Source: Ascidia mentula
Lineage: Eukaryota; Chordata; Ascidiacea; Phlebobranchia; Ascidiidae
Assembly (NCBI GenBank): GCA_947561715.1
Contig: OX387202.1
Coordinates: forward strand, 5,407,001 to 5,471,000
Direction: 5' to 3'
Length of the DNA stretch: 64,000 bases
Part shown: in pieces, positions 1-64,000 of the stretch
How positions within the stretch are numbered: position 1 is the first letter of the stretch
Layout: each line of letters starts with the position of its first letter
The notes under the pieces: generated by a model
Told to the model about the DNA's origin: nothing
Seen by the model: only the letters and a program-made list of their open reading frames with translations
Databases searched by the model: none
Translations under genes and position numbers: made by a program

Positions 1-1374
1 TCCGGCTCTCATCTGACAAACAGATCAGGAGTTTCGATGTTATGCGAGTTCACGACAAACCCAAGTTCGACTACGTTTGGGATGCGGGAACAATAATATA
101 CTTGGATATACCCAAGAAATATGTCCACTTTCTCGTAACAAATGCACTTTTCAAAAACAGAGGCTGTTCACCGCCAAACGTAACGGCACAAAAATGTAAA
201 ATGATTTGAGTTTTCTTCAAAAACCCGCCTAATTTACAACATTACAAATACCGCACAACACTTGGTTCGTGAAGATCTACGATAGCAAAATATTTTACCA
301 ACGGAATAAGTAAAGGGCAAAGGTAGGTATATCATATCGCACGCATTTACTTTCTGTCATATGCAGCACCTGTAGGCGAACCAATTGCACGTTTCGAATA
401 AGAAGCTGTGAATAATAATGGAATTGAATAATTGAACAAACCTGGTCAAACCAGATGCCTCCACCACATGTTCCGTTAGCATCCCAACCATTCGTCCAAA
501 TCCAATCGTAAATCTGCCGAGCTTCGTAAAGGAATCCAGTTGTAGGGTCGTCTTCCCCTGGACCAAGAATCTGTGCAAAAATTCACATGGCCATGTTTCA
601 ACGCGTGAATGCATTCGTACCCCAAAATTAACGTGTTCTGTATTGAATTTCAAATTCTGTCCTCAATCCACACTATTGTGTTCCAATGCAATCGCAAGCC
701 AATCAATACAACGTCCTACGTATTTAAACGTTTGAAATATGCAGACCATTTTGTGCATGGGTGTATTTGCTTTGTTTGTTTTACATTTACCTCATGGATT
801 CTTAGGTATCTCAATCCGTACCATGCCATGTCATCAAACGATAGCTGTGGGTAATAGGCTTCAAGCAGGCTGTACACATCTCTTAGAGATCCTGTCACAA
901 CTGATTTATACCTGAGATGTATCTACTGATCATGCATAGATTAAAAGGGAGTGTTTTGAGAGGACGTTGTTTTCTTTTTAAAGTTGTTTTGAAACAATTC
1001 ACAAACGTCGAAACATTTGATCTGTTTTGATTCCAACTGAGGTTTGTTCTTCAGGTTTGATCAAACGATAAAAAGTCACGTACTTATGTAACCATTATAA
1101 GGTTTGTTTATTTTTAGAAAGAATCACAGTCACAAAATCTTCTGTCGAAGAACTTACATTGAGTTATCACAACAGGCCGTAAAGTTATCCAGAGTCTCCA
1201 GGACTACACCATCTTGCCAGAACCCGTCGAAACCGTTCCAGGTTTGATAACTGAACAAACCAGCTATGGGAGACGGATACCAGTTGTACTGCAACGCGTA
1301 CGCAGCCAAGCATGACCGCAATGCGTTCGTGTCGTTTCCGAACGCTTCCGAGTTACAAACTTCGGTCATCGGAA
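1..1374 (-). CDS. GH76-like glycoside hydrolase, copy 1 (partial; 3' part outside window, no signal exon)
   Basis: Exons seen on the minus strand are 1158-1374, 791-911, 442-570 and the first 12 bases of the next (1-12). They equal exons 2-5 of the complete copy at 21,911-25,358, with the same splice sites and phases and no stop. The encoded segments include the YNWYPSPIAGLFSYQTWNG block, the FDDMAWYGL motif with the Asp-Asp pair that GH76 enzymes use for catalysis, and the GTCGGGIWFDQ block. Upstream of exon 2 no signal-peptide exon is found. Intron 1 sequence runs straight into a block that resembles the GNAT 3' flank. This copy may therefore be untranslatable as a secreted protein unless another first exon is used. 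Family assignment is firm from motif order; substrate is inferred only. Confidence 0.8.
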
Positions 1375-1389
1375 CTGCAAACAATATGC

Positions 1390-2140
1390 CGTTGTTAGGA
1401 ATAACAGCTCGTTATAGTAGAAAATCATAAAACTATAGGAATCAGCCTGTTCTTCTTGCTGGTAAGTGATGGATTACTCTATAGCACAAGATCGCACGCA
1501 TAGTCACACTCTATGAACGTTTATTCTATGCTCGATGAACTTTGCCTGTATTTATTTCGTCTGCGTTAACTCAATCCATGCCAATTTCATTTTCTGCTTT
1601 TTAAAAGCAAAGGAAAATTTGTAGTTGATTTTCATGTTTTGCCTCCACGTTAGACAAGGGGGCGCATAGAAAACTCACACAAATGCCACCGAACATATTT
1701 TAGTAATTGTTTTCGCCAGCAAACCATCATTCCTAAGAACAGGAGATCATTGTTTTTCCTGCACCGCTATACTGTTGAGTCAACAATCGTAGGTGGGGTA
1801 AAACTAACCAATAATCCAACTAATATACGCTAAAGTACGACGAAAGGAATCCCTATTTAATACATTAAGGTTTGGCGTATTTTTGGCTGGCAACGTTTTC
1901 AATTCAGTTGCCAAAATAACTTATTATTCGATGACCCAATGCTCAGGGCAAGGTTTGTACAAAATTATGAGATCAGCTTCAAGGCTGCTGCGGTTGCCAC
2001 GCTGTACCACTACGTCAGCCGTATTCAGTAAAGCGGAAAAGCGAAGAAAAAAGCTTGCATAAACTTGCCAGACCAAACCGAATGTACGGTCGGAAAGTCG
2101 GAAAATCGTAGGTCTAAAAGAGCTTATCAACTCAGTCGAC
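1390..2140. other. Divergent upstream region between hydrolase copy 1 and GNAT copy 1
   Basis: No gene is seen. The first part is the start of hydrolase intron 1. From about 1620 it turns into a diverged copy of the GNAT 3' flank followed by the block that also lies downstream of each GNAT (compare 1800-2130 with 3110-3440). Compared with GNAT copies 2 and 4, about 290 bases just before the start codon are missing here. A CTCAG sits 5 bases before the GNAT ATG and could act as a splice or trans-splice acceptor. Confidence 0.6.
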
Positions 2141-2806
2141 ATGAGTTTTATCTACCGAAAGTTAACTATGAATGACGTACACATCTGCCACCACATAGTG
2201 CAGAACTATTACCTGAAACATGTTCCTCACATAAAAGCATTCAAAGTCGATCCATCTGAGTTGGATGATATTTACAAGAACAGAGTAGAAATGATGATTA
2301 AAGCTGGAACATCTTTTGGTTGTTTTCAATCTGACACAGGTGAACCTGCATGTTTGTCATTCTGTAGGATTGTTACGAGTGACGACGAATTCCTTCTTCC
2401 ATTAAATCCGAATGTCGAATATTCGAAAACTGCGGAACAATGGATGCGATTTCGTGATGATTTGAAGAAAGATCTGTTCACTCTTTTGGGAACTGAAAAT
2501 TTTTTTCACAAAGAAATTGGTGTAACAACACCCAAGTATAGCAGGCTTGGTTTGTTTGCTGAATTGGACAACTTCACCGACCTACAAGCTGTTAACATGG
2601 ATTGTGAATACGCTGTGGCTGAACTACTTTCCGTTTACGCTCAGCGTGCAGCAGATAAGCGTGGATATAAAGTAATATACGAAATTCGATATCGTGATTA
2701 CGTTGATCCCGAAACTGGAGAGAAACCGCTTTCCGATTTTTATTCAGTTCATGAAAAGGTTCAATTGGTTTATCGAAGGCTGCTCGATTATCAAAGTGCA
2801 CTTTGA
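2141..2806 (+). CDS. GNAT/AANAT-like N-acetyltransferase, copy 1
   Basis: This is a single uninterrupted 221-codon reading frame from MSFIYRKLTMNDV to a TGA at 2804-2806. The architecture resembles the GCN5-related N-acetyltransferases of the arylalkylamine type: an N-terminal YRxLTxxD start, a central KAGTSFGCF strand with a TGEPACL turn, and a C-terminal GYKVxxEIRYRDYVDxETGEKPL block followed by HEKVQLVYRRL. The textbook acetyl-CoA loop is not obvious, so the substrate and even the activity are unproven. No introns are present. An AATAAA polyadenylation signal lies at 2936-2941. It is head-to-head with hydrolase copy 1 and tail-to-tail with copy 2. It differs from copies 2 and 4 at roughly twenty residues and lacks most of their 5' flank. 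Confidence 0.85.
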   Translation: MSFIYRKLTMNDVHICHHIVQNYYLKHVPHIKAFKVDPSELDDIYKNRVEMMIKAGTSFGCFQSDTGEPACLSFCRIVTSDDEFLLPLNPNVEYSKTAEQWMRFRDDLKKDLFTLLGTENFFHKEIGVTTPKYSRLGLFAELDNFTDLQAVNMDCEYAVAELLSVYAQRAADKRGYKVIYEIRYRDYVDPETGEKPLSDFYSVHEKVQLVYRRLLDYQSAL

Positions 2807-4238
2807 GGGATTTTGCTTTTGCTTTGTATTGACAACCATATTCTAAACAACAATATATATCTCCAGATTTCAGGATATTTACATTTTTTGTTTCACATTC
2901 ATTTTCATCCCACGATATATATAGCCATTATACTCAATAAATTTGTGGTTATTTTTTATGTTTTGTCTCCACGTTTGACGGGTTTTTGCGTAGAAAACTC
3001 ATAAAATTGCCACTGAATATATGTTAGTAATTGTTGTATTTCGGTTCGCAAACCACCATATCTTATAAGAGGAGTTCTTTCTTTTTTCTGCACCACTAAT
3101 GATTTGAGTAAACAAAAAGTAGTTGACCAATAAACCAGCTAATATACACTAAAGTGCGACGAAAGGAAATCTCCATTAATATATCAAGGGTTGACGTATT
3201 TCCGACGGGTAACGTTTTCAGTTCAGTTACAAAAATAACTTATTTTACGTTGACCCAATGCTCAGCACAAAGCTTGTTAACAATTATAAGGCCAGGTTTA
3301 AGGCTGATGCGGTTGCCACATTACCGCTACGGCAGCCGTATACAATTCGGAAAAAAAGTTAGACGTCACCATAATACATGGTGAAGTGGGGAAGCGGAGA
3401 AAAAAATACTTCAGACAGGAAAAGTCTGAAAACTTAGGGCTAAAATAGCTTATCAATGTCTTGGTTACGGAGTCAAGTTCACAGTAATTTTCCTGTTATG
3501 TGATTTATATTCAGAATTTATGTGTGCTGCTGTGTAATTGTGTTCAAATCATAAAGAAAGTATTTTCACTAGGTAAAAATGCTTTTAATGTCTGTTTTTA
3601 TCGTTCCACCCAAGTTCTACATGCTTAAGCGTCAACCTTTGTGTGATCAAATAAGTAAAAAGTGTACGTAGTAGTTCAGAAATGAACGAACTATCATCAC
3701 TTGATAACGCGCCTGACGCCAAATTGTTTGAACGACACATTGCGCCCTGTTCTTTAAACTTCTCACACCAGTTTCAACATTCACGCACCGTCGGTTCTTT
3801 GGTATGCAACTGAATAAAAGCGAATATTGGCTCCAAAGCTGGATTTTTTGTTCGTTGTTACTGAGCTTGTATTACTTACCTTGAACCCAATTAAAGCATG
3901 GATATAAAGTTATAAACGAAATTGACTACGTGAGCCCTAAACCTGGAGAGAAGCCCCTTTCCAATTTTTCTCCAGGGAGGTTAACAAAAGCCTATTAAAT
4001 AATAGAGCGCTATAAAAGCAAGTGGTTAGCAAATGCATTTGTCTGCGATATACACACAAACAAAGACCTTTACTTATTTTACCGAAACAAAATATTTAAT
4101 TGTGATGGAAATCTATTTTGCCTGATAACAATTACATTGACAATATATCAGGCACACCATGACGTTCCAAATATTTATTCTGGAATAACACTGATTTCTT
4201 ATGAAAAGGTAATTGACATTTTTGCATTGTATTATATA
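2807..4238. other. GNAT 3' flank plus second GNAT-upstream block
   Basis: It holds the polyadenylation signal of GNAT copy 1, then a block (about 2850-3540) that resembles the sequence upstream of the GNAT gene itself (1600-2130), and then a GNAT remnant described separately. Nothing else protein-coding was found. The same arrangement recurs at about 9172-10614 and 20479-21910. Confidence 0.7.
3890..3985 (+). pseudogene. GNAT remnant (C-terminal fragment)
   Basis: A short stretch reads as GYKVINEID followed by GEKPLSNFS and matches the C-terminal GYKV(I)xEIRYRDYV...GEKPLSDF block of the GNAT genes, with a small internal deletion and no open frame on either side. About 270 bases upstream a CGTCAACCTTTGTG stretch matches the 5' flank of the intact GNATs (CTGCCAACCTTTGTG), so this is the decayed second GNAT of the unit. 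Confidence 0.65.
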
Positions 4239-7200
4239 TTACACACACTCTCCATTTTGGCAAGTTTGCGTCGATTCACAGCAAGTGTAATAACCTTCTT
4301 CATATGTACAACATGGTTGGTCTGGAGGGCAGGGGTTATCCTGGCAGGTTAGAGGACTGGGTTGGGGTATCGGGGGGTCGTAATCACAGTAAGATCCGGT
4401 GCATTTTACCCCATCTGGTATTGATGAAACAAACAGGTCGAGAGATGCTGTTTGTTGAATGGGTGTAGAACAATTGTATGGGCCCGTATAATGAATGCCA
4501 AAAACCTGAACAATTAAAAATTCGTTTCAAATTGCAGAAATTTACCCTGAATTAAAAAAGGAAATCCTCAAGGCTTATTGTAATGTTAATATGATTTGAG
4601 ACAAGAGCTTTTCAGAACACTCTCGCATATCGGGAAAATGTTAAATGTTAAATATAGATACTTGAAAACTGGTTTTATTGTAATGAGAATTACATACTTG
4701 TATTTACAGTTAAGTAATTAGTTTATTTTGTAAAATATTTAAGTAACTTCTCCTACCGGGCCCAATGTGTTGTTGTGGAAGGGTCTCCCATCTGTGTAGA
4801 GGACGAGGCATTTCTCCTTACTAGGCTCACATCGATTTTGAGACCACGCGATGTCGCTATTGTGCTGCAAAATGTTGCGGTAGATTTCTATGTTTTCAGT
4901 CCATGACTCACAGTCTTCACTGGCATCTGTGTAGTCAATGAGGTAGCGCAGATGACGCATAAAAATTCCCTTGAATATTTTTTCGTCATCGTTGCATTTT
5001 GGTGCACAATATTCAACCAAAACACCGTTTCTAAAAAAAGACGATTTCCCTATGGTACTCCTAATTAAATACATTAACAATACTTATACCTGACCGGAAC
5101 CCATTTAAATCTATGTAATAATATTGAATTTAGAATCTAGTAAAAATATATGATGACGTTTCTTGTACAAAAAATTAGCTGATTTTTATTTTTGCAACAA
5201 CTTACTTTGTGGAATTGTGAATGGTTGTTAGCGCGATCTTGTGGGCAAGCGGAAACAACTCACTCGTCATGTTTAAAGCATTCCCAGCTTCCACCAACGC
5301 AGCTAAAGCAAGTTGCACTTATTGCACAAACATAGGCAAACACGTTACAATTCTTTATTGGTATATAAGTACATTAGACATGACCTAAAAAAATGGACCA
5401 CAAAATTGTGATGCCGAGTTGTCATTCTGCCAAGGGGTTTACGTAAATGTTTTGTAACTTTACAATCAAAACCGCACTTTAGGTTTCCAGCACTGCTCGA
5501 ACTCGCTAGCAATAGTTTCTTATATAAACCTCACATACTCATCATTAATCCCATGTTGTAAGTTGGTCCATAAACGTCATTACTTGAACAATTCGCGCTG
5601 ACTCCGTCCGCAACCCAATAATTTGTGGAGTTCACTATTTTAATGGAAAGTAGAAACTGCAAACATCACATTGGAATCGATTATTGTGGCTTAAAGTTTA
5701 AATAATTATCTTACAGAAATGCAGTTGAAAAATTATAGAGACCTATACATATTAAACCTGTGTTCAATATTAACATTCTGCATACTAGGAAAAGCGAAAT
5801 TTCAAGAAATTAGTTAGCTTGCGCCAACATATAAGTAGGTTACCTGCAAAGTTTGATTGATTTTCTGAATCAGGCTGTAGTCCCTGCTCAGCCTGTAAAG
5901 TTTCGATCCCAGCAGTAGAAATTGAGCATTTTCTACTGTTTGCTTTCCGGCTCTCATCTGACAAACAGATCAGGAGTTTCGATGTTATGCGAGTTCACGA
6001 CAAACCCAAGTTCGACTACGTTTGTGATGCGGGAACAATAATATACTTGGATATACCCAAGAAATATGTCCACTTTCTCGTAACAAATGCACTTTTCAAA
6101 AACAGCCAAACGTAACGGCACAAAAATGTAAAATGATTTGAGTTTTCTTCAAAAACTCGCCTAATTTACAACATTACAAATACCGCACAAAACTGGATTC
6201 GTGGCGATCTACGATTGCAAAATATTTTACCAACGGAATAAGTAACGTGCAAAGTTAGGTATATCATATCGCACGCATTTGCTTTCTGTAGAACTTCATA
6301 TGCAGCACGTGTACGCGAACCAATTGCACGTTTCGAATAATGAGCTGTGAATAATAATGGAAGTGAATAATTGAACAAACCTGGTCAAACCAGATGCCTC
6401 CACCACATGTTCCGTTAACATCCCAACCATTCGTCCAAATCCAGTCGTAAATCTGCCGAGCTTCGTAAAGGAAACCAGATGTAGGGTCGTCTTCCCCTGG
6501 CCCAAGAATCTGTGCAAAAATTCACAAGATGAAGCGTGTTTCACTGCGTCAATGCATTTGTGCCCCAACCTCAATCCACACTATTATGTTCCAAAGCAAT
6601 CGCAAGCCAATCAATGCAACGTCCTACGTAATTAAACTTTTGAAATATGCAGACCAGTTTGTGCATGGGTGTATTTGCTTTGTTTGTTTTACATTTACCT
6701 CATGGATTCTTAGGTAGCTCAATCCGTACCATGCCATGTCATCAAACGATGGCTGAGGGTAATAGGCTTCAAGCAGACTGTACACATCTCTTAGAGATCC
6801 TGTCACAACTGATTTATACCTGAGATGTATTTACTGATCATACACATATTTAAAAGGAGGGTTTTGAAAGGAGGTTGTTTCCCTTTTAAGGAGTTTTGTT
6901 TTTACAAACGTCGAAACATTTAAGCTGTTTTGATTCAAACTGAGTATTATTCCTCAGGTGATTTGATCAAACGATAAACAGTCACGTACCTATGTAACCA
7001 TTATAAGGTTTGTTTATTTTCAGAAAGAATCAAAGTCACAAAATCTTCTGCCGAATACTTACATTGAGTTATTACCATAGGCCGTAAAGTTGGCCAGAGT
7101 CTCCAGGACTGCACCATCTTGCCAGAACCCGTCGAAATCGTTCCAGGTTTGATAACTGAACAAACCAGCTATGGGAGACGGATACCAGTCGTACTGCAAT

Positions 7201-7279
7201 GCGTACGCAGCCAAGCATGACCGCAAAGCGTTCGTGTCGTTTCCGAACGCTTCCGAGTTACAAACTTCGGACATCGGAA
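4239..7279 (-). CDS. GH76-like glycoside hydrolase, copy 2 (exons 2-9 intact, signal exon missing)
   Basis: Minus-strand exons in transcript order: 7063-7279, 6699-6819, 6381-6509, 5844-5957, 5539-5656, 5206-5317, 4757-5030 and 4239-4505. Each has the same length as in the complete copy (217, 121, 129, 114, 118, 112, 274 and 267 bases), keeps GT-AG borders and stays in frame to a TAA at 4239-4241. GH76 blocks are visible: FDDMAWYGL, CGGGIWFDQ, ENAQFLLLGSKLYRL, DGVSANCSSNDVYGPTYN and the KIFKGIFMRHL segment, followed by the Cys-rich tail. No signal-peptide exon is found; the sequence where it should be is GNAT-flank DNA. Without another first exon, or splicing from the exon at 25.3 kb, it may not be made as a secreted protein. 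Confidence 0.8.
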
Positions 7280-7289
7280 CTGCAAACAA

Positions 7290-8505
7290 TATGGCGTTGC
7301 TGGTTGTTAGGAATAACAGCTCGTTATAGTAGAAAATGTTAAAATTACAGGAATCAGCCTGGTCTCCTTGTTGGTAAGTGATGGATTACTCTATAGCACA
7401 AGATCGCACGCATAGTCACTCTCTATGAACGATTTTTCCATGCTCGATATCGTTTGCCTGTATTTATTTCGTCTGCGTTAACTCAATCCACGCCAATTTC
7501 ATTTTCTGCTTTCAAAAGCAAAGGAATTGCTCAACAATTATGTCACTTTTTATTTCTTACCCAGTTCAATGGCGTTATGTATTGGTATCCTTATTCTAAA
7601 CAACAATAAAAATTTCCAGATTTTGGGATATTTACTTTTTTGTTACACATTCATTTTCAGCCCACGATATATAGCTATTTTACTCAAAAAATTTTTAGTT
7701 GATTTTTATGCTTTGCCTCCACATTAGACAATTGGGCGTAAAAAAAACTCATACAAATGCCACTGAACATATTTTGGCAATTGTTGCATTTCGCCAGCAA
7801 AACACCATTTCTAAGAACAGGAGATCATTGTTTTTCCTGCAACACTATAAAGTTGAGTCAACAAACGTAGGTGAGGTAAAACTAACCAATAATCCAACTA
7901 ATATACCCTAAAGTACGACGAAAGGAATCCCTATTTAATACATGAAGGTTTGGCGTATTTTTGGCTGGCAACGTTTTCAGTTCAGTTGCCAAAATAACCT
8001 ATTTTACGTTGACTCAACGCTCAGGGCAACGTTTGTACAAAATTATGAGATCAGTTTCAAGACTGCTGCGGTTGCCACGCAGTACCACTTCGTCAGCCGT
8101 ATTTACTGAAGCGGAAAACGAATAAAAAGGGCTTGAGAAAACTTACTAGACCAAACCGCATGTACTGGTAAAGTCTGAAAACCGTAGGTCTAAAAGAGCT
8201 TATCAGTTTCTTGGTTAGTGAGTCAGTTAGTAGTGATATAAACATAAGTTCTATTCATAACATTTACATGCTCAATGCTCAACTGCCAACCTTTGTGCTA
8301 TCAAACAAATGCATCAGAAGAAAACAAAAAGATAAGTTTGGTAATTTTAATGCGCTTTGTTTCCAACAGACATACAGCGGACAGAATTTTTAACTTAGAT
8401 ACACGACCCTCAAGTCTCTTCCTTGCCAAGCCAGTGATACAAACGGCCAATAAGATTGACACAGGTTCAAGAAAAAATATTTTTCAGCTTTTGTGAAAGG
8501 TCGAC
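7290..8505. promoter_or_regulatory. Shared divergent 5' region, hydrolase copy 2 / GNAT copy 2
   Basis: This 1.2-kb stretch lies between two head-to-head genes. It contains the start of hydrolase intron 1, a junction near 7560 where GNAT 3'-flank-like DNA begins, and the full GNAT upstream block. A TTTTTCAG at about 8481-8488, some 17 bases before the GNAT start codon, is a good acceptor for a 5' UTR intron or for spliced-leader addition, which is known in tunicates. Promoter function is inferred from position only. The equivalent stretches are about 12,757-13,777 and 18,695-19,812. Confidence 0.45.
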
Positions 8506-9171
8506 ATGAGTTTTATCTACCGAAAGTTAACTATGAATGACGTACTCATCTGTCACCGCATGGCACAAAACTATTACCTGAAACATGTTCCTCACATAAA
8601 AGCATTCAAAGTCGATCCATCAGAGTTGGATGATATTTACAAGAACAGAGTAGAAATGATGATTAAAGCTGGAACATCTTTTGGTTGTTTTCAATCTGAC
8701 ACAGGTGAACCTGCATGTTTGTTATTCTGTAGGATTGTTACGAGTGACGACAAATTCCTTCTTCCATTAAATCCGAATGTCGAATATTCGAAAACTGCGG
8801 AACAATGGATGCGATTTCGTGATCATTTGAAGAAAGATTTGTTCACTCTTTTGGAAACTGGAAAAAATTTTCACAAAGAAATTGGTGTAACAACACCCAA
8901 GTATAGCAGGCTTGGTTTGGTTAGTGAATTAGACAGCTTCACCGACCAACAAGCTGTGAAGATGGATTGTGAATACGCTGTGGCTGAACTACTTTTCTTT
9001 TACTCTCAACGTGCAGGAAATAAGCGTGGATATAAAGTAATATACGAAATTCGATATCGTGATTACGTTGATCCCGAAACTGGAGAGAAACCGCTTTCCG
9101 ATTTTTATTCAGTTCATGAAAAGGTTCAATTGGTTTATCGAAGGCTGCTCGATTATCCAAGTGCACTTTGA
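8506..9171 (+). CDS. GNAT/AANAT-like N-acetyltransferase, copy 2
   Basis: An intact intronless 221-codon frame starting MSFIYRKLTMNDVLIC and ending YPSAL. It has the same domain layout as copy 1: YRKLTMND start, KAGTSFGCF core strand, and GYKV-EIRYRDYVD-GEKPL C-terminal block. It keeps the full 5' flank, with a TTTTTCAG acceptor-like site about 17 bases before the ATG, which copy 1 lacks. It is closest to copy 4, with about fifteen substitutions spread along the protein and no stops. That suggests the sequence is still under coding constraint, although this was judged by eye. Role unknown; an N-acetyltransferase fold is the best guess. Confidence 0.85.
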   Translation: MSFIYRKLTMNDVLICHRMAQNYYLKHVPHIKAFKVDPSELDDIYKNRVEMMIKAGTSFGCFQSDTGEPACLLFCRIVTSDDKFLLPLNPNVEYSKTAEQWMRFRDHLKKDLFTLLETGKNFHKEIGVTTPKYSRLGLVSELDSFTDQQAVKMDCEYAVAELLFFYSQRAGNKRGYKVIYEIRYRDYVDPETGEKPLSDFYSVHEKVQLVYRRLLDYPSAL

Positions 9172-10254
9172 GGGATTTTGCTTTTGCTTTGTATTGACAA
9201 CCATATTCTAAACAACAATATATATCTCCAGATTTCAGGATATTTACATTTTTTGTTTCACATTCATTTTCAGCCCACGATATATGTAGCCATTATACTC
9301 AATAAATTTGTGGTTAATTTTTATTTTTTTTCTCCACGTTTGACGGGCTTTTGCGTAGAAAACTCATAAAATTGCCACTGAATATATGTTAGTAATTGTT
9401 GTATTTCGGTTCGCAAACCACCATATCTTATAAGAGGAGTTCTTTCTTTTTTCTGCACCACTAATGATTTGAGTAAACAAAAGGTAGTTAACCAATAAAC
9501 CAGCTAATATACACTAAAGTGCGACGAAAGGATTCCCTATTGATATATCAACGGCTGACGTATTTCCGACGGGTAACGTTTTCAGTTCAGTTACAAAAAT
9601 AACTTATTTTACGTTGACCCAATTCTCAGCACAAAGCTTGTTTAAAATTATGAGGCCAGGTTTAAGGCTGATGCGGTTGTCACATGACCGCTACGGCAGC
9701 CGTATACAATTCGGAAAAAAGTTAGACGTCACCATACATGGTGAAGTGGGGCAGCGGAGAAAAAAATGCTTGAGACAGAAAAAGTCTGTAAACCTTAGGG
9801 CTAACATAGCTTATCAATCTCTTGGTTACGGAGTCAAGTTCACAGTAATTTTCCAGTTATGTTATTTATATTCAGAATTTATGTGTGCTGCTGTGTAATT
9901 GTGTTCAAATTATAAAGAAAGTATTTTCACTAGGAAACAATGCTTTAATGTCTGTTTTTATCGTTCCACCCAAGTTCTACATGCTTAAGCGTCAACCTTT
10001 GTGTTATCAAATAAGTAAAAAGTGTACGTAGTAGTTCAGAAATGAACAAACTATCATCACTTGATAACGCGCCTGGCGCCAAATTGTTTGATCGAGACAT
10101 TGCGCCCTGTTCTTAGTAAACTTCTCACACCAGTTTCAACATTCACGCACCGTCGGTTCTTTGGTATGCAACTGAATATAATCGAATATTGGCCCAAAAG
10201 CTGGATTTTCTGTTCGTTGTTACTGAGCTTGTATTACTTACCTTGAACCCAATT

Positions 10255-10345
10255 AAAGCATGGATATAAAGTTATAAACGAAATTGACTACGTGAGCCCT
10301 AAACCTAGAGAGAAGCCGCTTTCCAATTTTTTTCCAGGGAAGTTA
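10255..10345 (+). pseudogene. GNAT remnant (C-terminal fragment), second unit
   Basis: It is the counterpart of the fragment at 3890-3985, again reading GYKVINEID and then a GEKPLSNF-like end. It is followed by a short local duplication (TATTAAGCTGCTAAATAA repeated) that the other units lack. Confidence 0.6.
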
Positions 10346-10614
10346 TTAAGCTGCTAAATAATATTAAGCTGCTAAATAATAGAGCGCTATAAAAGCAAGC
10401 GGTTAGCAAATGCATTTGTCTGCGATATACACACAAACAAAGACCTTTGCCTATTTTACCGAAACAAAATATTTAATTGTGGTGGAAATCTATTTTGCCT
10501 GATAACAATTACATTGACAATACATCAGGCACACCTCGACTTTCCAAATATTTATTCTGGAATAACACTGATTTCTTATGAAAGGTAATTGACATTTTTG
10601 CATTGTATTATATA

Positions 10615-12746
10615 TTACACACACTCTCCATTTTTGCAAGTTTGCGTCGATTCACAGCAAGTGTAATAACCTTCTTCGTATGTACAACATGGTTGGTCTG
10701 GAGGACAGGGGTTATCCTGGCAGGTTAGGGGACTGGGTTGGGGTATCGGGGGGTCGTATACGAATGTGACTGCAGTCACAGTGAGATTCGGTGCATTTTA
10801 CCCCATATTGATGAAACAAACAAGTCGAGAGACTGCTGTTTGTTGAATGGGTGTGGAACAATTGTACGGGCCCGTATAATGAATGCCATAAACCTCATAT
10901 CAGTTAAAAAAAAATGCGTTTCAAATTGCAGAAATTTACTCTGAATTAAATAACGAAATCCGCAAGGATTATTAGGAAAAATGTAAAATGGCAAAAATAG
11001 AAACTTGAAAAAGGGTTTTATTGTAGTGAGAATTACATATTTGAATTTAAAGCACAGTAATTAGTTTACATTGTTAAGTAAAATGGCCTACTGGGCCCAA
11101 TGTATTGTTGTGAAACGGTCTCCCATCTCTGTAGAGAACAATGCATTTCTCTTTACTAGGCTCACATCGATTTTGAGACCACGCGATGTCGCTATTGTGC
11201 TGCAAAAAGTTGCGGTAGATTTTTTGTTTTCAGTCCATGTTTCAGAGTCTTCACTGGCATCAGTGTAGTTAATGAGGTAGCGGAGATGACGCATAAAAAT
11301 TCCCTTCAACATTTTTTCGTCGTCGTTGCATTTCGGAGCACAATATTCCACTAAAACACCGTTCCTAAGAAAACACGTTTTTTTTTATTATACCCGTAAA
11401 TGATTACTTTCACAGCACTTAACGACACAAAAATGTGAAATAATCCGTGTTTTGTGACAAGGCGTATTTTAATTAGAACTCACCTAATTTAGAACATAAA
11501 ATGCAGTGCAACACTTCGTTCTTGAATTATTTTACCAACGGAATAAGTAACGTGCAAAGTTAGGTATATCATGTCGCATTTACTTTCTGTATAACTTCAT
11601 ATGCAGCACGTGTATGCGAACCAATTGCACGTTTCTAATAATCAGCTGTGAATAATAATGGAAGTGAATAATTGAACAAACCTGGTCAAACCAGATGCCT
11701 CCACCACATGTTCCGCTAACATCCCAACCATTCGTCCAAATCCAATCGTAAATCTGCCGAGCTTCGTAAAGGAAACCAGATGTAGGGTCGTCCTATCCCC
11801 TGGCCCAAGAATCTGTGCAAAAATTCACAAAATGAAGCGTGTTTCACTGCGTCAATACATTTGTACCCAACATTAAGGTGTTGTGTATATATTTGAATTT
11901 CTGTCGTCATTATATTCCAATGCAATCGCAAGCCAATTAATGAAACGTCCTACGTAATTAAACAACGCAGAAGTAATGCCATGCTTACGCATAGCAAGGC
12001 GGGATCGCCCCACTGCGCAGGCCCTTTATATTTGGCGATCACAGCTCTAATATTCTGATCATAAGGTTCACAGGCTTCGCAGCCAAGGCATTGCAGCCAA
12101 GCTGGATCAGCCACTCAGCCACTACGTAATTAAACGTTTGAAATATGCAAACTGTTGTGTGCATGGGTGTATTTGGTTTGTTTATTTTACATTTACCTCA
12201 TGGATTCTTAGGTAGCTCAATCGGTACCATGTCATGTCATCAAACGATGGCTGGGGACAATAGGTTTCAAGCAAGCTGTACACATCTCTTATTTGAGATG
12301 TACCTACTGATCATGCACAGATTTAAAAGGAGTGTTTTGAGAGGACGTTGTTCTCTTTTTGAAGTAGTTTTGTAAAAATTCACAAACGTCGAAACATTTG
12401 ATCTGTTTTGATTCCAACTGAGTTTTGTTCTTCAGGTGATTTGATCAAACGATAAAAAGTCACGTACTTACGTAACCATTATAAGGTTTGTTGATTTTAG
12501 AAAGAATCAATCTTCTGCCGAATACTTACATTGAATTATTACAATAGGCCGTAAAGTTGTCCAGAGTCTCCAGGACTGCACCATCTTGCCAGAACCCGTC
12601 GAAACCGTTCCAGGTTTGATAACTGAACAAACCAGCTATGGGAGACGGATACCAGTTGTACTGCAATGCGTACGCAGCCAAGCATGACCGCACTGCGTTC
12701 GTGTCGTTTCCGAACGCTTCCGTGTTACAAACTTCGGTCATCGGAA
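10615..12746 (-). pseudogene. GH76-like hydrolase, copy 3 (pseudogene)
   Basis: Recognisable exons in transcript order are exon 2 (12530-12746, intact), a truncated exon 3 (from 12197; its acceptor end is deleted), exon 4 (11682-11812, 2 bases too long, so out of frame), exon 8 (11092-11364, 1 base short) and exon 9 (10615-10893, with a net 12-base gain and an early stop). Exons 5-7 are absent: sequence jumps from the intron before exon 8 into intron 4. A 160-bp insertion with target duplication lies in intron 3. Several independent lesions and the missing signal exon make this a pseudogene with high confidence. Confidence 0.9.
11963..12122. mobile_element. 160-bp insertion with 12-14 bp target duplication (SINE-like)
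   Basis: The insertion interrupts the sequence CCTACGTAATTAAAC, which is uninterrupted at the same place in hydrolase copies 2 and 4 and nearly so in copies 1 and 5. TACGTAATTAAA stands on both sides (11951-11962 and 12123-12134). The length of the duplication suits target-primed retrotransposition. On the minus strand the insert begins GTGGCTGAGTGG, which resembles a tRNA A box; a convincing B box and a poly-A tail were not seen. It is relatively GC-rich compared with its surroundings. A tRNA-derived SINE is the best guess. Confidence 0.7.
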
Positions 12747-13777
12747 CTGCAAACAATATGCCGTTGTTAGGAATAACAGTTCGTTATAGTAGAAAATCAT
12801 AAAACTATAGGAATCAGCCTGTTCTTCTTGCTGGTAAGTGATGGATTACTCTATAGCACAAGATCGCACGCATAGTCACACTCTATGAACGTTTATTCTA
12901 TGCTCGATGAACTTTGCCTGTATTTATTTCGTCTGCGTTAACTCAATCCATGACAATTTCATTTTTCATTTTCATGTTTTGCCTCCACGTTAGACAAGGG
13001 GGCGCATAGAAAACTCATACAAATGCCACCGAACATATTTTAGTAATTGTTTTCGCAAGCAAACCATCATTCCTAAGAACAGGAGATCATTGTTTTTCCT
13101 GCACCGCTATTCTGTTGAGTCAACAATCGTAGGTGAGGTAAAACTAACCAATAATCCAACTAATATACGCTAAAGTACGACGAAAGAAATCCCTATTTAA
13201 TACAATAAGGTTTGGGGTATTTTTGGCTGGCAAAGTTTTCAGTTCAGTTGCCAAAATAACTTATTTTTCGATGACCCAATGCTCAGGGCAAGGTTTGTAC
13301 AAAATTATGAGATCAGCTTCAAGGCTGCTGCGGTTGCCACGCTGTACCACTACGTCAGCCGTATTTAGTAAAGCGGAAAAGCGAAGAAAAAAAGCTTGAA
13401 TAAACTTGCCAGACCAAACCGAATGTACGGTCGGAAAGTCGGAAAACCGTAGGTCTAAAAGAGCTTATCAGTCTCTTGGGTAGTGAGTCAGTTAATAGTG
13501 ATATGAACATAAGGTCTGTTTATAACATTTACATGCTCAATGCTCAACTGCCAACCTTTGTGCTATCAAACAAATGCATCAGAAGGAAGCAAAAAGATAA
13601 CTTTAGTAACTTTAATGCGCTTTGTTTCCAATAGACATTAGTATACAGCGGACAGAGTTTTTAACTTGGATACACAACCCTCAAGACTCTTCCTTGCCAA
13701 GGCAGTGATACAAACGGCCAATAAAATTGACACAGGTTCAGGAAAAATTACTTTTTTAGCTTTTGTGAAAGGTCGAC

Positions 13778-14443
13778 ATGAGTTTTATCTACCGAAAGTT
13801 AACTATGAATGACGTACACATCTGCCAACGCATAGTACAAAAATATTATCTGAAACATGTTCCTGACATAAAAGCATTCAAAGTCGATCCATCAGAGTTG
13901 GATGATATTTACAAGAAGAGAGTAAAAATGATGATCAAAGCTGGAACATCTTTTGGTTGTTTTCACTCTTCCACGGGTAAACCTGCATGTTTACATTTTA
14001 GTAAGGTTGTCATGAAAGAAAGTGAACCTATTCTCCCCTTTGATCGAAATGTTGAATTTTCGAAAAATGCCAAACGCTGGATGCGATTTCGTGATGTATT
14101 GAAGATGGATGTTTTCACTCTTTTGAAAACTGAAAAAATATTTCAGAAGGAAATGACTGTATCAACACCTAAATTTAGCAGGATTGGTTTGTTTAGTGAA
14201 TTGGACAATTTCGTCGACCTACAGGCTGCAAAGCTGGGATGTGATTACATTGTAGTCTACACAGTATCCACTTTTACCCAACGTGCTTTACTCAAACGTG
14301 GATATAAAGTTCTTCACGAAATTCGATATCGTGATTACGTTGATGCTGAAACAGGAGAGAAACCGCTTTCCGATTATTCATCAGTTCATGAGAAAGCTCT
14401 GTTGGTTTATTTAAAGTCGCCGATTCATAAAAGCGCACTTTAA
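13778..14443 (+). CDS. GNAT/AANAT-like N-acetyltransferase, copy 3 (divergent)
   Basis: An intact intronless 221-codon frame starting MSFIYRKLTMNDVHIC and ending IHKSAL, with the same length as the other three. The N-terminal 60 residues and the GYKV-EIRYRDYVD-TGEKPLSD block are conserved. The centre is much changed, with VVMKESEPILPFDRN where the others have a TSDD-LLPLN segment, and the same holds for the segment before the last block. It has no stops, so divergence with an open frame points to older duplication and possibly a different substrate. The 3' flank differs from all other units; the gene is not followed by a GNAT remnant. Confidence 0.85.
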   Translation: MSFIYRKLTMNDVHICQRIVQKYYLKHVPDIKAFKVDPSELDDIYKKRVKMMIKAGTSFGCFHSSTGKPACLHFSKVVMKESEPILPFDRNVEFSKNAKRWMRFRDVLKMDVFTLLKTEKIFQKEMTVSTPKFSRIGLFSELDNFVDLQAAKLGCDYIVVYTVSTFTQRALLKRGYKVLHEIRYRDYVDAETGEKPLSDYSSVHEKALLVYLKSPIHKSAL

Positions 14444-15530
14444 CGATGTTGCTCAATATGACTGTAATCGGTAGATGGACATTTTTGTTTAAACTTGTAA
14501 GTATATATTCGCCTTCATCTTCAATTTCTTCATTGTATTGATTGCAACTTCGCCACGTTGAGTATGCATAACCCAAACATTACAATGTGCAAACAATGGT
14601 CTTGATCACCGCAATTGAACTTGGATGCATAGCACTTGTTGTGTTTGAAAATAACCTTGTATAGGGTGTGGATTACAGGATTTTCTGGCCTGTGTGATCT
14701 CATGAAGATTTCAATTTAACCACAGCATTTGTTATTTGTGCAGAGAATCACCAAAATTAATTTGTGGGTTATTTTGTTGTTTCAACAATTGTTTTTTCAC
14801 AAGGTGAATGTAACTTTCGAGATGTAAATCAGCGCTTATAAATTCGAATTCAAAGATGAGTTGAATTAAGGCTTAGTATTTGTAGGAAAATTATGTTCCG
14901 TTATCTACATTGCTGTGATTGTTAACTTTTTCTCCAAACGTAACTAAATTACTGATGCGTAGCGACAAGTCTTTTTACGTGACTGAAATGCTATCACCTT
15001 ACTTGTTTCAACTTGCTGCATGCGTTAGGGGACATACTGTCGGTTGAAATTGTTTGTTCAAAACCATGTATGTTTTTTTTGCAGAAAACTTTTTCATGTC
15101 AGTTTCACATTCCTCTGCCTTTGTCATTTGCTTTCTATCGCTCGCTTCGCAACTGCTGCATCTGGCATTCTGTTCTGCACACTTGTAAGTAATTTGTGAG
15201 GTCAAATTTTACGACCAACAAATTAGCATTGACGAAAATGAAGCGCCGCCTACTGCGTTGTTCGTTGCAGCACTGTTGGAAACCAAAAAGGCGATAATGC
15301 GCTCCAATGTGATATGTCTCTGATTGCTTGGTGTGCAGTGATACAGTCACCACCTGCATTGACAGTTGATGAGAAATTACCTTCGCCAGTCGAAGAAACC
15401 AAATAAATGACAATACATTGGTCGTTCGCTACTTGATGTTATTCTATGTTAATTGACAAAATCTGCTCTCGAACAACTTCACGACGCGTATTTGATTTAT
15501 CCACTATCACTAATAAACTGTTTGCAAATA
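14444..15530. other. Unit-specific spacer replacing the usual GNAT 3' flank
   Basis: In the other three units the GNAT stop is followed by a shared 1.4 kb of flank and GNAT remnant. Here about 1.1 kb is unrelated to any of that, and array homology resumes only at about 15,527 (TTTGCAAATATTTATTCTGG). Short open frames exist on the minus strand (15,008-15,413), but no recognisable motif or splice-consistent gene was found. Confidence 0.65.
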
Positions 15531-15595
15531 TTTATTCTGGAATAACACTGATTTCTTATGAAAAGGTAATGTACATTTTTGCATTGTATCATATA

Positions 15596-18500
15596 TTACA
15601 CACACTCTCCATTTTTGCAAGTTTGCGTCGATTCACAGCAAGTGTAATAACCTTCTTCATATGTACAACATGGTTGGTCTGGAGGGCACGGGTTATCCTG
15701 GCAGGTTAGGGGACTGGGCTGAGGTATCGGGGGGTCGTAGTCACAGTAAGATCCGGTGCATTTTACCCCATCTGGTATTGATGAAACAAACAAGTCGAGA
15801 GATGCTGTTTGTTGAATGGGTGTAGAACAATTGTATGGGCCCGTATAATGAATGCCAAAAACCTGAACAATCAAAAATTCGTTTCAAATTGCAGAAATTT
15901 ACTTTGAATTAAAAAAGGAAATCCTCAAGGCTTATTGTAATGTTAATATGATTTGAGATAAGAGCTTTTCAGAACACTCTCGCATATCGGGAAAATGTTA
16001 AATGGTAAATATAAATACTTGAAAACTTGTTTTATTGTAATGAGAATTACATACTTGTATTTACAGTTAAGTAATTAGTTTATTTTGTAAAATATTTAAG
16101 TAACTTCTCCTACCGGGCCCAATGTGTTGTTGTGGAAGGGTCTCCCATCTGTGTAGAGGACGAGGCATTTCTCCTTACTAGGCTCACATCGATTTTGAGA
16201 CCACGCGATGTCGCTATTGTGCTGCAAAAAGTTGCGGTAGATTTCTATGTTTTCAGTCCATGACTCACAGTCTTCACTGGCATCTGTGTAGTCAATGAGG
16301 TAGCGCAGATGACGCATAAAAATTCCCTTGAATATTTTTTCGTCGTCGTTGCATTTTGGTGCACAATATTCAACCAAAACACCGTTTCTAAAAAAAGACG
16401 ATTTTCCCTATGGTACTACTAATTAAATACATTAACAATACTTATACCTGACCGGAACCCATTTAAATCTATGTAATAATATTGAATTTAGAATCTAGTA
16501 AAAATATCTGCTGAAGTTTCTTGTACAACAAATGAATTGATTTTTATTTTTGCAAAACTTACTTTGTGGAGTTGTGAATGGTTGTTAGCGCGATCTTGTG
16601 GGCAAGCGGAAACAACTCACTCGTCATGTTTAAAGCATTCCCAGCTTCCACCAACGCAGCTAAAGCAAGTTGCACTTATTGCACAAACATAGGCAAACAC
16701 GTTACAATTCTTTATTGGTATTTAAGTACATTAGACATGACCTAAAAAAATGGACCACAAAATTGTGATGCCGAGTTGTCGTTCTGCCAAGGGATTTACG
16801 TAAATGTTTTGTAACTTTACAATTAAAACCGCACTTTAGGTTTCCAGCACTGCTCGAACTCGCTAGCAATAGTTTCTTATATAAACCTCACATACTCATC
16901 ATTAATCCCATATTGTAAGTTGGACCATAAACGTCATTGCTTGAACAGTTCGCGCTGACTCCGTCCGCAACCCAATAGTTTGTGGAGTTCACTATTTTAT
17001 TGGAAAGTAGAAACTGCAAACACCACATTGGAATCGATTATTGTGGCTTAAAGTTTAAATAATTATCTTACAGAAATGCAGTTGAAAAATTATAGAGACC
17101 TATACATATTAAACTTTGTTCAATATTAACATTCTGCATACTAGGAAAAGCGAAATTTCAAGAAATTAGTTAGCTTGCGCCAACATATAAGTAGGTTACC
17201 TGCAAAGTTTGATTGATTTTCTAAATCAGGCTGTAGTCCCTGCTCAGCCTGTAAAGTTTCGATCCCAGCAGTAGAAATTGAGCATTTTCTACTGTTTGCT
17301 TTCGGGCTCTCATCTGACAAACAGATCAGGAGTTTCGATGTTATGCGAGTTCACGACAAACCCAAGTTCGATTACGTTTGTGATGCGGGAACAATAATAT
17401 ACTTGGATATACCCAAGAAATATGTCCACTTTCTCGTCACAAATGCACTTTTCAAAAACGGAGGCTGTTCACCGCTAAACGTAACGGCACAAAAATGTAA
17501 AATGATTCGAGTTTTCTTCAAAAACTCGCCTAATTTACAACATTACAAATACCGCACAAAACTGGATTCGTGGCGATCTACGATTGCAAAATATTTTACC
17601 AACGGAATAAGTAACGTGCAAAGTTAGGTATATCATATCGCACGCATTTGCTTTCTGTATAACTTCATATGCAGCACGTGTACGCGAACCAATTGCACGT
17701 TTCGAATAATGAGCTGTGAATAATAATGGAAGTGAATAATTGAACAAACCTGGTCAAACCAGATGCCTCCACCACATGTTCCGCTAACATCCCAACCATT
17801 CGTCCAAATCCAGTCGTAAATCTGCCGAGCTTCGTAAAGGAAACCAGATGTAGGGTCGTCCTCCCCTGGCCCAAGAATCTGTGCAAAAATTCACAAGATG
17901 AAACATGTTTCACCGCTTCAATGCATTTGTGCTCCAACATTGACGTGTTCTGTATTGAATTTCAAATTCTGTCCTCAATCCACACTATTATGTTCCAAAG
18001 CAATCGCAAGCCAATCAATGCAACGTCCTACGTAATTAAACCGTTGAAATATGCAGACCAGTTTGTGCATGGGTGTATTTGCTTTGTTTGTTTTACATTT
18101 ACCTCATGGATTCTTAGGTAGCTCAATCCGTACCATGCCATGTCATCAAACGATGGCTGGGGATAATAGGCTTCAAGCAGACTGTACACATCTCTTAGAG
18201 ATCCTGCCACAACTGATTTATACCTGAGATGTATTTACTGATCATGCACAGATTAAAAAAGAATGTTTTGAGAAGACGTTGTTTTCCTTTTAAAAGTAGT
18301 TTTGTAAAAATTCACAAACGTCGAAACATTTTAAGCTGTTTTGAATGTAAGTGAGTTTTGTTCCTTAGGTGATTTGATCAAACGATAAATAGTCACGTAC
18401 TTATGTAACCATTATAAGGTTTGTTATTTTTAGAAAGAATCACAGTCACAAAATCTTCTGTCGAATACTTACATTGAGTTATTACCATATGCCATAAAGT

Positions 18501-18684
18501 TGGCCAGAGTCTCCAGGACTACACCATCTTGCCAGAACCCGTCGAAACCGTATCAGATAACAGAACAAGTCAGTTATGGGAGACGGATACCAGTTGTACT
18601 GCAATGCGTACGCAGCCAAGCATGACCGCAAAGCGTTCGTGTCGTTTCCGAACTCTTCCGAGTTACAAACTTCGTCCATGGGAA
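15596..18684 (-). pseudogene. GH76-like hydrolase, copy 4 (pseudogene)
   Basis: All exons 2-9 are present with conserved borders: 18473-18684, 18103-18223, 17750-17878, 17200-17313, 16896-17013, 16563-16674, 16114-16387 and 15596-15862. Two lesions stop translation. Exon 2 is 5 bases short (212 instead of 217), which shifts the frame after PSPI, and exon 5 carries a TAG where the complete copy has CAG (Q in SLIQKI). The signal exon is also missing. The remaining exons, including the FDDMAWYGL motif and the Cys-rich tail, look normal, so inactivation is probably recent. Confidence 0.85.
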
Positions 18685-19812
18685 CTGCAAACAAAATGGC
18701 GTTGTTGGGAATAACAGTTCGTTATAGTAGAAAATGTTAAAATTACAGGAATCAGCCTGGTCTCCTTGTTGGTAAGTGATGTATTACGCTATAGCACAAG
18801 ATCGCACGCATAGTCACTCTCTATGGACGATTTTTCCATGCTCGATATAGTTTGTCTGTATTTATTTCGTCTGCGTCAACTCTATCCATGCTAATTTCAA
18901 TTTCTGCTTTCAAAAGCAAAGGAATTGCTCAACAATTATGTGGATTTTTATTTCTTACCCAGTTCAATGGCAATGCGTTATGTATTGGTATGCCTTATTC
19001 TAAACAACAATAAAAATGTCCAGATTTTAGGATAATCCCTTTTTTGTTACACATTCATTTTCAGCCCTGCCACTGAACATATTTTTGTAATTGTTGCGTT
19101 TCAGTTAGCAAAACACCATTCCTAAGACCAGGAGATCATTCTTTTTCCTGCCACACTATAATGTTGAGTCAACAAACGTAGGTGAGGTAAAACTGACCAA
19201 TAATCCAACTAACGCTAAAGTGCGACGAAAGGAATCCCTATTTAATATATTAAGGTTTGGCGTATTTTTGGCTGGCAACGTTTTCATTTCAGTTGCCAAA
19301 ATAACCTATTTTACGTTGACTCAACGCTCAGGGCAACGTTTGTACAAAATTATGAGATCAGGTTCAAGACTGCTGCGGTTGCCACGCAGTACCACTACGT
19401 CAGCCGTATTTCCTGAAGCGGAAAACGAAGAAAAAGTGCTTGAGAAAACTTACTAGACCAAACCGCATGTACTGGTAAAGTCTGAAAACCGTAGGTCTAA
19501 AAGAGCCTATCAGTCTCTTGGTTAGTGAGTCAGTTAGTTGTGATATGAACAAAAGTTCTGTTCATAACATTTACATGCTCAATGCTCAACTGCCAACCTT
19601 TGTGCTATCAAACAAATGCATCAGAAGAAAACCAAAAGATAAGTTTGGTAATTTTAATGCGCTTTGTTTCCAACAGACATACAGCGGACAGAATTTTTAA
19701 CTTAGATACACGACCCTCAAGTCTCTTCCTTGCCAAGCCAGTGATACAAACGGCCAATAAGATTGACACAGGTTCAAGAAAAAATATTTTTCAGCTTTTG
19801 TGAAAGGTCGAC

Positions 19813-20478
19813 ATGAGTTTTATCTACCGAAAGTTAACTATGAATGACGTACTCATCTGTCACCGCATGGTACAAAACTATTACCTGAAACATGTTCCTC
19901 ACATAAAAGCATTCAAAGTCGAACCATCAGAGTTGGAAGATATTTACAAGAAGAGAGTAGAAATGATGATTAAAGCTGGAACATCTTTTGGTTGTTTTCA
20001 ATCTGCCACAGGTGAACCTGCATGTTTGTTCTTCTGTAGGATTGTTACGAGTGACGACAAATTCCTTCTTCCATTAAATCGGAATGTCGAATATTCGAAA
20101 ACTGCGGAACAATGGATGCGATTTCGTGATCATTTGAAGAAAGATTTGTTCACTCCTTTGGAAACTGAAAAAATATTTCACAAAGAAATTGGAGTAACAA
20201 CACCCAAGTATAGCAGGCTTGGTTTGGTTAGTGAATTAGACGGCTTCACCGACCAACAAGCTGTGAAGATGGATTGTGAATACGCTGTGGCTGAACTACT
20301 TTCGTTTTACTCTCAACGTGCAGGAGATAAGCGTGGATATAAAGTAATACACGAAATTCGATATCGTGATTACGTTGATCCCGAAACTGGAGAGAAACCG
20401 CTTTCCGATTTTTATTCAGTTCATGAAAAGGTTCAATTGGTTTATCGAAGGCTGCTCGATTATCCAAGTGCACTTTGA
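19813..20478 (+). CDS. GNAT/AANAT-like N-acetyltransferase, copy 4
   Basis: An intact intronless 221-codon frame (MSFIYRKLTMNDVLIC to YPSAL), closest to copy 2. It shares the YRKLTMND start, KAGTSFGCF strand, PKYSRLGLVSELD segment and the GYKV-EIRYRDYVD-GEKPLSD C-terminal block typical of AANAT-like GNATs. It lies head-to-head with broken hydrolase copy 4 and tail-to-tail with the complete hydrolase copy 5. The 5' flank has the same TTTTTCAG acceptor-like site before the ATG as copy 2. Substrate unknown. Confidence 0.85.
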   Translation: MSFIYRKLTMNDVLICHRMVQNYYLKHVPHIKAFKVEPSELEDIYKKRVEMMIKAGTSFGCFQSATGEPACLFFCRIVTSDDKFLLPLNRNVEYSKTAEQWMRFRDHLKKDLFTPLETEKIFHKEIGVTTPKYSRLGLVSELDGFTDQQAVKMDCEYAVAELLSFYSQRAGDKRGYKVIHEIRYRDYVDPETGEKPLSDFYSVHEKVQLVYRRLLDYPSAL

Positions 20479-21564
20479 GGGATTTTGCTTTTGCTTTGTA
20501 TTGACAACCATATTCTAAACAACAATATATATCTCCACATTTCAGGATATTTACATTTTTTGTTTCACATTCATTTTCAGCCCACGATATATGTAGCCAT
20601 TATACTCAATAAATTTGTGGTTAATTTTTATGTTTTGTCTCCACGTTTGACGGGCTTTTGCGTAGAAAACTCATAAAATTGCCACTGAATATATGTTAGT
20701 AATTGTTGTATTTCGGTTCGCAAACCACCATATCTTATAAGAGGAGTTCTTTCTTTTTTCTGCACCACTAATGATTTGAGTAAACAAAAGGTAGTTAACC
20801 AATAAACCAACTAATATACACTAAAGTGCGACGAAAGGAAATCTCTATTAATATATGAAGGGTTGACGTATTTACGACTGGTAACGTTTTCAGTTCAGTT
20901 GCAAAAATAACTTATTTTACATTGAACCAATGCTCAACACAAAGCTTGTTCAAAATTATGAGGCCAGGTTTAAGGCTGATGCGGTTGTCACATGACCGCT
21001 ACGGCAGCCGTATACAATTCGGAAAAAAAGTTAGACGTCACCATAATACATGGTGAAGTGGGGAAGCGGAGAAAAAAATACTTCAGACAGGAAAAGTCTG
21101 AAAACTTAGGGCTAACATAGCTTATCAATGTCTTGGTTACGGAGTCAAGTTCACAGTAATTTTCCAGTTATGTTATTTATATTTAGAATTTATGTGTGCT
21201 GCTGTGTCATTGTGTTCAAATCATAAAGAAAGTATTTTCACTAGGTAAAAATGCTTTTAATGTCTGTTTTTATCGTTCCACCCAAGTTCTACATGCTTAA
21301 GCGTCAACCTTTGTGTGATCAAATAAGTAAAAAGTGTACGTAGTAGTTCAGAAATGAACGAACTATCATCACTTGATAACGCGCCTGACGCCAAATTGTT
21401 TGAACGACACATTGCGCCCTGTTCTTTAAACTTCTCACACCAGTTTCAACATTCACGCACCGTCGGTTCTTTGGTATGCAACTGAATAAAAGCGAATATT
21501 GGCTCCAAAGCTGGATTTTCTGTTCGTTGTTACTGAGCTTGTATTACTTACCTTGAACCCAATT

Positions 21565-21655
21565 AAAGCATGGATATAAAGTTATAAACGAAATTGACTA
21601 CGTGAGCCCTAAACCTGGAGAGAAGCCCCTTTCCAATTTTTCTCCAGGGAGGTTA
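21565..21655 (+). pseudogene. GNAT remnant (C-terminal fragment), fourth unit
   Basis: Nearly the same as the fragment at 3890-3985 (GYKVINEID, then GEKPLSNFS). It lies between intact GNAT copy 4 and the complete hydrolase gene. Confidence 0.6.
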
Positions 21656-21910
21656 TCAAAAGCCTATTAAATAATAGAGCGCTATAAAAGCAAGTGGTTA
21701 GCAAATGCATTTGTCTGCGATATACACACAAACAAAGACCTTTACTTATTTTACCGAAACAAAATATTTAATTATGGTGGAAATCTATTTCTCCCGATAA
21801 CAATTACATTGACAATATATCAGGCACACCATGACGTTCCAAATATTTATGCTGGAATAACACTGATTTCTTATGAAAAGGTAATTGACATTTTTGCATT
21901 GTATTATATA

Positions 21911-24900
21911 TTACACACACTCTCCATTTTGGCAAGTTTGCGTCGATTCACAGCAAGTGTAATAACCTTCTTCATATGTACAACATGGTTGGTCTGGAGG
22001 ACAGGGGTTATCCTGGCAGGTTAGAGGACTGGGTTGGGGTATCGGGGGGTCGTAGTCACAGTAAGATCCGATGCATTTTACCCCATCTGGTATTGATGAA
22101 ACAAACAAGTCGAGTGATGCTGTTTGTTGAATGGGTGTAGAACAATTGTATGGGCCCGTATAATGAATGCCAAAAACCTGAACAATTAAAAATTCGTTTC
22201 AAATTGCAGAAATTTACCCTGAATTAAAAAAGGAAATCCTCAAGGCTTATTGTAATGTTAATATGATTTGAGACAAGAGCTTTTCAGAACACTCTCGCAT
22301 ATCGGGAAAATGTTAAATGGTAAATATAAATACTTGAAAACTGGTTTTATTGTAATGAGAATTACATACTTGTATTTACAGTTAAGTAATTAATTTATTT
22401 TGTAAAATATTTAAGTAACTTCTCCTACCGGGCCCAATGTGTTGTTGTGGAAGGGTCTCCCATCTGTGTAGAGGACGAGGCATTTCTCCTTACTAGGCTC
22501 ACATCGATTTTGAGACCACGCGATGTCGCTATTGTGCTGCAAAAAGTTGCGGTAGATTTCTATGTTTTCAGTCCATGACTCACAGTCTTCACTGGCATCT
22601 GTGTAGTCAATGAGGTAGCGCAGATGACGCATAAAAATTCCCTTGAATATTTTTTCGTCATCGTTGCATTTTGGTGCACAATATTCAACCAAAACACCGT
22701 TTCTAAAAAAAGACGATTTTCCCTATTATACTCCTAATTAAATACATTAACAATACTTATACCTGACCGGAACCCATTTAAATCTATGTAATAATATTGA
22801 ATTTAGAATCTAGTAAAAATATCTGCTGAAGTTTCTTGTACAACAAATGAATTGATTTTTATTTTTGCAAAACTTACTTTGTGGAGTTGTGAATGGTTGT
22901 TAGCGCGATCTTGTGGGCAAGCGGAAACAACTCACTCGTCATGTTTAAAGCATTCCCAGCTTCCACCAACGCAGCTAAAGCAAGTTGCACTTATTGCACA
23001 AACATAGGCAAACACGTTACAATTCTTTATTGGTATTTAAGTACATTAGACATGACCTAACAAATGGACCACAAAATTGTGATGCCGAGTTGTCATTCTG
23101 CCAAGGGATTTACGTAAATGTTTTGTAACTTTACAATTAAAACCGCACTTTAGGTTTCCAGCACTGCTCGAACTCGCTAGCAATAGTTTCTTATATAAAC
23201 CTCACATACTCATCATTAATCCCATATTGTAAGTTGGACCATAAACGTCATTGCTTGAACAGTTCGCGCTGACTCCGTCCGCAACCCAATAGTTTGTGGA
23301 GTTCACTATTTTATTGGAAAGTAGAAACTGCAAACACCACATTGGAATCGATTATTGGGGCTTAAAGTTTAAATAATTATCTTACAGAAATGCAGTTGAA
23401 AAATAATAGTGACCTACACATATTAAACCTTTGTTCAATATTAACATTCTGCATACTAGGAAAAGCGAAATTTCAAGAAATTAGTTAGCTTGCGCCAACA
23501 TATAAGTAGGTTACCTGCAAAGTTTGATTGATTTTCTGAATCAGGCTGTAGTCCCTGCTCAGCCTGTAAAGTTTCGATCCCAGCAGTAGAAATTGAGCAT
23601 TTTCTACTGTTTGCTTTCCGGCTCTCATCTGACAAACAGATCAGGAGTTTCGATGTTATGCGAGTTCACGACAAACCCAAGTTCGACTACGTTTGGGATG
23701 CGGGAACAATAATATACTTGGATATACCCAAGAAATATGTCCACTTTCTCGTAACAAATGCACTTTTCAAAAACAGAGGCTGTTCACCGCCAAACGTAAC
23801 GGCACAAAAATGTAAAATGATTTGAGTTTTCTTCAAAAACCCGCCTAATTTACAACAGTACAAATACCGCACAACACTTGGTTCGTGAAGATCTACGATA
23901 GCAAAATATTTTACCAACGGAATAAGTAAAGGGCAAAGTTAGGTATATCATATCGCACGCATTTACTTTCTGTCATATGCAGCACCTGTAGGCGAACCAA
24001 TTGCACGTTTCGAATAAGAAGCTGTGAATAATAATGGAATTGAATAATTGAACAAACCTGGTCAAACCAGATGCCTCCACCACATGTTCCGTTAGCATCC
24101 CAACCATTCGTCCAAATCCAGTCGTAAATCTGCCGAGCTTCGTAAAGGAATCCAGTTGTAGGGTCGTCTTCCCCTGGACCAAGAATCTGTGCAAAAATTC
24201 ACATGGCCATGTTTCAACGCGTGAATGCATTCGTACCCCAAAATTAACGTGTTCTGTATTGAATTTCAAATTCTGTCCTCAATCCACACTATTGTGTTCC
24301 AAAGCAATCGCAAGCCAATCAATACAACGTCCTACGTATTTAAACGTTTGAAATATGCAGACCATTTTGTGCATGGGTGTATTTGCTTTGTTTATTTTAC
24401 ATTTACCTCATGGATTCTTAGGTAACTCAATCCGTACCATGCCATGTCATCGAACGATGGCTGAGGGTAATAGGCTTCAAGCAGGCTGTACACATCTCTT
24501 AGAGATCCTGTCACAACTGATTTATACCTGAGATGTATTTACTGATCATACACATATTTAAAAGGAGGGTTTTGAAAGGACGTTGTTTTCCTTTTAAAGG
24601 AGTTTTGTTTTTACAAACGTCGAAACATTTAAGCTGTGTTGATTCTAAGTGAATTTTGTTCTTTAGGTGATTTGAGTAAACGATAAAAAGTCACGTACTT
24701 ATGTAACCATTATAAGTTTGTTTATTTTTAGAAAGAATCACGGTCACAAAATCTTCGGCCGAATACCTACATTGAATTATTACCATAGGCCATAAAGTTG
24801 GCCAGAGTCTCCAGGACTACACCATCTTGCCAGAACCCGTCGAAACCGTTCCAGGTTTGATAACTGAACAAACCAGCTATGGGAGACGGATACCAGTTGT

Positions 24901-25358
24901 ACTGCAACGCGTACGCAGCCAAGCATGACCGCACTGCGTTAGTGTCGTTTCCGAACGCTTCCGAGTTACAAACTTCGGCCATCGGAACTGCAAACAACAT
25001 GCCGTTGTTAGGAATAACAGCTCGTTATAGTAGAAAATTATGAAATTATAAAAATCAGCCTGTTCTTCTTGCTGGTAAGTGATGTATTACTCTATAGCAC
25101 AAAATCGCACGCATAGTCAGTCTCTATGGACGTTTATTCTATGCTCGACATCGTTTGTCTGTATTTATTTCGTCTGCGTTAACTCAATCCATGCCAATTT
25201 CATTTTCTGCTTTTAAAAGGACAGGAATTGTTCAACAATTGTGTGGGTTTTAAATTCTTACCTTGGTAAAAATGGAAGTTCATTTTCGCACGGTTGATTT
25301 CTATGGATGCAGAAGCAAATATAAGCAGTGTGAAGATAATTAACACACGAATCTCCAT
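21911..25358 (-). CDS. Secreted GH76 (alpha-1,6-mannanase-like) hydrolase, complete copy 5
   Basis: Nine exons join in frame to 482 codons: 25262-25358, 24771-24987, 24407-24527, 24058-24186, 23515-23628, 23210-23327, 22878-22989, 22429-22702 and 21911-22177; every phase matches. Residues 1-18 (MEIRVLIIFTLLIFASAS) are a signal peptide. GH76 landmarks follow in order: WYPSPIAGLFSYQTWNGFD near 60, FDDMAW at 130-135 with the family's Asp-Asp catalytic pair, CGGGIWFDQ at about 180, ENAQFLLLGSKLYRL, DGVSANCSSNDVYGPTYN, and EYCAPKCNDDEKIFKGIF near 310. Residues 430-482 form a tail with about ten Cys (NPCPPDQPCC, YYTCC, NGECV) after a Pro-rich linker, unlike plain GH76 enzymes. GH76 is known mainly from fungi and bacteria, where it cleaves alpha-1,6-mannan. 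It is the only array copy with a signal exon. Confidence 0.88.
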
Positions 25359-26471
25359 TTCGGTCTTTCCGCAAAAAGCAAAGTTGTTACTTTAAAGTCC
25401 GATGACAGGCATGGGGTAAAGATTGCCAAAAAATTGTTGATATCGGCCTGTTGTTTTTGTGTAGTTCGACCAACATAAGAGCTACCGTTTTAAAACTTAT
25501 TTGTTATTGATCGAAAAAGAAAAATAACACAATATAACTGGTAATGTAACAATGCTCTACTGAACTACATATTTTGTTGGTAAATTTGCAGATATTTTCA
25601 CTTTACTTGGGTTTGATACAATCTTTAAAACAGTCTTCACAGCCAGTCTCTTGAATATTACAAGTTGAATTTTTGTTTCGACTTGCTCAAATGTAACAAG
25701 AAAGCGATCATAATTGCCCTTGTACTGCAGTAATATTCTCGATGTAAGTCCTGTTAAGCAAGCTCTACGTCATGATATGCTAGATTCTTGACAGAACATG
25801 ATTGCCACCATCGATTACAGCACAGTACATGTTATATGCCGCTATTAAAACAAAGCGCAACTGAAAAGAACTTCGCGATGATGAGCGTATGCAATAATCG
25901 CTTGGCAAACAATCTTGTGTACATGTGCCACAGAAAAGCAAATACAACTTGTTAATCATTACAGCCCAGCAGAGATCATAGTTTGACCAAATTCGTCACA
26001 GCACCACTCACCAAATACAGACGCGAAATAACAGACTGTTACGTGCGCGTACCAATCGACAGGTTTAAAGGTCAGGGGTTAAAGGTTAACATTTTTCCTC
26101 GCACAAATAAAAGTACAAATGTTATCGCAAAATACGTAAAAGAAAGACTATGTACACCATCAACGTAATTGCAATATTCTTGCAAACTAAAAAGGGCAAC
26201 TTATATAGTCACAAACGAATTTGCTCTTCGTGTACTGAACAAAAATACTGTCCTTCATGGAATATACCAATATTCAAAACACAACGCTTGAAAAAGGCAG
26301 CATCAAGATTTGAATCAAACTGATTGATAAATTGATGAAAGTCAACATTGTAAATGCGAAAAAATCGGCTTCGATAGTTCTGACTTATAATTAGTGCGTA
26401 ATGAAATGTAACAAAATAATAATACTCTATATGGATAGAAGTAGAAAGTGTCTTTGCTCAAGTTCATCTCG
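25359..26471. other. Intergenic, hydrolase copy 5 to ZP gene
   Basis: No supported gene. It holds the putative promoter of the hydrolase (just above 25,358) and the 3' end of the ZP gene. The open frame at 25,983-26,168 has no motif and no splice context. No repeat was noticed. Confidence 0.5.
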
Positions 26472-29400
26472 TTACAAAACGCTTGTGTCTTGTTTAGTTT
26501 TTTTGTTCACCGAACTGTAAACTGAGCCGTCTTCTGCTTCGTATTTTGGTTGCGGAGAACTTCCGCTAGATGACACTCCAGAGTCGCAATCACTGAAAAA
26601 AATTGTGACCACTTTAGTTGTTTTGAAAATAGAACTCGCACAATGGCCATATTGCCTTGCTTGATCTAAACATTAACAAAATGGAGCTAAACAATCATCT
26701 TAACATTGTTTCATGCAAACTAGCAAAATTTAAAAATGTTTAACCACATTGTTACCTGTGATTATCGACGTCAAAATGGGTAATTGTTCCCACCAACACA
26801 GGGGTATTGTAACCTTTCTCTTGTGTTTTCTGTCACAAACAAAGCAAATATAAAGCTAAACCACGACACGCAACTTGTCAGGCAACCAGACAGCATCACA
26901 TTAAACAAATACTCAGTCAAACAATAATAAAACACCCATTAATAGACCCCCTAAACAGTCAAATTAAAAAAAACAGATGAATTAGCAAGATCAACCTATT
27001 AAGCCTAATGACAAAAACGACGTTCAGTCCTACAAATACAAACAATATATTAGGCCTAATGGTACATTTGCCAAGCAGTCGCCCGAATCCAAACTAATAC
27101 TGGTAGCTAAATGATATAATGTAGAAACTTACCCTCATATACAAGTCTTCGCACTTCGGGTAACACAGGCAGGCAACAACAAGTACAAGAAGAAAGAAAA
27201 TCAATACAGAGAGAATGATGATGAGAATGATCAGAACTGTAATACAGCAAGCGCAAGATCATACAACCTATAGCTATATATGACCATCCAGCCATGAAAA
27301 GCACTGTGTTTGACAAGAAACGGTGCATTACCTTGGTTGCTTATAAGAGGTTCTTCGGATGTGGGGGAGACAACCGTGGTTGTTATTTCTCTTCTGATTG
27401 GGCCGAGTGTCAAAATTGCGGCCGATACAGAGTAAGTCCTTGGAATAGATTCAGTTGAGTCGCACTTTTGGAAACAAACAACGTGCATTCAGTTATTGGG
27501 AATAACATAAGAGTGGCCATTTAATATATAGGTGCAAAGTTGTATCGAAATTTATGAGAATAACAGTATCACCCATATATCTGCTGTAAAATTCAAAAGA
27601 AAACGCAGCAGATAAATACGAAAAAGCGAACGGATTTAACATTGAAATGGGCTAACATAAGTCTATGTACTAAGAAAAACTTTCTGCAGTTCAACAGTCT
27701 GAAACGCCACAGCGCCTTATAAACCCTGTCTTAATTCGCACACGCCCAACGCAGAAATAGGCTTGTCGTAGAAATATTTTCGATAAACACATCGTTTTCT
27801 TTGTTCCTGTGTGCGGAGGAATATTATGTGGCAAAAAAATATTTAAATATTATACACAACACAACAATAAATTTAGTATTCCCAGCCGAATACTCACCAC
27901 GTCTTTCAAACAACCGTTACAAGTTCCGATGGAGCAGTGAAAATAAAATTCCGGCGAGTCAGGCAAGAGATAGAATGTTGGAAAACTGACTGTTACAACT
28001 TTTGATAATCCGTTGTTTGTAACCGGTGTAATTGACCCCCATTGCTTTATAGGACATCTGAAGCAAAAGTAGCATATGCCAATTACCTTTTGTATGTTTG
28101 CTTGATGCAGGGCATGGTGAAACAGTTATTTTAGACCTACATACAGCTCTGCGAACAGGGAGTTTTTTTATGACTGCCATACACATCCTCATGGCAACTG
28201 CCCAGTTTTCAAAAACATATAGAAATCTGACCAAGTCCATACGCGAGCAGGTCTTTATCGCTAAAATGATCGGAACTGTTTACACAAGGATTTGTAGATC
28301 GAAAACATTGCGGTGACCAGATATTTATTTTAGAAAAACTCTCGAAATCAAGTGGTATATGTTGTCATGGCAACGAAGAATGACAAACTTAAGTGATTTA
28401 AAGTTCCACAAAACTTGTAAACATTCAAGCTAACAATAATCATATGCTAAGCAATATGGAGCCAATAATATGACACGGGGCCTGACGGCACTATTGATTG
28501 AGCTTTGCTTGGTCATAGTGTTTCCACCTTGTTTTCTCCGTTTTGGTTGCACCTAGTTTGGTGCCCAACGGTTGACGGTGATTGTATAGTCATCACAAAG
28601 TGGAAGTCTTTGCTTGGCCGTTTGGTCAGCAAAGTCGTCTTATAGTCACACCAGCTGCACTGACGAGACCTTTTAGGTCGAAACGGTGGCCATTTGTCTG
28701 CAGCTTATACACAATTCAAGCTAACAACCTGTACTTACCCAGGAAATTCGACGACGGTGAAGTTGTAGAGTAATGGAACATGGTCGGCAGTACTTGTTGC
28801 CCAGCATGATTCAACCAACAGGTTAACACCGGGATAACTCGCATTAAACATTTCAACACGCAAATACATGTAGGTGTTTTTGTTGATTACAGGAATCGGA
28901 TCCAGAACATCGGTAAAATTAGCATTCTGCATAAACCATTTACTTTAAAATCTTCCAAGAAAATTTGCACTTGACCAGAAACCTCGTACAAACTTTAAGG
29001 TATCAAGTAATCACACAAAGTAATTGTGACTTATTTAACACCTTTACTTGCGGCCACAATTGTTTCATGAGCAGTAAGAAGCTGCTTACCGTGTAAAACT
29101 CCATTTTTCCATTGATTTCATAATCGCACGGTTCATTTGAAATTATGATGCCAGTGACTGCGCATTGACACGTCACAAAGGGTATTGTGGTGATCAGAAT
29201 GTATAACCCTGCGAATGTATTATTCACTATTAAGACACAAGTAAGTTGTCCATTACCATAGATACAAAATATATTATGTTTTTCTGGTAACCGGTGGGCT
29301 ATATAGCAGTGGTTTCCCTTTTTCGTCCTGCGCCACACTTTTACTGGTAACTTTTTGGGCTATACTTCAAGATATTACAGCAATTGCTTTACCACAATGA

Positions 29401-29790
29401 GATTCAATTTTATAAAGGTGCCTCTTACAGGATTAGCTTTATCCACATCTGGAATATAACGTTAACATTTATGACTTTAATGGTGCGTTTGCACGAACAG
29501 TGAACCTGCTGCTAGGGCGTATCCGTACTATACATCATAATATGTGGGCGGAAAACTTCGCTGTCCACTGTCTGGAAAGCTCCAAGTTAACGTGTTTCCT
29601 AACTTTTATTCACACAACACCATGTCTTGTACTAGAGTAATTTCACCAAGGAGTATTTATTGTCGTCTGTCATAAGTTTTCGTCTGTCATAAATTTAAGT
29701 AGTTGCGCTAACCAGATTCCCAAGTACCGAACAAAACGTTCCAGAAAATGCAAAGGAAAGTAGTATACCTATACATGTAGTTGTCAACAT
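26472..29790 (-). CDS. ZP-domain type I membrane protein (ZP C-terminal half)
   Basis: Minus-strand exons with matching phases: 29769-29790 (MLTTTCI, start of a signal peptide), 29090-29208 (rest of signal; NEPCDYEINGKMEFYT), 28739-28926 (the ZP-C core with VESCWATSTADHVPLLYNF), 27898-27989 (EFYFHCSIGTC, the HC...C motif), 27332-27464 (SAAILTLGPI before a likely release site), 27133-27236 (about 23 hydrophobic residues, the membrane span), 26756-26829 and 26472-26592 (cytoplasmic tail, TAA at 26472-26474). One further exon, carrying the Cys expected after CWAT, must lie in 28.1-28.4 kb; its borders could not be fixed, so the model is incomplete there. ZP domains drive extracellular filament assembly. 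No complete ZP-N half was seen. Confidence 0.75.
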
Positions 29791-31117
29791 TGACGCTTCT
29801 TGGGCAATCTTCACTTCGTGTAGAAAAAAACAGTATTTCTGCAGTTTCAGGCTGTTTCAAAAATCGTTAACCGAAAGCACAATCTAAGGCTACACTGCGC
29901 AATAATAATAAGAAATAGGATCGTGTTAAACAAATAAATGTGTTTAAACACCTCAACGAGTTGAAATCTTATTCGACTTTCTCATCATAACCCTTACGGT
30001 TACCGCAATTCCCAGAATGAGGCGTGAGTCGATCCTTCATACTGTGTCTCCCACTGAAACGTCACAATACCACACCCGTTCACGGTGGGTGAACGTTAAA
30101 GTATGACGTCACAGACGGGCTTGTAACGCTAAATGCGTAAGAGAAGCGGGTGTGGTGCTGTGTGTGACTTTTGGTTGTAAAGTTCAGCTCAAAGAGATGA
30201 AACCCAGACAAAAACGTTTCTCGTGGCGGTGCATTTTAGATGTAGCCTTTCACAGCCGTTATTCTGTTGTTGGACAACTTACACCATGCGAAACCGATAC
30301 CCGATTTGTGTAAACAACGTTTTTTGATGGCAATAATTGGTCACACAATACTTATACTGCCGGCTTTCATGTCCATTTCGATTTTTTCGTATTTCGCAAA
30401 TACCCTTGATTGTACAAACGTCCTTTTTTCAGTATAAGTTATCTATGAAACATTTCGGTATTGGTAACATTGTTTATATGACACACGTATGAAAATTAGA
30501 TAAGGTTTCGTTTCATCATGCGAGACTTATCAAAAAAATAATCTTTGCATTACTTTCTGATCTAAATGTACGGATGAACACGATTCCAAATGAATTTCCT
30601 CGTACAGCGATTTCGTCATAAATATCTTTGACGGACTACAAAATCATCGTCGATTGATGAGATTTCGCAATGGCTTGTAAAGCTACAAATATTTTATATC
30701 AGACATTTCTGCCCATTTTGTTTTATTTTGAATAATCTTTTAAAATGTAATTTTTAATCAATCTTTTATTTTCCATTTGGTGATAAAATAGATTTTGTTC
30801 ATGAAACGATGGCAGCCATTCCAACGACAATACGGTGTCTGGCATTAAAGACCAAGGAAGGCTTTTAGCAAAAACAGCTAAACCGGGTCAAACCACGTAC
30901 AGCACACTGTCCCCCCTGCAATATGCGCATAAAAACAAGCAGAAGCTTTACTTTGTACCAAAAAAGAGAAATTTAACTTGAAATGCCAAGCGGTTTGTCT
31001 ATCCGGTCACCCCACAATAACATTCAAACTCATACTCAAATCGTTGTAAAGACAACTAATCAGAGTCAAGACGCAAGAAAATAGCAACGAGAGAAAAATG
31101 TAAAGTTAATGTTCAAA
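29791..31117. other. Intergenic between ZP gene and its paralogue
   Basis: No gene supported. Near 30,075-30,165 there is a local GC-rich patch with a CRE-type TGACGTCA (about 30,103) and an imperfect inverted repeat of CACACCCG/CGGGTGTG about 80 bases apart. It could be a promoter, but no transcript can be assigned. Confidence 0.4.
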
Positions 31118-32345
31118 TTAAACTTCGTTTGATTTCATTGTGGAAGTGTTGTTTGCAGGTGGGATTTCATCTATTGTCTCATATAATGGCATCGGCATCC
31201 TTCCGCTAGATGACAACCAAGAGTTTTTTTAAGTTGAATTTAACGAAGACGAAATACGTATACTCCCCACATAACTTGCCTCGAAACGTTTGACCGTTTT
31301 AAAACAGATCAGAATTTTTGAACATAAACAGGATGTGAAACAAATTCACAAAACTGCTTCTTACCTGCTTGATGTGAGCTGATCGTTCTCATAAATACAG
31401 GAGTTTGTTCCATACCGTGGTAAAGCGTTGGGATTGGTTTCCTGTATTTTCTGCTAACGATAAAGAAAACTAAGTTTAAATTCGTTTAAATTTTGGAAGT
31501 TACCTCATACTTCTGCCTTGCGTTGTTGACATTTTCGGAACCAGAGACAGGCGATAATCAAAATTACAACAACACGACTGAAGAAACCACTATACTTATA
31601 ATCACAATTGTAAAACTTATTGGAGGTTCGGATGTGGGACAGACAACTGTGGTTGGTATTTCTCTTCTAATTGGGCGGAGTGTCAAAATTGCGGCCGATA
31701 CAGAGTAAGTCCTTGGAATAGATTCAGTCGAATCGCAATGTTGGAAACAAACAACATGCTATAAGATTTATTAGTTTGTGGATGATGGCACAACATATAA
31801 AAACATATAGAAATCAAAGCATATCGATGCACAGAAATAAATTGTTTCTATATACTGGGAAATACATGTTAAGGGTTAAATAACCAAAGGTCAGATGTCA
31901 ACATACAAAGATAATAATATTATTATACTCACCCATCTTTCAAACAACCGTTACAAGTTCCGATGGAGCAGTGAAAATAAAATTACGGCGAGTCAGGCAA
32001 GAGATAGAATGTTAAAGCAGTAACACAAAACCAGTATGGTAAAATATTTTTGCAGCAAATATGTTGTCAAATAGATTGATTTAAGCGCAAAATGCAGGCA
32101 TATTTAACGGAGCCACAGTAGTTTCAACACCGAAAGCAAAAATAGTAAATAATAATTGGGCCGGTTTATAATTTACCGTGTAAAATTCCATTTTGCCATT
32201 AATTTCGTAATTGCATGGTTCATTTCCAGTTATGATTTCACTCACTGCGCATTGAGTCGTCACCAAGGTTATTCTCAGGGCCAAGAAAAACAAATCTGAC
32301 AAAAACAAAGGCCGCAAGTTTTAATAAATTACCGTAAATATTCAT
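31118..32345 (-). pseudogene. Decayed partial paralogue of the ZP-domain gene
   Basis: Matching pieces on the minus strand: a 13-base first exon (32333-32345, MNIY) and exon 2 reading LFFLALRITLVTTQCAV then NEPCNYEINGKMEFYT, the HC...C exon near 31,934-32,010, the LTLRPIRREI exon near 31,640-31,735, a TM-like segment (VVVILIIACLWF), a tail exon sharing TPV-TI residues (about 31,366-31,438), and a last segment ending at 31118. The CWAT exon is absent, the exon before FYFHC has TAA where the intact gene has GAA, and the acceptor of the LGPI exon is lost. Some segments remain highly similar to the intact gene, so duplication is fairly recent. A short expressed form cannot be excluded. Confidence 0.75.
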
Positions 32346-35300
32346 TGGAATATGGCACGTATTTTTGTTTAGCTCCTTTGAAATTCGCATAAACAGAGCA
32401 CTCAGCAAAGCATAAAGAATTGAACATCATGACATTTTTTTTGACAAAAAAAGTCTAGTTTACTAATTTAATCAAAACGTGTTTATTCACTGTGATTTGA
32501 ACTAATTTCCCCCGCGAATTGTCACCGTAATACTAACATTCTGTTGACTTTTAGTTTCGACGCAATTCTACACTAATCTACTTTCTTGCTGACTTATACT
32601 AAGCTAATCTACTGATGTAAAGAAGTACTGCGTGTCCCTTATGGTTTATATCAATTTGAGACATACACAAAAATGAACAACAACAAACAATTCCAATCCA
32701 TGTCAGACTATTACAATAGCACGCCTGGTTATGGTGACTTCACATCAATAAATCTTTTTCAGGTATAAATTCGTCAAAAAGTAGATAATTTGAAGAAATG
32801 AGCTACGTGTGCATAGATGCGTGACTGAAACAAGATTGGATTCAAAGTCGTGTGCCTATTGGCGGTCATGGTTCAGTGAGCAAGACTTTTCCTGTTGAGT
32901 AAACAAGCGACTAAGTTTGGATACATGATGTAAAATAGTACAAATTTATGTAATAAAAAGCCGTGACTAGTTTTACTGATTTCCCTGTAGATAAAGATTA
33001 ACCTTTAAATGAAAACGCTACTTTTGAAATATGGTAAGAATACTCGAATTTGGTAAAAAATGCCGTCGATACTTCAGACTTGGCTTTGGCATTTTGAGTG
33101 GGGTTTAAAACCTGGATCGAAAGGTAACATAGTTTTGGACTTCAAAGCCAATGAACTCTCTTTGATAGTGTGATGAACAAGGCAGGGTGAAGTAATTCTT
33201 AACCCAACATTACCTTTCTTGTTTGCACAAGTCCAAGCCATATTGGTATTGTGAGAAGATGAACGTCACCTGCCACGTTACAGTGTATTCCGTTTTAAAT
33301 AAATGTCTACTGAACGGATAAAAACCTTGGTATTTTATTACAATACAAAAGTTCCCTTGCAAAGTTAAACAAGGTTCGAAAAACTGCTTTAATCAAATTA
33401 CGTGCAAAACGGGCAGACTGAAACGAAAACCGATGTCCTCATGACACAAACCTTTGATAACTTGGATCAAGGGGCAAAGTGCTTGTTCCTTGTGGTGATA
33501 TTAAAGTCTGTGTTGTCAAACAGGGCTGCTCTCTGAAACTACACGCCTTCATGTCAATCAATTTCGGCCCTCTGGTCTGCTGTGACCGCAATATCAACAG
33601 CTATTGTTGGCACACAAGAAATCCCGTGCACACACCATTGTACTGTTTCGTCACAATCAGCGCTAGAGAATTACAAGGCACGCTTTATTTTGAGTTGTTT
33701 AGCAGCGTATCCATGACTTTTACAGCGGAGGTCTGTGGCCTGTGGTTTTTCTGTCGTCGCAACCGAAGCGCAGTTACTCAGAAGCTCACGGGGGGTCCAC
33801 GGAAAATCAAATAGTCGCAATAGCACAGCAACCACGCTTAGATCGTCATCGAGGGCTAAACCAACTTAACCGATGTAACCAAGCAGTTAATATAACTTAA
33901 CCCGGACCCACTTCGAACAAATGGACTTCCGAATTGACTCAGAAACATGGACGTTATCTTAAAGCTGACTGAATGTGAAGAAACAGGAAGAATTAGATGC
34001 GTGTTTTCAAGAGGTGGAATTGAAAATGCAAGGCAGAATAGTTTAGGATACTAAAATGGAGTCGCGGGTTTGTGGCGAAGGCAAACATATGGTGCTTGCG
34101 CACTAAATACATGCGTTACTTGAATATTTGCAAATGTTTGCCGGTTTTTCTTTGCGATTTTAGTACGCAACAAAAAGTTAAAAACAACAGGAATTTCATC
34201 ACTAGCTTCGCCATGAAACAAAGCATACACGACTGCTTTGTTCATGTGTTGTAGAAGCTTTCGTGAAAAAGTGACTGCAGAATTTCGCGCTACATTTCAT
34301 CTTTGTATGATGCCATTCAGGTTCATTACCTGAACTCGAGTAAGTTGAAACTGCAGAGTATGAGGGTTTGCTGCTGTCAATGCATCCATGACGACACACC
34401 TTATTCTTACATGCTTCGGTGGACGTGGCATTTATGAATCATGCAAACGACCAAGCTTTGGGGTCTGAGGCTGCGGGTGTCAAGTTTAAACCTGCAGACC
34501 AGCTCAGCTTGGCACGAAGATAGGATGCATAATTCAAGCTTTGTTTAGTCAAATTGTAAAGTCGCCTGGAGATATAGAAAAAATTAATAGCAAAAATTAA
34601 TTTTGTCGATAAATGTTGACTGACGTAAAAGAATCAGTACCACACTCTATGTCAATGGTATCAGTCGCGATTTTTCTGAATAGACGCCAACATGACTACA
34701 AATACCCGCCAGTTATGTATTGATGAAGTTTTGCTGCCGCCTTACTATGTCAACTAACTAAGAGGTCTAATATTGTTGCCACTTTAACTTTACTGCAGAT
34801 TTATCATCATAACCTCTCCATAGAGTAAGACCATTATGCGTAATCGATCTTTAATTAGAGAAGACTCCAGTCCCTAAATAAAGTGATTCAATTAACTTTG
34901 CTTACTGTCTAAAATGCGTAACTTTATTCGCATCTTAAATTCGATCAAACGATCCGCCCAATTGTAGCTACGTGAGCTAGTCGTCTGAAACGCATCAGGG
35001 TACGTGACATAATGCGTTGGCTAGAAGATGTTTTAACCTTGCTTGGTGAGTGTAGAATAACACAAGTGTGTTGTAGAATCAAGTAGGCATTTCGTAAAGA
35101 TAAAAAGGCCTTATTTTATCGGTAATTCATTCCTATTTTCACGTGTTAAAACCTGTTGGCAAGGTAGGCGTAAAGTGAATGTTTCTTAGGGCAACTGTTT
35201 GTCTTTATTTGTGATGTGTGTAGAGTTATACCCACACATATTGTTGATGAGAATACAAACTGTCGTAAATTTTACATTTTTCCCGAGTTTGTTGAACCAA

Positions 35301-35530
35301 CATTCGTCGAGAGGCCGTGAAAACTTGCGCAAGAAACCGTAACAATGCCATATTGGATTTTCGCTGTCGTAAAATCGTGTTCGAGAACATGCCTTTATAA
35401 TTACCAACAGAATACTGCATAATGCGTTTCTGAGCGAGCTTACATCTGTTAGTATCGGCATGCTAATACACACCCCTGCCGTCTGTCGCAATACCAGCGG
35501 TAATTGCATTTCCCCAACAGAGGTAAGGTG
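32346..35530. other. Intergenic, nothing recognised
   Basis: No gene could be supported. Open frames at 33,479-33,814 (+) and 35,186-35,557 (-) have no family motif, no acceptable splice context and ordinary composition. No repeat or RNA gene was recognised. Confidence 0.45.
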
Positions 35531-35657
35531 TGACGTCATTCGGGATTGCGCGCGCACACCTTGTCGCTTAGCAACGGGACGGTCGATTTCGTCCCCGCCG
35601 ATGCCCGCTGCCAGGTCGCACTTAAAAATTTATGAAGGAGTGGCGTTGATTATAAAG
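35531..35657 (+). promoter_or_regulatory. Compact promoter: CRE, X-box and TATA
   Basis: Within 127 bases stand a full CRE (TGACGTCA, 35531-35538), a sequence fitting the RFX X-box rule RYYNYY-N-RRNRAC exactly (GTCGCTTAGCAAC, 35563-35575) and a TATA box (TATAAAG, 35651-35657). The patch is GC-rich and contains CGCGCGC, unlike its surroundings. It points rightward; the next plus-strand gene is the small acidic protein at 37,317, about 1.65 kb on, which would fit a spliced 5' leader. The link to that gene is inference. Confidence 0.6.
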
Positions 35658-37316
35658 GCGTGCTCAGCAATGTTTGCATTCACTGAACGTGCAGACGTTG
35701 TTGTTGGGTTATAGACTTTGCTGAGTGAGAAGAACCGGGATATTTGGGATAAATTTGACATTCAAAAGGATGCGAATCTACCAGGTGGTTGGCTGCATAA
35801 TCGCGATTGTTGCCCAAATTTTTTGTCCTTGAAAGTCTACTTGTTGTAGTGAGATGTTGTCGACTTGCTACGGAGGAAGTAGCATTTTTTTGTTTCCGCG
35901 TAACTACTGTAAGACATGCAGTTTTGCAGATAAACGTTGCAAATATGTCTGACGCAGAAAATGCCTATTAATCGTTCACGTAAAAAGTCGCAGTAGACCC
36001 CCAGCAATATATATTTGTAACTGTAAAGGTATTCAGACTAATATCGGGAAGGTACATAGTACAAACATCCCATACGCACCTCTAAACTATTGTGTGTAAG
36101 CATTCCGTGTTTAGCTACAATTGTTCGAAATGCCATGACACACTTTTAGATTTTCAATAGATTGTGACGTCACTGAGCGCTTCGCTTGCTTGTTATGAAA
36201 CAGGACAGTTGGATGACAGTAGCCCGCTTTTTGTTGACAACTGGTTCTAATTTCTTGCTTGTTTTTGTGTCAGAGAAGAGGGTCTTTTAACTTGATAGCC
36301 CTCGAGCCGTTTACTGTGGTCGCAACCTAAAGAGACAATGGTCGTGGAATCATTTGAAGTGTTGCTATTGAAGTGACCGTACTATACGTTACTCGTAAGC
36401 TGGACAACAGAAAGTCAGAGGTTAGAATTTTTTCAGAAAGATTATTGCACAGGAATGTTGGCCAGGTGTTATTTCCACTGGACGTTACAATGCTTGGTTT
36501 AATGCTGTGTCTATGTGTAAACTCAAATGCGATTTTTAACGAAAACAACACGCACATGGTCACGCTTGATTGACATGATACGACTGACTAGTGGTAAACG
36601 CGGCAGTTACTTTTGCATCAAATTTTATAGTCTCTTGACTTTGTGAAGGGTTGCGTCTCTGCATGTGCGTATATAGATGATAATTTTGCAAAATATTGTT
36701 TTGGAAACGTACAGTTGGCTTCTGTCGTTTATTGTTGGAAATCAGGCGACGAGTGGTTTGAATTAAACGCTAATTTCAAGCACTTTTGCAGACAAGCCTA
36801 AATTGTTCAAGGGGTTACGTCGCTTCGTCGCTGTTTGCACAAACATTCGACTAGCACTTAGAACATATTCAAGTCGAGACTCGGTCTGTTTTTACAGGAT
36901 CTTGAGTTGACGCTGTCATGCCCAAAACGGTGAAAGTTAAGTCCCTTGACAACGCATTGATAACAAACACGGATGAATTAGAATTTTTGAGCGTTCTCAA
37001 GTGGTGTTACTCACAGTGATGTGATTCAGTCAGGGGGGTGTAAGATGCACATATGGGTTATGGTTGATGAAGTTGCTTGGACTTGTCAGGCCGTTGTGTT
37101 TGAAAAAGAGTATTAACAGTAAACAGCTGTGCTACAAAGGTATTGTACTAACCGCATGATATGAGCAAACCATTTTGTTAGCTGGTCAGAGCAAAAAAAA
37201 AATATTGCAATATTGAGACCTGATAGTTTATTGTACATACAAACAACGTTTTATATTTGCAGATTGTTTCTAAGTCCACATAATCTTTTTGGCATTTACG
37301 CCTCTGCAAATAGAAA
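35658..37316 (+). other. Probable 5' leader and first intron of the 37.3-kb gene
   Basis: No coding sequence seen. A good acceptor (TTATATTTGCAG) ends at about 37,261, 55 bases before the MGCSNTK start codon, so an upstream untranslated exon is expected; the donor was not identified. Another full CRE (GTGACGTCAC) lies near 36,166. Confidence 0.4.
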
Positions 37317-37535
37317 ATGGGTTGTTCCAACACGAAGCAAGTCCAAACCAAAGAAACGGCCAAAGCCGACAAAGCGGACGCAGGAAGCACAGGGGAGGCC
37401 GACACCAATGGTGACGTCACCGCAGTAGAGGCGGCAGAATCAGCCCCAGAAGAAACCAGCCCAAATGCGGAACAAACTAACGACAACGACCAGGGAGCCG
37501 ATGGACAGGCGGACTCGGGGGCAGACGCCGAATAA
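37317..37535 (+). CDS. 72-aa acidic protein with N-myristoylation/palmitoylation signal
   Basis: The 72-codon frame starts MGCSNTK: Gly2 with Ser/Thr nearby fits N-myristoylation, and Cys3 fits palmitoylation, so membrane anchoring is likely. The rest is of very low complexity, rich in Ala, Glu, Asp, Gln and Thr with a few Lys near the start and no hydrophobic segment. This resembles intrinsically disordered BASP1/MARCKS/GAP-43-type membrane-associated proteins in style, but no homology is claimed. The reading frame sits in a locally GC-rich stretch, follows a good intron acceptor (about 37,261) and ends TAA. A rival minus-strand frame through the same stretch (37,178-37,579) is its shadow. 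Confidence 0.7.
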   Translation: MGCSNTKQVQTKETAKADKADAGSTGEADTNGDVTAVEAAESAPEETSPNAEQTNDNDQGADGQADSGADAE

Positions 37536-40500
37536 AATGACTTATTTTTGTTCGAATGGACTACACAGTGACGCAACAAAGTCGCCTTTGTGACGTCAAA
37601 ATGAATAGTCCTGTTTTTGTGGTTTTGTATTTCATGCAGTTTTGCAACAAATCGACCAACATTTTTGTGTGTAATTTGTTACATAATATATCGTTAAAAC
37701 TCTACTTCCTTAATCTTGATTTCCTCGAGACAATTAACGTTGCTTAGACGTCGTTAAACGGGGCAAATTCAATGCACGTCTGTATAGTACCACCTATTTA
37801 ATGAGGTAGATGGGTAAAGAATATTTTATCATTTATTGAAATGTTATTGCGCCTGGTGCATCAGGCTGAGGCCAAATCACTGTGTTTTTATTTTTGAGCC
37901 ACCATCTTTACTGGTGTTTCACGTCATAATATAAGGGTACAGTTAAAGAAGGCGCGAGCCTTTAATAACAAACAAAGCATCTATTTTATCTGGAATTCAC
38001 GCGATGCGGTTGGACCAAAACTGTGCTGGAATTTTTCTGATGATTTCTATGTAATTTTTACCCAAAGCAATTTTATTCAATATGTTTTTCAATGCGTAAA
38101 CAAATATTATGTGCTTCTATGGAAACGGCATTTTATTAGACTCCAATAAACAGGTTTTTGAATCGCAGACGCCCGTTTCTTTTGTCCGGTTAAGTGCTCA
38201 TGTAATTCCTTGTCTGGTCGCGCTGTTCTCTGCTTGGCAGCGTTATGTAAAGAGCTCCTGGAAAATCGAATGTGCCGCAAGGCGTGTCAGGTCATGTCTG
38301 GAGTTATACCAGGTGCTACATGCTCTTATGTTCCAAGGGGAGGATATACGTATTTAATTAACGTTTATATTGTCCTGCAATATACTCCTTTCAAAAGTTT
38401 TCATAAATACTTCATAGTGATATAACCCCTTTGACAAAGGGAATAATGGGTTAGGCCTTATCCCGATGTACTTGCAACTTCAAAGTATCTGTCGAGTAAC
38501 TGAAAGACCAGTTGGCGCCAAACCCTGAACAACAAAGGGTCAATTCATCGCAACAATGCTCTTAAATGACGTAATACATCTTCTAGAAAAGACGCACACC
38601 AGCATAAGCGGAAACCCAATTTTAAGAAATCTTCTCCATTGATTGTAAACGCCACACTGTGCAAGGTGCAAACTGAAATCCCTCTTTTCTTTGCTCTTAG
38701 AAAGAAGGAACAAAATGCCTTGCATTATACATGAGCAAGGGTTCCTGCATGTCTAAGCAAGCTATTTAAAGTAAGAAACAAGCCTTTGTAACAAGATTAG
38801 TGCCGGGGCATTTTTGCGAACTCAAACGTCTGTAATGCTTCATTACGTAATGCACCCGCTAGGTTGACGTCATGCCCTGGGCGGGTGAAATAACGGAGGC
38901 GGGACAAAGAACTCTAAACCAGATGGAGAACACCCGATAATTTGCATTATTTCGTCACAAAGGAGTTTTGCGAAAGTTCAACCTTTTGTTATGCGAAACT
39001 ACGCAAAACGCGCGATCCGCATTGTTGGAATGTGGCATGGTGACGGACTGTTCGCGCTTGTCTAAGCCTAAGGATTTCTATAATGGGTTTTGTCTAGTTT
39101 GTCGTCACGTTCAACCACGATGTTGAAACCGAGAAAGGATGACATCATTTTCAGTGCGAACAATGGTTGAAAGAATTTTACGACAATAGCTGCGTAAAAA
39201 TCCTTGATTTATGTTGACAAAAGAAATTACTGGTAACTAGAAAAAGCAAACTTTATGTTAATATGTTGGTGTGTGCGTTACTCTTCAATACGGTAAATGA
39301 ATACATGTTAATTGACCAAATACAGCCAGAGTGGATCATGGGTTAGGCTGCATTCGTACATAAGGGGGACAGTTTCGTGGGAAAATGACCTTCACTTACC
39401 CCTTGACTCCGGTTTTATCGGTTCCCGAACCATTTTACTCAACTTTATTGTTCATACGAGTGGTAGCTTTTTGTGCGAAACAAAATTGATTAAATGCACG
39501 ACCATAATAACTATGGAACTTATAGTATATGGATTTTCGGTATCCAAGGAGATTTTTTAGAAAAACAACACAAAATGTGTCTTTTATAGTGAGCTGTATA
39601 GTGAGTTGCTTCCACCTAAAGGTCTCATCAGTGCAGCCATGTTGTGACATACGAAACAGTCTGCAGCTCACTATAAAAAATATTATTGGCTCCATTGCTT
39701 ATACAACACAATGGGTATATTAAATTTATTAATGAATGTGGTACCATCACTAATTAATCTAATAGGACAGAGAAACAACTATTGCAGCTGGTAGACTTAA
39801 TGGAGGGAAAACAAGAAACCGTTTATGCGAAACAAAATGTAATCACCAACACATTATAGAATAGGCGAGAAAGGGTTTGTGGTTGACCACACACGATGAC
39901 ACACAAAATATGAATTGTTGCATATAAAAACTATGCAAGGACTGTTTGGGAATTAGCGTTCACTTAACAGCGTTAATGTCTTGTACGTGCAATAAAAACC
40001 ATAATAATATTGCAGGTTATTTTCTTGCTCCAATAACAAACAAAATGCACGAGTGGCTGCTTCGACAAGGATGTGGTTACAACGAACACCGAGCTGTATT
40101 ACAACGCACAGTCCGAATGTATTAAACCAGCTTCATACTGTAAATCGACATTCTTGAATTTTTAATAGGTTGTAAAGTGCACAACAAACATAACATGGGT
40201 CTGACTTCGCAAGCGGTAATTGCTATTTGCACGTGATAACGTGAGGTTATACGAGATAGGAATGTGTTCAAACATACCAGACCGCACATACAGGTTTATA
40301 TATTTAACTGCTGGACTATAGTTCTTTCAAATGACAATTGCTTTAATAGAATCCCGCTTTAGTTTGAAAAACATTTTTTTCACAATGATTGTCTTTAAGG
40401 CAAGATGACAAAATAATTACGGCTGGCAAAGTACAGTATAGATGTAGGACAGCTTAAACCACATATACATCAGGTTTGCCAAATCGAAATGAGAAAATTA

Positions 40501-40972
40501 CATGTGGATATGCGAAACCCGACAAATGAAACTACACCCACCGCTATTTAAAAAATGACAAATTCAGCAAATGCTTTGCAAAAATACAACATGTTTAAAC
40601 TATAAATAATGCAGGAATGTTTTCGGAAACCAAACATGTGAACATGATTTGGGCTCGTTAAATTTTTTTAAAAACTCCAATTGGCACCTTTAATATTGAT
40701 AGTTAGTTGTTTAGTAAATACTCGGTACCGCTGCCGTGTGTGAACCAAGCAAAGGCATTTACTTTAAATGAATGATTCATGTTGTTTAACATTTTTGTAA
40801 ACCTGTGCAGGCAGGGAGTGGTCGTATATGTTCATAATGGTACTTGAGGAACGGAGAAAACATAAACTCAGTCGTCATCCATTCATGTCGTATTGCTCAG
40901 GTGATTTGTTTAAGTAGAAAAATTTTGGAGGCTTTATTCAATTGCAAATTTATAACCTGCGATTAACCGACT
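37536..40972. other. Intergenic; one short inverted repeat
   Basis: No gene recognised. CRE-like TGACGTCA copies occur at about 37,590 and 38,868. Around 38,870-38,925 there is a GC-rich patch (GGGCGGGTGAAATAACGGAGGCGGG) that could be a promoter, but no downstream reading frame fits. A short inverted repeat at 39,582-39,678 is listed separately. Confidence 0.4.
39582..39678. repeat. 97-bp hairpin-forming inverted repeat
   Basis: The arms TTTTATAGTGAGCTG (39582-39596) and CAGCTCACTATAAAA (39664-39678) are perfect reverse complements separated by 67 bases. The inner start repeats TATAGTGAG once more. It could be a very short MITE with TA target sites or a structured RNA; nothing decides between them. 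Confidence 0.6.
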
Positions 40973-43619
40973 TTAAACCGAATATTTGGCCTCTTTTTTG
41001 GACCCGCGCCAAAACATATATCCCGCCGTTCCCAAGAAAGGTCCAATGACGTAGACAAAGGTAAAGTTGAAAGTGCTTGTGACGTCATTAAGGCAGTTGC
41101 GTTGCAGGGTGTAGGCAAGAAATGGGTTTGCGAACGATCCTGTCACGTCCATAACTACAAAGACAAACAGTGCTCGATCACACATTAAACAATACCTAAT
41201 TCCACATTATACGTCTATAAGAGGAATGCAACTTTACTACAATTTTGTATCAAAATGAAGAAAAAATATCCACTTACATAAATACGTTCCAAGAACCACC
41301 GCGATGCTTTTCAGCGAATTTTTAAGAATTTTTGTTCGAAGTGGCTCTTTACCGACATCTGGCGACGGAACGCGTTTCTCCACAAATTCGAAGAAAAACA
41401 GATAAAAGAACGTCACCGAAGCTTCGATCAGAATTCCCTGCGAAAAGCGTAAAATACAATCTAGGATTTTTGTAAATTCACAAATTGCTTTTGATACTTC
41501 ACCAAATCAACCCCTTTGTAAGGCATTTACTTAGTAATTTAAGCATACTTGGCACACAGTTGAACCCGTAATAACCATAGTATGACAAAGCTTACAAGAC
41601 CCAGCGTGGAAAGTTAAGCGCACTAAGTAGAACTGTCTGCTTGCATTAGGTTTTATTGCTTTTTGTGTCGCTGTTACATATAGCGAGGATGCCCAGTAAA
41701 TTAATTTGTCATGGTCAGAACTAAAGTATTCCTTATTAGGACTTGAAACCAGTGGTTACTTGGGAGGCGTAAATTACCACAGCAAAAAATTGGACTGAAC
41801 TTCAAAGTTTGGTAATTGTTCACGGGAGAAAAGATGAAATGGATTGGGCGCCAATAAAACTGCGAGGGGTGATTTACAAAGATTCTACATGATATTAAAT
41901 TATAATATTATAATCTGACTCTGTCAACCACGGTCTTAATAGAGACTGGTGCTTTATGAGCCGCTACATCCACTAAGACGCCACGGGCACTAAGTGACCA
42001 ACAGTGATCACCTCTTCGTGCGCTTTTTCTTTCTTGTTTTTAGCGCCATAACCGCATTTTATTTGTCACGTCACTTGCAGCACCAGAGGAAGCGAGTTCA
42101 AACTCGCGAAAGCTCGTGCTAATATAAATGTAGTTAAAAACCAGATACAAACAGTTGGTCTCTTATCATTTTAGTGCAGCAGCAAGTATATAGTTAAAAC
42201 CAGACATAGCGCATTGAAGAAATTATATTATAATGTAAGTTTAACTTGGCCACAATCTGTCGAGTTTCCACCTACAAATAACTCACCAACATCAAGCTTG
42301 TGTTGAGACAATCTAAACATTGGTCAAGAACCGGAAGTTGTTCCATGTGGTGTGACGTCATAAAACCGTTCCAGAAAAACTTTAGCCATTGGATTCCGGC
42401 AAAAAGTCCCACGCCCTGTGACAAAAAAACATGAAGTTAGTTCGCTTGTTTCCAAACACGGTTGCACCCAACGAAGTTCAAACTTTTTCTGCGATCAAGA
42501 AAAATATTTTTCCAAGCATGTTTAAAAAGATTGTTTGTTGACGACAATACCAAAAACTTTTTAAGGCATCCAAGAAAATAGCCGAATTTTGTGGAATGCT
42601 AAAACTACAATGAACCTTTAAATATTCGAAATTTATTCTCACCAAGCCAAGCAGGGTGGAAAACCCATGTTGTAAGTAAGTTAACAGAGGAGATCTTATT
42701 CGAGATATAACACCAGGTGACTGCGACTTTAATCCCTGAGTAAGTTTCTTTAAGCTCCCACCTGAAATTAGTGCAAACGTTTGTTGAAAGTGTTTCACAT
42801 TAACATTATATCAAATGTGGTTATAATTCGATACAAAGCAACAGGATTCCTATTAATATCAGCTGCAGTTCATTGAAAACACTTAAAAAGGTTGATTTCG
42901 TCTGTGCCAGACATCATCTTATTTATATCAAAAGTCATTTTCAATGTTTAAAATAAACAAATATTGGTTAAAACATTGCCTGTAATACGACCAAATACAA
43001 CACAAATTAATGTCAAGTGTGTAAAAGTCACGGCTTACTGAACATTTCTACAAAAATATAAGAAAACTTATGACTTACTTCTGGTGATCTTGGGCCAGTG
43101 ATCTTCAAGCGGTTGGCATGGCGACGGTGCATAAGACGAAAAAACAAAGAAATAGAAAATGCAGAGGAAGAAGGTAAACACGAAAAATGTCATGCGGAAA
43201 TCTCCCCACAGTGTAAGTGCTTTCTCAAATGTACAAACGACCAAAATGAAGGCAGACAACGCAGTGTTCACAAAATCGCTGAGGTAGTCTTGCGCCGAGC
43301 TTGATGCGCCTGATCAACACAAACGCAGAAGTTTTGTCAACATGCAGAAATCCAGGTAAATTCTTATAGTAAATGTTAGCTCAAGCAGCATTACTGCTAT
43401 AAGCATCCCTGCCATTAACTGGATTAGGTATAACATGGCCTAATATATGTTTTAATTAAGACCTTTATTTATATACACGAAGGCTGCCAAAATTAGATAT
43501 TACTCACCTGGATGTGATTTGACGAGTTTTCTAAAAATCCACCTGGTAATTTCCGCCACAGCCATCCCAACTGCGCATGCGCAGGTTGTCATTTGGAGCA
43601 ATTCTACGATGTCGTCCAT
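40973..43619 (-). CDS. AQP11/12-like aquaporin
   Basis: Six minus-strand exons join to 310 codons with all phases matching: 43508-43619, 43079-43309, 42643-42761, 42287-42415, 41278-41437 and 40973-41154. The protein starts MDDIVELLQMTTCACAVG and has several hydrophobic spans. The second pore half reads VTGSFANPFLAYTL, followed by FVYVIGPFLGTAGYMFW, which matches the last span of AQP11/12-type (unorthodox) aquaporins. The first box, normally NPC or NPT in this family, appears as SPC within SSYAPSPCQPL, and the second is NPF instead of NPA. Such channels sit in intracellular membranes in vertebrates. Function as a water, glycerol or peroxide channel is inferred from the family only. A perfect NRF1-type GCGCATGCGC lies inside exon 1 (43573-43582). 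Confidence 0.8.
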
Positions 43620-46600
43620 TGTATATAGGGTTAAATAGTGTCCCAAAGCACTCGAAAAACCCTGGTTTTAAGTTTTACCTCAACGTATCTGAAAAAAATA
43701 ACATTATTATGTCCTTCCATCTTTTGCAACCTCACAGCGGAATACATAACGGCAACACATGGAGTACGAGGCTACCAGAGACCATATTGGTATCAACATG
43801 TAAACGTATAATTGAGGTATACGTTCTTATATTGTACGAGCCAACGTTTCTGATATAATTACACTTTTCGGCCTCCATTGCACTTATAGCACAGCTGCAT
43901 GTAATATTAGCCAACGTAAGACGTGCGACATTCTCCAAAACACCCATTTCCCAAACAATAGTTTTCCTGCAACGCAATGAGTACGGGCACGATTTATTTG
44001 CATGCTTGTAGGCCGGTTAATGCTGTTCATGACTCAAGTCGACTGTTCAAATGCGTTTGACATTTAGGTCGCTTTTAGGCAAACATTCGTCAGCATTATC
44101 CGATAGTAGTCTGCTGCTAAGCAAAGCGTTGGCATATTTAACAACGTCGTGAACTTTGACCTTTTAGCAAGCATTGTAGGCTACATTAACCCAACACATT
44201 TGCAGTTTGAAATACCACAGCGTCACTTTTCAACACAAGTAGGCTACGCTGCAAACAACTTTCTTTTTGTCTTTTGATTCTGATCCTTAAACTATCTGTT
44301 TTACGCTAATGCTGCACGCGTAGCATAATGTATGGGCTTCGTAATACATATTTTTCCACGTAATGTTGCACGCGCAGCATAATGATATTTTGAACTCCAA
44401 CACAATAACATCCTGTTCGTTTTGGTCGTTAAAATGCGAGTTTGCAACAACATACAAGGGATCTCGTGTAGTTAGACACGTAGCACCGATGCTCAATACA
44501 CCCTCGACTGGTGACGTATCGTACTCAAAAATACAAGAGAGCCATCAGCCCTGAATGCCGGAAATGTGATAACCCTCACGCAGTTGTTGTTGTCTGTATG
44601 CGTTTCAAACGAAACAGCACCCTTTGATCAAAACACTTACCTTAGAACACTTCCTCTTGCCTAAATACTACGAAATGAATGCCGTAAGCTTCACAAAAGG
44701 CACAACTGAGATTTTATTCCTTAATTCCTGTTCATCAAACCTTCACTAATGTTTAATTCAGTTTCATCCATTTTTACACTTTTCGGTTGCCAGGTTACTA
44801 TGGTGACACAGTTTCAATCACGCAGACAATGAACTTTTTTTAGGTTAAACCAACATGTTGTTTGCATAACTTGTATCACTGCATTTACGTTTAGAAGTAG
44901 TTTTTCAACAGACAAAATTTCTGACCGATGAGCTAGCTGCACGAAAGCCACGCAATGCGTGTACAAAACCCCTTTGGTATTTGTTTACTTTTAACAAATT
45001 AGGCTACATAAAACTAACAGTGAATAAGCAACTTCCAAAATGATTCCATCTTGGGCCAAGACTAGTTGGTAAGACCAGTTTGATCGATTTTTGACCCCAA
45101 CTTATCTAAGCGGTTTTGATACGTTGCTGCAACGTAGGCTGTAGCATGAGTTGCATGTTTGCATTGACGATTCATATTAACATTATATATAATACAGTTC
45201 TTACAGCCGATCCGGAAATGTACTTATTTTAAAGTTCCTGAGCTCATATGCACATAAATTATCCTACCATTATCATTGTAAGTACTTCACTGGAGGCAAG
45301 CAAGCAATAGCCTCAAGCGTGATCGTTCAAGCGCGCTGAACCGTGAACCAAGTGACGTGCAAGCATAAAAATCGTCCAAAGAAAATGGAAACAAAATAGC
45401 TTCGAGAATTTTTGTCCACAGTACATATTAGCACAGTATTTGAATTTTTCTGTATTTTTTTGGTTTCTTAAAATTATTTGCGTCAATTGAAAATGCGGAT
45501 GATGTTTGTTTTTCTCATAAATTTCTTGACGAAAGAAAAGCATGGCTGTTGTTTGTACGATTGTTGTGATTGGCGTGCCGAGCTCTACATAAGTACGGAC
45601 AAGTGCCGCACTGCAGGACGCAGAAGTAAACAGAGGATTACGTTCTTAATCCCCGGGTTGTGTTTGTTTTCTGGTCTTTGACATTGAACGCCTGATTTGT
45701 TTGTCGTTTCAGTCGATAATTCCGACGGTGGTGCACCGTCATGGGCGCTGTCGCCGTACTTGCAACTTTCTTTCGATTAACATATGTAGCTTATTTAATA
45801 AGCCTTACTACATTACATTGAAAATGTATAAGCAGCAAGCAGCATTGGAAAGGCAATTTACGATGTAAAATATATAGACCACGTTCACTTTCGTCGAACA
45901 TGTGACGTAGCAGCACATATCTTGCTTGCGCCCTGGTGATAAGTGATGATGACGTAACAATGTCAACTTTTGCGCAGAATGTTGTATTGACGTGTGGCGA
46001 AGGTGCTGAAACCGTATGTCCAGAATACTTACAAAATAATGTAAACAAAGTAATTTGAAATTAATGTTGGAGATTTCGTGTAATTATTTAATCAGTGACC
46101 AACTTTGTCTGAAAGAAACTGTTTCAAAACTTCATTGTCAGTAGTTTGTACAAGTTCATATCCTGCACAGCATGCAATATATTGTCGTTAGTTAAAAATG
46201 CAATGCACAAAAATTGTAAATATAGCAAACAGTGGTTTGTATGAATTGTTTGGACTGCAGATCACGATCTTGCCAATCAATACTGCAGTCCATGATGAAG
46301 CTTACAAACATTTAATAATGCAAAACCTATGGGATTTTCATTATTATATTGGATTTTATTCCCAAAGGGTTTTCTTTTTTCAATGCCTACCTGACTTAGC
46401 CCAAACACTACAATATACCAGAAATGGCAAATAAAAAAATGACAGTGTGATTATCATGTCATGTGTCATGTTGATTCTGGAAAATCGTTTAGCCTACCAT
46501 AAGCAAAAACTTTTTTTCTAAGGTTTGATGAAAGAGGTAGAGGTGAATAAAAATATTACTTTAAAAAGATAACAATCGTTCTGCAGAAAATCTAACCAGG

Positions 46601-47401
46601 AAAGTTCATTAGCAAGGTGGTTACCAGTTGGCAAATATGTTGCTTTATGTTTGTACTTTGTTTGCACAAGTGTGAGTGATGTGATTGAGTTGAAATGATT
46701 TTAACTTTTAGATAAAATGAATATCAGCTTAAAAAATTGTGGTGCACAAAGTAAATAAACTGCCTTTTAACTTGAGTATGGTTGAACATAACGAAAATAG
46801 TTGCCCTGTCATAGTTTGAAATTAAAACTTGCCCAAAGTTGTTTTTTATTGAAATTGTATATATATCTATTCGGAATAGTACTAGAATATAAAAAGTTAG
46901 CAGACATAGAAATAATGCACACAAAGAGATAAAATCTTAGGATCAGAAAACCTACCGAGGTTATGTTTATAGGCTGTGAATTGTGGCGAAAATTGATCAG
47001 TGACTAAACATATTTTTCACTTTTATAATTGAAGATTTGTGCATGTCCCACTTTCACCAGTGGTTGCTGCAAGTGTTTTTATGTTTGTTATCCACTGTAA
47101 TTTAATTATTTTCAGGAAAACCAGGTTTCCTTACCTGTTTTCTTTAAGGCATGGCAGTGTTAGTTTTAAATTATGCATGACTATAATGTGTGGATCCTAA
47201 TAAATTGGTGTCACAGTGACACTGGTAGAAGGACAATGCTCAGTTGAGGGATAGATTCTGCCAAAGTTACGAACCAGTGTTACTCTTTTAAATAAAATGT
47301 ATATAATGTTTTTGTAAATATTATCTATTTAGTTGCAAAGGTTGCTGAAGTCATATTGTCTATTGCCAAACTTTGTAACACTGCTGTTACATTTTTAAAA
47401 T
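43620..47401. other. Intergenic / 5' region of the 47.4-kb gene
   Basis: No coding gene supported. At 44,310-44,390 a 20-base element (TGCACGCGYAGCATAATG) occurs twice in tandem orientation. A possible leader exon preceded by GTTTCAG lies near 45,711, in a locally GC-rich patch with GGTGGTGCACCGTC; whether it joins the gene at 47,402 is unknown. Confidence 0.4.
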
Positions 47402-49244
47402 ATGACATCTTGCACATCAAACTTGGACTGTCCAGGACTTGAATTTTGCTGTGAAGGCATTTGTTGCGATGATCCTTCAAGTTATATAGACCTTGGGTAA
47501 GAGTTTCTCATCATTATTTAATGTGGAATGGCATCATTTTACACTACTAACAATATATACATAGTTAGTTAATTCACAGCACTGATGATGAGCACAGCAG
47601 TGTTCGAAACGTTTGCTTAGTAATGATTAGCATATTAGCTTTGGTCTTTACTATTCCGTGTAATTTGCTCTCAAAATTTTCGCACCTGAGTATATATATA
47701 CCACAAATGGCACCTGTATACTGGACAACAGTGATAATCATTAATTGTTAATATTGCTTTCCAATACCTTGGAATATAAATATTATCACAGCTGATATAA
47801 TTCAGTATTATAAATATGATAAATTGTGCCCAGAAGGGTTGTGGCCTACACTGAATAGCAAATGGGTATGACTATTTTTGTGGTTGATTTTTTCACAAGA
47901 CAAACCTGCATTTTTTGCTGCTTGTTGAGCCAAAATAATGAACAAATGATCCCTAGAGGCAACTAAAGCAAATAACCAGTAAACAAATTTGACCTAACTA
48001 CATAGACCAAAGGTGGAACCATTAGAAAAACTTTATTGAATGGCAAGTTTGTGATTCATTTTTCCACTAAATCTGTCTCAACATTCTGGCACTTTTTTAA
48101 ACAAAGCTTCAACAATACCAATCGACTAACAGACTATAAACCCTGAAAATCACAACAAAATTGCCCAAAACGCGCCAACATTTGCATTAGCAACAATCTT
48201 TGCACCTGTATCCATATATCCGCAATGCGGCTTTTTCATATGACCAATGCATTTTTTGCAGGATTGGTGTGATCATTGCAATTGTTGTTGTGATATTTGT
48301 CTGTATCACGGGTTGTGTTGTGGCGGTATGCTGTTGCTGCAAACGACAAACCAACCAAGGTTATGTGAGAAGACCAAATGTTGCCACCACCACTGTACAC
48401 AACACACAAACAGTTCAAGGTAATAAAATAAAGGGTTATAACTTTGCTCATTCCAGTCGATATAACTATATGGTGGTGGTTTCAACATCAGGGCCATATA
48501 CAATGTAGCTTAGCCTTTCTTTAAATGTTCATTACGGTAATTTTTTGTGATATTTATTAATGGTAATATTAATAATGTGGACATTTTTTAGTTTACTACT
48601 GGGTGCTGCAATTGTTTTTTTCTTTGGAGTGCCGTAAGCCCAAAACAGTTTGCTATAGACTGTAGATATATTCAATTCATATGTTTTGTGCCACAAACAT
48701 CATTTTGCACTTGTGCTTATAACTATTTTTGGGATACATACATAAGTTTTGAACTTTACCTACAATTTACAGCGTTCAGGCTGGAGTTATGAATTATTCA
48801 TACACGGCATAATTATGAGAATGCCAAGTTTTCAACAACACATAGGCCTTTGTACTTAATATGTTGTATTATATTAAAGTTATCATTGTTCACATTTCAG
48901 CTGTTCAGTATCCACATGCATCCTACCCACCAGCCCAACCTGCTCCTTACGCTCAAACCCAGCCTGCTCCTTACCCTCAAACCCAACCTGTCCCTTACCC
49001 TCAAACCCAACAAGCCCCTTACCCCAATGTTCAGCCCACCCAGTATCCAGTTGGTCCTTCGTACCCTGATCAACAACCGCTTGTACAGCAGCATGGTCTT
49101 GGTGAAGCCCCACCCATGGGACAGGGCTACTCCTTGGGTCAACAGCCTTACCAACCAGGTTATACTGCACCACCACCAACTAACCCACATTACAGTGAGT
49201 CAAAGTTGGATCCAAATGCTCCACCACCCCCTTATACTGGTTGA
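47402..49244 (+). CDS. Shisa/CYYR1-like single-pass membrane protein with PPxY tail
   Basis: Three exons (47402-47496, 48262-48419 and 48901-49244) join to 198 codons. Exon 1 gives a short Cys-rich head (SCTSNLDCPGLEFCCEGICC); exon 2 gives one membrane span (GVIIAIVVVIFVCITGCVV) followed by a Cys cluster (VCCCCK), a usual palmitoylation setting; exon 3 gives a Pro/Gln/Tyr-rich cytoplasmic tail ending in PPPPYTG, a PPxY motif that binds WW domains of NEDD4-type ligases. This layout is that of the Shisa/CYYR1/WBP1/VOPP1 superfamily. A TAA lies in frame just before the ATG, so the usual cleavable signal peptide is lacking and the span would act as the anchor. A polyadenylation signal AATAAA lies near 49,625. 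Confidence 0.8.
47582..47665 (+). repeat. Interspersed repeat fragment with hammerhead-like core
   Basis: In intron 1 of the Shisa-like gene stands CTGATGA, then GAGCAC-AGCA-GTGTTC (a 6-bp stem and loop), then GAAAC (47582-47610): the order of the hammerhead ribozyme core. One extra T follows CTGATGA, and stems I and III were not found. The following sequence, to about 47,665, matches a second fragment at 53,705-53,790. Confidence 0.45.
48925..49040 (+). repeat. Coding 24-bp minisatellite (PAPYxQTQ repeats)
   Basis: Inside exon 3 a 24-base unit coding for Q-P-A-P-Y-x-Q-T is repeated about three and a half times with small changes (PAPYAQTQ, PAPYPQTQ, PVPYPQTQ, QAPYPNVQ). It stays in frame and lengthens the proline-rich tail. 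Confidence 0.8.
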
Positions 49245-50384
49245 GGGTCTCCACAGTTAATCTGTTTGAACTTTCGTTAATCATTCAAATGTCTTCATGC
49301 ATGATTATGTAGCAATATATTTTTGTTCTGGTTTTGGTATGAGTACAATTGCGAAAGCCGTATGTTTTGTGTTAACATTGCAGCTATGCTTACACAGTAT
49401 CTTCTGTTTATAATATTGCCTTTTACTTACCTACACTTAAAAAGTTTTTGTAATATTGAAGTGTAAAATGGTGTTGTGTACTTTGAGTGTGAACTTTGTT
49501 ATGTTTGTGCTTATTTCTTGAATTTTGTATGTAAGTATTTTTAATTTTTTAAATCAATTTGTCAGATGCAAAATCAACAAAACGTTATGTGATTTCTATG
49601 AATCCTTTTAGAAGCCTCTGTAGCAATAAAATGTGGGTGTTTACATAACACTGTCAGATCAATCTTAGTTTTATTTTGCAAATCACCTCACAAAATATAC
49701 TTACTTTTCTGGTGGGCTTTGATTATCATTGGCATATTTGCTTCTGATTTCTTTTTCATTTCAATTTGGGTGCATCTTTTTCCCCAAGTGAAGGTGCATT
49801 TTTATGAGTGGTTTGGTAAACTGAGTGGAAACTTGATGTTTTGCTTTTGTTTTACCCTCCTGTTGCATCTTTTACTGTTTCAACATCAATCATGTGCTTC
49901 TGTTTTTTGTGCTTCAAATTAATCTGAAGTGTGCTTTACGTGGATGTGTGGTTGATGGTCGATACTGGAAGTAGAAAACCTTCACTTTATTTCTCTTAGC
50001 ATTTTTTGCGTTCACATCCACTGGATGACACAAATTATCCTCGAATACGAAATTACATTTTTGTTTGATGATATGTCACCCTTTTAAATAAAACTACTGC
50101 AGATACATTTGATGCACTATGAGTTGGGGAGACTAGTAGCAAAACCTTGTGTCACTTTGTGAATCTGCAAAAAAAGTTAGGGAGACTTGTAGCAAAACGT
50201 AGCAAGAGTCACTTTGTGAATCTGCCAAGGTCGTTAATTTCGCATGTTTTATACATTTTGGCAGCTGTCAAAATTAGGAAACCGAGTTTAACACGTTTTA
50301 TGAATCACTACGAACAAAACTTCCACAGACTTGATGAATATTTCACCACCAAACTGAAACAGATCCAAAATCAATGGTTGCAAC
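49245..50384. other. 3' UTR and intergenic
   Basis: It contains the 3' UTR of the Shisa-like gene up to the AATAAA near 49,625 and about 700 bases with nothing recognised. The AGGGAGACTTGTAGCAAAAC-type phrase at about 50,129-50,210 is a short tandem duplication. Confidence 0.5.
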
Positions 50385-50925
50385 CAGGGGCGTATCCAGG
50401 AATTTTTAAAGGGGGGGGTCCAAATTTGTTTAGGGAATTCCCCGATTTTCAAGTACAAACTAAGTATAAACTATTGTGGGCGAGAATCGCAAAATACGAA
50501 CGCCGGTGTTCGCGTCAATCGTCACATAAACGGTGGCTTTCTGGCTCGCGCAATTGTGTAACGCTATGGAAAGTTTAACAACTAAACTAATTGACTATCA
50601 CGCAAATAAATCGCTTGTCATTACAACGTGGCCACTGAAAAACAACGTTTCGTCCATGAACTGACGAAAAATGACACTTGTTTCGTAACAATGCAACATG
50701 TTTGGTAACAATGCCAAGTGTTCGGTAGCAATGCTCCCTGTTTGGAAACAATGGCGAATGCAACACGATGCGGTTTTTACGTCAACGTCAAAGAAAATTT
50801 CTGGTTTTCACGCAGATTTTCACAAAAAATACAGTGGCGTTTGTTTAGTTATCAAAAAAGACCAAAATATTTCACAAAAGGGGGGGGTCCGGACCCCTCG
50901 GACCCCCCCCCTGGATACGCCCATG
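50385..50925. mobile_element. Non-autonomous hAT element (541 bp) with 8-bp TSD
   Basis: The ends are CAGGGGCGTATCCAGG on the left and CCTGGATACGCCCATG on the right, 16-bp terminal inverted repeats with one mismatch, followed inward by G-rich runs. GTTGCAAC flanks both sides (50377-50384 and 50926-50933), an 8-bp target duplication. CAGGGGCG ends plus 8-bp duplication are the hallmark of hAT superfamily elements. No transposase motif is found; the short open frames inside have no hAT signature. The near-perfect ends suggest recent movement. Confidence 0.9.
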
Positions 50926-50933
50926 GTTGCAAC

Positions 50934-52100
50934 CATTTTGATCTAATTTCCCACTTTCAATCATTTTTCCCACCAGTAGCATACCAGTGTTAAAGTTATG
51001 ATTATATTCTTGCACTGCGCTTTATATCTGTTGTAATTTTGTAGCATTTTTACTACATTGTATTACCAATTGCATGACATGTAGTGAATACGGAACATAA
51101 CAACTTTTGTATAATTTGGTGCCGATTTAAATACCTATAATACAACCCCATAATTTCCCACAAGTAAAAAAATATACTGTAATGATTGACCAAAAGACAA
51201 AGCTTATTACATAAAATTCAGTTGCAAAATGCAAGAAATTTTGTTGAAATTTTGCGTTTATTTATTGGACTTGGAAAACAGAGCAATTAAAGTCTTATTG
51301 CGTCAATAGCATTATGATAGGCCTATATTTTATCAATTTTATGGTCTGCAGGTTGTGTGAAAGGAAGTGGTTTTAAAGATAATGGGTTGGGCGACCAACG
51401 TCATGTTAACGGTGTTCAGTCGTATGTGCGTTTAGTATTCCACACAGAATTCTTTGCATTGCTGGGAAAAAATAATTGACCGCAATTACCTTCGACTGGA
51501 TTTCTGTATTTTTGCGAAGGGCAAAATTATTTACAAATCAACTCGTCAGAATGTTCGTGTTAAAAACAAGCCGAAAATCCAACAACTTATCGGTACGCAG
51601 GTGCCAAAAAATTTGCGTGATCGTCAAAACAAAACAAAGTATATTTCTGCCTCGGATGAAACTTGCATTATTGACGTGCAGCTTATGTAGAGTATAAGTG
51701 AGACTCCTGCGTCTACAATACATTTGCTGGGTGACGACTTTTTGATTTTAGCGATTTGACTTCATTGGATGTTATTCAAGGGCGAAATCTGTACCTTATT
51801 GAGAACTATTTTCATATCAGGCATTCAAATTGCATTATCCGTGCATTTGATGCAACTTGGGCAGGATAATTTTTTAATTTACGAACACCTGTCCCAGCGT
51901 TGGCAAACTTGTCTCAATTTTTTATTTTTTTTTTATTTAAAAAGAAACAGTTTCCACATAAAATATCATCATGTAAACACACAATAAAATAATCAGGACT
52001 TGCAACTCAACATTTCACTCTCCAACCAAAATGCTGATGCATCACGATCCTTACCCCGCCTGGTTGTTACAAGCCATGCAGTCTTAAACCAGACTACATA
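50934..52100. other. Intergenic, nothing certain
   Basis: Two overlapping open frames of 73-78 codons lie at 51,454-51,697 (+), with no motif and no clear splice partners. Nothing else was recognised. Confidence 0.4.
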
Positions 52101-52158
52101 ATAATACACAACACAAAGGTCACTTATATCGACGATTTAAAACACAGTAAAGCATATG

Positions 52159-52945
52159 TCACGTTGCTGTGATGGCAGCTAGGAACTCATGAAAATCGAT
52201 TAAACCATCTCCGTTCAAATCAACTTCCTGCATCATCTCGTCCAATTCCTCTTCACTGGGCTCACGTGACCACTTGCACATGACGTCACGCAGGTCTTCT
52301 CTGGTGACGAAACCATTGCCGTGACGATCGAAGAGCTGAAAAGATTGTGATACGCTGTTGTAGTTTCACGATGAAAAGCAACGTAGATGAATTTAGTTGC
52401 AACAAATATTGATACACCTAGCTTCAATACTTTTTATCAACCACATTTAACCCTTGTTACTTAAACTTTCTTCACCAACTTCCATCTGTAATCGAATAAA
52501 ACACGTAAATTATAATACAAAGGACAACAAAAGAATGCATTGTAAAATGGCTGAACAACAATTAAGTTTATACAGTTTAACTCTTTGTATGGTTTAAAAA
52601 CATGGTAAAATCCTCACATGAAGGAATGCAAACCTTAAACGCATTTTTCAAATCGTCGTCGTTCAAACCTCCAGAGCAAAGTTGTTCCACGAAGAAAGAA
52701 AACACGTCGGTGTCGATACCGATATCTTGTTTCTTCTCTTCCATGAACTTACAAGGTTCCGTCAAGTCAGCGAGTTCCTTGTTAGTGATGTGCATCCCAA
52801 AGTTGCGCAATACAGACTTCAAATCTGATTCCTCAATATGACCCTTGCCGTTCGAATCAAAAAGTTGAAAAACATTTTCCAATTCTTTTTCGTGCCATTG
52901 TACTTCGAATTTAGGAGAGAACGAATTGAGAATGTCGATTTTCAT
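52159..52945 (-). CDS. EF-hand protein, left copy
   Basis: Two exons, 52634-52945 and 52159-52335, give 162 residues. EF-hand 1 has the loop DSNGKGHIEESD, a middle hand is degenerate (around EPCKFMEEKKQD), EF-hand 3 has DRHGNGFVTRED and EF-hand 4 has DLNGDGLIDFHE with the usual Glu at position 12. Hands 1 and 3 have Asp at position 12, which is expected to alter Ca/Mg preference. The layout is that of the calmodulin/troponin C/centrin superfamily, but no orthologue is assigned. Exon 1 is followed by GTTTGC, a poor donor, conserved as GTTTGG in the right copy. It is transcribed away from the right copy, with a TATA box at 53081-53088. Confidence 0.85.
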
Positions 52946-53080
52946 CTTTTTGATATTTCTTGCTTGTTGAAGAATTTCTTGAATATGAGTTGAACTACAG
53001 ATTTGTAGATCGACTTGTTCCTTCTGCTTTCACCGTTTTCAGTTGGTGCAACAGAATGAAGGTTGAATGATCGTAGGAGG

Positions 53081-53088
53081 TATTTATA
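53081..53088 (-). promoter_or_regulatory. TATA box of left EF-hand gene
   Basis: TATAAATA on the minus strand, about 140 bases before the start codon, inside a stretch (53,000-53,140) that is conserved as the reverse complement before the right copy, where the TATA box is at 59660-59667. Confidence 0.65.
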
Positions 53089-53189
53089 AGAAAAGCACTG
53101 CAGAACGTGGAAAAAAGGTTGGCTTGAGGCAAAGAAGGAGGGTGTCCTTTTTTTTTAGGTTGGGAAACAAAAAAATTTAGTTTCAAGTC

Positions 53190-56100
53190 GTGTTAAGTGT
53201 TTGTTTGCATAAACTATGTGCTCGTAACCTACGTATAGTTTGGAGCATAGTTTTATAAAGTTTGTTTCGTGTCGTTTTGTGTTATGTTATTGCTTCAAAT
53301 TGTTTTGTTCTTTTCTTATTTTACGATACTAAATGTATAGTTACGTAAATCAAAACTTGCAGCGATCTCAGAATAATCGCACTATGATGCATTGAACGAA
53401 TACAAGGCTTTTAACATCCAAGTCGCTTGTGCATTATTGCTTAAACTTAGAATGTAACTAAACAAGCAACATTGGTATCGTAATCTTCTTTTAACTTATT
53501 GAAGGTGGTTGATAGCTGGGGACAATCTGCATCTTTATTAGCGTGAAAATAATTTGCTTTGGGCAAACAAAAAACATACATTATGTCGGGAATAAATATC
53601 TGCTACCTCTTTATGGTTGAAATACTTTCAGTAGCCTCAGGTATAAACAATCAGATGACAAAATCAAAAGTCGACAATTAATTGTTGTCTGAGTTTTAAT
53701 AACAATGATAATAAACACAGCGGCGTTTGAAATATCTGCTTCGGCATTAGTAGCATATCAGTTTTGGATTTTTCTTTATATTGGTGTCTGTTGTGCGTAA
53801 AAAACGCACTAATATATTTCATTCACTGAAGATAAGATCTCCAGTATAAAAGTCGTTTACATATAGCTGCTTACAAGGTAGAAAACAACGAGCCCTTGCA
53901 TCGCTCATTTCCACTGATTGACACTGATTGAATTTGGAATGGTTTATTTTTGGTCGAAAATACAAAACATCAATTTTTTGGGGGGGTTGTATTGATTCAT
54001 CTTTTTTTATCCAAATCAATAATTACATGCCCTCAAAGGGGATATTTTTGGTAAGATTTTATTTTTAGCACATTGAAGGAATTAATCAATCCAAAAATAC
54101 TACCCATGTGGTAACCTACTGAAATCGAATGACTGCAAATCTATTTTAAGTGGAAATTGATTTCTGTTTTACAGCAAAACAGATTCTAATATCAATTTTC
54201 CTTACAAGAAGGTCGTAATGAGGACATTTCGGGACAAAGTTTGTTGGAAGTTTGTATAATAAACATACATTAAAATGTAAAGTTTTGCCCAGCAGTTATC
54301 TGTAAATTACCCACCGGAAAAAGACATTTTATGCAGCATACACAAATCACTATACCTACATATTTGACGCAACTTGCGTCAACACAAGCCGATATCTAAA
54401 CATAAGAATTGATTTTGCTGCTGATATCTCGTCAATTCCATTCCATGATCTTACAAATTGTCCGTCTCAAGAAAATTTTAATCAATTTTATAACCAGCAT
54501 GACGTAAATCGATGGGATTTCACTGGTAATGGGAAGGCAGTCAACGTCACTCCGACCGTAATCAGTCATGCGGATAATATTCAGTAAAGGTTTACTTGCA
54601 TAAGTCCTACACGTCCCCGTCTTTTTGTTACATGATGTTATTATTAAGATGTCACGGAACAATAATTGATAATTTATTCGCAATGATGTTTTGCGGTCCC
54701 TATAGTTGAACTTCCCAATCCACGTCACGAAGATCAATTTGCCCTCATGCAATTCGTTTGTGTGTAATTCCCGTTGAGAACCTTAAATACCTTGTGTCAT
54801 AGGTTTGTTGGGTTTAAAATGCGCCACTTTTAACAACTTTATTTAAATTTACATTGAAGGCTTGGTAAATTAGAGCTGGATAGAAAGAGATACGTAAAAA
54901 TGATCTAACTTCGTATGATACATAAAAAAAAATGTTGTTACGACGCTTGTAGAACACACTATATGTTATATCGGACCATCAAAAAGGAAAAAAAATATTA
55001 AGATCGAACAACAACACAGTTTAGTACCGCGGCCTGAAATACAGATCGGGACATTGTGAGTCACAATACACACAAGGATATTGAAATTGTTCTGAAACCA
55101 GTCTGCTACAAGAAGTGCACTACAAACAAAAAATGTTATATGTTTAGCTGTTTGTAGTAGGTGCTTAAAATAAAACGAACACCTACACGACAAAAAAGAC
55201 TTCTTACAAACATAGAATCTATTTTAGAAATGTTTATTTATTTACTCTTTGTTATTAAATTTTGTTAATGGCATGACAGGTGTATTTTTTGTTCTTTTTA
55301 CTGAATTCAAGTAATCGATCAACACCCAATTTGACCATCGCGTGGCGTCCTGACTGTGCGTCTCGTTTTAATTATTTTTTAGATGAAAATCGATTTCTTT
55401 TTTCTTAGGTGCATAAATATTTCAATTCAAATTTTTCGACAATCCGCACAAATCGACGTTTTGCAAGCAAAGGTAGAGTATGTGATGTAAATGTAACTTC
55501 GAGACGTTTGAATTTATTTTCGGTGTCAAAAACGCACCGTATAGCAGTTGAATTTAGATATCTCCCACCAAGTGAGATATCTCTATAGGTAACATTTATA
55601 ACTACAAATGAAAAAATGGAAAACATATAGGAGAAATTAAAATGTAAACAACAACCCATTTTTAGGATATATCACTGAAAACGGGTAATGCGTATCAAAG
55701 AAAGTTGCAGTGGGAAAATGCAATTGCAATTTACATGACGAGTTAACATGCGTTACCACAAGTCTAATCTTGGGGAAAATATTTTTAAATTGTTCGTGCC
55801 ACATTACCGACACTTGCGTCACGCCGCACAGTTTAACAAACGTAATTGACTTGTATGGAATGTGAACACCGTCATGAGTTAATTTACGAAGGATGCGGCC
55901 ACAAAAAATCTCATTGAGGTCAATTAGATTTCTGCAGCCACGTAATAACATCACGGCATAAAATATTATGTTATGACTCATAGTCATGAACGGATCCTGT
56001 CCGCATGACTTAACAGCGAACAACTAACGTTGGTCAACATCGTATTGCAAGTGAAATCCCTTTGTTTCACGCCATGTTGGTCATGAAATTGATGTAAACT

Positions 56101-59100
56101 ATCATGAGATGAAGGTTTTCAGGGTATCATGGTTTGCAACTTACGTAGCATGGCCTGCAAGAAATCAATGATGTCTTTTCTAGTTGGCAATGACGCAAGT
56201 TGTATCGCTTGCTTGGTGACGGATATATGCTAAAAAGATGTATTTCTTTCATACGTATTTTGCAGATAGCTTACAGGTAAACATTTGGTCTTTTTGCATC
56301 ATGTTTTATACAAATCTCACTTATTTCTCTCATCTTTGTGATTTTCTCTTGAGGGAATTTTGGAATTAAAATATTTATTCGCTTTAAGAAAAAATAAATT
56401 GATTTGCGTTCAAAATAGAATTACAATCACACAGTCAGGACGGTACACGATGGTCAAATTTTGTGTTGATCGATTATTCGAAAACAAATACACCTGTAAT
56501 GCCATTATTAAAATTCAATGACAAAGAGTAAATTAATAAATATTTCCAAAATAGATTCTAGTCTTTTTATCGTGCAGGTGTTCGTTGTATTTTTTGCACT
56601 TACTTCAGACAACTATACATTTGACATATATTGTTTGTATTGCGCATCTTTGCATATTTCTAAGCAATTCCTGTAGCACGAGATGACGTCTAACAAACTT
56701 CATGAAATTAAGCTTCAAAACATGTATTAACGCGTGTTAAACGCTACCACACAATTGGAATGTATATATGACAGAATGAATGTAGAAAGTAACGTCACGA
56801 CATCAGCATTCCTTGACGCCGTCCCGAAGGCACAAAGGTGCAATGAAAGGTAAACTCCCGGTTAGTGTCTCTCTTTTTGGTCTCATTTAGCGCAAGTTTT
56901 GCAGGCAAATGAACTGCACACTTGACAAAGAAAAACGTCCGCAACTTACACATGCGGCACTTTGAATAATCACGAACATGGCACTTCTTTGAATAAATAT
57001 TACACAGTTTATATTAAAATTTGCAAATCGACACAACTTGCGCCAAGACAAGCTTGATCAACATTTTGTGAGTAGTATTGGCGTTACGCACATTTTCTGG
57101 TACATGCGTCACATCACCTAGTTTAACTGCCGAGCAATTTTGATTGATTACAAGTCAATCTTAAAATGAACTTTGTCCACTATGAAGCCATAAGTCTGGT
57201 CCCGCGCAATTGTTGTCAATTATTGTTCCGTTTCATCGCAATAACATTATGTAACAAAATGGCAAGGACGTGTAGGACTTATGCAAGAAAATTCTCTTAA
57301 ATAACTTCCGCATGACTGATCACCGTCGGAGTGACGTTGACTGCCTTCCCATTACCAGTGAAATCCCATCGATTCACGTCATGCTGGTTATAAAATTGAT
57401 CAAAATTTTCTTGAGACGGACAATTTGTGAGATCATGGAATGCAATTGACGAGATGTCGGCAGCAAAAAAACATTTCTTATGTTTGGATATCGGCTTGTG
57501 TTGACTCTCTGGTGCGTATTTACCAATAACTTCTGGTGAAAACTTTCCATTTTAACGTATTTTTATTCTACAAACTTTGTCCCGAAATGTCCTTATTACG
57601 ACCTTCTTGTAAGGAAAGTTGATATTGCTGTAAAACAGAAATCAATTTGCACTTAAAAATAGATTTGCAGTCAGTCGCGTTCAGTAAGATACCACATGGG
57701 TAGAATTTTTGGATTGATTAATTCTTTCAATGTGCTAAAAATAAAATCATACCAAAAATATCTCCTTTGAGGGCATGTAATTATTGATTTTAATAAAAGA
57801 AGATCAATCAATACAAACCCCCCCAAAGGTTTTTTTTATTTCATTGTACGGAAAATCAGAATTACGATATGGGCGTGCACCTTTTGAAGAAATAAAAGAA
57901 ATCGATTTGCGCCTAAAATAGAATTGCAGTCAAACACATTCCGGACGCCACAACGCCATCTTTCCTGTATTGAATATTTCTTTCAATATATATTAAAATA
58001 TATGGAATCCAACAGAAATTAACCTTTTATGTTAGTAATCGATTTCAAGAGCAAAGTCATAGAATATCAAAAATAGATACGTTTTTGTGTTTAAGCCAAA
58101 TCAACATCAAATCAATCAGCTTCAATCAAAATAGAAAGAAATGTTGCTTGTTTAGTTACTTCTTAAGTTAAGCAACAATGCACAAGCGACTTGGATGCTA
58201 GCAACCTCGTATTCGTTTAATGCATCACGTGTTTTGCCAATTTATCAAGATTTTGGCAATTATACATTCAGTATCGTCAATTAAGAAGAGAACAAAAAAA
58301 ATTGTAGCAATAACATAACACAAAACGGCTCGAAGCTGCTAAATACGTGGGATAAGCGCATGGTTTGTGCAAACAAACACTTAAATAATTAGACGACGCA
58401 AACATAAAAATGCAACTGGTAATAGGTGCTACACCTCATTATGGCAGTGTTTAGTCGTGCGTAATTTCTTGTGGTAACGATCTTATTGTGTTGTAGATTA
58501 TTGGTGGCGGTTTCGATTGACCGGTTTCTTTGTGGAAAAACTTTGAAGAAATGTAATTGCAATGCAGACATGCGTTTATATTTTATGATATGCACAACAT
58601 AGGAGATAAGCGCTTTGACAAATAGCCTGCACGAGTGACAATCAAAAAGTCTCAAAACTAGCAAACAGGTAGCACAAGACTTGGTTTCCTTGAGGGAATG
58701 TCACGCCTATTGCCTTCCATGATAACCCGAGACAACCCCATGAAAATTTTGGCCCGCATGGCAAATTAACGAAAAATTTGAACGATCAACGTCACGTTTG
58801 CGACATTTAACCCATATGATGTAAAACGAAATAGGATTCCACTGGAAATGGGAGGGGGACCAATCTCTTAAGTCATGCGTATAATATTCGTTGAAGTTTT
58901 CTAGCGACATAAACCTTTTTGCAATTTTGTTGTATCCCATTATTACGATGTTTCGGAACAATAATTGACCACAACAGCGTCTTCGCCGCCCGCAAATGCG
59001 TCGTTATGGCCTCACAGTGAAAAAAATATTTTCGAATTAACTGGTAATCATTCGAAGCAGCTCAATTACGACAGTTAAATTGTGTGACGCCGATAACATT

Positions 59101-59600
59101 TACAAAATGTTATTCAGAATTATGGCTTCTCTTGACGCAAGTTATAAGTGTTTTTTCTCCAGACAGCATCTTTGTTGACATGCTTTACGCATTTTTGCTG
59201 ATACGTAATTGTATTACTTTGGTTGATTTCTGGTCAAAAAAGTGTATTGTTTTAGAAAAGTATTTTCTTATATTAGGACTGCGTTGTCGCAAATTATGTT
59301 TTTGATGTAATTAGATTGTAGTACTTTTTAAATATATTTTTTTGTGCATAAACAAATCAATCATGTGACAACAGTTCCCCTGCTCACCTCGCTTTCGTTT
59401 GCTTTATTACGAAGTTACACTTAATAAGTATTTTGCACCTAAGGAAAAGGGCTAAATGAAGAATTATTTGTAGTCCACCATGGGGAAAACATTTTAAATG
59501 CTGGTTTTTCTTTTTTCTATTATTAAATATTTGGGAACATTTTCTCACAAACTGTGAAATAGAAATCGATTTGAAATTCGATGCATCTAGAAGAACACAA
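53190..59600. other. Spacer between the divergent EF-hand genes
   Basis: About 6.4 kb without a recognised gene. Open frames at 54,432-54,752, 55,637-56,023 and 58,707-58,961 (all minus) look unlike coding DNA. The stretch at 58.70-58.97 resembles 54.43-54.72 in the same orientation, so a segment was copied a third time. A GACGCAA-type element recurs; at 54,364-54,382 it forms TTGACGCAA-C-TTGCGTCAA. Confidence 0.5.
53705..53790 (+). repeat. Second fragment of the hammerhead-like repeat
   Basis: It is aligned with 47,582-47,665 through ATGATAATAAACAC, an AGCG loop, GCGTTT and GAAAT, followed by GCATTAGTAGCATATCAGTTTTGG (matching ATGATTAGCATATTAGCTTTGG). The outer stem pairs changed together (GAGCAC/GTGTTC to AAACAC/GCGTTT), though one inner pair is lost. 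The catalytic core is degenerate here. Confidence 0.4.
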
Positions 59601-59659
59601 GAACCTCTGCCTTTTTTGCGTCAAGCCAACCTTTTTTTCACGTTCTGCGGTGCTTTTCT

Positions 59660-59667
59660 TATAAATA
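59660..59667 (+). promoter_or_regulatory. TATA box of right EF-hand gene
   Basis: TATAAATA about 140 bases before the start codon at 59808, within the block shared with the left arm. Confidence 0.65.
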
Positions 59668-59807
59668 CCTCCTATAGGCTCATTCAACCTTCATTCTGTT
59701 GCACCAACTGAAAAGGGTGAAAGCAGAAGGAACAAGTCGATCTACAAATCTGTAGTTCAACTGAACATATTCAAGAAATTCTTCAACAAGCAAGAAATAT
59801 CAAAACG

Positions 59808-60537
59808 ATGAAAATCGACATTCTCAATTCGTTCTCTCCTAAATTCGAAGTACAATGGCACGAAAAAGAATTGGAAAACGTGTTTCAACTTTTTGACTCG
59901 AACGGCAAGGGTCATATTGAGGAATCAGATTTGAAGTCTGTATTGCGTAACTTCGGCATGCACATCACTAACAAGGAACTCGCTGACTTGACGGAACCTT
60001 GTAAGTTCATGGAAGAGAAGAAACAAGATATAGGTATCGACACCGACGTATTTTCTTTCTTCGTGGAACAACTTTGCTCTGAAGGTTTGAACGACGACGA
60101 TTTGAAAAATGCTTTTAAGGTTTGGATTTCTTGATGTAAGGATCTTTGTATGTATATATACCATACAAAGAGTTAAAATGTATAAAGGAAACTGTTGTTC
60201 ACCCACTTTACGATGAATTCCTATTTGTACTTTTTTTAGTATATTTTATTCCTAATTGTTGTTAAGTGTTGTAATTAAATGTAGAACGTTTATAAAGGAT
60301 GTCTTACTATCATCCAAACCTATTTGTCACATTACAAGTTAATTACCACATTGTTTTCAGCTCTTCGATCGTCACGGCAATGGTTACGTTACCAGAGAAG
60401 ACCTACGTGACGTCATGTGCAAGTGGTCACGTGAGCCGAGCGAAGAGGAGTTGGACGAGATGATGCAGGAAGTTGATTTGGACGGAGATGGTTTAATCGA
60501 TTTTCATGAGTTCCTAGCTGCCATCACAGCAACGTGA
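59808..60537 (+). CDS. EF-hand protein, right copy
   Basis: Two exons, 59808-60119 and 60361-60537, give 162 residues with TGA at 60535-60537. It differs from the left copy at three residues in what could be read: SEGLND for SGGLND, GYVTRED for GFVTRED and DLDGDG for DLNGDG. EF-hands 1, 3 and 4 keep loop ligands and hand 2 is degenerate. The exon 1 donor is GTTTGG. The intron (60120-60360) differs in length from the left one (52336-52633), while exons are the same length. Both copies being intact and divergent suggests both are expressed, possibly from related promoters. Confidence 0.87.
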
Positions 60538-61992
60538 CATATGCTTTACTGTGTTGTAGAACGTCGATAGAAGTGACCTTTGTGGGTGGTAGTGTTGTTA
60601 TACTTAAAACAAAAATAAATGTAAAAACAGTCTTTTTTCGCACAAGGGTGGTTAACGAAAGCGTAATGGTGAATGACCATTGTTTTCAATATTTTATCAT
60701 TAGTTTAACGTTTTACTTAATATGTTCAATGTTTGTGTATTTTTTGTTGTTCTTTCGTTTTTATCTAAATACAAGTATATTGATATTGAAGAGATGGAAG
60801 TAAAAATTTGACAGACGCAAGTTTTGCAGCGATTTAAAAAAACGTTTTGTTAAGCATGAGCCAGTCACACGCTACTCGTTGCAACGAGTAATAACCAATT
60901 AAAGTGGATGGATGACGTGCAGACAAAGAGTGAGTCGAAATCCACTTCTAATATCATGCAGCTGTTATTCCAATTTTCACATACCGCAGGTGACTTTCAA
61001 CGTCATTGCACCGATCTGTACATGTGCAGGTGTGCCACATTTAATTTACTGACCACACTTCTCTGAACGTGTTTGCCCCCCACGAAGCAAGAAAATTCCG
61101 TCACAATCTCTTTTGCCCAAACATCTGAGGAATGAACATCGACTCACAAAATCAATGTTATGCCAAGCACTGTGAAATGCTCATGAGAATAGTGTAATAT
61201 TCGTGAATGTTAAGCCCATTAGCTCTATTAAAAGTTGTTCTGAAAAAATAATGCGTCGCATAACTCTGGCATAAAGGACAATTCAACAGATTATGGATGA
61301 GTTTGAAAATCCCAGTTCTTCCGACAGATGATTCACGAACTTTACATATAAACTTACAAAGAAAGTGTTCAAACCTGGTGTTCACCTGACGTTGTTTAGA
61401 TAAAAATTTGTAAACTTAAGGTTCATGGCATTTAATGCACTGAAAGTTAAAGGTTAGCTTTCTGAAAATCCTGGCTCACGGTGGGAATTTTCGCTATTTA
61501 TGGTGTTGTGTGAGGTGAAATGAAGCTTGTATAGGTTCGGTGTAATTACTGTAAAATATGTAGTACAGGACATATACGGCTTTCGTGGTAATAAATTAAG
61601 GTAATATGTGTATCCTCTTTCCTATTTCTTCCTTGGTTGGGTTTATACTGCAAGAAAACGGGGCAAAGTCGTGTAATGACATGTTTTATTGATTCGTGAC
61701 TAAAATAACTTAAACCATTTTCGTTTAACAGTTTAAATAAACATTCTTCATAACAAGAGACAATCTAGATATATTGTTGTTTGTGTGGCAGACGTTAACG
61801 ATCAATATAATACCGTTTTCATTGCGTTTTAATCGGACAATCTAATTTTCTGCAATACACACTTTCAAAACTCTTTCCTGGAGATACTAGTGATTCGGAA
61901 TTGAAAACGAGCTAATTCTAAATACATTATGTTCCGTAAATTATTTTAGTTTCGCAATTCAAACAGCAAACTAACAACAATCATGGCGATGA
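60538..61992. other. Intergenic between EF-hand gene and Cys-loop receptor
   Basis: No gene seen. Both neighbours end here, so it contains two 3' UTRs. A probable plus-strand polyadenylation signal AATAAA lies near 60,613; nothing else was recognised. Confidence 0.5.
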
Positions 61993-63973
61993 TTATATTG
62001 TGTCAGCAAAGATTGCGATGAGAATTGCAATGTGGAACACGATGAGGAGAAAGATGTAGATCCTCATACAAAGAATATCAATCCTTCTGGCCACATCCTT
62101 CCACTTTTCCTCCATTATATTTGACCTCTTTGTGTCCTTCAACTCCTCATTGTGAAACCGCAAGTAACCCGTGGCGGATGTGACGTCGGTACGCAGATTG
62201 GTGACATCACCTTGTATGACGTCAAATGCCGTTCTAGCGCCCTTGTGTGGTGATAGAAGAGGTGTGGTGGAATTCGGGTTCTCTGTGAATTCGTTTGATA
62301 AAACAATTCAACAAACTGTTTGTTGTTTTGACATCAAAAGTATAATTTTTAACATTTTTACTTCTGTGTTAACACAAAAAACATCCGAAAAAAGTATAGA
62401 ACGTGTAAAACAGTAATGTCACATTATGGTATTGAAGTTGAAACTTATTTTGCTTTTAAAACATTATTAAGAAGACATTACCTCCGTCGGTACTTGTGTT
62501 AACTGTACCGGGAATATGCAGAGGTTGAGGGTTTCTTTTCCGCACTTTCTCGCTTTCTACGCTTAAATATTCACATTTCATAACGAGTTCCGGTTGGGAA
62601 GAAGACGCGTATTCCGGATCAGGTCCTTTTTCTTTCTTTCTATTCCGGAAAATCCTTTGTTTCCATTTGTTGAAAAAATTTCCGACCAAATTTCGAGATA
62701 TTCTCTGTTAAAAGTTTTTAATTTTAAAGAAGAGTCTGTTGGGTTTCTAAAAAATGATTTACATGCTTTCAAAAGAGATGTTTCGATTACGAATAATAAT
62801 TTTGACAAACCTTTTCTGTCGACTCCATTGGAATGACGTCGTCGGAAGATAGTTTAAAATTCTTTAGTTCTTCTGTGACTCCGGTAAAATAAAGGAAAAG
62901 CCTAATCCAGTATGGAACCGGGGTGATATCGATGCTGTATTGTGTCTATAATTAAACAGGCTTTGTACGAATCATTTAAATTAGCCGGACACTTTAAACC
63001 ACGCAATCCATCAACCCATCACATGTAACTTTCGGCATGGTAAAGCTTAACAATCTGAAACAAATTTCTTACCGAAACCCACGCAATAGAATACAAGTAG
63101 AGCATTCTTACATTGTCATCTGGTCCTTGCATGACTGCAGCAGAAGGCATATGATGGAGATGAAGAACCAATACGGTCATTATCATGTTAATTCCAAGTA
63201 ATGCCATGCATAGGACGAAATACAGGCCCAGAAAAGGTCCAGTTGATGCAGGGAACATATCTCCAACAGTCAACAGAAAAACCTGGGACGTAAGTAGGTC
63301 GAAAGGGTTTGTTAAACAAAGCCTGGTTGCCTTATTTTTAAATTCATATAAAACTGTGTAACATCTATGAAATTAAATTCAAAACAAACTTTAATTTGCC
63401 TAGCAAACGCCATTGTGAGCTTTGTAGCGTCACCGAGCGTACCATGAAAGTAAGCATGATCGTGATTTGGAGTCCAATCCTTTCTCCGCTGTCAGGAGGT
63501 AGATAAAATCCAAGCAGTGATATTGTGGTTAGAAGGAGAGCGGGGAAGAGCATGCTCTGCACCAAAACCAAACAGAGTCACGTGATAAGACTGTTTGCCT
63601 AATTTCGCCAAGATAGAAATCAAATTTCATGAAACGTTTCGAGGCTTTGTGTCAATGCAAAACCATTACTTAATTTGGGTCATAAATTTAGAGGATGTTT
63701 GATGTAAGGTAGCAATCATACCTGCATGTACAGGGAAGAATTTCTTCTAAACACCAACTTAAATTGGACTTCTGACCTGTGAACATTATTTGAATAAAGA
63801 ACCTCATAAAGAACTCTGGTTTTGTGGAAATCTTACCAGTGTAAACTACTAAGTCTGTTTCTGGCAACTTCAGCCACGCTTTTCTGTGGATCCATGTAAT
63901 AGAACTGCTGTTTCTTGATATCTTCCACATTTGCGGTGGCGTTGGTGATCAAAACTGCCGCGTAGTCTTGAGA
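61993..63973 (-). CDS. Cys-loop ligand-gated cation channel subunit (5-HT3/nicotinic-like), 3' part
   Basis: Six minus-strand exons with matching phases: 63837-63973, 63722-63776, 63443-63556, 63073-63282, 62482-62704 and 61993-62282 (TAA 61993-61995). They encode the end of the ligand-binding domain (SEVQFKLVFRRNSSLYMQ), TM1, TM2 beginning LPPDSGERIGLQITIML, TM3 (GLYFVLCMALLGINMIM), a basic cytoplasmic loop and TM4 after EEKWKDVARRIDILCMRI. GER before TM2 and Asp at its outer end are typical of cation channels, and the GFYLPPDSGER segment is closest to 5-HT3 receptors. The Cys pair of nicotinic alpha subunits is not in the seen part. The signal peptide and most of the ligand-binding domain lie beyond the right edge. 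Confidence 0.88.
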
Positions 63974-64000
63974 CTATACATAGAAACAACACAAATTAAA

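What the first reader, a model, noticed from the sequence alone, without database searches (positions are those of the whole stretch)
1..25358. Alternating array of a GH76 hydrolase and a GNAT acetyltransferase on opposite strands
Two unrelated families are co-amplified as one unit: a secreted mannanase-like enzyme and a cytosolic-looking N-acetyltransferase. Each GNAT shares an upstream region with one hydrolase and faces the next tail-to-tail. All four seen GNATs stay open while most hydrolase copies decay, so selection may act mainly on GNAT dosage, with hydrolases carried along. I know of no described cluster of this pair.
Basis: partly seen in the sequence, partly recalled or inferred. 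Interest (0 to 1): 0.8.

Follow-up and report, generated by a model that had tools for sequence, protein, structure and literature searches.

The report
Sea-squirt mannanase–acetyltransferase tandem array
In a sea squirt's chromosome a sugar-cutting enzyme gene and an acetyltransferase-like gene were copied together several times, but most enzyme copies lost the piece that looks needed for secretion, so this is mostly ordinary gene-cluster amplification and decay.

Summary
The array is real. The window lies on chromosome 6 of the ascidian Ascidia mentula; the array extends about 15 kb left of the window and ends at 25358. Each roughly 6-kb unit holds one single-exon, divergent aaNAT-like gene (+) and one GH76 gene (−). 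A genome search found GH76 nowhere else. Only the rightmost GH76 (21914-25358) has exon 1, with the signal-like sequence. Copies A and B keep exons 2-9 but lack it; C and D also carry stops or frameshifts.

The low GH76 value sits in exons 3-9, where introns of copy A are also unusually like those of E; exon 2, next to the lost exon, is near neutral. I read this as gene conversion overwriting truncated copies, not as proof of their function. GNAT frames are kept open more than drift predicts (P about 0.003).

Best reading: a GNAT tandem cluster (87 of 100 family matches clustered) captured one GH76 gene; unequal crossing-over amplified the pair. Bold alternative: spliced-leader trans-splicing, whose leader is abundant here, rescues exon-1-less copies.

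The parts
2141..2806 (+). GNAT/aaNAT-like gene 1, single exon, open 221 aa; about 290 nt of upstream sequence present before genes 2-4 are missing here
   Evidence: family profile match to insect aaNAT structures; upstream alignment
8506..9171 (+). GNAT/aaNAT-like gene 2, open 221 aa
13778..14443 (+). GNAT/aaNAT-like gene 3, older type (69% aa identity to gene 1), open
19813..20478 (+). GNAT/aaNAT-like gene 4, open 221 aa
1..1375 (-). GH76 copy A, 5' part (exons 2-4 and the start of exon 5; the rest of exon 5 and exons 6-9 lie left of the window to -1702); exons 2-9 intact, exon 1 absent
4242..7280 (-). GH76 copy B, exons 2-9 intact with splice sites, exon 1 absent; intron-1 donor sequence still present near 7561
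10618..12747 (-). GH76 copy C, decayed: exons 5-7 not found, stop in exon 4, frameshifts in exons 8 and 9
15599..18685 (-). GH76 copy D, decayed: frameshift in exon 2, stop in exon 5; exon 1 absent
21914..25358 (-). GH76 copy E, complete nine-exon gene model, predicted 478 aa, Pfam Glyco_hydro_76 E = 2.8e-24
25263..25358 (-). GH76 exon 1 of copy E with hydrophobic N-terminus (signal-peptide-like); the only copy found in the 104-kb stretch and in the genome-wide search
24773..24988 (-). GH76 exon 2 of copy E; its 3' splice site and an ATG 5 nt downstream are kept in A, B, C, D and E
24407..24514 (-). GH76 exon 3 of copy E, with the Asp pair (FDDMAW) that aligns with that of CtGH76
1615..2129 (.). 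R1: region between GH76 intron 1 and the GNAT; about 75-77% identical to R2
2939..3344 (.). R2: region downstream of the GNAT, alike to R1; with its neighbourhood it holds a decayed GH76 exon-8 relic on the - strand (2918-3050 by protein; same at 9257-9415 and 20564-20722)
3894..3968 (+). GNAT fragment relic just past the 3' end of GH76 copy B; same at 10256 and 21566, none found beside copy D

Best explanation
This is a tandem array produced by repeated unequal crossing-over inside a cluster of single-exon aaNAT-like (GNAT-superfamily) genes in Ascidia mentula that also contains the genome's only GH76 gene found. The founding duplication broke at about the exon 1/intron 1 boundary of the GH76 gene, so the amplified units carried one GNAT plus a GH76 without its first exon. 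Only the rightmost GH76 still has that exon and most likely makes a secreted GH76 enzyme (alpha-1,6-mannan hydrolase kind). The truncated copies are mostly passengers, overwritten in much of exons 3-9 by gene conversion from functional GH76 sequence, while their 5' ends drift and some acquire stops. The GNATs keep open frames but their amino-acid sequence evolves quickly. SHOWN: anatomy, a single GH76 locus in the search made, exon-1 loss, substitution patterns. INFERRED: crossing-over and conversion as mechanism, which copy is original, secretion, substrate, passenger status.
For: All 46 GH76 matches fall at C70:5397828-5432358 (whose counts are lower bounds; one search adds one weak exon-8 hit at window -14865, E = 0.002). 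Exon 1 is found only at 25263-25358. B and D share intron 1 with E up to the donor and then switch to GNAT-flank-like sequence; A and C are deleted there. Divergence from E is 7.9-12.0% in intron 1 and 7.8-11.4% in intron 2, but for copy A only 0.5-2.9% in introns 3-8, with patchwork similarity A-E and B-D. Exon 2 among A, B, C, E: 12N:5S, omega about 0.66. Exons 3-9 among A, B, D, E: 11N:27S plus one stop left out, omega about 0.11; Fisher p = 0.007. Of 100 GNAT-family matches, 87 lie in clusters of two or more, so tandem growth is this family's habit. GH76 domain E = 2.8e-24, Asp pair conserved. GNAT identity: profile of 13 family members hits an aaNAT structure at E = 2.6e-14.
Against: Branch-specific omega for truncated copies A (0.21) and B (0.17) is as low as for E (0.16), which by itself would suggest they work; the conversion argument is needed to set it aside, and the exon-2 contrast rests on 17 changes. 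For B and D the fall in divergence is uneven: intron 3 still differs from E by 8.1% and 8.2%, and intron 7 of B by 6.9%. All five copies keep the intron-1 acceptor and an ATG 5 nt later. No expression data were available.
Confidence: 0.6

Rival explanations
1. Exon-1-less GH76 copies are functional: intron 1's 3' splice site became a trans-splice acceptor, the spliced leader is joined to exon 2, and translation starts at the ATG 5 nt downstream, giving a leaderless (cytosolic) GH76 protein.
For: The Ciona spliced leader plus GT (up to 1 mismatch) occurs 2,323 times in this genome (1,070 + 1,253) against 1 for the reversed control. The acceptor TTTGCAG and the ATG are kept in A-E. Omega is 0.17-0.21 on branches A and B.
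Against: The predicted protein has 20 cysteines in 478 residues, which argues against a cytosolic product. Exon 2 is near neutral. Conversion can explain the low omega in exons 3-9. A crude scan found no trans-splice-acceptor signature upstream of the single-exon GNAT family: 2 of 27 distinct upstreams against 11% in controls.
Confidence: 0.1
2. One reading: selection on GNAT dosage drives the array and hydrolases hitch-hike.
For: Five GNATs (four in window, one to the left) are open. P(no stop and no frameshift under neutrality) is about 0.003 for the four recent copies. Within each recent pair the coding sequence differs less than the 3' flank (1.5% against 2.7%, 2.6% against 3.4%). Deeper GNAT pairs have dN/dS 0.40-0.51. 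Truncated GH76 copies look like passengers.
Against: The four recent GNAT copies do not reject omega = 1 (0.74, LRT 0.74; 35N:13S, binomial p = 0.29). Between the two recent GNAT clades coding divergence (4.8-5.9%) exceeds 3' flank divergence (2.3-4.2%) in 4 of 4 pairs. Gene 1 has lost about 290 nt of upstream sequence.
Confidence: 0.18
3. All GH76 copies are served by E's exon 1 through long-range splicing of read-through transcripts, since all lie downstream of it on the same strand.
For: Strand and order fit, and intron-1 acceptors are kept.
Against: Each body has its own stop codon and is separated from the next by an oppositely oriented GNAT; no transcript evidence was examined and no precedent was sought.
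Confidence: 0.04
4. The array is partly an assembly artefact (unpurged haplotypes).
For: Ascidians are often highly polymorphic (recalled).
Against: GH76 copies differ in structure and by 3.5-15.6% over introns; the record is a curated HiFi/Hi-C assembly, QV 64.9; copies are in one contiguous stretch without N in the 104 kb read.
Confidence: 0.04

Closest known systems
Glycoside hydrolase family 76 (Pfam PF03663); PDB CtGH76 9r4k and alpha-1,6-mannanases 4boj/4d4a
   Same: Domain match E = 2.8e-24 over residues 83-375; aligned Asp pair; best solved relative CtGH76 E = 4.8e-15, 4boj E = 1.3e-4
   Different: Nine-exon animal gene with a cysteine-rich C-terminal extension (about 60 aa) without Pfam match; embedded in a GNAT array
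Insect arylalkylamine/dopamine N-acetyltransferases (PDB 4fd5, 6v3t, Dat 5gif/6k80)
   Same: Family profile matches along most of the length, E = 2.6e-14 to 6e-6 for the nine best
   Different: No Pfam acetyltransferase match for 13 of 13 family members tested; columns of Dat Glu47 and Ser182 are not Glu/Ser in 13 of 13; large tandem expansion
Tandem multi-gene segmental duplication with pseudogenisation and gene conversion (birth-and-death arrays; recalled kind)
   Same: Repeated unit, graded decay, patchy homogenisation
   Different: Unit combines two unrelated families, and one partner lost its signal-like exon at the founding break
Bivalve GH76 cluster reported in MolluscDB (PMC8059625, one passage read)
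   Same: GH76 in a marine animal group of filter feeders
   Different: Listed there among Bivalvia-restricted protein clusters; no GNAT linkage mentioned in the passage

Membership tests
GH76 (PF03663) | Domain score over the curated cut-off | tested here: met
   86.7 bits against 25.9 on the spliced protein of copy E
GH76 (PF03663) | Adjacent catalytic Asp pair | tested here: met
   D127-D128 align with the Asp pair of CtGH76; kept in A-E. That these are the catalytic residues is recalled.
GH76 (PF03663) | Alpha-1,6-mannanase or related activity | not testable with these tools
   needs enzyme assay
GH76 (PF03663) | Secretion signal | tested here: inconclusive
   Hydrophobic N-terminus in exon 1 of copy E only; no signal-peptide predictor was run
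Insect-type aaNAT (GNAT superfamily) | Profile similarity along the domain | tested here: met
   E = 2.6e-14 for arylalkylamine N-acetyltransferase 2 (4fd5); a single window protein alone gave only E = 0.037
Insect-type aaNAT (GNAT superfamily) | Match to a Pfam acetyltransferase model | tested here: not met
   0 of 13 members at E up to 0.5
Insect-type aaNAT (GNAT superfamily) | Catalytic Glu47, Ser182 and Ser186 of Dat (PMC7427786) | tested here: not met
   Glu in 0 of 13 and Ser in 0 of 13 at the first two aligned columns; Ser in 8 of 13 at the third. Alignment is remote, so columns carry some uncertainty.
Insect-type aaNAT (GNAT superfamily) | Ac-CoA loop glycine (RxxGxG type) | tested here: not met
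   First Gly is Arg in the 4 window copies; Gly in 3 of 13. The motif is recalled.
Insect-type aaNAT (GNAT superfamily) | GNAT fold | tested here: inconclusive
   Structure model from 4 window sequences has mean pLDDT 35.5, unusable
Two-gene tandem array | Repeated unit at regular spacing | tested here: met

The most novel reading that the evidence does not exclude
Loss of the signal exon turned the amplified GH76 copies into spliced-leader trans-spliced genes. The orphaned intron-1 acceptor takes the leader and translation starts at the ATG 5 nt inside exon 2, so that one segmental duplication created a set of leaderless GH76 proteins paired with catalytically altered GNATs. This would be a route by which trans-splicing rescues 5'-truncated gene duplicates in a chordate.
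Probability: 0.08. Interest if true: 0.75.

Novelty: new member of a known kind. Interest (0 to 1): 0.35.

Why it matters
It documents a nine-exon GH76 gene in a chordate; one full-text search (ascidian + GH76) gave a single paper, on a fungus. It gives a case where a duplication break strips a signal-like exon from the later copies while gene conversion can keep the rest looking constrained, a warning for reading low dN/dS as proof of function in arrays. It also makes a specific idea testable: whether spliced-leader trans-splicing can rescue 5'-truncated duplicates. The aaNAT-like family's growth without the standard catalytic residues is a separate open question.

Tried and rejected
Rejected or fruitless: (1) PF03663 genome search exon by exon gave no match, probably because the exons are short; the spliced protein worked. 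(2) Structure prediction of the GNAT from the four window sequences was too poor to search with (mean pLDDT 35.5). (3) Two scans of prokaryote genomes for GH76 relatives confirmed none (0 of 5 and 0 of 35 pattern matches), so the origin of GH76 (transfer or ancestral) is unresolved. (4) Alternative secretory first exons upstream of exon 2: the scan gave 0 candidates in A and C and one weak one each in B and D, none convincing. (5) Trans-splice-acceptor signature for the GNAT family: 2 of 27 against 11% control, no signal. (6) The arthropod cuticle family was absent, but its control rang nowhere, so it is not evidence; organism identity rests on the mitochondrial contig and the genome note. (7) An older whole GH76 copy in the R regions: only exon 8 gave a relic there; the lone exon-9 hit merely abuts copy D. 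(8) Signals of positive selection on GNATs: the branch to gene 2 (8506) has more replacement change, LRT 3.48 for one of four branches tested, not significant.

Dropped before counts: copy C was used only for exon 2; copy D's exon 2 was left out and masked from the frameshift on; stop codons were skipped in dN/dS; GNAT copies -12477 and 13778 were left out of the recent-copy tests; 9 of the 23 paralogue frames printed went into the family alignment.
Full report
Source. The window is G000:C70:5407001-5471000 of a 195.8-Mb genome in 79 contigs. The COX1 contig C79 is 19,461 bases and reads best with the ascidian code, AGR = Gly. The genome note for Ascidia mentula gives 197.0 Mb in 95 scaffolds, nine chromosomes, a 19.46-kb mitochondrion, and chromosome 6 of 21.17 Mb (PMC11109543, passages read), matching C70 (21,170,000 bases). 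Total span and contig number differ slightly from the copy held here. I take the organism to be A. mentula, kaAscMent1.

Anatomy. Four open 221-aa frames on the + strand (2141, 8506, 13778, 19813) alternate with GH76 genes on the − strand. The GH76 gene in full (copy E) has nine exons from 25358 to 21914 with splice signals at each boundary. Its predicted 478-aa product scores E = 2.8e-24 against Pfam Glyco_hydro_76 and E = 4.8e-15 against CtGH76, PDB 9r4k, with the Asp pair aligned. Copies A and B keep exons 2-9 and splice sites. C has no recognisable exons 5-7 and is broken in others. D has a frameshift in exon 2 and a stop in exon 5. Exon 1, with the hydrophobic N-terminus, is found at 25263-25358 and nowhere else in the genome-wide search; all 46 GH76 matches of that search lie at C70:5397828-5432358 (its counts are lower bounds). 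To the left, outside the window, lie further units: GNATs at −5902 (open) and −12477 (one stop), GH76 relics and GNAT fragments back to about −15.3 kb.

Unit structure. The regions upstream (R1) and downstream (R2) of the GNATs are about 75-77% alike. A decayed piece of GH76 exon 8 is recognisable in R2 of three of the four in-window units (after genes 1, 2 and 4) and in R1 of copy B, with E from 3.6e-10; R1 of A and D give only weak hits (E 0.14 and 0.05), and R1 of C and the region after gene 3 none. Of 300 block-shuffled controls 0 reached 1e-6 and 2 reached 1e-3. A GNAT fragment lies past the 3' end of five of six GH76 copies (Z, a decayed copy left of the window, A, B, C, E; not D). So the present units were built on an older, decayed mixture of both genes. 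In B and D the similarity to E runs through intron 1 to the donor and then changes to GNAT-flank-like sequence; A and C have a deletion there. The founding break was therefore at or near the end of exon 1.

What the GNAT is. None of the four window proteins has a Pfam match over cut-off, and none of 13 family members matches an acetyltransferase model. One window protein alone finds aaNAT structures only at E = 0.037. A profile of 13 (4 from the window, 9 of the 23 paralogue frames) finds insect arylalkylamine N-acetyltransferases, E = 2.6e-14 for 4fd5 and about 6e-6 for Drosophila Dat. Dat's proposed catalytic residues are Glu47, Ser182 and Ser186 (PMC7427786, passages read). The aligned columns hold Glu in 0 of 13, Ser in 0 of 13, and Ser in 8 of 13 respectively. 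The glycine of the acetyl-CoA loop is Arg in the four window copies. This is a remote member of the aaNAT kind with doubtful standard chemistry.

Selection. One-ratio ML on four recent GNATs (−5902, 2141, 8506, 19813) gives omega 0.74, LRT against 1 = 0.74. On GH76 A, B, D, E it gives 0.195, LRT 33.2. Pairwise NG86 values agree: 0.58-1.97 for the recent GNAT pairs, 0.40-0.51 for deeper GNAT pairs, 0.10-0.24 for GH76. Two results temper it. First, with a neutral indel rate taken from GH76 introns, four GNAT frames without stop or frameshift have P about 0.003 (about 0.09 for stops alone), so open frames are favoured. Coding sequence differs less than the 3' flank within the two recent GNAT pairs, but more than the flank in all four comparisons between them. 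Second, the GH76 signal is not uniform: exon 2 (A, B, C, E) 12N:5S against exons 3-9 (A, B, D, E) 11N:27S, Fisher p = 0.007. Introns 1 and 2 differ from E by 7.8-12.0%, whereas introns 3-8 differ by 0.5-2.9% for A, 1.2-8.1% for B and 0.9-8.2% for D, in patches. The simplest account is that truncated 5' ends are old and drifting, while much of the rest is replaced by conversion from functional GH76 sequence, which carries the mark of selection. Against this, branch omegas for A and B are individually low (0.21, 0.17), and the fall in divergence along B and D is uneven, so function of these copies is not excluded.

Trans-splicing. The 16-nt Ciona spliced leader (recalled; two papers hold the string, seen in the listing only) followed by GT occurs 2,323 times here with up to one mismatch, control 1. 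Spliced-leader RNA genes are therefore very probably present. All five in-window GH76 copies keep the intron-1 acceptor with an ATG 5 nt later, so a leaderless product is possible in principle. The GNAT family shows no acceptor signature by a crude scan (2 of 27, control 11%), and the GH76 protein has 20 cysteines, which does not suit the cytosol. I give this reading 8-10%.

Conclusion. The array is real, correctly described and larger than the window. Its making is ordinary: tandem growth of a gene family that grows in tandem anyway, with one unrelated neighbour carried along, cut at its first exon and probably patched by conversion. The presence of GH76 in an ascidian and the possible rescue by trans-splicing are the parts worth following. 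Literature searches made; no listed title or abstract start named a GH76-GNAT pair, but only listings, abstracts and passages were read.

Noticed in passing
G000:C1:15239664-15292838 and genome-wide: The Ciona-type spliced leader plus GT (up to 1 mismatch) occurs 2,323 times (control 1), partly in tandem at about 720-base period, suggesting SL-RNA gene arrays in A. mentula.
   Followed up: partly
G000:C1:6585698-6601987: Another array of the same GNAT family, eight matches with alternating strands (+-+-+-+-), unit about 4.8 kb; no GH76 match there.
   Followed up: no
G000:C70:16302604-16307218 (L019, L020): Two GNAT paralogues 4 kb apart with identical predicted proteins and identical upstream 60 nt, suggesting a very recent duplication or conversion.
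   Followed up: no
window 52577-53029 (-) and 59721-60134 (+): Two nearly identical EF-hand-coding stretches in inverted orientation about 7 kb apart.
   Followed up: no
window 61993-63372 (-): Exon-like frames resembling the transmembrane region of a neurotransmitter-gated ion channel (PF02932, E = 9e-6 and 0.003, both under the curated cut-off).
   Followed up: no
window 48191-49241 (+): A hydrophobic segment and, further on, a Pro/Gln/Tyr-rich repetitive stretch (PYPQTQ repeats) in exon-like frames; no family match over cut-off.
   Followed up: no
window, just upstream of 2141: GNAT gene 1 lacks about 290 nt of upstream sequence shared by the other three in-window units, including a tttttcag-like stretch 18 nt before the ATG.
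   Followed up: partly
window about 7625-7825 (-), 2918-3050, 9257-9415, 20564-20722: Decayed GH76 exon-8 relics near several GNATs; no other GH76 exon left a relic there, so exon 8 with its flank was copied separately or outlasted the rest.
   Followed up: partly
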